A stretch of 64,000 nucleotides of DNA from Streptococcus hyointestinalis. GTDB lineage: Bacteria; Bacillota; Bacilli; Lactobacillales; Streptococcaceae. Position numbers and translations under genes: made by a program. The stretch is from NCBI RefSeq assembly GCF_011039275.1, contig NZ_JAAKGB010000001.1, positions 558,001 through 622,000 on the forward strand, read 5' to 3'. The notes below the pieces were generated by a model. That model had not been told where the DNA came from, did no database searches, and saw only the letters and a program-made list of their open reading frames with translations. This document shows, in pieces, positions 1-64,000 of this stretch; within the stretch, counting starts at the first letter, position 1; the number at the start of each line of letters is the position of its first letter.

Positions 1-2
1 CA

Positions 3-50
3 GAGCAGGTGCAAAAGACCTTGACAGAGTGGATGTTTACGGAGTCCTAG
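3..50 (+). CDS. 3' end of upstream gene (probably arginine repressor ArgR)
   Basis: Only the last 15 codons are inside the window, ending EQVQKTLTEWMFTES and a TAG stop at 48-50. The recN ribosome binding site follows immediately (AAAGGAG, 51-57), so the two genes are probably co-transcribed. The tail is too short to identify by itself. The ArgR suggestion rests on the common streptococcal order argR-recN and is inference. Confidence 0.4.
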   Translation, partial: EQVQKTLTEWMFTES

Positions 51-62
51 AAAGGAGCAGGC

Positions 63-1724
63 ATGTTATTAGAAATTTCCATCAAAAACTTTGCCATCAT
101 TGAGGAGATTTCCTTGACTTTTGATAATGGCATGACTGTGCTTACTGGAGAGACTGGTGCTGGAAAGTCCATCATCATTGACGCTATGAATATGATGCTT
201 GGGGCACGTGCCAGCGTTGAGGTCATTCGTCACGGTGCGGACAAGGCTGAGATTGAAGGCTTCTTTTCGGTCAATGACAATCCTGTACTGGCTCATATCT
301 TGGAGGAAAATGGCATTGCTTTTTCAGATGAGCTGATTATCCGCAGAGAAATCTTCCACAATGGACGTAGCGTCAGCCGTATCAATGGACGCATGGTCAA
401 TCTGACCACGCTACGTGCCGTTGGACAGCACCTAGTTGACATTCACGGGCAACACGACCAAGAAGAGCTTATGCGCCCACAGCTCCATATCCATATGCTT
501 GATGAGTTTGGCGACAGAGACTTTAAAACCATCAAGTCCAGCTATCGCAAGACCTTTGAGGCTTATCGTGAACTACGCAAGCAGGTTGCGCTCAAGCAAA
601 AAAACGAAAAAGAGCACAAAGAGCGCATTGAGATGTTGGAGTTTCAGATTGCAGAGATTGAGGCGGCTAATCTCAAGTCTGGTGAGGACAAAAAACTCAC
701 CCAAGAGCGTGACAAGCTCATGAACTACAAAAACATCGCAGACACGCTAAACAATGCCTTTGTCATGCTGGACAATGAAGAGTTTTCTAGCCTCTCAAAC
801 GTCCGCTCTGCCATGAACGAGCTGATAACGCTTGAGGAGTTTGACCCTGACTACAAGGAGCTCTCAACCAGCCTGACAGACAGCTATTATGTCCTTGAGG
901 AGGTGGCTAAACGCCTAGAGGACATAATTGACAATCTGGACTTTGACGCAGGCTACCTGCAAAAAATCGAGAGCAGACTAGACACTATCAACGCCATTAC
1001 GCGCAAGTACGGCGGCAGCGTAGACGATGTGCTAGAGTATTTTGACAATAGTGTCAAAGAGTACAACCTCCTCACAGGCAATACCAGCGCTAGCAATGAC
1101 TTAGAGTTGGAACTGAAAAAATTGGAAAAAGAACTCATCCAGTCCGCTAAGCTATTGAGCAACAAGCGTCATGAGCTCGCTAAAGTCTTAGAAGCCGAGA
1201 TTAAGCAGGAGCTGACCGAGTTATACATGGAAAAAGCAGACTTTAAGGTCAACTTTACGAAAGGCAAGTTTGGCAAGGACGGCAATGAAGTCATCGAGTT
1301 TTACATCTCAACCAACCCCGGTGAAGGCTTTAAACCGCTGGTCAAGGTAGCGTCTGGCGGTGAAATCTCACGTTTGATGTTAGCCATCAAGTCCGCCTTT
1401 TCCCGCAAGGAGGACAAGACTAGCATTGTCTTTGACGAGGTGGACACAGGTGTATCTGGGCGTGTGGCACAGGCTATTGCTCAAAAGATTTACAAGATCG
1501 GTAGTCACTCGCAGGTGCTTGCCATATCGCATTTACCGCAGGTCATTGCTATTGCCGATTATCAGTTTTTCATCGAGAAAGTCTCTGACGACAACTCAAC
1601 GGTCTCAACGGTACGTTTGCTGAATGAAGATGAGCGTGTCGAAGAAATTGCTAAAATGCTAGCAGGCAGCGACGTTACAGAAGCCGCTCGCACACAAGCC
1701 AGAGAATTGCTCAAAAAAGCGTAG
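63..1724 (+). CDS. recN: DNA repair protein RecN
   Basis: 553 residues, the usual full length for this SMC-like ATPase, which acts on DNA double-strand breaks during recombinational repair and natural transformation. The N-terminal half-ATPase carries Walker A GETGAGKS at residues 29-36. A long hydrophilic, helix-rich middle (about 150-370) fits the coiled coil. The C-terminal half-ATPase has the ABC-like signature ASGGEISRLML near residue 430 and Walker B IVFDEVDTGVSG near 453-464, followed by an ISHLPQV segment typical of the family. The ATG at 63 has AAGGAG six bases upstream and the fold starts at once (LLEISIKNFAII), so the start is secure. A hairpin terminator follows the stop directly. 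Nothing is missing or unusual. Confidence 0.97.
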   Translation: MLLEISIKNFAIIEEISLTFDNGMTVLTGETGAGKSIIIDAMNMMLGARASVEVIRHGADKAEIEGFFSVNDNPVLAHILEENGIAFSDELIIRREIFHNGRSVSRINGRMVNLTTLRAVGQHLVDIHGQHDQEELMRPQLHIHMLDEFGDRDFKTIKSSYRKTFEAYRELRKQVALKQKNEKEHKERIEMLEFQIAEIEAANLKSGEDKKLTQERDKLMNYKNIADTLNNAFVMLDNEEFSSLSNVRSAMNELITLEEFDPDYKELSTSLTDSYYVLEEVAKRLEDIIDNLDFDAGYLQKIESRLDTINAITRKYGGSVDDVLEYFDNSVKEYNLLTGNTSASNDLELELKKLEKELIQSAKLLSNKRHELAKVLEAEIKQELTELYMEKADFKVNFTKGKFGKDGNEVIEFYISTNPGEGFKPLVKVASGGEISRLMLAIKSAFSRKEDKTSIVFDEVDTGVSGRVAQAIAQKIYKIGSHSQVLAISHLPQVIAIADYQFFIEKVSDDNSTVSTVRLLNEDERVEEIAKMLAGSDVTEAARTQARELLKKA

Positions 1725-1748
1725 AAAGATTGGGTTTCCAATCTTTTT
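1725..1748 (+). terminator. Rho-independent terminator of recN
   Basis: A perfect 9-bp stem, AAAGATTGG (1725-1733) with CCAATCTTT (1738-1746), and a GTTT loop. It begins on the base after the recN stop codon and runs into a T tract (1744-1748, then more T after GA). Confidence 0.88.
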
Positions 1749-1778
1749 GATTTTGTCAATACGGTTTTCCTTAAAATT

Positions 1779-1787
1779 TGGTATAAT
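1779..1787 (+). promoter_or_regulatory. Extended -10 promoter for the DegV operon
   Basis: TGGTATAAT (TG motif at 1779-1780, TATAAT at 1782-1787) lies 36 bases before the DegV start, just after the recN terminator. No good -35 box is visible at 16-18 bp, which is tolerated by extended -10 promoters. Confidence 0.7.
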
Positions 1788-1823
1788 AGAGAGGAGAATT
1801 ATTATATTAGACAGGAAAAGATT

Positions 1824-2660
1824 ATGGCAAATGTAAAAATTGTAACGGATTCCTCCCTTACAATCGAACCCGAACTTATAAAAGAACTTGATATTACGGT
1901 GGTGCCACTATCTGTCATGGTTGATGGCGTGCTTTATTCAGATAGTGACCTCAAAGAGGAAGGCAAATTCCTTAACTTAATGCGTAATAGCAAAAATCTC
2001 CCAAAAACCAGCCAACCACCCGTTGGTGTTTTTGCCGAGGTCTATGAGCGTTTGTACCAAGAAGGAGCGACAGACATCGTCTCTATTCACCTATCACACA
2101 CCCTCTCGGGGACCATCGAGGCTGCTCGCCAAGGGGCGAATCTAGCAGGTGTTGAAGTGACAGTCATCGACTCCACCTTCACCGACCAATGCCAGAAGTT
2201 CCAAGTGGTAGAGGCTGCAAAACTCGCAAGAACCGGCGCAGATTTAGCTGCTGTTGTGGAGCGTGTTAATGAAGTGCGTGAGAAGTCTGAGCTTTTCATG
2301 GGTGTCTCTACTCTTGAAAACCTTGTCAAAGGTGGACGTATCGGACGTGTGACTGGTGTCTTGACATCGCTGTTAAACATCCGTGTCGTCGTTGAGATGA
2401 AAGACCATGAGCTAGTGCCGATTGTCAAGGGACGTGGTGCTAAAGCATTTAACAAATGGTTCGACCAGTTTATGGAGCATGTCAAAGGGCGCAAAATCGC
2501 AGAGATTGGGATTTCTTACTGCGGAACGGCTGATTTGGCAAATACCTTCAAGGAAAAATTAAAAGTCTTAGGAGCTCCAATTTCTGTGCTTGAGACAGGC
2601 TCTATCATCCAGACCCACACGGGTGAAAATGCCTTTGCAGTTATGGTGCGCTATGAGTAA
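1824..2660 (+). CDS. degV: DegV family fatty acid-binding protein
   Basis: 278 residues, typical of the DegV/FakB superfamily. Members bind a fatty acid and, in Firmicutes, can present it to the kinase FakA for entry into phospholipid synthesis. The sequence shows the N-terminal IVTDSS motif (residues 6-11), TSQP at 62-65, the serine-rich SHTLSGT at 91-97 and a KGGRIGR element near 169-175, all characteristic ligand-pocket segments. The ATG follows AGGAAA (1813-1818). It is the first gene of an operon: the next start overlaps its end by 8 bases. Which DegV paralogue this is, and its fatty acid preference, cannot be read from sequence. Confidence 0.93.
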
Positions 2661-3498
2661 AAAATCAGTAATAACAGGACTTGCTTTCTTTTTAGTGAGT
2701 CTTGTTTTATCCATTTTGCTCTTTAACCTACTCATCCCAAAGTCTGACCCCAAACTGACCAAGGCAGACTTTTTAAAGCAAAGCACAAAGACGCTCAATT
2801 ATGTGGCAATCGGTGACTCGCTGACGCAAGGGGTAGGAGACACGACTGACCAAGGCGGTTTTGTGCCCATTTTAGCGCAAGCACTAGAGAGCAAGTATGG
2901 CTACACAGTGCATAGTGAGAATTATGGCATTTCGGGCAATACAAGTGCTCAGATTTTGAGTCGCATGAAAAAGCAGACAAAGATCCAGACTACCCTCAAA
3001 AAAGCTGATTTGATGACGCTTACCGTTGGAGGCAATGATGTCATGGCGGTTATCCGTAAAAATCTAACAAAGCTTAGCGTTAATAGCTTTAAACAGCCCG
3101 CCAAAGCTTATCAGAAGCGCCTGCGCTCAATCATTGAAGTGGCACGACAAGACAACAGCACGCTCCCTATCTATGTTCTTGGGATTTACAATCCCTTTTA
3201 CCTCAATTTTCCAGATATGACTCAAATGCAAGAGGTCATTGACAATTGGAATACAGCGACAGAAGAGGTTGTCAAAGAGTACCAAAATGTCTACTTTGTC
3301 CCTATCAATGACGCGCTCTACAAGGGCATTGATGGAAAAGAAGGTATCGTTCAGACTTCTGGCACGCAGACCAATGTCCTGAACGATGCCCTCTTTGAGG
3401 GAGATCATTTCCATCCCAATAACATCGGCTATCAAATCATGTCAGATCAAGTAATGGAGAAAATCAGTGAAACAAAAGATTCTTGGACGAAAGATTAA
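2653..3498 (+). CDS. Membrane-anchored SGNH/GDSL-family hydrolase
   Basis: 281 residues from the ATG at 2653, which overlaps the DegV stop (translational coupling). A longer frame from 2590 exists but would only add DegV-overlapping sequence. Residues 6-28 form a hydrophobic membrane anchor or uncleaved signal. The catalytic domain shows the GDSL block [11 protein letters not shown] with nucleophile Ser56, the GGND block at 126-129 (oxyanion Asn128) and the C-terminal D-x-x-H pair Asp251/His254 in GDHFHPNN. It is therefore an extracytoplasmic esterase or lipase-like enzyme; the substrate is unknown. This gene and ypmS after it are commonly paired in streptococci and lactococci. Confidence 0.92.
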
Positions 3499-4081
3499 CT
3501 GGTGGAAGTGGGGGCTTTTGCTGCTTCTTGCCATCAATATCGGCTTTATCGGTGTGGTGACTAGCCGTCTGATACAGCCAAGAGAGTCCAGTAGCCAAAA
3601 GACGGTTAACCAAACAGCAAGCAGTGTCAAGGTCGGCACCTTTACCACGCATAAGGAAGAGTTAAACGACACCATTGCAGCTTTTTTGAGCGATTATCAG
3701 AGCAAGGACTTTTCCTATCAGGTCTATGCTGCCTCGTCTTCCATTTTATTTGAGGGGACCTACACTTTGCTTGGCTACGAGGTGCCGCTTTATGTCTACT
3801 TTGAGCCGCTACGCCTCTCAAATGGTGCTGTGCAGCTGAAGGTGACGTCTTTTTCCGTTGGGACGCTCTCTCTTCCTCAAAAGGAAGTCTTGCAATACAT
3901 CAAATCCAGCTACAAACTGCCTGATATTGTCGTTGTCAACCCTCAAAAAGCCACGATTACTATCAATTTGCAGAACCTCAAAAACGATGCTGGTATCTAT
4001 CTCAAAGCCACCAGTATCGATCTGGTCAATGACCAATTTACCTTTGATATTTTTAAGAAAAAAAGCGCTTCAAAACGTTAA
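3467..4081 (+). CDS. ypmS: YpmS family protein (DUF2140)
   Basis: 204 residues, starting at GTG 3467 behind GGAG (3456-3459) and overlapping the SGNH gene by 32 bases. The start is supported by the spacing of that site and by the immediate anchor: a basic N-terminus ([14 protein letters not shown]) and one membrane segment at about 15-32. The rest is an extracytoplasmic beta-rich domain matching the YpmS family, with the motif NGAVQLKV and the ending DQFTFDIFKKK. Molecular function is not known for the family. The overlap and its position make it the last gene of the DegV-SGNH-YpmS operon. Confidence 0.87.
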   Translation: MKQKILGRKINWWKWGLLLLLAINIGFIGVVTSRLIQPRESSSQKTVNQTASSVKVGTFTTHKEELNDTIAAFLSDYQSKDFSYQVYAASSSILFEGTYTLLGYEVPLYVYFEPLRLSNGAVQLKVTSFSVGTLSLPQKEVLQYIKSSYKLPDIVVVNPQKATITINLQNLKNDAGIYLKATSIDLVNDQFTFDIFKKKSASKR

Positions 4082-4085
4082 TAAC

Positions 4086-4114
4086 TTGACGTAACAGCGA
4101 TTTTTAGGTATCAT
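4086..4114 (+). promoter_or_regulatory. Sigma-70 type promoter of the HU gene
   Basis: -35 TTGACG (4086-4091), 17-bp spacer, -10 TATCAT (4109-4114). Both boxes are near consensus and the spacing is ideal, which suits a highly expressed nucleoid protein. Start codon is 49 bases downstream. Confidence 0.85.
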
Positions 4115-4162
4115 AGTTTTTGTTAAAGCATAAGCTTATAAATTATTGGAGGATTTGTTAAA

Positions 4163-4438
4163 ATGGCTAACAAACAAGATTTGATTGCAAAAGTAGCAGA
4201 AGCTACAGACTTAACAAAGAAAGATTCAGCCGCAGCTGTTGACGCAGTTTTTGCAGCAGTAACTGAATTCCTTTCAGAAGGTGAAAAAGTACAACTTATC
4301 GGTTTTGGTAACTTTGAAGTACGTGAACGTGCTGCTCGTAAAGGACGCAACCCACAAACTGGTAAAGAAATCGAAATCGCAGCTTCAAAAGTTCCAGCAT
4401 TCAAAGCTGGTAAAGCTCTTAAAGACGCTGTTAAATAA
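4163..4438 (+). CDS. hup: DNA-binding protein HU
   Basis: 91 residues, the standard length of the histone-like HU protein that bends and compacts DNA. The N-terminal helices ([14 protein letters not shown]) are followed by the DNA-binding arm: [20 protein letters not shown] at 47-66, including Pro64 at the tip that wedges between base pairs. The C-terminal [14 protein letters not shown] is also diagnostic. Start ATG is preceded by GGAGGA (4148-4153). It is a single-gene unit with its own strong promoter and terminator. Codon use is strongly biased (many GCT, GTT, AAA and GAA), as expected for a highly expressed gene. Confidence 0.98.
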
Positions 4439-4446
4439 TCTCTTAG

Positions 4447-4477
4447 AAGGCTGTCGTGATGGCGACGGTCTTTTTTT
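4447..4477 (+). terminator. Rho-independent terminator of hup
   Basis: AAGGCTGTCG (4447-4456) pairs with CGACGGTCTT (4463-4472), with two G-T wobbles and a 6-base loop, followed by seven T (4471-4477). Confidence 0.85.
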
Positions 4478-4520
4478 GCTCTTTTCTCGCCGAAAAGAAT
4501 AGATTTAAAATATAAAAGAC

Positions 4521-4549
4521 TAGACATTTATCTTTTTGTATGCTATAAT
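4521..4549 (+). promoter_or_regulatory. Promoter of the PTS IIB-IIA genes
   Basis: -35 TAGACA (4521-4526), 17-bp spacer, -10 TATAAT (4544-4549) with an extended TG at 4541-4542. About 70 bases separate it from the IIB start, enough for a short regulated leader. Confidence 0.75.
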
Positions 4550-4619
4550 CTAAACAAAGATAGTCAAAACGACGAATATCTTTAGTTATTTGATTTTTAG
4601 CAGTAAAAGGAGAAAAATT

Positions 4620-4934
4620 ATGTCAAAAGCATTGATTATTTGTGCAGCTGGTATGTCCTCATCTCTTATGGCACAAAAGACAACAGCCTTCTTTGAAAAA
4701 GAGGGCAAGGCGATTACAGTAGATGCGATTAGTTCTAGCGAAGGAGCACAGGCTATTGCGGATGCAGAGTATGATGTCTACTTGATTAGCCCGCAAACAA
4801 AGATGTACTTTGCACAATTCAAAGAAGCTGGTGAAAAAGTTGGAAAACCTGTGGTACAAATTCCACCACAAGCTTATGTTCCAATTCCTATGGGTGTCGA
4901 AAAAATGGCACAGCTGATTGAAAGCAGTCTATAA
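4620..4934 (+). CDS. PTS lactose/cellobiose-family IIB component
   Basis: 104 residues. It is the cytoplasmic phosphocarrier that passes phosphate from IIA to the incoming beta-glucoside at the membrane subunit IIC. The phosphorylated cysteine is Cys8 in the P-loop-like ALIICAAGMSSS, and ISPQTKMYF and the C-terminal PIPMGVEKMAQLIE also match the family (CelA/PtcB type). The start is ATG 4620 behind AAGGAG (4607-4612); an in-frame TTG at 4590 would place the site inside the gene, so I rejected it. IIA follows 12 bases downstream. No IIC gene is present nearby, so this pair must work with a IIC encoded elsewhere, or the locus is incomplete here. Confidence 0.94.
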   Translation: MSKALIICAAGMSSSLMAQKTTAFFEKEGKAITVDAISSSEGAQAIADAEYDVYLISPQTKMYFAQFKEAGEKVGKPVVQIPPQAYVPIPMGVEKMAQLIESSL

Positions 4935-4946
4935 AGGGGTTGTCAT

Positions 4947-5267
4947 ATGGATAAAGAAGAATTACAGATTGCTGCTTTTGAAATTATCTTGCACAGTGGT
5001 GAGGCTAGAACGGCTGTTCATGACGCTTTTGCTAGTATGCGTAATGGCGACTATAAAAAAGCTTCCGAACAGCTTGAAATGGCGAATGCTTCACTTTTAG
5101 AAGCACACCACGCACAAACCAAGTTGCTTCAAGACTATGCTAAAGGCGTTGAGATGAAAATGGAAATCATCATGGTGCATGCCCAAGACCACCTCATGAC
5201 AACTATGACTCTAAAAGAGGTTGCTATTGAAATGATGCATTTGTATCAAAAGGTTGATGTCAAGTAA
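4947..5267 (+). CDS. PTS lactose/cellobiose-family IIA component
   Basis: 106 residues, the usual size of the trimeric all-helical IIA protein that takes phosphate from HPr and gives it to IIB. The family motif VHAQDHLMT contains the phosphorylated His78 and the metal-binding Asp81. The N-terminal AAFEIILHSGEART and the alanine/methionine-rich helix near 42-56 also match. Start ATG is preceded by AAGGGG (4934-4939), which overlaps the IIB stop, so the two genes are translated from one message. Confidence 0.94.
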   Translation: MDKEELQIAAFEIILHSGEARTAVHDAFASMRNGDYKKASEQLEMANASLLEAHHAQTKLLQDYAKGVEMKMEIIMVHAQDHLMTTMTLKEVAIEMMHLYQKVDVK

Positions 5268-5284
5268 TTTTTGTTAGCAATAAA

Positions 5285-5298
5285 TGTAACCGTTTTAG
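5285..5298 (+). promoter_or_regulatory. Weak cre-like (CcpA) site
   Basis: TGTAACCGTTTTAG matches the catabolite-responsive consensus TGWAANCGNTNWCA at 12 of 14 positions, missing the last two. It lies downstream of IIA, not at the PTS promoter, so a regulatory role is doubtful. Confidence 0.2.
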
Positions 5299-5336
5299 CA
5301 AACGCTAGAATAGCTTGCCACGATAACAAAGTCAAT

Positions 5337-5372
5337 AAACGAAGCTGAGTTTGTGCCAGTTTCGTTTTCTTT
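5337..5372 (+). terminator. Terminator or attenuator between IIA and the cupin gene
   Basis: AAACGAAGCTG (5337-5347) pairs with CAGTTTCGTTT (5357-5367) through an 11-bp stem with one G-T wobble, a 9-base loop and a T-rich tail (TTTTCTTT). It ends only 23 bases before the cupin start. I see no clear promoter in between, so the cupin gene may be reached by read-through. Confidence 0.72.
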
Positions 5373-5395
5373 GAATAGGATTGAAGGAGAGAGTT

Positions 5396-5821
5396 ATGGT
5401 ACAATCTATTGACATTCGTCAGCTTTCAGATGCTATTTTTGTTGAAAAAGACAATGGAACTAAGGTGCATTATTTCTTATATCCAGAATTTGAAATTCAC
5501 CAAAATGTTTTACCTGCAAATACAGTTCAGGATTGGCACAAGCACCAAGCTATTGAGGAAATCATCGTACCAACAAAAGGAAGTGTGACCATTCAAGTCT
5601 TAGAGGAGGATGTTATAAAAGACTATACAGTTCATTGTGGCGATGTTTTGCGAGTCAAAAAATCCATACATAGAATTATCAGTGATAAACAAGAAGACGT
5701 GGCATTCACTGTTTTTCGATTTGTGTCAACTGGTAAGGATCAATCCGAAATAATCAAAAATGATAAAGTGGATTGCGAAGAATGGGTGCAAAAGATGAGC
5801 ACAAAACCTAAAGGACAATAG
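5396..5821 (+). CDS. Small cupin-domain protein
   Basis: 141 residues from ATG 5396, behind AAGGAGAG; an in-frame TTG at 5381 lies upstream of that site and is rejected. The single beta-barrel cupin is seen as motif 1, WHKHQAIEEIIVPTKGSV, with likely metal ligands His48, His50 and Glu54 or Glu55, and motif 2 around GDVLRVKKSIHR with His92. Such proteins are sugar-binding, isomerase-like or sensor proteins; the precise role is unknown. Next to a beta-glucoside PTS it could act on or sense a sugar, but that is inference. A terminator follows 62 bases downstream of the stop and the next gene is convergent. Confidence 0.75.
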   Translation: MVQSIDIRQLSDAIFVEKDNGTKVHYFLYPEFEIHQNVLPANTVQDWHKHQAIEEIIVPTKGSVTIQVLEEDVIKDYTVHCGDVLRVKKSIHRIISDKQEDVAFTVFRFVSTGKDQSEIIKNDKVDCEEWVQKMSTKPKGQ

Positions 5822-5832
5822 TGCTTTACAAA

Positions 5833-5873
5833 AAGGCATTGGCAACCGCTAAGCTACGTAAATTGGCATAACA
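5833..5873. repeat. 41-bp element, first occurrence
   Basis: Starts AAGGCATTGGCAACC and ends TTGGCATAACA. The identical 41 bases recur at 6858-6898 and 7883-7923, each exactly 1025 bp apart. The flanks here (end of the cupin gene and its terminator) are unrelated to the flanks of the other copies. Confidence 0.9.
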
Positions 5874-5882
5874 ATTATTTTG

Positions 5883-5921
5883 AAGAGGGGAGAGCTATCA
5901 TTTTGGAACTCTCTCTTTTTT
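5883..5921 (+). terminator. Terminator after the cupin gene
   Basis: AAGAGGGGAGAG (5883-5894) pairs with CTCTCTCTTTTT (5909-5920), with several G-T pairs and a 14-base loop, ending in a run of six T (5916-5921). Confidence 0.65.
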
Positions 5922-5928
5922 GTCTAAT

Positions 5929-5974
5929 ACTAACACAATCCGTTAGGAGTGGAGTCCTAACGGATTGTGTTAGT
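5929..5974. repeat. Perfect 20-bp inverted repeat at the 3' end of the GH1 gene
   Basis: Arms 5929-5948 and 5955-5974 are perfectly complementary around a 6-base loop (GTGGAG). The right arm contains the stop codon of the minus-strand GH1 gene. Neither side has a clean T tract directly adjoining the stem, so it is not a textbook intrinsic terminator. It probably protects or ends the transcripts of the two convergent genes. Confidence 0.8.
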
Positions 5975-6809
5975 CTGAAAAGCCATTTTGCTCAGCTAGT
6001 GTTTTAAAGAAGTAGCCGGATTTTTTGATGGTGCGTTTGCCTTCTTTATCAAGGTCAACAGCAATCAAGCCGTAGCGATTTTTATAAGCATTTGTCCAAG
6101 ACCAGTTATCCATGCAAGTCCAGAGGTGATAGCCTAGGCAGTTAGCCCCTTCTTGGATGGCTTGGTGGAGATAGCGGAGATGGTCTTTGATAAAGTCAAT
6201 ACGGTAGTCGTCTTCGATTTGCCCATTAGCATTGATGTAGCGTTCCTCGCCTTCGACCCCCATACCATTTTCAGAGATGTAGCAAGGAATATTACCATAA
6301 TGGTCACGGACATTGATGAGGATATCGTAAATCCCTTTTTCGTAAATTTCCCAGCCACGGTAAGGGTTCATCTTTTTATTTGGCATATCGTAGTAGTCAA
6401 AGTAATCTTCTGGCATAGGACAGTTGGGGTCAATGTCAGCTGGATTTTCCTTAGCTTTGATACGACGTGGTTGATAGTAGTTAATCCCTAGTAGGTCAAT
6501 GGTATTGTCTTTGATGGTTTTAAGGTCTTCTGATGTATGTTGAGGAATCATATCAAGGTCTTTTACGATAGCAATCAAATCTTCTGGATATTCTCCCTTA
6601 ATCGCTGGGTCAAGAAAAGAGCGGTTGAAAAATGCGTCAGCAATACGAGCTGCCTTAACATCCTCAGCGTTTTTCTCATCACGAGGATAGCTAGGTGTGA
6701 GGTTCAAAATGATACCAATCTGTCCATCTTGACTTTCATGATAGGCTTTGATAGCAAGGCTACTAGCGAGAGCTTCATTAAAGCCTGAACGCAATCCGTG
6801 TGGCGACAT
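5970..6809 (-). pseudogene. C-terminal part of a GH1 (6-phospho-)beta-glucosidase, N-terminus missing
   Basis: The 279 codons from ATG 6809 correspond to the C-terminal ~60% of a GH1 enzyme of ~470 residues, which would hydrolyse the (phosphorylated) beta-glucoside imported by a PTS. Clear family segments are DGQIGIILNLTPSYP, LLGINYYQPRR, the nucleophile motif YISENGMG (Glu180 of the fragment, codon 6270-6272), GYHLWTCMDNWSWTNAYKNRYGL and the ending RTIKKSGYFF. The N-terminal strands and the NEP acid/base motif are absent. Upstream of about residue 15 the sequence no longer looks like GH1; the frame stays open to about 6880 but reads as unrelated residues. The gene is therefore broken near 6770-6840. 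Its stop lies inside the 20-bp hairpin. Confidence 0.85.
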
Positions 6810-7240
6810 CCCAAGGTCACATGAGCCAAAACTTGCGAACTTGAAAAGCTCTCTCTCAAGGCATTGGCAACCGCTAAGCTACGTAAATTGGCATAACACA
6901 AAATCCTCGAAAATGATCAGTAGATGTCAACTTCAAAGAAAAATCCGCACAGGCGGTGTCACCTATCAAATCATCTGTCTACTGTTTGTGTGATGGAGTC
7001 TGAAATTATCACTCGCAAACAAGATCAAAAGGCATTCAAGCTCTTTCGATGATTAGCAACTGGAAAATTTCAATCCTAAGCTATCAAAACATCACAAGTG
7101 GAGCACCGGGTGATAAATGGTGGGACGTGGAAAAGCGTGTTTTTTACTAAGTGTCAACTTTTGAGGATCAATACAAAAGAATCAAAAAGAATGAAGTGGA
7201 AACTGGGGAATGGGATAAAGATGGTCCCTTTCATTGATAA
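6810..7240. other. Spacer inside the repeat unit, no recognisable gene
   Basis: It contains the second 41-bp element (6858-6898) and only short frames, for example 45 codons from ATG 6924 and 33 codons from ATG 7049 (starting MISNWKISILS, ending EKRVFY). None has a convincing ribosome binding site or a known domain. It is repeated identically at 7835-8265. Confidence 0.6.
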
Positions 7241-7270
7241 GGGCATAAGGGCATAAGGGCATAAGGGCAT
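7241..7270. repeat. 8-bp microsatellite (GGGCATAA), copy 1
   Basis: Three full copies of GGGCATAA plus GGGCAT, ending exactly at the junction with the next 1025-bp unit. Confidence 0.95.
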
Positions 7271-7834
7271 CTCGCCTTCGACCCCCATACCATTTTCAGA
7301 GATGTAGCAAGGAATATTACCATAATGGTCACGGACATTGATGAGGATATCGTAAATCCCTTTTTCGTAAATTTCCCAGCCACGGTAAGGGTTCATCTTT
7401 TTATTTGGCATATCGTAGTAGTCAAAGTAATCTTCTGGCATAGGACAGTTGGGGTCAATGTCAGCTGGATTTTCCTTAGCTTTGATACGACGTGGTTGAT
7501 AGTAGTTAATCCCTAGTAGGTCAATGGTATTGTCTTTGATGGTTTTAAGGTCTTCTGATGTATGTTGAGGAATCATATCAAGGTCTTTTACGATAGCAAT
7601 CAAATCTTCTGGATATTCTCCCTTAATCGCTGGGTCAAGAAAAGAGCGGTTGAAAAATGCGTCAGCAATACGAGCTGCCTTAACATCCTCAGCGTTTTTC
7701 TCATCACGAGGATAGCTAGGTGTGAGGTTCAAAATGATACCAATCTGTCCATCTTGACTTTCATGATAGGCTTTGATAGCAAGGCTACTAGCGAGAGCTT
7801 CATTAAAGCCTGAACGCAATCCGTGTGGCGACAT
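7271..7834 (-). pseudogene. GH1 fragment, copy 2
   Basis: It repeats codons 1-188 of the first fragment (through the nucleophile motif YISENG) and then crosses the unit junction after VEGE into unrelated residues read from the microsatellite and spacer, stopping at 7154. It lacks both the N-terminus and the C-terminal substrate-binding part, so it cannot be active. Confidence 0.85.
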
Positions 7835-8265
7835 CCCAAGGTCACATGAGCCAAAACTTGCGAACTTGAAAAGCTCTCTCTCAAGGCATTGGCAACCGCT
7901 AAGCTACGTAAATTGGCATAACACAAAATCCTCGAAAATGATCAGTAGATGTCAACTTCAAAGAAAAATCCGCACAGGCGGTGTCACCTATCAAATCATC
8001 TGTCTACTGTTTGTGTGATGGAGTCTGAAATTATCACTCGCAAACAAGATCAAAAGGCATTCAAGCTCTTTCGATGATTAGCAACTGGAAAATTTCAATC
8101 CTAAGCTATCAAAACATCACAAGTGGAGCACCGGGTGATAAATGGTGGGACGTGGAAAAGCGTGTTTTTTACTAAGTGTCAACTTTTGAGGATCAATACA
8201 AAAGAATCAAAAAGAATGAAGTGGAAACTGGGGAATGGGATAAAGATGGTCCCTTTCATTGATAA

Positions 8266-8295
8266 GGGCATAAGGGCATAAGGGCATAAGGGCAT
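8266..8295. repeat. 8-bp microsatellite (GGGCATAA), copy 2
   Basis: Identical to 7241-7270 and again placed at the unit junction. Confidence 0.95.
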
Positions 8296-8560
8296 CTCGC
8301 CTTCGACCCCCATACCATTTTCAGAGATGTAGCAAGGAATATTACCATAATGGTCACGGACATTGATGAGGATATCGTAAATCCCTTTTTCGTAAATTTC
8401 CCAGCCACGGTAAGGGTTCATCTTTTTATTTGGCATATCGTAGTAGTCAAAGTAATCTTCTGGCATAGGACAGTTGGGGTCAATGTCAGCTGGATTTTCC
8501 TTAGCTTTGATACGACGTGGTTGATAGTAGTTAATCCCTAGTAGGTCAATGGTATTGTCT
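8296..8560. repeat. Tandem repeat unit, copy 3, first 265 bp only
   Basis: Matches 7271-7535 without visible difference, then diverges abruptly at 8561 in the middle of GH1 coding sequence. It carries GH1 fragment codons of about 101-188 on the minus strand. This is the last sequence in the window that I can link to a known gene. Confidence 0.92.
8296..8560 (-). pseudogene. GH1 fragment, copy 3
   Basis: About 88 codons, from DNTIDLLGINYY to the nucleophile motif region. It is fused at its 5' side to four unrelated codons (start near 8574) and at its 3' side to the copy 2 spacer. Non-functional. Confidence 0.85.
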
Positions 8561-11455
8561 CCTTTCGATGACACAATTTTAGGTCACATGAGTTATGTAT
8601 CTCCCATATGATTAACCCGTTCCCTTTAAATCTTCTCGCTAACAGCTAGGGCATAATAGGTCAACGTTTTCTGGTCCATTCGTATTTTCCGAAGGGCATT
8701 AATCCTCGACTGCTAAAGCAGCAATACATTAACATGTCAACTTTCTCCACCACAGGGGACTCTCACGTCTGGACTACCCCATGCAAGATTGCAATCCTAA
8801 CGGATTATTCCTATCTGGAAAATTGTGGGATTTTCCTTGTGTGATCACTGATATGATAGAACACAATCAGATAATGCGTTGAGCGAGCATTATTAAATTC
8901 ATAGAGGTCATTTGAAATGCTGCCTTAAAAAGTGGAATAATGGTGAGGTCTACACAGCGATACAACATAGAACGACGGTTCGACAACGGTCTACTTTGCC
9001 TGCTATAATATTGGCAACCAACAGCATAACAGGGTGGAAAGGGAATACTAATAGCGGTAGCATTGCGAAAATTTTGACGATAGTAGGAAAACAAAAAGCG
9101 ACTTTCATTTGCACAATTTGCCACGAGCGTGACCTTCTGTACTAGCGAATTTTGGCACAGCTTTAACCAAACCAAGATCATTTCCTGGGCATTCCTAAAA
9201 TTCTAAAAGTGGTCATGCCACGTGTTGAGACAAATCACAGCCCTTGCGAAGCTCCTATGGGTCATCTGACAATGTTTGGCTCTCAAATGACACAATAAAA
9301 AGCACAAGAGTACGAATCTTCTGTAGCCGTGATAGCGTGTCGTGATTCGCAACTCTTTGTAGAGCGCTGGGACCGGGCTACCGCAGACTGCTGCTCAGCT
9401 TCCATCGATACGACTTTACGGTATTTGAAAAGTTGATTATATTGAAAAGACCCGCTAAAACCGCTAAGACAAACCCCATACCGATTTACGTCTACTTGTG
9501 GAAGCAGTACCGCTGACTGGTTGATAACAAGGGGCAGATGTCGTGATTAAAACCTGAAAAGAATATGATAACCAAATAGCGTGTGAAAATTATGTCAAAT
9601 TCCGTGAACGATGCGGGGAGAGGTAGTCGTTGTAACCAAAAGATACCATACTCTTTGAAAAGCGTGTGGCATAGAATCATAAACATCATTTTTTTACTAA
9701 GTCTCGCTACACAAAGGATGCGACTGCCTGACAAGCTTGGCATCGATAGTACGTTGTAACGAGAATGAAAGAGCTTCGCCTGCATTCGCAACTTCTGGCA
9801 GTCAAAAGGCTACATCATATCGGCTATATGGGTGAGAATCTAAGTCAGTGGAATAATTATTTGAAAAGCTACCAAGCTGATTACCCGCTAACGGAGCTCT
9901 GACCTGATAGCGGTCATCTGAGCACGAGGGTGCCGCCATTGATCCTAAGGCTGCTCGTGCATTCAATAAATCCGATTTCTTACTGGATTTAAGCTATTTA
10001 GTCGGTTCCAAACCAATTAGTGTTGTAACGCTTTTGCAGATGCGATGGGCTCAAAAGACTAACAGGGTCCACCCACAAAGATAGATAGTTTTCGAGGTCA
10101 TGACAACAGAGGTGAGAATGAAGCCCACAAAGGTATTGTCTGCATAGGAGTTATCGGAAGCATTGCGGTTTTCTGGCGATTTAGAGAGCTAAGACTAGCT
10201 AATAACCGCCATTGTTTATCGCAACGGACGATAGTAGCCTCCTCGCCGTTAGTCAGTTCAAAAATGCGTTATGCCTGTTCGCAACTGACGTGAGAACGAA
10301 GCTCCGACAGTGGAACGTAGATGTTGTAACCTTTTCTTTTGTGTCTTTTAGCCTATCTGGGTCCCTAGCGTGACGGACAGAAAACGCAACCTGCTATAAT
10401 AATAACGTAAATATCATTAACTAGCTAAAGATAGATACTTTGCTTGGTTCAGCGCTCTACCAAATAGGCTAAGTGAAAGACCCAAGCTACCTGATAGTAA
10501 GAGCTAGGTCCTACGTGAATGCTCGTGACGGCTGCCACGGGTACTGATATGACTAACACAATGTCGAATTTGGGTCATACTAATTAATCGCTGAATTAAT
10601 TTATTTAGGTCATCAGACAAAGACAAGGGATTTGTTTTGGGCGATGTTGGGGTCAATGAGGTCCTATCCCTAGCGTTGAGGTACACAATGATTGATGCTG
10701 GCGGTAACGCAGAAATCAGAGAAACCGCCAGAGGTCAGCGTAAATCTTTGCAGTTTTTTGAGAACTCTCTACAGTAGTCTGGAGATTTAGATAGGTAGCC
10801 CGCAACGACCCCGAGTTTGATAAATGGGACGTGGCTTAAAACCATCGGTAGTATCAAATGTCTGGCATAACAACGCAACATCACATGCGTTAGATTATTT
10901 ATATGGTAGACGGTTGGCGGTTTAAACAAGATGGAACGGGTCCCTGTCTGACGGGCATCTCCTAAAAAATGTGTTGCTCTTTCGGCAGACAACACAAATG
11001 AGGTCTTTGATGATTTAGATGCTGTTGTATTCCTAACATCACACTAGCATTGCACGAATCTTGCACAAGCTGGATTATGTTATAAAAAAATCCCTCTGTC
11101 TACAGTAGGCTCTCAATGCCCACGCTAAGCTAAACCAAAGAAAGATGCTTCATTACGCAGACGTTGAGCAAAAGATGTTTAAATGATCCTAGCGGCAAGA
11201 CCCCGCTAAGAGAAAGCTTGATTTAACAAGATGAACCCAAGCTTTTAAGATGCGTTAGCATAACAGATTAGCAAGTCAATGTCAGCTAAGTTCCAGCTAG
11301 ATATCGTTTGTCAACATAAGGTGGTGCCGTTACCTGCTTTGAAAGCATAAAAGGGCATTTAAAAGCTGACGGACTCCGAAACCTAGTAACCCCATACACA
11401 ATGGAGGATCCATAAGGGAAAACTTGGGCATTGGTTCATCGTAGTTAACTGATGA
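8561..11455. other. No gene recognised; contains echoes of the repeat unit
   Basis: No frame reaches 110 codons and no family motif is visible on either strand. Short words of the 1025-bp unit reappear out of order: GGTCACATGAG at 8583; GAAAAGCGTGT at 9657-9667 and TTTTTTACTAAGT at 9690-9702, which are adjacent in the unit at 7130-7152; and TTTGATAAATGGGACGTGG near 10817, from the unit segment at 7111-7130 with two bases lost. Promoter-like and ribosome-binding-like strings occur but do not precede a gene. Confidence 0.6.
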
Positions 11456-11905
11456 GTTAAAATTAGTCAGGACGGCTTAGATACAACAGATGATTATGCT
11501 CGCCATCATTATAATCCCTACGCAACGCGCTGGTTAAGCTACGAGCAAACTGATGAACCCTTCCAAGACCGAGGAGGTAGAGGAGTTACGATAATTGCTT
11601 TCTAGTAACGTCATATCACAAGGGATCTGATACGTGTGATGTAGCGCTGGTGTTTTTGGGACGTGGGGATAAGAGATGAGCAAGATGTGATCCATAGTTA
11701 GTCTAATGGTTTACTCTTTGACGTGGACAGTAAAAAATCGCATAAGGAGGTAGTCACAGTAAAGATTGCAAACGTAAAGGGCGATGAGCCCAAGGCTACC
11801 GGGACAGACAAAACTGGAAAACCTGTGGACGGGCATTCAAAAGTTTCATTCGACATCCCAAAAAAAGACGGCTCGTCTAAATACCGGGTGGGAAATTTAT
11901 GCTGA
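11456..11905 (+). other. Two short coding-like stretches, no complete gene
   Basis: One open stretch of 49 codons (11456-11605, ending GVTIIAF and TAG) has no start codon. A second of 67 codons (11702-11905; possible GTG start at 11723) has a Lys/Asp/Gly/Val-rich composition like an exported or surface protein (VTVKIANVKGDEPKATG, KVSFDIPKKDGSS). A different frame stays open from 11784 to 12143 over the following sequence. I recognise no family, and lengths are within chance, so this may be accidental. Confidence 0.2.
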
Positions 11906-12395
11906 ACACACCCCCGCTGTGCCCACCATTGTGATAAGGGCTAAGAAAGAGGTAGCCTGTATTCCGTGGACAGTAGACCCTCTTATACACAATACTGGTT
12001 TACTGCCACCGCTGATAAATCTTATGTTTGCTGCTCATTGGCATAATTGGCATTCCTGGAAAAAGCTTAGCTTTCAGCAATTCAAAGAATACATTATGAT
12101 TGTGGTCCCTAATATTACCGGCAATTCAATCAAAATAACGTAGGCAAGTCATAAACCAGTTAGGCGATGGAGCTAGGGGACCTCTTTTTGAGCCCCAAAT
12201 AACTCTATTCTTTAAATGATCCTTGTAAAGCCTGACTCAATTCTTTGTACCATATCAGCTAAATCATTTCTGTCTACTACGTAAGCCTGCAGCACACTAG
12301 ACTCTCAGAACGTCATCTGTTTTGCCGACGTGGACCAAAACAAGTGTTTTCCTTAAAGGCTATTCTGGAAACCATTTAATGGCTCGGAAGCCTGA

Positions 12396-13109
12396 CTAAC
12401 CTGAATGCTCGTTCAGCCTTAACGCTCCTATTCCTGGGAACGGATGATTATGAGGATTGTCATTGACGACCCAAGATGCTGTCGAGCGTCTCACGTTTTC
12501 CTGATGTGACCCGCACATAGATTTAGCGAATTTGCCTGAATACTCAGGACGTTCTGCCTTATGAGCCAGATAGCTAGAGGGTCTTGCGAAGTCGTGATGG
12601 CCTTTGCAGTGCTTTTTGAAATGTCTGGCGAATTCTCTCAATTTAGCGAACGCAAACAAAACCGCTAGGTGAGAAACTGATAGCGCACTGATATCTCCTG
12701 GGATGGTTGGACGGACAAGGACGTTAGCGGGGCTTTGGGTGGATCTACGTGAATTGTTTACATTGTTTTTATTTGGTAACACAAGGGCTGTGCCTGAGGC
12801 ATAAGGTAGAGCGCTAGCTGCTCTCACGCTATTCGTGCGTAAATCGTGGACAGCACCTGGATGAATACATTGCGCATTGTCATTAGACTGGTCGTTTAAG
12901 AATTTGCGCCAGAGATACACAAAGAAAGCTTCCGGTTGGGCATACACCGCAGATTCCTGATCCATACCGACGTTTAAGGATCTATTGCAGTGCGATGCCA
13001 ATCTATGTATGTTTTCAGAGGCAGATTTGATACATACACAAGGCTGTAGAGATTTGCATCCTGGAAATCTGTCTACCTGTGGAAACTGGATACATTGATT
13101 AAAGCGCAT
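12396..13109 (-). CDS. 237-codon open frame of unknown nature
   Basis: This is the longest open frame after 8.6 kb. The translation is rich in Ser, His, Cys and Asn and poor in acidic residues, with no signal peptide, membrane segment or motif that I recognise. I see no convincing ribosome binding site before the ATG and no terminator after the stop. A chance frame of this length is unlikely in random DNA of this composition (rough estimate well below one expected in 55 kb). It could be a real but unknown gene, but the odd composition and lack of signals make a spurious frame more likely. Confidence 0.15.
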   Translation of the reverse strand: MRFNQCIQFPQVDRFPGCKSLQPCVCIKSASENIHRLASHCNRSLNVGMDQESAVYAQPEAFFVYLWRKFLNDQSNDNAQCIHPGAVHDLRTNSVRAASALPYASGTALVLPNKNNVNNSRRSTQSPANVLVRPTIPGDISALSVSHLAVLFAFAKLREFARHFKKHCKGHHDFARPSSYLAHKAERPEYSGKFAKSMCGSHQENVRRSTASWVVNDNPHNHPFPGIGALRLNEHSG

Positions 13110-16100
13110 TCACGTAAATTTTTGTATTATTAAATAGGCAGTCGGAGGTATTTGAATACTAATTAGACTAATTAGACTAATTAGACTAATTTTTATTTCA
13201 ATACAAAAAAATGGGACGTTGTCTGACAAAAATGGTAACACAGCCACGGTCTCTTACAATCTTCACGGTTGCGTAAAAAGACTAAGAATAAAGAAAAGGT
13301 AAAATAGGCTACACAATGCAAAGAAAGAGTGGTCAGGATCAAGGACGTCGTGACGGCATAGGGCTCTAAATTCCGAGCCACGGTAAAGTGATCCAGACCC
13401 GCCTTGGGGTCAAAAGAGCACGCTCAAGACCTGAAAAATCTGAACAGAGGGTCTTCAAAGTAAGCTAGTCTTCAAAAATGGCACGCTCAAACAAGATGCT
13501 TGATGACTACAGTAGATTCTTACGTCATTAGTTAAACGTTTATTTGATTCCAAACGGAGATTTTACCCGCGTGTCTTTTCAAAGCTATTTTTTCAATCAG
13601 CCTGGATTGCGGATCATCCTAGCGGTCACACCGACGAATCCCTAAGAATGAATGGCAATTAAGGGCACTCATTGGTGACTTTCATCTTTGCACAGATTCA
13701 TACGACGCGAAGTCGAAAGAGGTCTTTTAGCAGTTGGATGGGCTGTCACGAACGGGGCTTAGCAAGCTTGGGAACAATGGGTCGGATTAATAAGTAACCA
13801 AGAGGTGGAACGATCGTTTGTCAAGAGATGTGCGTCACGGATATATGGGTGCGGTTCTAAGGCCTTTAAGTGGAGACAATTATTACCTGCACAAAGAACA
13901 TTTATGACCATAAAGTCAACTTAGCCATAAAAGATACGTGTAACCCTTCACACCCGGACTCCTAGACTCCAAACCTAGGGTGGTGCCGGAAGAATACCTG
14001 GAATTGAAAAGCCGACGACAACTTTCTCATAGAATCTATAGTCACAATGGTAGACAGATGTAGCATTACGACGATCACAGTGGACTAAGTGCGCGGCAGT
14101 GCTATCTGGAAAAGTGTCGTATTTTTTGTGTACAACAGCCAGCCATGGGGTCATTACCATCGATGACGCATTCAAGATTTACCATCAAAGAGCGCAACCT
14201 GACTGGCAACCAATCATAGATCGGACTTATGATTGGGACGCTCACATTAAAGACCGAGGATCTGGAAAGTTGGACGGCCAAAACTTGACTCAAATGACGT
14301 TTCGATGCTAAGGTAAAAGCCGGTAGCGAATGGTAGACCCTTTGCAGTTTTTCTTTAGAGCTATTTTTTCTAGTCAAAGTCAAGGCTACATTCTCTCAAG
14401 TACCGTGTACCGTATAACAGCTGCTCGACTAATTAGACGTGGTGTAAAATTTCGACCGGGCCGCTAGAAGTACAATGCCGTTCCCGCTCACAAAAATGGT
14501 ATCGCAACGGTTCGAGACAGATTCGCGAGAATCATCATAAATCTTCTGTGACTTCTTTCATAAAACGACGAGTCATTAACATTTTAAAAGCGTTAGATGG
14601 TCTTCTGAAAGTTAAAGGATCTATATGGATCCTAGTGTACCGCAACTGGAACAAAACAGTAGCTGGGACCGTTGTCAATATTTTTGATAGAGGTAGGTAA
14701 GCGTCATGGCCCCCAAGAACAATGCGTTAGCGTGGATCTGTCTTGCAAAGACAACTTCCTTGTGAAATCACTTTCACAAGAATAAAATCGTTCCACCCAT
14801 TGTAACTAGACTATGATAGTCATGCTGCCATCATCCTAATGATAGAGATGGTCGATGGCCTTTGGGCGAGTTTGGACCCCGACGGAGAAGCGGTAGGCGG
14901 AGTAGATCCCTATCTGCCAAGAACTCATCAAGGTTCACCAGCCCTCAAAAGGTCTAATAGGTAAACCTGAAAATGGAACATTACATTCAAGCATTTTTCA
15001 CAGATTAGCTTCCTAAGTTCCAGTGTCTTTAACAAGTGGTCCCTATTCGACTTTACAGGGGATACAAAGTAAGACGCGAACCCTAGCGATTAAAGAGCAT
15101 CAAGGGCTGATTGGTAGACCCGCATTGTCAACAACATACACAAAAGTCGAAAATCCCAGTCACAACAGATTATTCATGCTGTCTAATCGTTCACTAGAGT
15201 GAAATTTTGCTATCAAAAAGAATCAAAATTCTTCATGTCTGATTTAGGAGTGTACAGCACGGGATTTCGATAGAGCCGAAGTCGAAAATCAACTTTTTTG
15301 GGGAAGAGTAATCTGGATGATTGGGCGCCATATCCCGCTCTAGGGATCCCAAGGGTCACATGTGTCGATGTCAATATCTTCTGTGCCGACCGGGAAAGTG
15401 TCGTTCCTGGATTCCTGACCTGGAAATGTATATGGTGAAGACCGCGCTAACAGCGTTAGTTGCACAAGCGCTAGTGCGTACCCCATTAGCATCAACTTGC
15501 TACCGGATTTAGGATATCCGTGGAAAGTCAATAAAAGATATCTGCCACTTCATTCACGACCGTGTGACAGCCAGCGGCTCTCCCTTAAAGGTGAGTTAAA
15601 CGATTGTAGATTTATTGTACCGTGGCTTCCCTAGCGGCTCATAGAGGGACCGCCGTTTGTCAGATTGGTCCGTTAAGGGCGTAGAGATTAGACGTAAGAA
15701 CGATGGACGGTATCGCAGCGCAAAGGGGTAAATGGTGGGAAACAGTTGGGATTGCGGTTGATCAATATTGGAACAGTGCTTGACCATTTGTCAAGCCTGC
15801 TGCTGGGGGTAACATTACAATCACTTCGCGCAGTAGGGGCATAGTTCCAAACACAGTTTTTTAACGAAGGTGAACGCAATAAGGCCTTTTTTGACCATTG
15901 TGCTCACATGCTCCTACATCATTTATGTTATGTGGTCACGCAACGTAAGAAGAAACAGGAAAGTTCTAAGTACAACAGCCTCCAAACAGAACGCACATTC
16001 TTCTACCGGAGATACTATTCACCGCGCAAATGGTACAGATTCATAGGAAACCATACCATTAGTGCTTAACATTTAACCTTTAATCTTCTGGTCACACCCT

Positions 16101-19100
16101 CGTAGTGTAAGACAAGTGGACCACCGCCGCGTTCCTGATTGCTTGAGATTAGGGCTAATAAAAGGACCGAGGTACAATCGTCCTAGCAATGGTGACTTAA
16201 CAAGGGATTTCGTTGCTTTGATAGCAGTAGTGTCTGGGTCGGGTGGGGAATTAGACGTCAGGACGTTCTGTCATCATAAGAGGTCCCGCGCACACGTAAG
16301 GGTAACACAGCCTGGATTTTCGCAGCAGATCACAGGTAGATGGAGTTACTATGTATACAAATCGTGACATGAGTACCCCGCTAAACGATTCGGCAAGACG
16401 CTAGGGGACAAGATGGAGTAGAGATTCATAGATCTGTAGCTTGAAAAGCGTTCATACGGCTGATGAAAAGGCACAGTGGTTGCACAGCCTGGATCGATGC
16501 TCTAGCAAAGGGACGTAAAGAATCCGAAAAGCGCAATCCCTAAGGCTACACCCCCAGCAAGTCGCAACATGAGGGTCTTGGGCTGACAACCAATGCACGA
16601 AAGAACGGACTTAAACTTGGGCTGATCGTGAACGTCGAAAAGCACCGCACAGATAGCACCCGCTAAAAAGGGCATCAGAATCAAAAGCAGTAAAAGCAAG
16701 ATGGATAAACGAAGCCTATTGAGGATCTTGAAAATCCCTAGCGGAGTCATTAGCCTCTAAATTAAAACCGTGGACGGGTTGGGCGGTTCCAATAGGGCCC
16801 AACCTAGTACGGACTCCTCTAAAAAGCGTCGTGACGACTGGATAGTTAGATGGATTACCGTGCAAAGGGTCGTTCTGCCTGAGTGTCGAAACTTCCACGA
16901 GGATATAAGGGATGTCAACCCTTTTTAAGCGCTTATGACGAATTCGGGTCGAGACCTTTAAAATACAACTTGTGAAAATGGACCAAGATGTTTTTCCATC
17001 CCTAATGGATCTATATTGAGGAATAGCATCCCTACGTATTTATATACGCAATAGCTGTCATGATTCAAAACGATAGAGCGGGCGCCGAAAGACTAGACCG
17101 CCCTTGCGCAATAGCTGCACGAACCGCTGTTGCAAACTGGTATTGGGGAAAACGTTTTCGCCCAGTCGTCGATGGCACTTCTGGTCAAAGATGAAAATCG
17201 ATGATGGTAGATAGACTTCGTAGTCATCCCTAGTTTGTCTTACAATCTGGATACAAGCATAGTAGGGTAACATTTTTATTCGGTAAAATTTAGGATGTAA
17301 TAAAACAAAACGCAACAGCCAGCTTCGATGATATCCGCGATTGCGTAGCCTGATAAGGGTGCCGTATCTGTTGATGTAGCTAATTGTGGACGACCTAGCA
17401 TAGTGAAGCTCCGTGTGTCTGACGTAAGTTTCGACTTCCTCCTTCCTTGTGAAGGTAACATTTTTTCATTACCAAGATTCATGTAACGCTACACATAAGA
17501 GGGGGTAACATTCAAAGATCCATACAAAGTGTACGAATCAATTGCTCATTAATCCAATCTCGTCAATGAAGTGTCGTCTTTGATATTCACCGCACTAACC
17601 TTTTGCTAGGGTGAGGGGGACATTTTCAGAGACGGACCCGCACAGACTAAGGTATAAGCGTATTAGCATCGGGTGGATAACATTAACCTTTAAAATACTA
17701 AAAGCAGTAGGCTCTGTACATGTTTCCACGGGTTAATCCCTACGTAGTTCAAGAGATGGAATAAAGATAACATTATTCCGGGGACCGCAGCCTCTGTTGA
17801 TGTAGCCCTCACAGTCCTAGTCTTCTGACAACTGGAAACCGTGTAATAAAGAGCATGAGTCATGTAAGAAGTTTGTCAAATTGGGTATTAGCCGAAGGTG
17901 CTAGGATAATGGTACGAGGAACTGACAAATCGATGGGGTTCATCATAGATTTCGTCTCTATTCAAAGAATTTCCCATGGTTACTAAACGCCCTAGTTTGT
18001 CATATTTTTGTGGTCCTACCGTTAGGAGCTGCTGCCTGAATGCGACGACTGGGCGACCTCTGTTTTTATCAATTGCGTAGCCTGACCCCTTTGCAATTAT
18101 TGGTGCCGCCGTTCCACGTAACACAAAACTTCTAAATCCCGCGCCAACTGGTTTGACTGCTGGGTCTAAGTCGAAAGCCGCGAAGCTCTCTTCTGGAAGA
18201 ATCAAGCGTTTGTTGCATTTAACATAAAAAATGGGTCACGGCCCTAGTGTCATGTCGCGGCTCAGATGTGCTAACCAAACTAGGTATACAGTTTTATTCA
18301 AACATCATCCTGCTCCTAATAGGATTGACAAATCGTCGTCTGACAATATCTTCTGCTGTTTTCCGTGCTAGGAAAGATAATTCATGCAAAGGGCAGATAT
18401 CTTATGAGGGTAGTTTCCGCGTTCACCGCTAAAATATAGTAGAGGATTGAAAAGGGCGATTCTGGCAGATATTACTTCATTATTGCGGTAATAAAAGACA
18501 AACAACAGCCTAGGGATCGAAGGGAAATCTTGTGTGATAAGTTTACATGCGACGAGTGTTTTCCTTCGAGACGGGTAGGCCTGAATCAGAGGAGAGCGCA
18601 CAATCGTGATAGAAGCTCCGATGGAGTTCGTCGAGCACCCCACAACATAAGAGACGGCACAAAGGGCCTTTGGCTTTGGCTTTCATGTCACTAGGTTGGT
18701 CCCGAACTCAAATATTTAAATACACCATGTGTCGACATACCACAATAGGAGACCCGCAAGCATCAAGATCCCGGCGCCAAGGTCATCGTTCTGTCTATTT
18801 AGTAACGAAGTTTGTACGTTTTTTCCGGTAATAAAGCGCACAATCGTTCTTTTCCACGGACTAAGCTAATTTTTTTACATGTAAAGAAATTCCTTTGCCT
18901 GAATTCGACTATTGCAACGTAAATTGACTGCTGAAGTCGCATCCTGGAAGCATAGCATTATGATAGATCTGGATAGCTGTGGATTTAATTTTGGGTTGAA
19001 CAGAGAGGCCTCCGACTGGAGTAACAGCGTCCAGAGGCACTGTCGAGTGGAAGCGCGACTATTGCCCTTTGCCAGTACCCAGACAACTTTTTCATGGAAG

Positions 19101-20000
19101 CACGTCGAATATTCACACCCTCTCGTTCGCGTACACCCTCAGTAGACCTGAATACTATTCAGTGTACCTGACGACTAACCTTTAATAAACAAGTCGTTCG
19201 CTGACGACAATTATCATGTCTGGAAATTTTCATCTCCGACCATTGCACCGAACTCACATAGTGAAACCTTTGGGGTATTTAAGTGCACTAAGTGAAAGTA
19301 ACACGACGACTAAAGGGCGTGGACGGTAAGAAAATTTACAGAGGGTAACGCAACACAGTACCGTATATGTGAAGAAGAAAGAAATCACTTTAGATGCTGT
19401 AAGTTTTGAACAGACACAGTATAGCACGTTGGTAACCTACCTGAAAATCAGCAATCTTCTCGCGCCGAAAAAAGGGCATCAGAGAACGTTAGACGTAGTG
19501 AGCACCGAATCGAGACAAAACTGCTGGAGATTGACCCAAATGAAACGTTTAGCTAGGGTGCCTGAACAGAGAACTATTTATCAAACATCTTTATCAAGTT
19601 ATTTATTTATCAGCCAACAAGGTCAATAGTGAGAGTGTTTAATTTCCATACGGATCCTAATTTTGAAATGATGCTGCTCCATAGGCAGTCTTTTTCAATC
19701 TTTCGGTATTCACTGGAAATCCCGACGACGTGTTCGCGGAAAGACGACTGGAACCGTGGATAAACCTTTTTCAACCGTGTTGTCTGGCCGACCATTGGCT
19801 GGGTGACAACCAGGGCGTGCTGGGAACGAAGCCCAAACATCGTTAGTCCGTGTGGGAAATTTAAAATGATGGTTTACATGTGCACCTGGATGGTATTAAC
19901 AATTTGTAGAAAATAATTGAGGGAAAAAAAGACGCTTCCACGGCTGGAAAATCAGCCTAGTCTGTAGGCCATGAAGTCGGATTGGTGGAGACCCGTGGTG
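13110..20000. other. No gene recognised
   Basis: Open frames stay below 110 codons, about what stop-codon chance allows. Apart from the 9-bp tandem repeat at 13158 I see only recycled words, for example ATCTTCTG (14541, 15376, 16083, 18350) and TCTGGAAA (14105, 14271, 19221), both also present in or near the GH1/repeat segment. No RNA gene, transposase or array is visible. Confidence 0.6.
13158..13191. repeat. 9-bp tandem repeat (AATTAGACT)
   Basis: ACT followed by three perfect copies of AATTAGACT and then AATT. A further partial copy, GACTAATTAGAC, occurs alone at 14427-14438. Confidence 0.92.
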
Positions 20001-23000
20001 ATTCTTACTGTCTGGAATTTGAGGACTAATGGATAATATAGCTGGAGAGGATTTAAACACCTACCTGAGCAAAAATATAGCGCGCAAATGAGGGGGCCTG
20101 CTTGATTGGGGTGGAGACTTTAAGAGGATTTGAGGTTTGATAGATCAGCTAACCTGACGAGAGGACATGCTGTCAACAAAGATATTTATCAAGTTACTGT
20201 GGCCTCCGATGCTAAACGAGAGGGAAAGTTACGTTCCATCGTTAGAAAGCTACGTCGTCGTGCACAAAACATCGGCTCTCTTGAAATGCGGTGCCGTATA
20301 AAGAAATCCCGCCGTATCTTGAAATGGAAACCTAAGTTGCAGACGTAATCTTCTGCAACAATTCTTCTGGTAAAATACCATCCCCCGACGACTAGGTTAA
20401 AATAAGCCTCACAAGAGAGCGGCCGTATAATTGTAGATGAAAATCAAACAGAGGTAGATGGCTGGGTTTCCAAGGCTACATGCTGACTACCTGATTTAAT
20501 TTCAGTGCTACGTTCAAGGGCGATTCTAGGTCTTTTAACCTAAATGGTATTATATCTTCTAAAGCCTGACTTAAAATATTATTACATCCTCACAAGGTCA
20601 ACAACATCACGTCAGTCCAACAACAAGAAACAACAACGTTTTAATAAAATTAACGTAGGCTGAATTATACACATCTGCTTAATGAATTAACAAATCGTCG
20701 TCACAAAGAACAAGGCCCCATAAGGGCATCAATAGTGAAGGTACCGTTATTTCGATACAAAGAGAAAAAAAGGGCAAGACAGCTGGATTTAATTTTGGAC
20801 AACAGTGCTGTTCCATGGGAGGTTTCTCGAATAAGATGGCTAAAAAGAATCAAAATTTGTCGTGAATCTTCGTGAAATGATGGTAGCCGTTCGCTTCTGG
20901 ACAGATTTGAAATGCCTGTTCGCTGTGATAAATCCATAACCGTGGAAGACAGATTAGGAATACTAAAAATATAATGTAGCCACAACATGAGTCTTTGTGA
21001 GGGGATTACCTTTAAGCAACCAAAGCTAGTATGACCCAGTGGAGACCCATAGTCTGTATGTGGATTGTAGCTACGGTATTCTCCTATGGTGCCCAAACCT
21101 AGGATGCAATTATGCCGTTAGGCTGGTTTTTTAGGCTTCCTAATTTTTAAGATTTAAATTCTGACGTGTGCTACCCGTATAGCTGCTCCACCGATGGAGA
21201 TCTATGAGCACCTAAGAAATACTAGACGAGGGGGTAAAGCAAGGATAAGGAATGAACGAAATGACTAAAAGTAGCTGGACTAAAATGACTGTCTTAGATT
21301 TGCTTGTTTTTATCTGGTACAGAGATCAAAAAATAAAAGGGTGGACAACTAAAAGCACGAGGATCTAAACGTAAAACTAGACAGAGGTGGAAGCTGCTAT
21401 TCGAATCAAATGGAAAGTCGGGAATTTGCACGGCTAAACAGTTGGGGTAAAGCCAACAAAGACGTAATTCCTCATTTACCCAGCCTAGTCTATGGCACAT
21501 TGATGTAGAACACCGTTCTAAATATTAAAGTCGGCCGTGGAATCAAAATGAGTACCGAGTGTTGGAAAATACGAATTAGAGGTGACCGTGGGTAAAGTCC
21601 GTGTGACCTAGGAGTTACGAAGAAACGTGGGAATAAGTGATTCCGACCATTGTAACACTAGCGACGACATGAAGAACGAAGAATAAGATATTTATACCTT
21701 TACAAAGGGTTTGTGTAATTATGCCGAATCAAGTAGCCTATTTAACAAATGACATTCTTCATTGTAGATATCAAAATCAGGGATCTGAGGGCCTAAGTAA
21801 TGGTATTATGCCCAACCCGACTAATTATTAAAAGCGTCTAAGCCCTGATTAAGCCCTATTTCGTAACATCACACATTGTTATGTCCTATTTGATCACAGG
21901 ATTTGCACATGTCCCTACCCGTTCACCGGGCGTTATTGAAAATTAAGCTGCTGCGAGACGGGCCGACGTCGGGAAACGTATTTTAATACATCATCCGATT
22001 AGGTAAAAGATAGAAATTCGAGGAACCGTATTTTTTGCTGTCCCGAACTCACGAGTGTGGCCTGACTTAGATCATTTCTGCTGCGATTCGATGTGGTCAG
22101 GTACGTTTGATGTGGGTCCCGTCGGGTAACCTTGTGTCTGATTCCAACTAGGGTGGAAAATTTTTTGGAATGCAAATACACTTGTGCTTAATGAAGTGTC
22201 CGTGTGATTTTTAAATAGGATTATGAGGATCCCGGAGGATCATGCTCCTCTATTTGCTGCTCTTCAAAAAGCCTTCGACTCTGGAGAAAAGCATTCCATG
22301 GCTGAATGCCCCCTCAAGGATTGCAGCTAAATTGGTATTTGTGGTTGCCGACTAATAAATACGATTGTAGATGCGTTGCATAAGCGGCTCTGTACCTTTT
22401 ATTTGCGGTAAAAGTTCGCTTTCGTAAGTAGTGTAATCTTCAAAGGGGTAGCTAGGGTGGAGTAGATAATATTTACTTAAATAGCCTATGTGTGATAGTG
22501 GAGTGCAAAGAAACCTACCCAGCGGGGGCTGATTCAAGTTTCCGTGTCCCTAGACCTGCTGGTTTTTACGTCGGGAAGGTATAGCGGGGACGAAGCATAT
22601 CTAAGGGGCTCTTCTGAACGCCGTTTTTTTCATGGGAAACAACTAAATAGGAAGAGAAAAAAGGTATTGGTCTAAATTAAAAGGAAAGGCCCCTTCTAGT
22701 CTACAAATTGGGGTCTAATTCTAGTCTGTATATATGTAGATAAAGACACAGATCAGAGTCATGACTGTCCCCCGATGTGGTTGGTATACTATTCGTAATT
22801 ATTAGGAGTTACGTGTGCTGCTACTAAGAGACGGTGCGACGAATTCGGTACAAACACCGGAGTTAGGGTGCCGTCTCTTCGGATTTACCATGGTAAGGCT
22901 AACAAAGAAAGCACGTCAGCTATTCGTAATAAAGTATTCACCGGCGTGGGACTTCCTCGTAGGCTTTTTTATTCAATTTCATGGGGACTTGATTTGAAAT

Positions 23001-26000
23001 TTTTTGCAAGGTGACTGGATGCGACGCTGCTCGACGCTTCCGAGGGGTATTTAACAGAGGCTAGACAGACAGATGGTGGCCTGCTATTTCACTTTGTGGA
23101 TCAAAGCAAGCTATTTGCAAACTACGGTCAGGCATGACCCCTTCGACTAGCCTCTCGATGGAAATGATAACTGGATTCAGCTAATCTGTATATGCGACCA
23201 TTAAGGGTGACAACATGTTTTAGCAAACAAAAATTTTTAATTAGAAAGAGGGACTAACATTCATCCAATCTTCCTTGTGGTCACGGAGACACTAACACGA
23301 AAATTTTGGCGCCGTGGGTAACTAGAAAGCAGGCTAATCCTTGGTCCCGCCCCTAGCAAACTGCAAGATAGCAAACTATTACTGTGACAACAAGGTCAAC
23401 CGATTAGATTACCGACTGACAAAACGAAGGTACGAAGCTAGGGTAAAGCAAAGATGAAAATTTCCTAAGCCACAAGACCCTTTAATTGACTGGGAATTAA
23501 AAGCACACCGCTAGGACCTTTGGCTAGCATATCTGGCCTTTAATACTATTTTATTTCGCTTGACGTTACAGGGGAATAGTAGGTTTTTCACAAAGGGTCA
23601 GCTAGGCTCATTATTATAGCAACTGTGCTAAATACGACATCTTGAACTCCGAAGTTGACAAAAAGGGAAAACGGTCGAAGGGCCTTTAAAGCACTGGTCG
23701 TCTGTTCCATAGTCTGAATCGTACTATTTAACGCCCCTAAAAATCAGATAGCAACAGAGAACCATTGATATATGATCTGCTTGTACGTCCACCGCCTTGC
23801 ACATTCCATAGAAGGATCGCACATTAACAGAGGTGAAATCAGTTATTTGCATTTACAGCAACAGCGCCTGACCCATTTAACAAACTTCCCGCGCCAATAC
23901 TAGAAGGACTTCGCGCCTGACAGGATTCTTCTAGTCCGCGGCTGGAGATATTCAAAGACCAGAGCAGATCATCATGTCCCTACCTTGTGCGGGGTTTTTA
24001 GCACCTATTGTTCGCTTGCGTAACTGTTTTCGAATAAAGCACGGTTCACCCAAGAGAGCAAAGATGGAGTCTGTTCCAAAAAAAGGGAGCCAATACGTAG
24101 ATCGTTAGCTAGGGCCGACTTCCATGGGCGAGTGTTATTTGTGTAATATCCGAAAAAGCCTTAGTCCTGTGGAGCTACGTTGTGCTGTCAGGTACAGCAG
24201 AATACCCGTACAACAGTTTAGCATAAAAATGGGATTAACAGCGTAATAACTATCAAAAGGAGTAGCTTAATAAGAAAGAACCTTTGGGTGATTCTCTATT
24301 TGTGGGTCTTTACGAATAGGCACTGTAGAAAATTTCACGGAAATTCTGGAGATACCCTAAAATGGGCGGCGTCAAAGATCCAATGTCATGTCTCGAAGCT
24401 GGACTAACCTTGGGCTACTCACGCCATGTCAGCGAAGCTATTCTAGTGCCGAATCAGCCGACTTGTGCGTTGTACTTTGTAGGTAGCGGGGTTGTACTTT
24501 TGACAGAATAGGTGTACTTTGATCTCTTGTAGGAAAGTCTAAAGAGTGAAGTTGACAATAACGTATAAAACAGAGGTAGGGAGCGAAGGTATAGCTGCTC
24601 GAAGCACTGGGCTGATGGCGGCGTAGTCTTTCTGGACAGCCTCTCGTTTAACAGGTTATTCATGGTAAATTTCCGCTTGCGAAAGCAAACTAAATACAGG
24701 AAGCGATTCTACTGGAGCTAAACACTGTTAGGGCGCCCTATCAAAGAAGGATTTGTTAGCGAAAATTGGCTTAGTGCCTGCAAGTAAGAGTGAACGCATG
24801 AGCAACCGTTTGCGAGACTACGGTACCTGAATTCCAAGCTACCGGTTGGCTAATTTCCTAGTCCTTTCAAAGCGTAAGTTCGTAATTAGAGCACTAAATA
24901 GGACACAGAAGCTCCGAAGAGAACTTTGTGCATAAGGGAAACGTCAAGATAGGGTTGTATAGCGAACAGCGCTAGTTCCGGTAAATAATAATGTGCCTAC
25001 AACAAGAAGTTACGAAGGGTTATGTGGTGATTTGTGGAATCAAAATGGTGATAGTAGTAGCTTTTTACAGGAGCTTGAAAGTAGCTAGGGCAATGCGAGT
25101 GCACTAAATCTGGACTACTAGGGTATACCAAAGTTGGTGGAATGGTAAAGAGTCCAAGCCACGAATACCCTATCTAGCTATATCAAACTATACACAGGCA
25201 TTAATTAATATTCAATTGGGTTTCTTGATTGGACAGCCTAACGCAACACAGTGACGTGATAACGTATTTGTGCACGAGTGCAAGGGTGGTGTCTCTGTAT
25301 AGAAGGGTTGGTCCCTATGAGCTCGTTTTTTCCGAAAGGTTTTTCGCTTCCTTTGATTAAGTCTGTAACATCTTGTATTCTTTCAATTGGGGAACAGCCT
25401 ATGAGTGCACGGGTATAATAGGCACTCTATTTGCTGGAGAGATCACACACTCCAATCTAATAGGTGCGTAATTCAAGTATTTACCATCTCTGGTATTATT
25501 GATGTGGATTCTACTAAGTCTGTCTTCGGACGTAATTCGTGCTGGTGGTTTTTACGTTCGTAAAAGTTACGAGGTTGGTGAAGGGTAAAGTCTAATGACT
25601 AAGGGAAAGGAAAGACCTTGTGCGTTTGCTTTCATGCGGGGGCGTGTAGGTAGAAGGATTATTTAAACGAGGATTTACAACATTCAGAGATCAATTGGGG
25701 CCTGAAAGGGTCCCTGTGATAAAATATTCCGTTAAATAAGGCCTGAGGATACTAGGGTTGAATCAACCAAGATGTGGATAAGGCTTAGGGACCTTTCGGG
25801 GGCGTTTAACAGGCTGTGAGGTTGGTTCATTATCGTTTGCGATTCTTCTCAATTATCATGTGGGTAAAGAATTCCTCATCTAGACTATGGAGTTTATGAG
25901 TGCGACGAAGTTGACAACTAATGGTGCGACGAACTAAATGTCTGTCAAGTTGGTTGGAGTTAAAACATATGATAAGGTAGGCAACGTGGTTCACGGTCGC

Positions 26001-29000
26001 ACCCAAGAGATCAAGGGAAACCCGTTCCTTGAAGATCACACAATTAAAAAAAGCATATCGTACGAATAAGCAGCGATAAACGATAAAGAGACGGTGATCG
26101 CACATTACCATGACGAATTGTCATGGGGAACAGCCTAAAATGAGGGAAAAGTTCGGATGTAACGTAAGACCTGGTATTCACTGCTACCAAGCTACAACAT
26201 GCAACAGCGAGACTTCCGGTTCCTTTTCATGCATTAAAACAGAAGGATTGGATGGTAACTTATGAGGATATTATTTTCACCGATCCAATTGTTAGCGAAC
26301 GAGGGAAACGCAGTTGACTGTCGAGCTAATGGTGATTGCGCATAAGCGAAAATGGATTGGTGGTGGATTGGTGTAATAGGACAGCCTATACCTAACCCGT
26401 TCAGGGGCGACCGTTAATTAAAACTCACGAAAGTTGTCTTTTTAAGAGACGGAAAAAGGCGAGCTAATTGCCCCCTAAGTTGGTAGATAGGCATGGGCAT
26501 GCATAAGTTCCGCGTTAAGACCTTTGTGGATTTTACAGCACACAAGGCCCCGCTGTCAGAAAGACAAACAAAGCCCTTTTAATTAATCCAAAACGTTAGC
26601 TTCCAAGCCATGAAGTGGGTTTTTCGCAGTCCGAGGGGTAATTTCACTGAAGTGACATTCGGTAGCAAAAAAAATTTGCTGTCGACGACTTTGTAGCCCG
26701 TGGAATATTTTATGAGTATTCTCACACCGCTATTTAACGCTAGGTTGAGGTTGTGGAGCTGATGGTAAACCTGAAACCATTTAACAGACGAAGAATTCCG
26801 CGCAAAGAAGAGAACTGTAGCTTTGTGATTAAGATATAATAAGGAGCAGAGGTGGTTAGCGAACTTCTGGATAAGGGCATGAGTTGGTGTTAAAACTAAA
26901 ACGAGATGTAAGGTGGAAGGATCGAACGTCAGCATGCAAAGATTTTCACGAACGAAGTGCGACAATGCCGTTGCGAAAATTCGTTAAATTTGAACGCCAA
27001 TTATGCCGTATATATATCTGTCATTAGCGATCATCACACACGTTCTAGCGAGCGAGAACAAAGGGTATCGTTAAGTGCACATTCAAAAGTGCTACTCACG
27101 TTTGCTGGAAATCGTTCGTAAATGAGGTCAATGCCGAAAATTAAAAAAGCATAAACTAGCGAGGGCCTGATGGAATAAAATGCTATACATTAACACATCA
27201 CGTAAAATGGGCATGAGTATAAATAGAAACTGCAGGTACGAAGACCGTTATTGATAATTACCAAGGTAAAAGTGTAATCTTAGCCCTTTCAAAATGAGTG
27301 GTGGGATGATGATACAGATTAAGATGTGACATCATCCACGGTCGTGTAATCTTCGTAATTTCGGGAATAATTCTCTAAAAAAAGGATTGAGTGCCTATCA
27401 AATTCCTATGGAGTTGGTTACCGTGGGAAAGGTATAGATAATAAGTGACAATTGGGAAAACAGAAAACTATATCCATTGAAAAAGACCCTATCAAATTTC
27501 GAGGAAGGGAGTTTAACAAAACAGCTCGTCCCCCGTGGATTTGTAGATCCAAAATGGACAGATAAGAGACGTTGACATTCCTATGGTACTCACCCTTCGA
27601 AACGGAAATTCTTTTGCTGGAGATGACCATGACGGCCTAAGTAATGGTGGTCATTTACTGTTATTACGTGTGATCTAGACTTTCTTTCGACAATAAGATC
27701 GGAAACAAGCTTGAAGTGCTACTTCTTCTGAAGGTACCTCGGTTCATGGTTCCGTATAGGATTACCATACCGTTCACCAAATTATTACCCTAGACTTAAT
27801 CTTAGGATATATCTCGTTCACCGTTCACACTGTATCGGAATGGAGTTAGGTTCCTTTAATAAAAACCCGTTCTTCGCACTAACAAAGCAAGGCATAGGAC
27901 AAATGAGAGTTTTCCACGCTAGCCGTTCACAGTTCATGTAACTGTAATTGGGGTAGAATACCATAGGTGTCTTCCATGTCACTTTCTCGTTTTTTCTACT
28001 ATATACCATATGAGTAGACTACCAACAACAACAGATTTATCTTAGGTAGGGGGTAAAGCTATTATCGGTTCAATACCTGAACGACTGTCTCGTACTATTT
28101 AAAAAAGTAGCTAGGGAGCTAAGGAAAACAGTAGCTATTCGGTTGGGTCCCATTTCACCTTGGGTCCCCCTCTATTCAAAAGTGCTTACCGTATATAGCT
28201 GAACGCTGAATCAATCAGCTAGTTCGTAATCCAAAACATAAGCGGCCTGAACGAAGATCAAAAGCAAGTTAATCGTTTGTTCCGCTATTCAGGCCGACTT
28301 CATACAGAATTCCAAGACAAATGACTAGGGTTCGCTTGCACAATACCCCGTGGAGAAGGGTGGCTTGTAGAAGGTACGATGAGTGCGATAGTATTAGGTT
28401 AAAAGCACGGTTCGCTATAAGAAAATCCACCGCTTACAGAGAATGACTTTGCTGTCTTAGATTTACAACATAATTATGCTTAAGATCGGAGCGTTGACCG
28501 TGGATTCGCACAGCGTGCATAACGAGCTAATGTAATCCACCTTTTGCGTCCCCCATTCACTTATTTAGGGTGGATGGAGTTCCCTGTGCTGGAGTTGGCG
28601 TTAAGATTAGCGATCATGCGAGAAAATCCATCAGCATCTGAAGAAACAGAGGGCTATTCTGGTGATAAGAGTGTCCGAAACAGCCCAAATTCCCCGTTAA
28701 TTCTGATACATCAAAAGTCAGTTGTATAAATGCTCCGAAGTCTTCGGCATGTGGGGCCAAAATGCCCATTCAGGATCGATCTTGAAGAACGAATATGAGT
28801 ACAAAAGGTCAAGTTTTTAATTGATCATTGGCGACCGTTTCGACAAGAGAGCAAAGTTCATTGATTAAAAATTAAAGAGACAGTGCCACGAAGGGAAGAG
28901 AATGGTGTTTGAGGTTCGCTATTTAGAACGAAAAAGGGTTACATCGTTTGGCTTCCGAGGCAAAAATGGGGAATAGTGTTACGTATGCGGGTCGCTTGAA

Positions 29001-31000
29001 CGTTCTTATCGTCGCACCCTAATTGAACGAGTGACAATTTCCGAAAGAAAATGGAGTGTTCCGCTTTGCGTATGACCTATATTAGGAACAGACAGGCGAT
29101 AGTAAGTTACGAAGAAGAATCGTTACGTCGATCATCGTCTAATATGAGGCACTGTGTAATAGTTCACCTATTCCTCGTTCAGTTGTTAGGTCTTAGGTTT
29201 TCCTTAATTCCCCCACTGAAGTGGATTTATCCATAGAAATTTTTAATGAGGTTGAGACGGAAGCTCATCTATCTAATGAGTTAGATCAGGGTTCCTTAAA
29301 GGCACAGAGCAATTATTACTAAAACATTCACCAAAGGCGTTTGGTGGTTCGACGTTCCAAGCCCAAATCGACCTTTGCCAAATTATTACGAAGAATGACC
29401 ACAACATTGAAACCCGTAACAAAACATTACAGTAATTGGCGCCGTTTCCACGGTGCTACCTCGTTTAACATTCATACATTACATTCGAAAAAACTATTCT
29501 ATAGATATTATCAAGCTGGTGCTATTTAATTGTATAAGGGTTTTACCTAAGTGTCAAGTTCGAAAGAAACCAAGCCGTTCGCACGAACAAGTGTCGCTGT
29601 AGCACGGGTACGTGCACAGCTTCCTAATATTCGGGTGCAAGCGCGTTAAATTTATCAATTAAGATATATTCGAAGTCTTAATTACCGTTTGATCAAGAGG
29701 GAACGCTCTTTTCTCGCTATTTATAGTGCTTGCGATAGTAAGGGTCATATTTACAGTTGGCGTCTTCCATGAATTCTACTCCAAAAAAATTGGCTTACTG
29801 ACAAATGAGACGTAGCTAATGTGCGAAGATCTTTGCACATTAAATGAGAGGTACTCAGGATTTAATGAGTACAGCTCGGGGTTGGTTGCCGCTTGCCACC
29901 CGTATTTCGGGCCATGTGAACAGACCTGCTCCATAGCAAGTTCTTTGGTGGGGTGATTGGGTTCGAAGGTCAACCTAGGTTGGTAACATTAATGACTCAC
30001 ACCGAATGCCGAGTGGCTGAAAGTTAGATCCCCCGTTGATCTAGTCGGCGGGGTGCGTTGTGTCGAATTGGTATCGATCGCACGTTCGCACAAGGATTTA
30101 CAATTTACTTACAGCACTTTGATGTGTAGACTACTACGCGACGCGTGGTTCGGGAACGAACCAGTTCAAAATTATGTAAACCTCGCAAAATTAAAGAGTC
30201 ATTAAAAGCTAAAAGCCGTTTCGACCATTAAGAGAACGATTGATCCATTACGGGGGAATAGTGGTTGGTAGGGAGTTAACAGGATCGATATAGTCAAGCT
30301 CTGTCGCATCGTCTGCCGTTCTCTTTGGGGCCAAATTAAAAACTACAGGAGAAACTGCCGACCTTAAAAGGGAAGTGCGACATGAAGTGCCGCTATGGTA
30401 AAAGAAAGAATTTTTGGATGTGCGAATTCACTTGTGGAGCATTCCGCGCCAAAATTTGAGTATAAGTCAGTTCTTTTCTCCGCGCAAAGGATATCCAAAG
30501 ACTGTACTACTATTTAATCTAGAGACAGGAAATCGATTTTTAACCAAGAGGAAACCCGTGAACGATTACAACAACCTGAAAATACGTTCCAGCACTATCA
30601 ATGACCTCGTGTGTGCGAATGCGTCCCCATATATTGGCGAACTGCCTCTAGATGTGGTGGCCTACTAAACGACGTAATATACCATTTCCTAGTCACCGCC
30701 TTAATCCAAAACGTAGTTGACTCGGGTAAAGACAGGACCGATCAAACGTCATTAAATAGGATGAAGTGCGAAACCCCGTTAGAATACCCGCAGTACTGTT
30801 AGGTACTAGCTGGTTTCTTTTCTCTATTTTCATATAGCTATATATAATAAAGATTTAGACCAAATCGACCTTCTCACCGTTGTTAATGTAATAACAAAGG
30901 ATTACCGAATGCCCGAACCAGCACACCGGAGCGTTAAAAAAAAGCATTCCTGAACGAACGTATTAAAAGCTTGCTGGAGTACAGTTGGATATAATAGAAG
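20001..31000. other. No gene recognised
   Basis: Longest frames are 131 codons (20701-21096, minus) and 128 codons (26579-26965, minus), neither with a ribosome binding site or family motif. A 72-codon plus frame at 20130-20348 is rich in Arg and Lys but otherwise featureless. No tandem repeat, RNA gene or strong hairpin was found. Confidence 0.6.
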
Positions 31001-34000
31001 GATTGGATTTTATTATCGGGTATCGGTACATTGGGGAAGAGAACGTTCAATTCTACCTGCACGGGAAGACGAAGATGTGTAATCACGAAGATAGCGAGGT
31101 CGCATATGCAACAAGCCGTTCGCATGATATCCGTCAATACTCGTTGTGTCAGACCTTAGGGTAGTTGACCGTTAGCGAACCAAGCCACCAGCACTTAGAC
31201 TGGAAATTACAATTACCTACACGAGGAAGTACATAGTGTTAATGGGGCCTAGCAAACATGATCGCCGACTGTGTCGATACGAGTGAGTGAACGACTAGCG
31301 AAGGTCAATGCTAGTTTTGTTAGCCGTTCACATTACTTCCCCCAGTTTAACATAAAAGGGGATGTAATCAGCAATTTAAATGCTTAGAAAGACGAACGAA
31401 AAGCTAGCCGTAATCCCGACGTTCGTTGAAGGTCAACGAATTGAAAATTTACAGTGCTATGAGGTCGCACACGTTTTTCATAGACTACTGTACATGGGCC
31501 AATTATTCCATTGTGACCTCGTTGTAGGTGTGAGTAGAGGCTTGCTGTGTTTTCCAGAAATTGATTACGCCGCTAATGAGCGAACCAAACTACTAGATAT
31601 AGCACTAACTAAGGGCAACAATTACCGAAAGTAGCGGATCTGAATCTTAAAAAATTTGTTTTCAAGTTAAGATTACGATAAACGATTGGTGATGGTCGCT
31701 TACCGAGGTACTATTACATTTGGAGACTTCGCTATGGTTCCTTTCGTTGCCTAAATGCGGCCCTGTGTTCTTCAAGACTTAGGGTATAGGGAGCGAAGAA
31801 CGTGTTACGAAGTTTAAATGATATACTGGTACTCCATTGATTACTGTCTCAATTTAGAAAATGACCAGAAATGAGCTGTAGATTTAGAAAAGAATTTACT
31901 TAGAAAGTACCAAGATGAGCTCCTACCTTTAATAATTGATGCTATGTTCAAGGGGAAAAGGATTGATTACCCTAGTCAGACATCGTATGCCCTAGACTGT
32001 TAGGGGACCTCAATTTGGATAAGGAGAACAGCGTTACATCGAAAGGGAAAGACGAAATCCACCGGTTCCTTTTCTGAAGGGAAGGATCGAAAGGTGTTAA
32101 TGAGCTTTTACCGTTAGCGATACTCAGCTGTAATTAGGGAAAATTCCAGACGAAAAAGTTATCGCAATTTTTATTCTGAAAGTCTCACCGTTTAACTTCC
32201 TGATTAGCGTTAAGATTATTAGGTGTAAGTTGTCTTCCGTCAGACACAGACAATCCCTTACTTTACCATGTTAATGGAAGATCGCCTCTAGTTATTAAGT
32301 CCTCGTTTGATCGTGGAAGGAAGACAAGGAAGAAAAGGAGGAAGAAGTGTTATCTATCTGCTACCACGAAGTTAGACTTCAAGCCTTCAATTCGAAGGTG
32401 CTACAATATTTCTCAATTAAGGAAGTTGATTTTCGTTAAACTCTCACCACATGCAGAGTTGGCAGACACTGGACTAACCTACCTCACATTCTAGACAGTC
32501 ACCAATTACCGCGTTTCGTTGTGGTCGAATGGAAAGAACATCATTGAACTAACCTCTAATTTTAAGTTCAGTCGCACCCTAAGGAATCGTAAATTAGTCC
32601 TGTTGCATCGGCATAGGACAACATTAAATTCCGGTATGAAGTTGTCTTCAAATGGGACTAGCTCCAAAAAGTATAAGGGGAGCGAAAATGAGACGTGCAG
32701 TTCCTAAAGCTATCTGATGTACATAGCCATACGGCTATTCAAATGCGGCCGATACCTCTAACCTAATCCCATGTGCCACGGCCTATATAGCTGACCAAGG
32801 CGTGTACTTATTAAAACTGTTTTTAATAGCTGCTTTCATACGAACTAAAAACGCTAATAATGCCAGATTATCACCCTACACACAACGAGCTACAGTTGGC
32901 GGTCGTTGAAGGCAGAGAAGGTCATTAAAGAACTGTTTCTCGCCACACGCTAAAGAATCTTGAACAAGCAGATCATGAACAAGTAGACTAGCTTCGAAAA
33001 AGGTTAAAATTACCGATGTTCATCTAGATTCCGCGCAACAAGTGAAATCCACGAGACGGTTCCTTTCACCTTGCTAAGGCGTTTAGCTATGAGCAGTTAG
33101 ATGGTCGCAATCCAACACCGCAGTGGAAGAAATATTCTCAAAAGGGAGTTTAGCGCAAATATTAGCGAACGAACTACTAGGGTCTTACAGCGTTGCATCT
33201 CCTGAATATACTGCATAAGTGATGAGGATGAGGACCATATCTGACCCAAATTTAGTGACAATTTTATTATGAACGTATATAGATTTACTCAAGGAAGAAC
33301 TTCAAGCAATTTAACGTAAGATATTATCAAGTAACATTCATTTAACCATGTGGATTTCAAATGCGAAATAGATAAGGGCAGCCGTTTCGATGAGCGAACG
33401 ACGACCATTTAATGCCGTTTGATGAACGTATGATACTCATAGTGCACAAATTTTTTCGTAAGTTGGAATCAATACGTTGTTCATATTGGACAACACAAAT
33501 TCGTCAATAATGAGAGTTTTATTTATTTTCATAATAGGACAAGCTGCGACAGTGGATGAGCGAAATAGGGAAAAAAATTGGATAACATGTTCGTATACCG
33601 ATTACAGAGAGTTAAGAAATCCATAAGGAATCATTGATCAAATTTCGAAAGCTACTATCTCGAAAAGAAATAACTGTATTCCATGATCTAGTTCTAGATT
33701 ACGCTTAGCCCAAAATAAACTTAAAATTAAAAATAGTAAGATAAGAGATACTGGACGTGCAGCTTTGTGGTCATAGACTACTGTTATCCTGAAGAAAAGG
33801 TCGGCCGACGTCTACGTCGTTACGTAAAAAAGGGGATGCGTCAAATTATTAAAGAGGTCGCATTCGATGAAAACGATTCTGTAAAGGTGCCTATCTTTTC
33901 TGAAGACTTACTGCTGAGTGCGTTCCATCTGCCGCTTCTTAATAGCGGGAATTTGATATACCCGTGAAGGAATCACCCGTGTAGATATATGTCTTCCATG

Positions 34001-37000
34001 AAGGTCTTCTGTCACAGCGTCCTGTTATTTCTAGCAACAATTAGCCATTATCAATGCCAGTTCCAGACATGACCAAAATAAATAGGGTATGAGAGTATTG
34101 GACGTTAAGATTTCTGCCTTTCAAGTTAAAAGAAGTCCTTTCATAGCGTTAAGCCTCAGTGCGAGGGGAGCGGGGCGTTAGATAAGGGCAGCCCCTAGCC
34201 TCTCTTGCTAATACCGAACCATATAGTCCTTGGGTATAGTTAAACTAGTGCATTGATGACGTAATCAGAGACAGTTTCTCTTTGCTAAGGCAATTCCGTT
34301 AAAATAGTGTTATCGTCCTTTTTCCAGAAAATGAGTATTGGTTGGACAGGACCATTAGTCTCCCCCACAAAGCCCATGATACTCATTATTTAAGTAGACT
34401 AAGAATCTCCAGTTCATAACTGTTTCAAATAAACCTAAACGAGCAGACCATTGATGTGTTGGTGGTTTGTGGGCACGAAAATGAGCGAATCTGAAATCGC
34501 AACAGGAGAGTATGCCTAACGCTGTTCAGTCACCCAGAGAACGCAGAGTCATAACCATGCGTGGAAGTTTTTCAGACCGTATATGTCAAGTTTACTTTAC
34601 AAGGGTATGTCATTAATTGTTCCATAGGAAGAACAAAGCTAGATCAAGTTAATCGATTATCTAATTTAAATAATCGATTTCGATCTTAGAAAAAGGAAGA
34701 ATTAAGCTTGGTCGCATAAAATAGGACTTCGCAACGTTAAAGGATATTCTCTAACAAATAAGAAATCAGAACAAAGCACTGAACGCATAGGATAATTGAT
34801 CTAATTTATAGCTTTACCGAGTTACTGACATAGGACCAGTTATGCATTATGGTAGGCATATATTAAATTAGCATAAAAGGTCATTGGTGGTTTCAATTCC
34901 TATATATGGATCGACAATTCTATCATTAGTTTCTAAGGGTCTAGTTTCAATATTCTCTGGGTTCCTTATTAAGCAGAGAATTTTTATGAGCGAACCGAGT
35001 TCCTTGGCACTTACCATACGACGGCATAGTTAAAAGATTAAGCTTTCGATCAGTTATTAGGGAGAGTAGATCGCTTTCATTTGCGAATTTCAAATGATCG
35101 CGTAGAGCCTAAAGCGCCAATTTACATGAGTGCTCCAGTAGATCACATTACAGACCCTTGAGCTCCTTTTCGTGGTAAATTAGATCGTTGAAGATCTTCA
35201 TACAAGCAAGAAGGTCCTTGTGATAAAAAAGACTGACCAGAAGGGAGCGGCGATACTTCGTGGTAAAGCACATTACAGAAACCTGCCCCCTAAATTTGGA
35301 ACAGACCCGAACGAAGATCACATTTGCGACAATCCTGGGCGAGTACTTCGTTCCAAGCTCGGGGTGGCTTCGACCAGTTCAGCGAGTACAGGAGGAATAA
35401 TCATGTGATAGTGGGTTGTGGATCCGAACTATCTTCTGAGCCTATATTTGCCAGGAGCAGTTCAATAAAAGATGCAACAAAGTGCACAAATCATTGGTTA
35501 GCCATGGATGAATTCATTATTATTAAGGTCATATTAGTGACTTTCACAATCCTCCAGTTGGACGAAAAACTATCTAATACCATTTAGAAGTGGCGCCTTA
35601 ATATGATAAACGAAGTAGCGAATTATCTTAACATGCGTCATTTGCACTCCATCACACAACGTGTTTGCGAGGTCACCGATACCGTGAGGTTAAATTCGTG
35701 GTTCAGCGGGCGATAAATAATGATAAAAACATCAGGGGAGCTGTGTTTTTTCTAATGAGTAGCTCAAAAGTTAAGTAAAAGCCTGAATTTCATCAGGTAT
35801 AAAAGTTCAGCGATAAGAACGTAAGATAATTCCTATTTGGTCGCTAGTAGAGACAGGAGGTACGAGCTCGGAAGAATAATGGCATTGATAAGTGCAGTGC
35901 TACTTGAATCTTGAGAGTAGGAGGAATATATCTATCCCAAAACAAGCTCAGGGAAAATTATGCCCAAAATTTTCGATGATTTTCAACTAGGGTTGCACTG
36001 ATGCCACTTTAAGAAATAAGTTAAGATTAAAATCCCAAAGGCCTGAATCATACGAAATTTTATGGTCGAATTACAAACTGTCTTCACTTAAAATTGAGCG
36101 GAAGAAGCACTTCTCTCGTGTCTTCACGGTTCCTTGGTCACGAATGCCTAAGGGGTCGAATATCATACGTGTTTGCTAACGCGGTAGCATCATCATAAAG
36201 GCAAATTGTATGTTCAAGGCCTTTAAGTGTTTTCAACTAGGATGCAATTGGTCATAGGGATTCGTCTTCCGCTACGAGGTAAATAATTGAAAGTAGCTAA
36301 GTGATTTAATGCAATAGATGACACAGGCTATTAAATATAGACATCATAAATTACCTAACAGAAAAAACAGACTAGCTCATTATCATGAAATTAACAGATA
36401 AGAGTCTGTCTGCCGAATTCATCCCAAAGCGATTTCGCCCCTACGAGCTAAGAGATTCGACCTGTCATTAAATTTACTAGATATGATCAGTTTCCTTTGT
36501 TGTGGTGTCATTAATCCAAAGTGGGCCGATACTCGAAAGCTACTCCAGTTGGTCATTAATAATCAGGAGGTAAAAAAGAATAAAAATGATCACCCGGAGC
36601 TTCATATTTAACAAAGGGGTCAATTGGCGCCTACGTCAAGCAAGGATAAACCATGCGTTTCATGTTTAAAAATTTAAAATAATCACGCATAGAGATGAGA
36701 GAAAAAGTATAGGCTCGGATGCGAATGCCAACTAGGTGAGAGTAAAATACCGCAATATTATCGGTTGAAAAAAGATTAACGCTGATTAGAGCACAAATTT
36801 GGTGATGAGCGATTGTATAGGGGTCAAAATCTGATCCAGAAAAAGAAAAGTTCAGCGGTTCCTATTTCAATTAAAGAATTATTTACAACGAACTGTTCTA
36901 CCATGGATGATTAAAAAGCTACTTGGAATTTCGAATCTTTTTTCCGGGTATACCAATTCCCTAGAAAGCCGTTTTTTACCAAAGTAACACGCATAAGTGA

Positions 37001-40000
37001 TTAAAAGTAGCGTAACATCGGCAGTGGACGTGTCGGACTAGTCCATATCTTTAAATCAAGCCAGCTTCAGGGTCAACTTCCCTCCAGTAGGATTACTATT
37101 AGTGACTTTGCAACAGAAGGGTCGCTAGATCACCAAAATATACCAACCATGAAAATTACCATAAATTAATTGGCTGGTTTCAATTACGCTGAATTTTGGA
37201 TATAGGCTAACGTAGACGAAAAATCCTATGGTAAAGAAGCCACGAGAAGAGACAGCAGAGTAATAATACATTCCTATTTGCGAGGTAATAATCAAATTGT
37301 TATTAGTGGGTTCCGCGGCGATGCAAGAAAGAAGAGACGTGATAAGAGGTAAAAAAGGTGCTCAATAATCATCAACAGGAGCTCAAACCGCGCAAAAGAC
37401 TGAAACCACCGATACTTCATCCGATCTAGTGATTCTTGGTGCTGCAAAGCTTCGTTCCACACAATAGAAAGCCCCCCTGCCCCAATTACCGTCCATTGTA
37501 TTACCGGGTTCACTAGCTGAAGTGGAAGAAACAGAGTACCAAAAAAAGGTCGATTAAAACACGAGAGGGGCGATCTACGAGGTAGATCTAATGAAGTCCA
37601 ATGAAGATAATAAGCCGCACCGTTAGGTAGATCGGGAACGTAGAATTTACTTCCGAACACCGTCCGCGCAATACGAGCTAGCACAGTCATTAAGATCAAA
37701 GAAATTTTACAATATTCTAGACAGACATTCAGATAAGAATGTTCATCTATTTCAATTCGGAAATGTTGCCAGCAATGGAAGATCAACTGTATAATATCAT
37801 GAGAATGCAAAAGAAACCGTTACTAGGGTTAATGACATGCGTGCTACAGGCTATTTGTGGGGACTGTGCACAGTAATTAACACAAATCGCAGAGAGGGTA
37901 TAGTTAATTTAATTATCGGAAGCCACAGTTTAACAACAAAGCAACTGCGTTCCGTAGGACGAGCTAACGAAGTGGATAAGAAAGATATTCGGGTATGATA
38001 CCGCGAAAATTAAAGTATGACTACTACTTACAGCGTAAAATCCAGTGCTACTCAGATAGGGGGCGAGCACACGAGTACACCGTTATCGATTTCTGATCAT
38101 AGCAAATATTATTCATCCCTGGATGAAGGGTCTAGCTGCCCATTACGCTAGGCACCACTGAAGTAAATTGATTAAAAGTAGATCTGTAATAATAAAAACA
38201 CTGGTACTTGTATGGAAGGGACAGCGTATTAGCGATCACTGAAGGAAGTTTCCCGTGTAGATCTGTATGAGCTGGAAGAACAAATTTACATGAATTTTTG
38301 GTGGTTGTAGATAAGTGCAATGGGTATAAGTAATTTCTTTTCTTCTGAAATTACCGCGTTTCGACCTACAACCGTGTATGAAGTGAAGAAACGATACTCC
38401 GAACGACGTGAAAGAATAATGTCTAACCGGCCGATACAATAGATTAACACAAACTAATGTTAGATCGCGCCTACGCTGTCAGAATTGTTGCTCCATATTA
38501 GTGGATAAGAGGGGCGATTTTCTAAGGGTCACATGGTAACACGGCACAGTCACATGGTTGATTGTATATTAAGATTGTAGAGCTACTAGGTGGTTGAACA
38601 AAATGATAATGGAATATATCACGAGCTGCATAGAGAATAAATTATTCACAATGTGCCTAGAAGTGCGAAACCGCGATAAATAAAATAAAATGGGTCATCG
38701 CGCCACTCCATCGTTCAAGACCAGCAAGCAACTGCTTACCTTTTACCCAGAAGAGCAACAGAGGGAGGAGCTCATTGGTCACAAATCGTACGAGCTGAAG
38801 GAATTTAAGTGCAAGACCTGATCAATGAGGAAAGCTACATCATTAGGTCGTTAGAAAAAAGTAAACCTGATCGTAGACATGAAAACTCTAATCGGCATAA
38901 AGAAATGGTCGATGCTCATTGGAAGCCAGTGATACCGAAGATCTGGGATAAAAAAATACGTGTAGGATACCGATAAAAAAATTCTTTCATCAGTGAAAAC
39001 CGATGCGAATTCCATAAATCACATTCTAGAAGCACTAAGTGCATTCGAAAAATTACCGACAGACCTCTTTGCGTCATAGATGAAATAGGATTTACAAAAT
39101 ATAAAAGGGAAATCGCACCGATTATTATTTGAGCACAATAAAAATCACTAGATCTAATCGCTTCTTTTGACACAGGTCACAGCGGCCTACGTCAAGCACG
39201 TGTTGGAAGTTCCCTGCTTCATTGGAACTTCTATCTAGGCAGAGACTACGGTCAGACTAATGGCATCTGTATCACGAGGTAGCGAGTATTGGCTTCAGAA
39301 AATCCAACAGTGCTATGAATTCATAGAGCAATGAAATAAGCTGTCAATGCTCATGCAGCGGTTAGTATATTAATTGTTGGATAATATCGACTAGCAAATG
39401 CGCCAGCTTCATATCACAATTTTGCCGTCATTAAGAAAATTAAACTGCTGATTAAGTATGAGCGCTATTACGCAATAGCATATGAGACTACCGTAGATCT
39501 TGGACGAAAAAAATTATTTTTGGTGGCGGTCAGAGAAGATCTAGTAGACAGCTATCTAGGCATAAAAAAGACTCACGTGTTTCGTATAGTAAAAGATATT
39601 CGTGCTGTAATAAAGAATGTGTTTTATCTTAGATATCTTAACCTAGATCATAACATGTCTAGGTGCTATCTAATCAGGGCTGCAATGGATATCGAGCTGA
39701 CTAATCGCGATTCACAGCAATACTCGTGAGGTCGAATTCACGAATGCAGGGAATGAAGAATCGTACGAGCAGATTAGAATCGTGAATCCACTTTACAAGG
39801 CGTAACTACCTGATCAGTGCTGACATAAACCGCAGCTAACCAAGTATCGACTAAGTAGAGATTACTATAGAAAGAGTACCACTAGCAAAATCTGGCAGCT
39901 TCAGTAGGCAAACGCTGGGTTGGTCATAAATGATTAACGCCTCATGAAAATCGTCAATGCCCTACGATGCTGTACTTTACAAATTGATTGTATACAGTCA
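31001..40000. other. No gene recognised; AT-rich
   Basis: By eye this is the most AT-rich part of the window. The longest frame is 172 codons (37292-37810, minus), starting MHSHDIIQLIFHCW, hydrophobic near its end and without a ribosome binding site that I can see. Short plus frames such as 33767-33967 and 39520-39729 look protein-like but are within chance length. A 10-bp inverted repeat at 34651-34679 is likely accidental. Confidence 0.55.
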
Positions 40001-41412
40001 TTAATGGACGTATTACTATGAGCTTTGCGCTGATGATCGATGCTCATTTAGACCAGCACTTGAAACATACCCGTGATATAAAAAAATAGTGGAAAAAACA
40101 CAATTAAAGTAACATCATCAATACTTCTGTAATTCCTCCAGATATGTTCGTGCACACAATTAGAATGCAGTACAAAACTAGAGAATAATTATTCATGCTC
40201 AAACAAAGTTTTTGGTGCTATCTCGCAAAAGAGGCGATCGCAGTAACTACGGGAGTTATAGAGATGTAAAAAATTCGAATCACGAATAAAACTACTGCAT
40301 CTTCATAGGTCACGACGTAAGAGGTAACGAATTCCGATCTGCATTGAAGCGTCCCCTACGAGATCTGAAGGAGAAGTTCCAGTTCCAGTCAAGCAGGGGC
40401 GACATTGTATGAGAGATCAACTGTTAATCCAATCGCAGCGCACGCTCATAAAGGCAAATCAGACAGTGCACACAAACTTCCTGTATCGATAAAAATACTA
40501 GCACACCCCCAATCCACGAGGTCTCAATCAGCACCCTATGCAGAGACATTACCACAAAAATCCCAAAAGAATCTGACAAATGTCCACGGCATAGGCGAGC
40601 AATGACCATTACCTAACACGCAAAAGACTGAAGTAATGTTAGCTGCAATCGACACTGGGCGAACCACTTTTGCATCTAGCACACACACCGATACAGCTAC
40701 TAACCAAGTAGCTCAAGAATTAACGCTCACAGGCCCCCTACCGCTTACCGAAGCGGGCGTGAAACAAAACCGAGAGATCTAATTATCAGCTTGGACTTAA
40801 TTCAGAACTCGTTGAGTGGGCGGGAATTTGCAAGCAGCGACTAGGTGAAGGAATAAGTATAATCTTAACTCATTTGCTGCATAGTTTGGATATGGGTCGA
40901 CCGTTGGCGAGGTTCCCTAGCAGAATGTGACGCGAAAAGAAGTGAAGGCAAGGATATGAGTTGGTGCTATCTTAGGAGCGGTTGTTCAAAGCTTAACTTA
41001 TTGAATTAACACCCGTCGTGTTATCAGGGCTGTAAGTTAAAAGACTGACCGTGGTTAGGCACAGGTTGTATGAGTAGCTCATGCAGGGTGTCGTCATATT
41101 ATAGATGAGACCATTTTCCGCGAAACAAAGGGATCATGAAAAAAGACATCATATACTTACAGATTGTCGATACTTTATCCATTAGGGTTCTGACATTCAT
41201 AGGTATTAATCGGAAATGTTTCCAGATCACGCGCGAATATACCAACCACAGGATAATACACCCGTGGTTAATTGGAAAGAAAATGCAATTATTGATTTAA
41301 TAATCCGAAAGAGATTACATCGCAACATAAGCGGGCGAGCGCACAAACCGCGTAAAAGAACAAAGGAAGAAAAGTATCCTATGATAGCACGGTCATATCT
41401 GACACATAGAGA

Positions 41413-41439
41413 TGGCGGGCGTGCGGCCTTTCTTCTTGA
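41413..41439. repeat. 27-bp near-duplicate, copy 1
   Basis: Starts TGGCGGGCGTGCGGCC and ends TTCTTCTTGA. It matches 41671-41697 with one mismatch (G versus C). The spacing is 258 bp, and GCACAAACAT follows a few bases downstream of both. Confidence 0.9.
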
Positions 41440-41670
41440 CTCCGCACAAACATTCCACGGCATCATCTACCTCTGAACGAAACCACTTAAGTGCAAAGAT
41501 CACTTACCAATCGTGTAGGTACATGGGAAAATCCAAGTGAATGCAATGGGCGTTTTAATAACACCCACAATAGCACAGTCCAACATAAAATACTTTATCC
41601 AGGCTATGACTACGAATATAAAGGAAGTAAAGTATCTGAATATAATACTTTAGTATTAGTGTCCTATGAA

Positions 41671-41697
41671 TGGCGGGCCTGCGGCCTTTCTTCTTGA
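41671..41697. repeat. 27-bp near-duplicate, copy 2
   Basis: Partner of 41413-41439. A shorter piece (GATGGCGGGCGTGC) recurs at about 46139. Confidence 0.9.
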
Positions 41698-44427
41698 GAA
41701 AGCACAAACATGGTAGGCAACCGAGTAACGTGTTTACAATTAGCTAGGGGGTCGACTACCACTTCGATGGGATCACTTACCGCTGTACCGTTTGGATCGC
41801 GGGCCTTTACAAATCAATAAGGTCACACACTTACCTTGGCTTTGATGATTTACAGCGGGGCGAGATCGATTAATGGCACAATCGCAAATACACCACGTAG
41901 TTAATCCGAGAATGCAAAAGCAGGCTATACTTCGTAGCATCCACCTATCTTCGGGAATTTTAAAACCAAAGTTTGAGCACAATCACTTCATAACACAAAT
42001 GCACAAGGGACCATTTTATTGTACTGGGTCTGCGGCCACAGCGAGGGAAAAAGGGATGCAGTACGTGGTAGAACCACTATGGGTAAAGCAGGGATACGTG
42101 CGGCGATATACGGCTAAGGATCAAAGACTCTTGTAGCACAGGGTTCTACCAAAGCAGAACATAAGCGGTTAAGAGAATTAAAAAGTTATATTGAAGCTAA
42201 TCACCGGGTATCTGAATATAATGTGAGCTGGTTTCTAGACCCTGGATGAAAAAATGATACTCCGATTACCGACCACGCACGTTACATGATGGTCGCGAAG
42301 ATCCCTATGATCGAGCTAACCATTAAAAATCATCAAGGATTGATAGTAACTATATTTAACCGTTAATAGTCCATTGAGAATTTATAAGGATGTGGCAGAC
42401 ATAATGTGAACACAAATAGATCGGAAATCTTTAAATCCCAAACGTGTTGCACGTCCTAGTCGTGCCGTAATTATTCCACGAAGAGAAATGAAGGCAAACC
42501 GAGTAACACCTCGAGAAATGAAGAAATTGTAGGAAATTTGGTGGCTGTTCATAGTTCAGTAGGTCCAACTACCTATCCATTAGCTACTGAAGCACGACAA
42601 ATTTAAGCTATCTACGAAACCCAGCTTTGCAAAAAGGGAAACCACCGTATAGAGCTTACCTCACGTACGATAATTTCTAAGAAAGCACGTATAGATATTC
42701 CAGACATAATTGAATGCAATGCGTCATAGTGGTAAGAGATCACTAACCTAATTACCTACGGCTAAAATTGTGACCTGCCCTTTTTACCATCTATCGAGAA
42801 GATCGAATTCGACAAATCCTAGCACGAGAACCCGGCGCCGTGGTAGACTAGTGGCCACAGAAAATCATATCAATATATTCCATTCATCCAAAGTTATACT
42901 CATGCACGTGTTTGATAGACCAAAAAAAGATAACCATTTGAGCTGGTGCTGCGATGATACTATTTATAAGGAAAAGACTAACATGGAACGAGGTAAGAGG
43001 GTAATACTTCAGGAGGAAAGTGAATGATGATCATCGAGCTAAACCCTCTTCTATGCGCAAATCCGTCTTAGGTAGAGTACCTATCATGAAAAGATGTGAC
43101 TACTAGACGAATGCTATCGTTGTTCGGTCTCAACGCTAAACAGTTCATCTATGTGTTATCGTTACGTCGAAAGGTGAAAAGAGGCTGACAAATGTGGCTC
43201 ACGAATCCACTTTACCGAACCACTTTAACGTCATTGATAATTAGACGACGAGAGGAAAAGCTAGAGCATCTAGAAACCAGTCTCACAATACTACAGCTAG
43301 GCCACGAACCACATACACTAAAACCCAGGGATTGTCGACGCAAATTTGGGGATCAAAGATTCTAGCGCAAAATCCATTAGCTTCGACCACGGTTGTTTCA
43401 ACTGAGCTTGCTACTAACATTAACACGCAAAGATAAACACAACCGTGTACCGCTGCCCAACCCGTCCACGGCACGACGCAAATTACCATCTATCGATTGT
43501 CGCACACATCAGCAGGTACAGAGAATGGAAGTTCCGCACGCTCGTGTACCGAGGTAACCAGCACGGTGCATCATCATCAAGCAGTTCGTATAACTCTTGG
43601 ACTTTAAGCTATATGAAGGCTGCCCATGGATATACTAGCGCAGAAGTAGCAACAATTTGGCCTTAAATAGTCGAAACTCGAATGGAAATACGAAACATCT
43701 GACTCTTTTAAATCCAACAGAGAGATCCTACCTAAATGCAAAACCAACTGATACCAAGCAGGAAAAGCGTCACAGACGCAAATTTGTGCGAATTCCACTA
43801 CCAGAACACAACCCAGAACACATGAGGCGGTTGTTGAGCTTGCACAACCCACGCAAATTTGAGTGAAAAGATCACGCACGACTCAACCCAGTCTATGTCA
43901 AATTGGTAATACTCAACGAGCGCCGGGTTCGACAAATGTAACGTGTTCCCAAAAAGAAACTGCAGAATTACCAAGAACACCCGCTGTAGCACCCGCTTAA
44001 GAGACAATCGACACAATCGCCATCGCTTCTTCAGTCAGACCAGTTCATCGTCGCACCATAGTCACAGAGAAGACCGCTGTCATCCCAACACCCTGAAGCA
44101 CCAGACATGGCCTTTTCCAGAATAACCATGCGACAATTGTTTTTTAGAACAATCTTTTCAACCTAGAGAATGCTAAATGATTGGCCTGCGGCAGCACCCG
44201 TGGTATATCGAGACATGTCAATGAAGATCCACTATATGAGACCCGGGAACGAATCACATCAGTACAAATTACTCAAATTTGTTGCAATCGCACACCGTCA
44301 TTTGCTACTGGAAACTAGATTTGAAGGCATACTGAAGAATTACAGAAGGCCTCCAGACTAATAAGCTCGCGAAAGAATAAGTGCACAAATGTTTTACCAG
44401 TGATTGAATATAATGTCAGCACGGCGG

Positions 44428-44447
44428 TCGTGTTCCCATGATTGGCG
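44428..44447. repeat. 20-bp direct repeat, copy 1
   Basis: TCGTGTTCCCATGATTGGCG, identical to 44971-44990. A related piece (TGATTGGC, then GCGGCAGCACCCG) lies at about 44177. Confidence 0.92.
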
Positions 44448-44970
44448 TGCGGCAGAGACATGGGAAAACCATCATCGCTGCCCAAACACCAAATGGACCA
44501 AACACCAACACCTCATCCCGAATTACCTGCTATCTATCGATCGTCATCGCTAATTTACACAATATAAAACCTAGGAAATCGTCAATCCATAGTTACTCAT
44601 AATGTAAAAATCCATAATGGACCGAGGTCCATAAGCTCGCGGTCATTAAAGCTACAGAAAGAGCACTATGTCATCATTCACGAAACCTGCACATCTGATG
44701 TGTTCCCTTAGATCGAAACCGGCAGAGAGAGGCTGAAACTCGGAATTCTGCCCAACAACAGAGTCACAACAACTACCGCTCAAATTTCAACAGAAGTACC
44801 TGCAGAATCCACTACTGCAGCGAAGGAACCTAACCCCTGACTGCCACTAAATCGTCACTACCTCGTCACAAATCCTGTAAAAATACAGAAGGCCCCTATC
44901 TTCTATCGTTCGCGGTCATTAGAGTGCACAAAAGCAGAATATGTTTTTTAGAATGAAACCTGCACCGACA

Positions 44971-44990
44971 TCGTGTTCCCATGATTGGCG
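44971..44990. repeat. 20-bp direct repeat, copy 2
   Basis: Exact copy of 44428-44447, 543 bp apart, followed by GCAGCACCCG as in the related piece near 44177. Confidence 0.92.
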
Positions 44991-47900
44991 AACCGCAGCA
45001 CCCGCGGGTCGTCCAACTATGTGGACCTCAACAGAGTGGCAAATCATACTACGAATAGTCAAGCAACAGTTCATAAAACTAACCTGCTCACAGGATACAC
45101 TAAAGTGGTAAATGGTACAGCTTCGGTCTTGGCTTTGGTAGCACAGAAGGCCGTTAAGATCAAAAGTGACACAACAGTTCATATCCCTAGCTCGTGTAGC
45201 TAAAGTGGTCAAGCAGGCTAACATTTGTATGATCCGACGAGGCACAACGCTCGTATTTACAAGCAGTCTCTTAAGCGGACCTCTGACACAAATCACTTTA
45301 ATGTCTACAATGCTATCTGGGTCTGCGGAACAGACGTTCGTAAGTTAAAAAGTGACATTGTGACCTCACGCACGTCAGCAGATCCACGTTCCCATGATAA
45401 GGTCCCGATTAAGGGTATAGCGATTAACGTTAATAAGTCACATAAAAGCAAGTATGATCGCTATACTACCGCGATCCCGAATCAAGCAATACTTCCACTT
45501 TACCAATCAGTTTTAGCCCCGATTGTCAAAACTAAGTAGAAACTCGTGCAGAAGGCCGCCCCCATGGTGGTTCTGAATGTGTGCTGATCAGTCCGCGGGT
45601 GCACAACATCGCAGACTCATAATACTCGCGATCTAACATAGAGCACCAGAGAGCTCCATGTCGCATCTGATCCCTCTTCTAAACGAATTACTAAATCCGA
45701 GCACCGAACCTCTTTTGCTGAATATTGCACCGAGAATTTTCGTAATTTGCTCGAAGTTAAGACCGCGCCAGCTTGCTTCGACCATCACGTCGACGAATCC
45801 GGTTGATTGATCACGATCCAACCCAGAAAAATAATTTGTACAGGTTACATGTCCGAGGCTAGACGCATATCGGATACTCGAGAAGTACCCACAATCGCCT
45901 CTTCATTTCGTAAGAGCGAATTACCACAATGCGTCTTAGACGGTGGACCATAGAGCACCACTACTTCAGCTAGAAGTGCATAATTCAGCAATACTAGCCT
46001 TGCTCAGCGATGCAATGGGCGAAAATGTAGCTGTTATCGGATGTGGTCAGAACATAAGGTACTTTATTCCGAGCATGACTACGAATATGTTGGATATGCT
46101 GTTTTTTAGAACAACAATCACCTAGGGTGCGCACAGCGATGGCGGGCGTGCACCGCGTAAAATCGTCAGTCAAGAATCCAAAGGTCCTGTTGTTCCCTGT
46201 TATAAGGAGTCACAATAGTGCGTCGAGCTGGTGCTATAAGATATGAAGAATAAAATATAGGCTAACGCCCCCATCATTGTTGCAGGGAGTGGTAGATCGG
46301 ACATCACTCCTATTGTATTTATATCGGAACAATAAGATCATTAAAGTTAAATCTTCACAGCGTCATATAGTTTACTTTAAGATCCAGGTAACATGTACCA
46401 GCGTGCACAAGAATTGCCTGAAGATCATCGGTTAAGTCACAGACGAAAGATCGTCGATCTCTCACCTACGCATACAAGTTAAGATAAAATAAAAAATAAG
46501 AAAAATAATTAGACGGCATATATTCTATTTATACTTTACAGCGGATACCGGGTATGAGATGAAAATTTAATTGAAAAAACTTTCATCCATAAGAAATTGC
46601 ACCAAGCCTAGCATCTCACCGAGTGGCCTTAGACCATAAAATAAAACCAGACCGTTCTGTTCCTATTGTATCGTTCACGAATGCAGACTCCATCTAAGGC
46701 ATGATATCTATCCACTAACAAATCGCTAGACCCTCGATCTGACCATTAATAGTCGAACGAAAAACAGACTTCCAGACGTGCACGCGGGAAACCAAAGTTA
46801 ACCGCGGATCACGAGCTCCAGAGCCCCCTAATCACGCGCAAGCAATATGGATCTCATATAGTCCCACAAAAATCGCCAATACGACAACAACAGAAGTAAT
46901 TATTGAAAGCATCCCTATTATAGATGAACGCTCAAAGGTAAAAGAAAGAATCACATCAAAAACTTAGGCGCAAACTTTCATTTTCAATAAGTGGGTTCGA
47001 GAACAGCTAGCAAAAATCGCTAATTGTAGGGCACAGAATTAGATATATGCGGTCATAATAAAAGTGTAAAAGCTATCTCTTAGATTGATATGCTACGAAT
47101 GTTCCAATATGGAGCATAGGTACACGAATGCTGGGTTAAATTTAAGCTGATGACCTGATCTTGGTGTTTTATTATTAATTATCGCGATAATGAATCCACG
47201 ACCACTATGAATAGAATATGCTGCAAACCGTCACATGGATAGTGCACAACCATTAGTTGATCTTGGCATATCTTATTAGACTCCTAATCGATACGGCTTT
47301 GTTCCCGCGAGGGAAATGATAGATGAAAAAAGATACTATAATGTTATTATGTGGTTATTGTAACGTGCTCGTTGAGATAAGTTTGAGGCGGGCAAGTATA
47401 TAATCCGATAGTTACAACGAGCGCGAGCACGAACCTACGCTGTTTTATATCAATCGCAGAGCTAGCCTGCATCTCAGAAGGCCACTATATTTATCCAGCT
47501 TGTGATAAGAATAACTAATCAGAGCTAATGTAAATTCATTTCGATCTAAGTTCGTATTACTCCAAAAACTATGTGACCTAAAAGTGAGTGCAGCGTCACG
47601 GTTGCTGCCATAGATATTCGCAAATATCAATAACACAATCATGCCCTACCATATGATGAAGCACCACGGAACAATATTGAAAAAAGATACAAAAAGAAGT
47701 GGCAAGGATAGTCAGCGAAGGTCATTGTTGTTCCATAGGCGCGAAGGGGCGTCCAGAGATCTGTTCCCAAGAAGTAAGTTCATAAAGCACATCTTCGATG
47801 CTTACATGAATATCCGATTAAGCGTCATGCGCTAATAACTAATCATGTGGTATCTCATCGAGTAAAGACAGGAAACTCACAACACAAAAACTACCTCAAA

Positions 47901-50900
47901 GTTAACAATGAATCGCCACGACCGATGTGGTTATTGTCAAAAGAATTCGTTAGTGCTCAAGAATCTCCAGAGAACACCGTGCAAACCTGTATATTAGACA
48001 TTGTTGTCCATTAGTTGCTTCGATCAAGACGAACCTCTAAGACTCAACCCAGTCCTATTGCCAGATAATAAGATTGTAGAGGCGGTGTTTCCCGAAGGGA
48101 AATCCGAGCACATCACAATGAAAATCCTGCATTTTATGATAATGTCTAAACTTGTTGCAATACTAAGCAAATTAGAGCACGGCACAGGGTGTGCAACCAC
48201 TGAATCGCTGGCCTCCACTCACATCATATGATCCAATACGAGTTAATGTCCGACCAGAGCATACACAAGCTTTTCATCGCTACAAGGACATTAACATAAT
48301 TGACGCACGTTCTATCGTAGCCTAGCGGGAATTTCATAAGCTTCGTACTAACAATCGCACCCGAGTGTACACAATATGTGATAAGGTTAGCACACCGGAT
48401 GGAAATCGTTTCCAATTCGCACGATCTGAAGTAATGCATGAGGGATGCAGAATTAAGCAAGAGTCCCTAGCTGAAGAAAAAACTCTAATCAGAGCATTTG
48501 TTGTAGCAAATTATTAAAACCTGCGCACAGGGTGCACCGTTTAGAAAGACTCATGCAAAAACTCTAATATACCAGCATTTCACAAGAAGATCGAGGAGGT
48601 AACAATCGGCACTATTAAATGTAATAGGCGATCATAATTGTAACGTGTTCGTAAATTCTGCACCGTAAGGGGACGGTTGACTCACGAAATTTGAACTGGT
48701 GCAGCAGTTTCTACCTACGCTAGCGATGATATATTTAATACGCATTCTTATTAGGAACGAATAAAGCTTTTTGACATTAAATTTATAAAGCTAGCATAAG
48801 ACTCATAGTCAAAGGATAGTTCTAACAAAGTGACGAAGTTTCATCTGGAAGTGCTTCGAAAAGGATAGTTCAGCGTTAACTTAGCTCACCATACTAATGA
48901 TTGATATCAAATCCGACAAGGACACACCGGTATAGATGATGCACCAGACAAAACTAGTCTAACTGACATTTTGCAGAATAGGCGATAGGGGAAGCGGATG
49001 GTAACAATCTCACGCTAATAGGCGAACACGCACATTGTTATTCGTTCCCTTTAAAGCACAAGAAAAAACCCAATTAAAGAATCCGGACCAAAATTAGCAG
49101 GGTGTTAGTCAAAACTGCTGCCCTAGACTCAACAATCAAACCTACATCGAGAACTCGGAACATCGAGAATCACGCAGCATCTTGTAGTGCAACCTAATGT
49201 CCTCTTAGACTGTGAGCGCGCAGTCCTAAGCGATGACGTAGCCTACGAGGTAAATAATTCATAAACCCGTATTCCAAGAATTGGAAGTAAGAAGAAACGA
49301 AATGGAGCACCTCATCGATCCTGCAGATAAATAAACCCGAGGTGCAAAACTACTCCAATGAAACCATGCGGTGTCTCCTTTGAGATCCCGAAGGTTAAAT
49401 CGCACTATTACTACTGTCCTGCATAGATACAGGCGATAGATGAATCGGATCGCCAGACAGTGCACATGATGGGAAGTAAATTTAATAGCGTCATATCGAA
49501 ATTCCAAAAAGTACACTTGGTGCGTGCACGGTCCATTCCATATTAATGGGCGGAACTCGAAACTATAGAAGTAAAACACATGATCGGTCTTCCGCGTCAA
49601 ATGAAACTGTATAAACTGGGCTTTTCTCGGTTGCAGCAAGGAATTAAATTCTTACATAATTATTATTGCTGATGTAAAATCGATCGCGTAAATTTCCTCG
49701 GTTTTAAGCAATCATATCTTGTTGAGGATGAGTCCATTACATAGCAAATTACTACATGGGAGCATGCGGGTCGACAAATTCCAGAAAACTACCGCAAATT
49801 AGAGTGGCGGCGATTTTCTAAAGATATATACTCCAAAGATCGTATGAATGCTGTAATACTAGATGCAATGAAAGCGCGGATTGAGGATGACGCTCACGAT
49901 AGATACAAATTAATAGTTCGCTGTTTGATCGCAAGTGTAAACGAGGTCTATCTTAACTTATCATTTTACCATAGCAGTTGATCTATCCGGTAAGGATGTA
50001 AGTTCTTCTATGCCCATGGTGTCATCGTTGCTTCATGCCCTTAAAGATAATACAGCTGTAATCAGACGTGCTCAGCGATAGGAATTAGTTGATCTTGGTA
50101 TTGTAGGAATTAGAGTAGCACACAATGTATGAAGGAAAGTCATAACTAATGACACAACAGGCCTGCATAATTGGATTAAAGCATAGGTACCTACGCGTAC
50201 CTAGTTGTACAAATTTAATTAGAGGTATGCCCTGGTAAATATTTGAACTGGTGTTCGTGTGCCCTATATTGTTTAGGCGAACCAGTATGACAGCAATCCA
50301 CCGCAAATTTTATCAATACGGACTCACGGTCCATTTTGGTTCACTTAGGCGAACTACCTAGTATAGGTACTTGCAGAAGAATAGGCAAACCTGATCTATC
50401 CCGCGCAGTGCTCATGCAAGAATATGATTAGAAGATCAGAGCTCGGATAGATATAGGTACCAAATGTTCCTGGTATGAAAATTACTCACGATGTGGCTCG
50501 GCGAATCTCGAAAAGAACTACCTATTAAAACAAAGCGGGCAGGGGAGATCAAAAATTTGTTGCACTATAGGCGAAAGATCCCGCTTCTGCACCAGCGCAA
50601 AATAAAACAAATGCTAGCACAGGTTCGTAGCAGAAGGCGATAATTCTAATCACAGATCCCGGTTTTACGCCCTGGTCCCGAAGGGCAGGGCGACAAATTC
50701 TTGTTTTATAAGTCCTAACGGTTACTGATGTTTCTAATAATGGAGCCACTATTAATCGTAAGTTCATAAATCACGCAGAAATAAAACAGAAAAATATAGC
50801 GCGTCATTATGAAGCTCATGGGACCTCGCAAAAGAATAAACTTGTTCTGCATGGTTCGACGTGTTCGATGATGGGCAAAACTGCACAGAACATTAAATAA

Positions 50901-53658
50901 TCTTCACCTACTGTCTAAAAAAGCTCGGATGATTGTGCGATGTACACCAACCGGTTTCCACTGTGCACAAATCATAATGGCACAGGATAGTTCTATTATG
51001 CGGATGGTAACAATCATCGTGCTAGCGACATGGCTTGTTGAGCAGTTAAGAATAAACTTGTGCCCTTAACACCGGTAACAAATCATCCATGCAATCCTCG
51101 TATGAAAAGTTCTAACAAATTAAATACTAGTCATAATAAAAATATCAATGAACACAAATTAACTTGTGCTCAGGATAATGAAGAGCACAGTATGATTACT
51201 GAAGATAAGTTTGACAAGAAGTTACGTTGATATCAGCGCAGAGGCGTACCTCAAGGAGCACGTCATCTATCCTAACACATCGTTTTTCCAGGCCTAAATT
51301 TATCACAAGAAATGATAGAAAACTAGATACGCAAATTGATGGTAGCCCGAGTGTGTGGAAAATATCTTATTAATATATAACACAAAAACAAACGAGGTAG
51401 CGTCATGCCCTTTGATCTAGATAAACTGCGGGTGCTAGCACCTTTTAAATTGCGCAGACAAACCGGCTTCCACTTAAATGATCCTATTCGAAAAGACCGA
51501 GTCCAAGCCCTCGTATCGCGAATAATGGAGGCAAAAATCGCCTCCCAATGTCTTTTTGTTTCTTCTAGAAAAGTACACTGGGTTAATGCAAATTCCTAGC
51601 ACGTTAATGTACCTCAGAACTACGAATATAAGATGAGCTGGGTTCTGGTAGAGATGCTTGATCCCTGGTATAGGGTGTTGATATCTATGAGGCAATAGCA
51701 TAATTCATGCCCGCCTACGAAAGAGCACACGTGTCGATAGAAATGGCCTGCTGATCAAATTAATGTGCCCCTAAAGACGTCACATCGACACACCGTAAAA
51801 AGTGAGCGCCTCCCCCCAGTCATATATTTGTAAGTGTATGTAGAGACGCCTCAGTCCAATAAACTTTGATTCTCCGTGGGTGACACGCTTTAAAACACGT
51901 AAGAAAGCGATTCGGATGTTATGCTTTTGTATCAGCTAGGAAATGTCACGAACGAGCTCCCTTCGACTGATGTGGATCACGCAAGATGGGTAGAAGAATT
52001 AAAGCTTTATGATCCTGAGCATGACTACGCGTTGCTTCATGAGATGCGTAATAGGGCGAAGGTAGACTCGGAAGAGAAATGTTAAAATCAGCCCTAGAAC
52101 GTTGATTTTGTTAGCACAACTCGGAATATAACAATGAACCGTAAGTGCTGGTGCTATATTCTAAACCCAATCGGTTGCTTGTGGATGGGCTAAAGAAATG
52201 GCCAACTGAGGTCCACAAGGGAGGTGTGGTCCACTCACCCAGATTATGAATATCACGAACTCGGAAACGTGTTGCACATATATCATGACAGAGGTTGAGG
52301 AAGCGCGTTGTGGATCCATCAAGAAGTTATGAGGCGAGCACGTCAGCGGCGACAGAGGCAGCACGGTAAGTCTCGTGTAGGATAGTGTCGCTGGCAATGT
52401 CCGCTCGGCAGTTATCACACATACCGGTTGAAAAGGCATACCCAACTGATGGTGGTTCTGTAACTTGTGCGGCGGAATATCCCCACTATAGCTCATCGTC
52501 GTTTGTTTGTTTGTTCATGACAGTCCACACGACACAATCGCAGATGGCGGGCATTATGTATAAGTCCGCGACAAATTTATGATCTGGCTCGTTGTAGAGC
52601 TAAAGAGACTTACCGCGTTGCTGGAAACGTTCAAGCGTTTCAGTCACTCGAGGGATGATAGTCGCTGCCGCCCCAATCAGACGACCGCCCCGTGAGATGG
52701 CGACCCGGAGGACATGAGTCACATAGATCGTGATTGAGCTCAGACGTTAATGTCTAAAGGCCATGAGAGCACGCATAGAGAAACGAAACTCGGCATATTA
52801 GAGAAATGAAAGTTCGTCCACTAAAAAGACCTCGGCATCACGAGTCATAGCACGGCACCGCGGGAAACGTCGGCATTTCTGACCAGACAGGCACAGAGGA
52901 TGACTTTAGAGTAAATCTGTTTGACTAAAGATATCGCCAACTACCAGATCCAAATGGGCAATGTCGCTTTAAGCATTTTGAGATTCTCTATAGCTACGGT
53001 TGTTGCAGGCGTAAACGGTCATATGAAGTTAGAGACCGTATTCCTGGTAAAACCGCGGGATGTAACGGCTTTTTGGTGAGCGGTGTTTGATCAGAGCCCA
53101 CGGCATGTTGAGCTCTCACCTTGTGCTAATCACCAATCCTGTCATTATGCGCAGTGTAGTTGATTGAACTCACGCAGATTCTTCAAAGGAAAGGATATAT
53201 TCACCGACTTAGATATTCCGATTGACATTCTATCGAGATTACTACCTGCCAAGTGTGTAATGATTGTAGAAATGATCTCATAGTTAATTAGTCATAATGT
53301 ATTTGAAGATTAAAATTCCTATGGATCACGAAGCACAGTCCTATTGACAGTCACTCCTGTGCTACCAACCACATTGTATATTAGCGCGCACACCAAGCGT
53401 AATGTAACAGAAAGTACACGGCGAAAAGTCACAACACCCACTGGCGCGCACCCATGCCCGCTTGTATCTAGTTGACGCGTTGAAAAGAGTTCAAGCGGGA
53501 AATTGGATTTGCTGGGTGCATATCCGAAGTTAACATTTGTAAATATCAAGTCCACTGTGGTTGGGATATATCTGTTTTTAGCGGTCTAAACGAGGACATC
53601 TGTTGAGAGAGACAGCGTCATATTGAAGAGGACGCTTTAAAGATAGGGATCATTCATT

Positions 53659-54204
53659 ATGGCTCGCGCACTAAAAGCGTCAAGCAGGGTGACACAATCT
53701 GATGGCGCGAGGTAAAATATTAGAAAACCCCGTGCTGTGTAAACAAGGAGCAGTCCGAACGGAGCTCGGAGTGGTTAACGGTTGCTCAGGATCTTGTATA
53801 CTGTCATTATGCTCACCAAGCCAGGATACACAAAGCGAAAAAGTGGTTCTTTTAAAAAAACCGTACCGGGTATGAACTCGATAGCTCCAAATCAGTTTGT
53901 GCCAATCAGAGCAATGAAAGTTTTGCGCAGACATGAAAATGTCGCACCAATGTGGTTATTAAAAAAACCGTGCAACAGAGAAAAAGCTCTTAGGATAAAG
54001 CGCCTAGCGACATTGACACATATTCCTGGCCTTGGTATGACGTAGCTCACGACGCCAGTGTCTTACCCACGAGAACCGGAGTGGACAAACCCAGTGATCG
54101 CAAAATGTGCGCGCACTGATCGCACAATGTGTAAAATATAAACAAACGTCAAGAAGAGACGTGCTCTTCCTATCCATATTAAAAACCCCCTACCTTGGAA
54201 GTGA
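53659..54204 (+). other. Frame of 181 codons interrupted by five TAA/TAG
   Basis: From ATG 53659 (MARALKASSRV) to TGA 54202-54204, this frame has no internal TGA but five TAA or TAG codons. The longest uninterrupted piece is 53782-54045 (87 codons, Lys/Arg-rich). In the standard code it is not a gene. A TGA-free run of this length is expected several times in the region by chance, so I list it only for testing. Confidence 0.12.
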
Positions 54205-57200
54205 GTGGCCATGGATCAGTGAGTATCTTAAGGATCGTTGAGAAAATAAATATCATGCTACCGCTAGCAGAAACTATGTTGTAGTCAGCGGCGGGTACAG
54301 CATGAGTGGAATGTGCCGTGGTCAAAAAGTCTGTGAGGCTTGCTCGTTAATGGATGCAGTTAATGGATTCCTCTTACGCCTCAAGGTCGCGCACGTTGAC
54401 GTAGTTGATATTGAAGATATATTGCAAGATGAGCGTTCGTGTCCGAACCAGTAGGTACCGCGGGCAAATCATGGCGGGAAGGTACCGGAATTTATGTCCC
54501 TCCACCATGAGAGCGGCGACCCGTTGCTGTTATGAGAGGATCGCGAGGCTACCAGTCCCAGCTTGCGTTGTTCACTAGTTATCACCGAACCAGTTATCAC
54601 AGCGCAGAGGGCAGCTATACCAGACATCGTATGAGGGCAATGGATGCGGATCTGGGGATCACCCCCAGTCAATCTTCACAAGAAGTGGCCCGCTTGGTAA
54701 TCCGTCAATATGTTCTACCAGCGCGCCAAGAAGCAAGAAAAACCGCGGAAATGCCGTTGTGCGCACAAAATATGTATCGAAGCCCTTAAAAAACTCGATT
54801 GAAAATGAGTTGATCTTAAGCGCCTGAGCATTATCACAGCAATCGCAAGTTCACTTCGTTACGCACTCCCAAATCAATATTCCTGAAACACATCGGAGGC
54901 AAGTAATTGTGCCACGCACTCTAAGGATCTTGAAGGAAGTCACAAAGTCACCGAAAACACAATGGAGCTGTGGAGACAGGTGATTGCGGAGTTGGATGCT
55001 ATATCTGTAGTTACTCATATAAATCAATAGCAGAATGATAAAGCGCAAAAACGAAAACACAACGAAAAAGTTTTTAGTGCCGTGGATACTATCAACTGCC
55101 GATCTGTTGACATTTTACCCCAATGTCTAAATCTTGAGGTCCACCGATCGGAGCGCCTTTAGTTGGGCTAAACTAAAGATACTGCACCAGTCGCGCTAAA
55201 CAAACCTCAAAGAAAAAATCATAACCCCAGGGCCACAGCGCAGCCGCAGCCGTAATTAGTCATCCACAGTGGACCCTGCCAAGTAAAAGTCCACCAATGA
55301 GTAAGGTGTAATTCCTTAGATCGGAGAAAAGGCAGCAATGATTGAAAAGATAGAAAGTATGATACGGCTTATCAATGTGTTGATATATTAAAGCTCACTT
55401 TCAAAGAATTACATTGAAAATCATAATTGTATATTCTAGAAATTGAAACCCCGCTTGATATATTAAGCAAGCTTGGCTCGGGCATATGCGGCGTAACGGT
55501 TCGCTGTACAATGATGTAACAGTGGTGCTGACTTAGAGCACATCTTAAGTATGCGCGATTTTAGCAGTTAACACATGACCTGATCGCGAACCAGTGTGGT
55601 TATTAACAATGCAACAACTCTAACAGCGCAAACTGAGTCGCACGCGATCTGCCTATTCGAGCATATGTTAATGCTGGCGCTAAGTACTAATGATCCCGAG
55701 TGGGACGCTTGAGGAAATCGCTGGCAATGCTCAGTCCGTTGGAAGTAAAGCTCAAGCAAAAACCACTTTACATTCCGAATGTAAACATGGCGCTAAGCCT
55801 AGGCCGTACATTACTACAAGTAAATGAGCTAAGCAATGTGCTAGCAGCTTGGGTTCATTCGGTTGACTTCACAGTGTTTGATTAAAGGATGACTTTTTTT
55901 CCAGAAACGATATTACGAGTATCAAATTGTAGTTTAAGCGAATCTAAACTTGGAAGGTAACATGAGAGGTTGTAACTTGCTGGGATACGTGCTCTACCGC
56001 AACACAGAGGCGCTGGCAAGCCTGCGTTAATTATCACCCCCAGGCGGTTGCTTGGGTGCACGGCGTACATCCCAATCTTGATTGTAGGATAAAGGTCGTC
56101 GCAGAGGTTGAGAGCACAGAGGTTGCTTGGAGCGGCTGTGTAATTCAAAAGATACGGCTTGCCAATCGGGAAATTGCAGCCCTCGTTCACTTACCGCGGG
56201 TTATCGCCACTCACGGTGACAAAGTCTTGGGTGCCTTTTTGGTCTGGGATCCAATAAAGAGCAGAAACACCCGCTTCCGTGCAAATGAGTGGGTCTTGGA
56301 CATTTTAACCAGTCAGTCCAGGCAGCACATATACACATGAGGGGAAGCACGGGAGTGGTGCATCAGTGTATAATTGTTTGACGTAAGCACAGAAAGTTTC
56401 GATTGTAGTCATGGGTAAGGAGGTACCGCCGTCACATGCTGTATGAGTATCACCGAGATAGAAAAGAACTCGAGCCTCATTATCACATGAAAAAGCGTTC
56501 GTTATAACTTTTTACTGTGAATCAAGAACCGATTGTTCTGTGTCGGTGCCTTTGATGACTTTTGAAATTGTGCTCGTTACTTAAAGGATATTATCAAAGT
56601 CAAAACACCGAATTAGAGAGTGCCGTGGATATCACGAAACACATGCGTTGCTACTCGGATGCTTTTTGACGTGCTCTGGAGCGTAAGCATCTACCGCCTT
56701 CATTACGTAACTCGTATCGGCTTGGGTTTGCGGCGAGGAAGTCGTGACAACGACTTATTAAGCGTCCATTGAGTACGTCGGCAAACTCACGTAGTGGTTA
56801 GTTTAAGCACGGGCATACAAATGCGACATTGTCATTATGTCGTCAAAAGTACGGGCCAATATCACGAAACCAGCACGGGCTTGTGCCCTTTGAAGGCATT
56901 TAAAGGTCCGTACATGAACTACTTTTAGGAATTATTTCGTTAAAACCCGGCGATAATCCAGCTGGTTGCTATAACAGAGTGGACAGCCTTGGTAAAATTA
57001 TTTAAATTATTTCGATGGTAGCCAGTGTATTGAAAAAGGTATAATACGCTAAAACTAGGTTTACTCAAGCAGTAGCCCGTCGTGACAGCTTGGGTTGTGG
57101 TGCCAGAAGAAAAGTAACAATATCATCATAATTGGATCTTGTAAAAAAAAGCCCTAGCATTGTTCTCAAATGCTGATAATAATGTTAATATCCTGTAATG

Positions 57201-60200
57201 TACCTCACGATTTGGTAGAGCTAATTCATGTTAAGCAATATGGAACATCCCCGAATTACATCCGTCAACACTCGAAACGCCTCCGGGATCCTAAGCAACA
57301 ATCGCTCCTATTCTCCAAAGACCAAAGAAACAGAGTAAAAAGCTAGGGTCGAATTACGCTAGGTGCCAGAATAGGGTGCGCACAAGCCTCCTAGCAGGTC
57401 AAATCCAGTGATCAGTGTTCTGTTGCTCCAACTAGGGACCTCAAAGCGTATGAGCGATTGAAAAATCGCGACCGTCACATCGGACCATACCCATGCAACC
57501 ACAGAGTTTGACTTGACAGTGCGGATCGCACCAGAGATGCCCGCGCAAGCGCCTGAGGTTCTGGAAAACCTAATTCAGTAGTTACATAGATACCATGGGT
57601 AAATCTCGCCTTTTTGTAAAAAGTACTATCCTACCGCACAATATCTATTTCACACATACGGGCCTGTACATCTAATTGAAGCACTAAATGTCGTTAAAAA
57701 TGTGTTTACCCATTTTGACAATCACAATGTGAAGATGGGCAGGCGTCGAGCTCCGAATCTCCTCGAGTATGAGCATCATAATACGCCTTTTGGCACTGAT
57801 CTTAAGTAGCAATCATGCTCACCACGAAGTAAGATTGGTAAGATGTATGTCCTGAACCGGTTGGGACTTACCTAGGTTGATCTTGCTTTGATGAGTAAAT
57901 AATTCGAAGGTTCTGTCGAAAAAGTCACCGTAGTCACATGGCTATAGCACGTGACGCCTGTCACATCATTAAGTAAGCGTCAGTCCGCACAGGTTCAAAA
58001 AGATCTATCACTGCGGGAGGTCAATAAGTCCGGGACGCTCGCGCTCAATAACTTTTACAATTCTACTTTTTGTTCGATGGTGCAAACTTAAATGACGATA
58101 GTTCAAGCCTCCGTGGAGCAGCTTGGATGGACAAGTATCCAGTGAGGGCTTGAGTTGATACGGTTGCACAGAGAAGTAAATATGGGAACGATTGTTATGT
58201 CCGTAACGTGGCAAGCGCAGCAGTTTCTCTGTGACTCGAAAAAGTCAGCGCCTTTTGAGAACGTCTATCGACGGCTTTTTGCAAGTAAATCAGACAAAAA
58301 TCGTTGATAACAATAGGCTTATATTGAGGCTGTCGAATGAGGCAAAAGGTAAAGTGGTGCTAAACATGGCTGTAAACGATGGCGTACATTAGTCAAATAA
58401 GATAGTGCGGTCAATGTGACAGGCAAAAGAGCGTAAGTTCCGAAAAATAAAATAATTGTGCAATATCATAACCCAAACGGCTGCCAAAAAGATTATTGTC
58501 CTTGGTAATCGAATGACAATCGCGAGGGTGTGCATTGCTCGTTTTGTTAAAAAGATATTCCTGGTTTGGCTCGACGCTTCGTTTAGAAACATTCCTGCTC
58601 TGTGGAGCATGTATATGTGTTTGCACAGAAAGGAAAGTGGCTGCCAAAGACCAGGAAGTAAATGATTAATCGCTCCTCTGGGTAAGCAATCACCGCAATC
58701 TCGAATGTAGAGACGGTCGAAACTTGCTACTATGAACTACATCCTGATGTGTCGAATCACTATGAACGTTCACTTAACGGTCATCCCTATGATAGGGCTA
58801 TCAATTATGAACGTGCTCTTAAGCTAGGGGTCTTAGACGGCAGGTTAGGTGCCAGGGGTGCTGAACTAGTGAGGGTCTCTATCCTGTGGGCACAGAACTC
58901 TAAGAATGTAAAGTTTCGATTAAATCACGAAGCACCGCACGCCTCACCTGACACAATCAACTTTTCCGCGCAATGACTTAAATCTGTTGACAAACATCAG
59001 AATGAAGTAATCCAAACCAGTGTCTGGGTAGTAAATATCGGGTGTGGTTGTAACCACATACGCCATGCTTAAAGGCGGGACTTGTAAAATCCGACGGCTA
59101 CGCAAATTTTGTACTCGTTCCGATGTACAGGGAAATGTTCTGGGCAGTCCGGTGGTGTCCACAGTGAGTCTCTTAAACCACAACGAGCTTTGTATGCACA
59201 GGCAGGCGGTGCTGACCCTGCGTATCATGATAAACGAAACCCAGTGTTAGTTATACACTTGCGCATATCATAATTTTTCCTGCCAGACACACATGGTGAG
59301 AGCAAGGAGCAGTCTCGTAAGGTTGTGGGTGCCGATCACGCGGAATCCGCACATGTTAATGAAGAAAAGACAGGCTTAGACTCTAGGAAATGCTTGGGCG
59401 CCTCCGAGCTGTAAGTACAGGCAAGTAATGCCCGCCTTTTGAGAAAAGATGACCAGGAAACGTACCCTTTCCCTTGACGCTAGGAGTCCGGGACTGCCAA
59501 GGTGCCAGAGACGTCTTTTAAGAGTTTGCCAGACAAACAACGACAGGGAATTCTAGTCTTAAGGAGGTTGATACAGGCTTATTATGACAAATGCAGTACG
59601 GTTATTATGCATCATGTATAATATTACAACTAGACATCACGAAAGTCCGACTTAGAGCTCCTTATGTCCGATGACTACTACCGGGTGCAATACGGCCGTT
59701 CTGTTCAGAATGACGCTCGCATAGGGAGCGCAACGCCCCGTGATTTGGTACAGTACCCCAGGTAAATGATCGCCTTCCCCCTAAAGTGGGTGAGGGTCTA
59801 CAATATCGCCGGTTGACGTGCTCTGTTGATCGGCATTAATCTTGCTGGGACGGTGCAAGAAACCCGTACATAGGGGGTCGGGATGGAACCCAGCATGTTC
59901 CTAAATGGTGAGGTTGGGACTAGGGGTAGTGGCTGATTTGCAGAGGCTAAAACGACAATAGGCTATCTGAATGATCTGCCAGAAATCGGAAAAATCGATG
60001 ACCCTCTTAAAGACCTCACTCAAGGGGCTGTGGTAAATGGCCAAGTAAAACATGGCGTACATTCTGGAGCGTTGAGAGAGCGTAGCGTAACTCAAGGGAT
60101 CCTCGGGCGGGATGTGATGACTCACTATCTCAGACGAAACCCAGTCCTAATTTAGATTGCAACCACTGACCACACCAATGTGTTCGATGTACTATGAAAG

Positions 60201-60824
60201 TTTCAGTCCGGCAAGCGGCCTGGGACTCATACGCAGTCTCTGGAGCTAGCGTATGAAATGGCCAAGCTAATTCAAGAGATGCTTGCTAAGTACGGGGGAG
60301 TGGAGTTCTCAAGAATCAAGGCGGATCCGACAGGCGGTCATAGCGCACCGAATTAGGAGGCTAAAAAGTATGTCCTGAAAATGTTCTATCTACCAGACAA
60401 CGCACATCAGGCGGATTGAAAGTGGTTAACGCATACCCACTCAAAACTAGATCGGGTACGAACACTCATTCAGCGCAAATGCCGTCATTGGGCCTGTACA
60501 GTCCAGGCCAACCATAAAATTTTGTAACTTGCTTATGTTTGAATGTCGTAACGAAGCTAAACCTTAGTCGCTTATGAAATCGTTTTGGTACAGGCGGATC
60601 GCATGTTAATTAACATTTCAGAGGCAATTGTAGAAAATAGACTGACCGACGCTTCCGATTAAGAAACAAAAGTTCAACACACCAAGCCCTTTCCCAGAAA
60701 TCCTCAAGTCCTACTTGCGCGATCCGCGACCCGAAAAGAATCAAAGAAAGCGGCCTAGTCACTTCGTTCCCTTTGGTGCTCTAGCGAAAAAGCGGCCTAA
60801 ATGGCGCGATAGTAAAACTCAAAG
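54205..60824. other. No gene recognised; scattered short frames
   Basis: Composition is more GC-rich than at 31-40 kb. Plus-strand frames of 61-94 codons occur (54532-54789, 55700-55885, 56056-56340, 59044-59250). At 58422-58665 and 58662-58976 two frames overlap as ATGA, but the second has an in-frame TAA at 58683. None shows a known motif. Confidence 0.5.
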
Positions 60825-61043
60825 ATGTATGCGCTCCTATTTCATGTTAATGTTAATCAACACAACCCGTACATAGCCTCGATACTGCACAAACTCAATT
60901 GTATAGCACAAATTTCAGACATTGTTTGCTTATTCAAACTCTTCCAAGAATTTAACGATAGATGTATGTGTGCGCTTAGGGTTATCAAAGAAGTGGTCTG
61001 GATTTTTGGCATTGATCACGACCATCAAGAAGAAAAATATTAA
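60825..61043 (+). CDS. 72-codon open frame, unknown
   Basis: Starts MYALLFHVNVNQ and ends DHDHQEEKY. The middle is hydrophobic (IAQISDIVCLFKLFQEF). The sequence before the ATG (AAACTCAAAG) is only a poor ribosome binding site. It ends 22 bases before the start of the next frame, an operon-like spacing, but nothing is recognisable and the length is within chance. Confidence 0.15.
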   Translation: MYALLFHVNVNQHNPYIASILHKLNCIAQISDIVCLFKLFQEFNDRCMCALRVIKEVVWIFGIDHDHQEEKY

Positions 61044-61065
61044 AGAAGTCACTAGGAGGCGTTGT

Positions 61066-61413
61066 ATGGTAAAGTGCTCCATGTCTAGAAAGTTTGGTCA
61101 GTCCATGCAACAGCGGGTCATGTTATTGATCATAATCAGGATTGAAAAGTACTATCAATTGTTATGGAGCGTAATGCAACGGTTATTAGGGAGATTAATC
61201 AAGTCGAAGAAGAAATCAATTAGCTCCTCAGGTAACTCTCGAACCCTTCGAAATGGCGAGAGGATGAAGAAAGCGAAGCAATTCCGGTGGATATTGAAAA
61301 ACGAACTAGTTCCGATCATGTTTTATGAAATTTGCTTAAAAAGTAATGGTAGCATGGGCTCATGTATCGACGAAGGAGGCTTCCTGGTTTCAAAGACCGA
61401 ACTATGCAAATAA
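61066..61413 (+). CDS. 115-codon basic open frame with a good ribosome binding site
   Basis: AGGAGG (61054-61059) stands six bases before ATG 61066, the best-placed site in the disordered part. The same frame is open upstream to 60922, but this internal start is better supported. The product would be basic (many Lys and Arg) with a hydrophobic stretch near residues 20-35 (VMLLIIIRIEKYYQLLW) and an ending GSCIDEGGFLVSKTELCK. No family is recognised. It could be a small DNA-binding or membrane-linked protein, or chance. Confidence 0.22.
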   Translation: MVKCSMSRKFGQSMQQRVMLLIIIRIEKYYQLLWSVMQRLLGRLIKSKKKSISSSGNSRTLRNGERMKKAKQFRWILKNELVPIMFYEICLKSNGSMGSCIDEGGFLVSKTELCK

Positions 61414-62201
61414 ATCAAGTCCATCCAGAATTATGCAAACGACATGAAGTCGGGTCAACTTAAAAAGTCAAGAAGTAGATCACAGCACTTAAAACTTAAA
61501 TGGAGTGGATGAACTACACGCATGCTCCGATAATTCCTTGTATGGCGCATATTAAAGGCATGTGATGGACTAATGAGAAGATGGGTGTTAATGCCATTGA
61601 GCATAACTAGGGCAAATCAGAGAAGTAAAGGCATTTTGTAGAGACTAGTCATCCCTATAACATCAGTGTCATTGTAGAGTGGGTGCCAGGCCAAGTAACG
61701 ATCGCGAACGCTGACTGCTCCTTTTAGAATGGCGCAGAAACCTCTCCGAATCAGAACCTCAGAACAGCGCAGAATCGGGTTGGGAGAGGCGGTTAAAAAG
61801 ACCTAGGCCAGAACCCAGTCCAGACTTAGCTCCTTTCCAGTCCTAATTCCTGGTTGGATTAATCACATTTTGACGGCCGTCGAGTTGATCCGGTTAGCTA
61901 TAGCAATGAACGTGTTTAGAAACAAGGTCCTTGGACGCCAGAATACCATGGGGGCCATGTCGTCAACGAGGTTGATGGGTAATAGTAAAAGCGCAATCGA
62001 GTCACTCAAGCGAATCAATACGGCCTAATCTTGATGGCGGAAGTAAGCGCAAATGGCAGAAATATTACAGAACCCGGTGCCAGTGCAATGCTAGAAGTAG
62101 ATAAAAAGTGGCAAATGGGTTGGATGTATGATATCTTGAGCGGCGACGCAATCGAACCAGCATACCCCAGCCACGCATTTCATATGGAGTCCAACTGATG
62201 T
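61414..62201 (+). other. Coding-like stretches in two frames, interrupted
   Basis: One frame runs from ATG 61729 to TAA 62026 with a single internal TAG (61804-61806) and a helical, hydrophobic middle (WINHILTAVELIRLAIAMN). Another is open from 61989 to TGA 62196 (69 codons, ending AFHMESN). They overlap by about 40 bases. Neither forms a standard gene and no family is recognisable. Confidence 0.18.
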
Positions 62202-62582
62202 ATGTTTGCTTTTTCAGAGGCGATAATCCTTCCACTTGCTCACCACCAGGTGATTCGTTGTATAAAAAGCACGCTGAAGTGGATGGGGAGAGAACTCTAC
62301 AATTAGTTCAAATGGCGACCAAAAGTCTACACTAATGATCTCGCCCCCAATGGAAGGCAATTGCACTTATTGGAGAGGGACTGCCGCACATGTAGAAAGT
62401 GGCGGTTTGATGATGAGAAGAAGTGGCGTAACATAGAGAAGTATGTGTTTGAGACCATCCTGCATTTCCTAGGACAGCGCAATCACGGCGACACAGCACA
62501 CGATGTGTTCTGGACGATTGAAGATATTCAGAATGGCGCTGGGATTAAAGATCCGGACAATAGTGTTGAGTCTGTGAGCTGA
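62202..62582 (+). other. 127-codon frame with one internal TAG
   Basis: ATG 62202 to TGA 62580, broken once by TAG at 62304-62306; the piece from TTG 62361 alone is 73 codons. The second position of its codons is A-rich, as in real coding DNA (37, against 28 and 16 at positions 1 and 3 over 91 codons, hand count). It contains a CRTCRKW motif (two Cys). It resembles a gene with one nonsense change, but I find no family. Confidence 0.2.
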
Positions 62583-64000
62583 TGTATATCCCAATCTGCC
62601 AGAAGAGAATGTAGAATTTGTGTCTAGAATAGCACACCAGTTGAGCGTAAGCACTTGTCCAATACATTGCGTGGTGCTGTTCGCTACCAGGAGGTTTGGA
62701 CTACCGCATGAAAAGACTGCCGCGTTATTAGGAAGGATACACAATACGGCACCAGAACCCAACGAAGGCTGTCGATGGACAACAGAAATACACTAATTGC
62801 TACCTTCGAATCGGTCTGTGCCAGCATGGCGAAGTGCAAACGACGCTCCTGAACGACACAAAGGCAAGCAAACGGAGATGTAGGATGTATAGCCTCCTCT
62901 AGTCCTTCGAGGGGGTCTGGTTACTCGGTTTGCGAGCTTAACGTTACGGATCGCACAACACAGTGTCCAGAGCCGCGTTCGCACCCGCATGTTATTCTGT
63001 CCGCTCCCCAACGCCGTAAACTTGGGACTTCATAATGTCAGTGTCATCAGTCCGAATGATCCGCACGCGCGGACCAATCAGATCCGAAATGACGCTTGAT
63101 GGACGCTTGAGACTAGCAAGTCCGCTGTAATGATTTTGTTGTCCTAATCGCCGAGAGAGCGAAGCTGGTGGCTTGAGGGTACTACGAAGGCCACTTACCG
63201 CAAGTTATTCTAGTTATTTCGAATGATCCCAGAGTTTGCTTTCATTTTGTCAAGAGAACATATCTAGTGGATGGTTTAGAAAACTAGGCTCAAGTCCCGT
63301 CAGGACAATATGGGCAGTCTCACCGGTGCCGTGTTATTCGTTACTCTAAGAGAAGTGAGTCTCGTTCCTGTCACGCACACGGACTCATACTATCGTAGCG
63401 TTAATTATCAGGTAAAGTCCGAACATTCACAAGCGACCCAACGGTCAATGGGAATTTATATCTAGAATTGCAAACGGTTATGTGAGGTACTAGTCACTGC
63501 CAAAAAGTACCATGCAGACATGCTTAACGTTCCTGAAAACGACATACCAGCATACCTGCAAGCGAACTAACGTGTCTACACGCACCACTTAGACGGCAGC
63601 GGAATCGACGATCCTGCCAATAAGGAACTATGGGAACCAGCCATGGCGTACATTGATCACGACAATCCGCACAACAGGCAAGAACTCTCTTGGATGATGT
63701 ACTCTAAGAACGTCACCGACCCACCGAACCTCATCGTTACAGAAGTGTTAGTTATGGACACCTTCGACGCGGATAGGGGCTTTGTATAAAGTAAGTTAAC
63801 GCAGCGGATCCTCTCCAGAAATGTATTAGACCAACGAGGGGCTGTGAATAACACTTCCGTACATTTGAGTGGGGCTATCAATACATCAAGAGCAATGATT
63901 CACCGGGCTATCAACGGTGAGGTACGAGCTCTTGACGAAGAATACCTCACCGTTGGGCGGGAACAAGTCCAAGTGCTAGGCTACAATCACTTAGAGGGGG
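62578..64000 (+). other. Long stop-poor frame to the end of the window
   Basis: In this frame I count ten TAA/TAG and one TGA (63097) in 474 codons, fewer than the ~25 expected by chance. The stretch 63571-63786 (72 codons) has clear codon periodicity by hand count (G at positions 1/2/3: 26, 9, 16; A: 21, 29, 14). The last 70 codons (63790-64000) run open off the window and include LDEEYLTVGREQVQVLG. It may be a decayed or generated coding sequence; no family can be named. Confidence 0.22.
63912..63955. repeat. Perfect 13-bp inverted repeat
   Basis: CAACGGTGAGGTA (63912-63924) and TACCTCACCGTTG (63943-63955), separated by 18 bases, lie inside the last open frame. There is no T tract after it, so it is not a terminator; it could be an operator-like site. 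Confidence 0.85.

Follow-up and report, generated by a model that had tools for sequence, protein, structure and literature searches.

What ends the gene organisation of a Streptococcus hyointestinalis chromosome 8.6 kb into the window, the stretch of 64,000 nucleotides analysed here (558001-622000 of contig NZ_JAAKGB010000001.1, hereafter C1), in a genome of 2.2 Mb on four contigs? The left end of the window is sound sequence. Positions 1-6810 carry recN, DegV, a GDSL lipase, DUF2140, a cupin-like ORF that scores below the Pfam cut-off and, on the minus strand left of the damage, the C-terminal part of a GH1 glycosidase (Pfam and NCBIfam), and positions 2-4438 are 82% identical in DNA to Streptococcus sciuri. 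Between 4.1 and 5.3 kb, HU and PTS genes were recognised by eye only. The initial annotation had claimed that gene organisation stops near 8561, that no gene family can be recognised after 8.56 kb and that frame lengths there follow chance, and the observation is real. Coding structure is gone rightwards from 8561: the window holds 17 ORFs of at least 120 aa, ten of which begin before 8.6 kb and seven in the remaining 55 kb, and none of these seven matched Pfam at E ≤ 0.001. Three-base periodicity is down to noise after ~8 kb and returns weakly from ~40 kb. The six frames of 8561-50000 have 0.054-0.062 stops per codon, where base composition predicts 0.063. Neither a tRNA nor an Rfam match at the gathering score was found.

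The same annotation had set the limits of the anomaly at 8561 and 64000. Its loss of coding was confirmed, but neither limit was. The damage sets in at ~6810-6858, and 8561 is the base directly after an exact tandem run. The first exact copy, 41 bases at distance 1025 on the plus strand, covers 6858-6898 and repeats 5833-5873. It is separated from a second distance-1025 copy by garbled plus-strand text (6899-7270) with a partial likeness to the cupin gene around 5447-5797 (local alignment score 96; maximum of 50 shuffles 51), and a period-8 copy at 7245-7270 (distance-8 run of 26) closes this text. From 7271 to 8560 the plus strand is an exact copy, 1290 bases long, of the text 1025 bases upstream, which we read as a zero-byte run in a compressed stream. 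Scrambled chromosome text fills 8561-64000, near noise on the left and slowly recovering rightwards; it passes 64000 and fades over ~300 kb, to about C1:900k. The cover by stop-free frames of 100 codons or more, taken per 20 kb from C1:566561, was 0.21, 0.07, 0.19, 0.29, 0.37, 0.50, 0.49 and 0.48 in the first eight bins and 0.56, 0.73, 0.76, 0.74, 0.83, 0.90 and 0.95 in the next seven. It was 0.73-0.94 in four stretches left of the window, the lowest being the one with an rRNA operon (by match to contig C2), and 0.79-0.96 in 14 farther stretches of C1 (not within 480-1000k, or else starting from 1.0 Mb). The damage therefore has a sharp left edge and a gradual right one. At 875-892k T>A and T>G changes were still in some excess, with 35.6 per 1000 T compared to 14.8 left of the junction, so that the right edge is soft.

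The nearest named relative that we found is S. sciuri, and strain SQ9-PEA (contig NZ_JANUXX010000003.1, here C15, plus its contig C11) served as reference. The chromosome is colinear with S. sciuri through the damage, with few extra indels, and identity rises from ~35% (575k) through 57% (612k), 66% (659k) and 76% (736k) to the normal ~80%. BLAST against the two contigs gave 57% at 610.6-614.8k, 59% at 627-632k, 61% at 634-642k, 66% at 651-668k, 72% at 672-684k, 69-71% at 702-722k and 76% at 732-740k; pieces of at least 1 kb beyond 750k gave 73-88%, mostly near 80%. Within the window, 52,568-56,781 aligned at 56.7% identity (E = 0), and what is left of a sugar ABC transporter operon, including a LacI-type regulator, covers 52001-60800 (43-57% identity, measured per 800 bases; gene names taken from the S. 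sciuri ORFs). Further left, both halves of 15,201-20,800 lie on the expected ungapped diagonal, one with 35.5% identity (z 11.9) and the other with 34.4% (z 10.3), the second-best diagonal reaching 29.2%. Their S. sciuri counterpart carries uvrB and an amino-acid ABC transporter, the remains of which stand here at ~35% identity, with a drift of one base over 4.8 kb (15.2-20 kb). No clear diagonal in C15 was found for the stretches tested within 8,561-15,000 and 22,401-51,900, and the latter ~30 kb are possibly a strain-specific island, unreadable in scrambled text. Gap openings numbered 1.6-2.9 per kb in five damaged bins, compared to 1.6 and 2.4 in two baselines. Register with the truth was thus kept and the damage is substitution-like, as in DEFLATE output; under other scoring, gap openings at 700-750k were at the high end of the range, which counts against this reading.

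The words recycled in this text, already remarked upon in the initial annotation, are bound to one strand: at separations up to ~8 kb, 12-mers reappear on their own strand but scarcely on the other. Counted as pairs per 10,000 positions in five 2-kb separation bins over 133 kb from C1:566561, same-strand reuse was 18.0, 12.4, 9.3, 5.6 and 3.8, and opposite-strand reuse was 0.9-2.1. In the first three bins, a random-substitution null gave 5.9, 2.5 and 3.0 on the same strand and an order-3 Markov null 1.7, 2.9 and 1.2. Because undamaged coding text of the same genome reaches 23.3 in the first bin (then 6.0, 5.4, 5.0 and 4.2), that bin alone is not diagnostic; reuse beyond 2 kb is absent from both the random-substitution gradient and the order-3 Markov text. 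The wrong words come from same-strand text within the search reach of DEFLATE at level 6, at which zlib searches 128 chain entries, or ~8 kb in four-letter text. In addition, errors track the plus strand regardless of gene orientation, T>A and T>G are in excess on that strand, and palindromic words that are normally rare become common in the damaged text. Junction, strand and reach of word reuse are what LZ77 back-references leave behind when their context is wrong at decoding. Other candidates were tried and dropped: a simple mutation signature (the T>A/T>G excess depends only weakly on neighbouring bases), two sequences mixed with a constant shift (autocorrelation up to 4 kb had no outstanding peak) and foreign DNA (megablast of window 8561-33000 against plasmids and phages gave no match, and CpG is not strongly depleted).

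We therefore have very little doubt that the scrambled stretch stems from a damaged DEFLATE (gzip or zip) stream that was decompressed despite the error. Its anatomy lies open in the letters and was approximately reproduced in simulation; that this very file met this accident, how many bytes were hit, in which type of container, and that the text was unwrapped, we infer. The sequence would have been stored as unwrapped, single-line text in a gzip or zip container at the default level 6. About 0.5 kB of the compressed bytes would have been wrong, mostly zeros, and the file unpacked in spite of its checksum. As a rough estimate, the bad block might have comprised ~12 zero bytes, 100 others and 376 zeros, near one 512-byte sector. 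Under RFC 1951 and zlib, a distance code whose extra bits are all zero stands for its base value, and 1025 is one such base. Zero bits would have been read as one repeated token, copying ~6 bases at distance 1025, and have produced the tandem run at 7271-8560. Decoding would then have come back in step with its output out of register, and back-references across the damage would therefore have fetched a wrong word out of the last few kilobytes. The text would have remained colinear, with nearly no extra indels, because token lengths stayed right, while literal bases and lucky copies would have restored the truth slowly over ~300 kb. An earlier version, in which the 1290-base run consisted of five copies of maximum length (258), was dropped, as the simulations suggest a run of 6-base tokens.

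In these simulations real Streptococcus text was compressed, bytes were zeroed and the stream was decompressed. With 376 bytes zeroed near the locus (five text starts, two offsets each), level 6 gave a period of 1025 with an exact run of 1284-1292 for two of the five starts (520k, 540k), compared to the period of 1025 and run of 1290 observed in the window. A zero-byte run thus yields an exact repeat with the period of a distance-code base. For the other three starts (480k, 490k, 500k) level 6 gave a period of 2049 and a run of 1200-1206, so the match to 1025 hinges on the block boundary. Levels 5, 7 and 9 always gave 257, 2049 and 4097, respectively. When 512 zero bytes were placed in unwrapped S. 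sciuri text at level 6, 1025 appeared in 9 of 14 trials and 2049 in four, with one decoding error (some offsets were drawn twice).

The rate of recovery was compared in bins of 44-65, 67-103, 105-133, 134-160, 160-180 and 180-235 kb. Retained bases, estimated in the data from second-codon mismatches, were.69,.79,.88,.88,.94 and.98, and in the level-6 simulation (own real text, 12 stretches joined).62,.74,.83,.88,.91 and.95. Level 5 recovered too fast (.97 to 1.0) and level 7 too slowly (.44 to.74); level 4 was not far from level 6 (.35 to.84), with far too much word reuse. Simulated 12-mer reuse in the five 2-kb bins was 29.1, 10.7, 11.4, 5.9 and 5.4 at level 6, which matches the observed profile beyond the first bin, 26.4, 5.1, 4.2, 4.1 and 4.4 at level 5, and 28.9, 10.2, 9.1, 10.5 and 9.0 at level 7. 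Recovery rate and same-strand reuse taken together, level 6 is closest to the data. Simulations at levels 1 and 3, in which identity was flat on the assumed diagonal, were set aside.

The agreement has its limits. An abrupt start and a gradual one-sided recovery at about the level-6 rate were found, but real recovery is faster than simulated, and ORF cover at 180-200 kb (0.73 real, 0.52 simulated) counts against the DEFLATE reading. So does greedy token length right after the junction, which is only slightly above controls. Simulated errors were strand-bound and nearly independent along the sequence, but their spectrum did not reproduce that of the data (C>G at 68-160 per 1000, compared to 15 and 29 at 671-726k); the size of the register shift may influence this spectrum. 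When wrapped FASTA was simulated, the bins from 44 to 100 kb had 7-13 gaps per kb, many more than the data. Single-bit flips without a change of length left the text almost intact (four trials shown, level 6), and a register shift is therefore required.

A separate matter is where the damage sits. The same kind of damage could be confined to the copy that we analysed and be absent from the public record, which we regard as possible, though the less likely case. Genome completeness is reported as 89.5%, a value to be expected of a damaged record, provided that it was computed on the public one. On the damaged chromosome, valS, uvrB and others would be scored as missing or as pseudogenes, and the value fits genes lost to damage. 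The low completeness suggests damage in the record rather than in the copy, and the public record itself probably carries it.

A failure of sequencing or assembly, with a badly covered or noisy long-read stretch left uncorrected in the consensus, is very improbable. The assembly does have contigs that were left unpolished: C2 redundantly repeats a part of C1, from which it differs by 24 gap openings but by no mismatch. The errors studied here are the opposite of those in C2, being substitution-like with few extra indels, and neither the smooth fading over ~300 kb nor the reuse of same-strand words within ~8 kb fits such a failure.

We give even less credence to real biology, that is, a decaying or hypermutated region in which the mutation rate drops away from a rearrangement at 8.56 kb. 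An abrupt junction with a tandem duplication and a one-sided gradient would suit it, but uvrB, the sugar ABC operon and valS are all scrambled where they stand. In-frame stops number 18 in the sole valS that passes the family cut-off, so that essential single-copy genes are not intact as in a natural chromosome, and a search for a uvrB ortholog elsewhere in the genome gave only weak helicase-type matches (best E 7.8e-15, 27% identity). A 20-kb S. sciuri query recovered four damaged stretches plus four short matches elsewhere (46-108 bases); with no second, intact copy of this region in the genome, a degraded duplicate of an intact region was ruled out as well. The copying of nearby words on the same strand and the turning of rare palindromic words into common ones also speak against mutation. 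The sequence as written could hardly live.

That generated or simulated text was put into the record is scarcely credible either: near-random frames and the little periodicity of the first 40 kb would agree with it, but the synteny that remains within the window, at 35-57% identity, contradicts it, and order-3 Markov text lacks the word reuse. Of the initial proposal of "generated or corrupted" sequence, corruption thus stood and generation did not, and the description as Markov-like failed, as this is a genuine Streptococcus chromosome, still syntenic, in which words were exchanged where they stood. Significant matches across the region, named at the outset as evidence against an artificial origin, do occur in the right part by DNA alignment, while the protein profiles of the seven longer ORFs were negative.

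The anomaly is a data artefact, and C1:564.8k to ~900k of the copy analysed is unreliable, with ~12-15% of the chromosome affected to some degree (C1:564.8k to 842-900k). Its biological interest is low and it is of some practical interest. If the public record itself carries this compression damage, it would represent a silent class of genome-record error with a detectable fingerprint, an exact tandem run with a DEFLATE distance-base period (257, 513, 1025, 2049 and 4097 were seen in simulation) followed by same-strand word reuse and one-sided fading, and other public genomes may carry the same damage unseen. Such records will turn up in scans for gene deserts, orphan DNA or hypermutation, and could be filtered out by the fingerprint. 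Judged by title, no paper on a genome record with such compression damage was found in the open-access literature.

S. sciuri SQ9-PEA resembles the window in synteny, with ~80% DNA identity outside the damage, but its genes are intact and its contig C15 has no counterpart that we found for window 22.4-51.9 kb. For the process itself there is a known parallel, as Kerbiriou and Chikhi are said to have worked on decompressing gzip from the middle. As proposed for the window, a context that is unknown or wrong reportedly spreads there via back-references in DNA text, with an effect that is slow to fade. Their work (Kerbiriou and Chikhi, arXiv:1905.07224) is cited in PMC13232939. Theirs is a deliberate method, whereas in the window plausible bases would have entered a genome record by accident.

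No diagonal, that is, no ungapped line of syntenic alignment, was found in contig C15 of Streptococcus sciuri for window positions 22401-51900 (~30 kb). This segment, unreadable because of the damage to the text, is possibly a strain-specific island. The palindromic words GATC, CGCG and GGCC were much more common in the scrambled part of the chromosome contig (C1:566.6-600k) than in undamaged stretches of the same genome. For GATC, 134 occurrences were observed there, compared to 30.8 predicted from its undamaged frequency. The rarity of these words in undamaged sequence may mean that the living organism's genome avoids restriction sites.

A second, redundant copy of C1:493.5-506.1k was present in contig C2 of the same assembly (C2:7327-20000), with an identity of 99.8%, 24 gap openings and no mismatches. 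Frames in an aminoacyl-tRNA synthetase region are broken in this copy, which looks like an unpolished leftover. In addition, a 3.5-kb piece of contig C3 (positions 3851-7329 of stretch L020) matched positions 1-3486 of C1:1200001-1220000 (99.6% match, five gap openings). This piece may be mobile DNA common to both contigs, or C3 may, like C2, be redundant.

Further along C1, one stretch within 862001-882000 runs for 2042 codons without a stop, and GAATCA-type words occur at 30 times expectation in 840-1000k. Together these features look like a predicted long repetitive surface protein.
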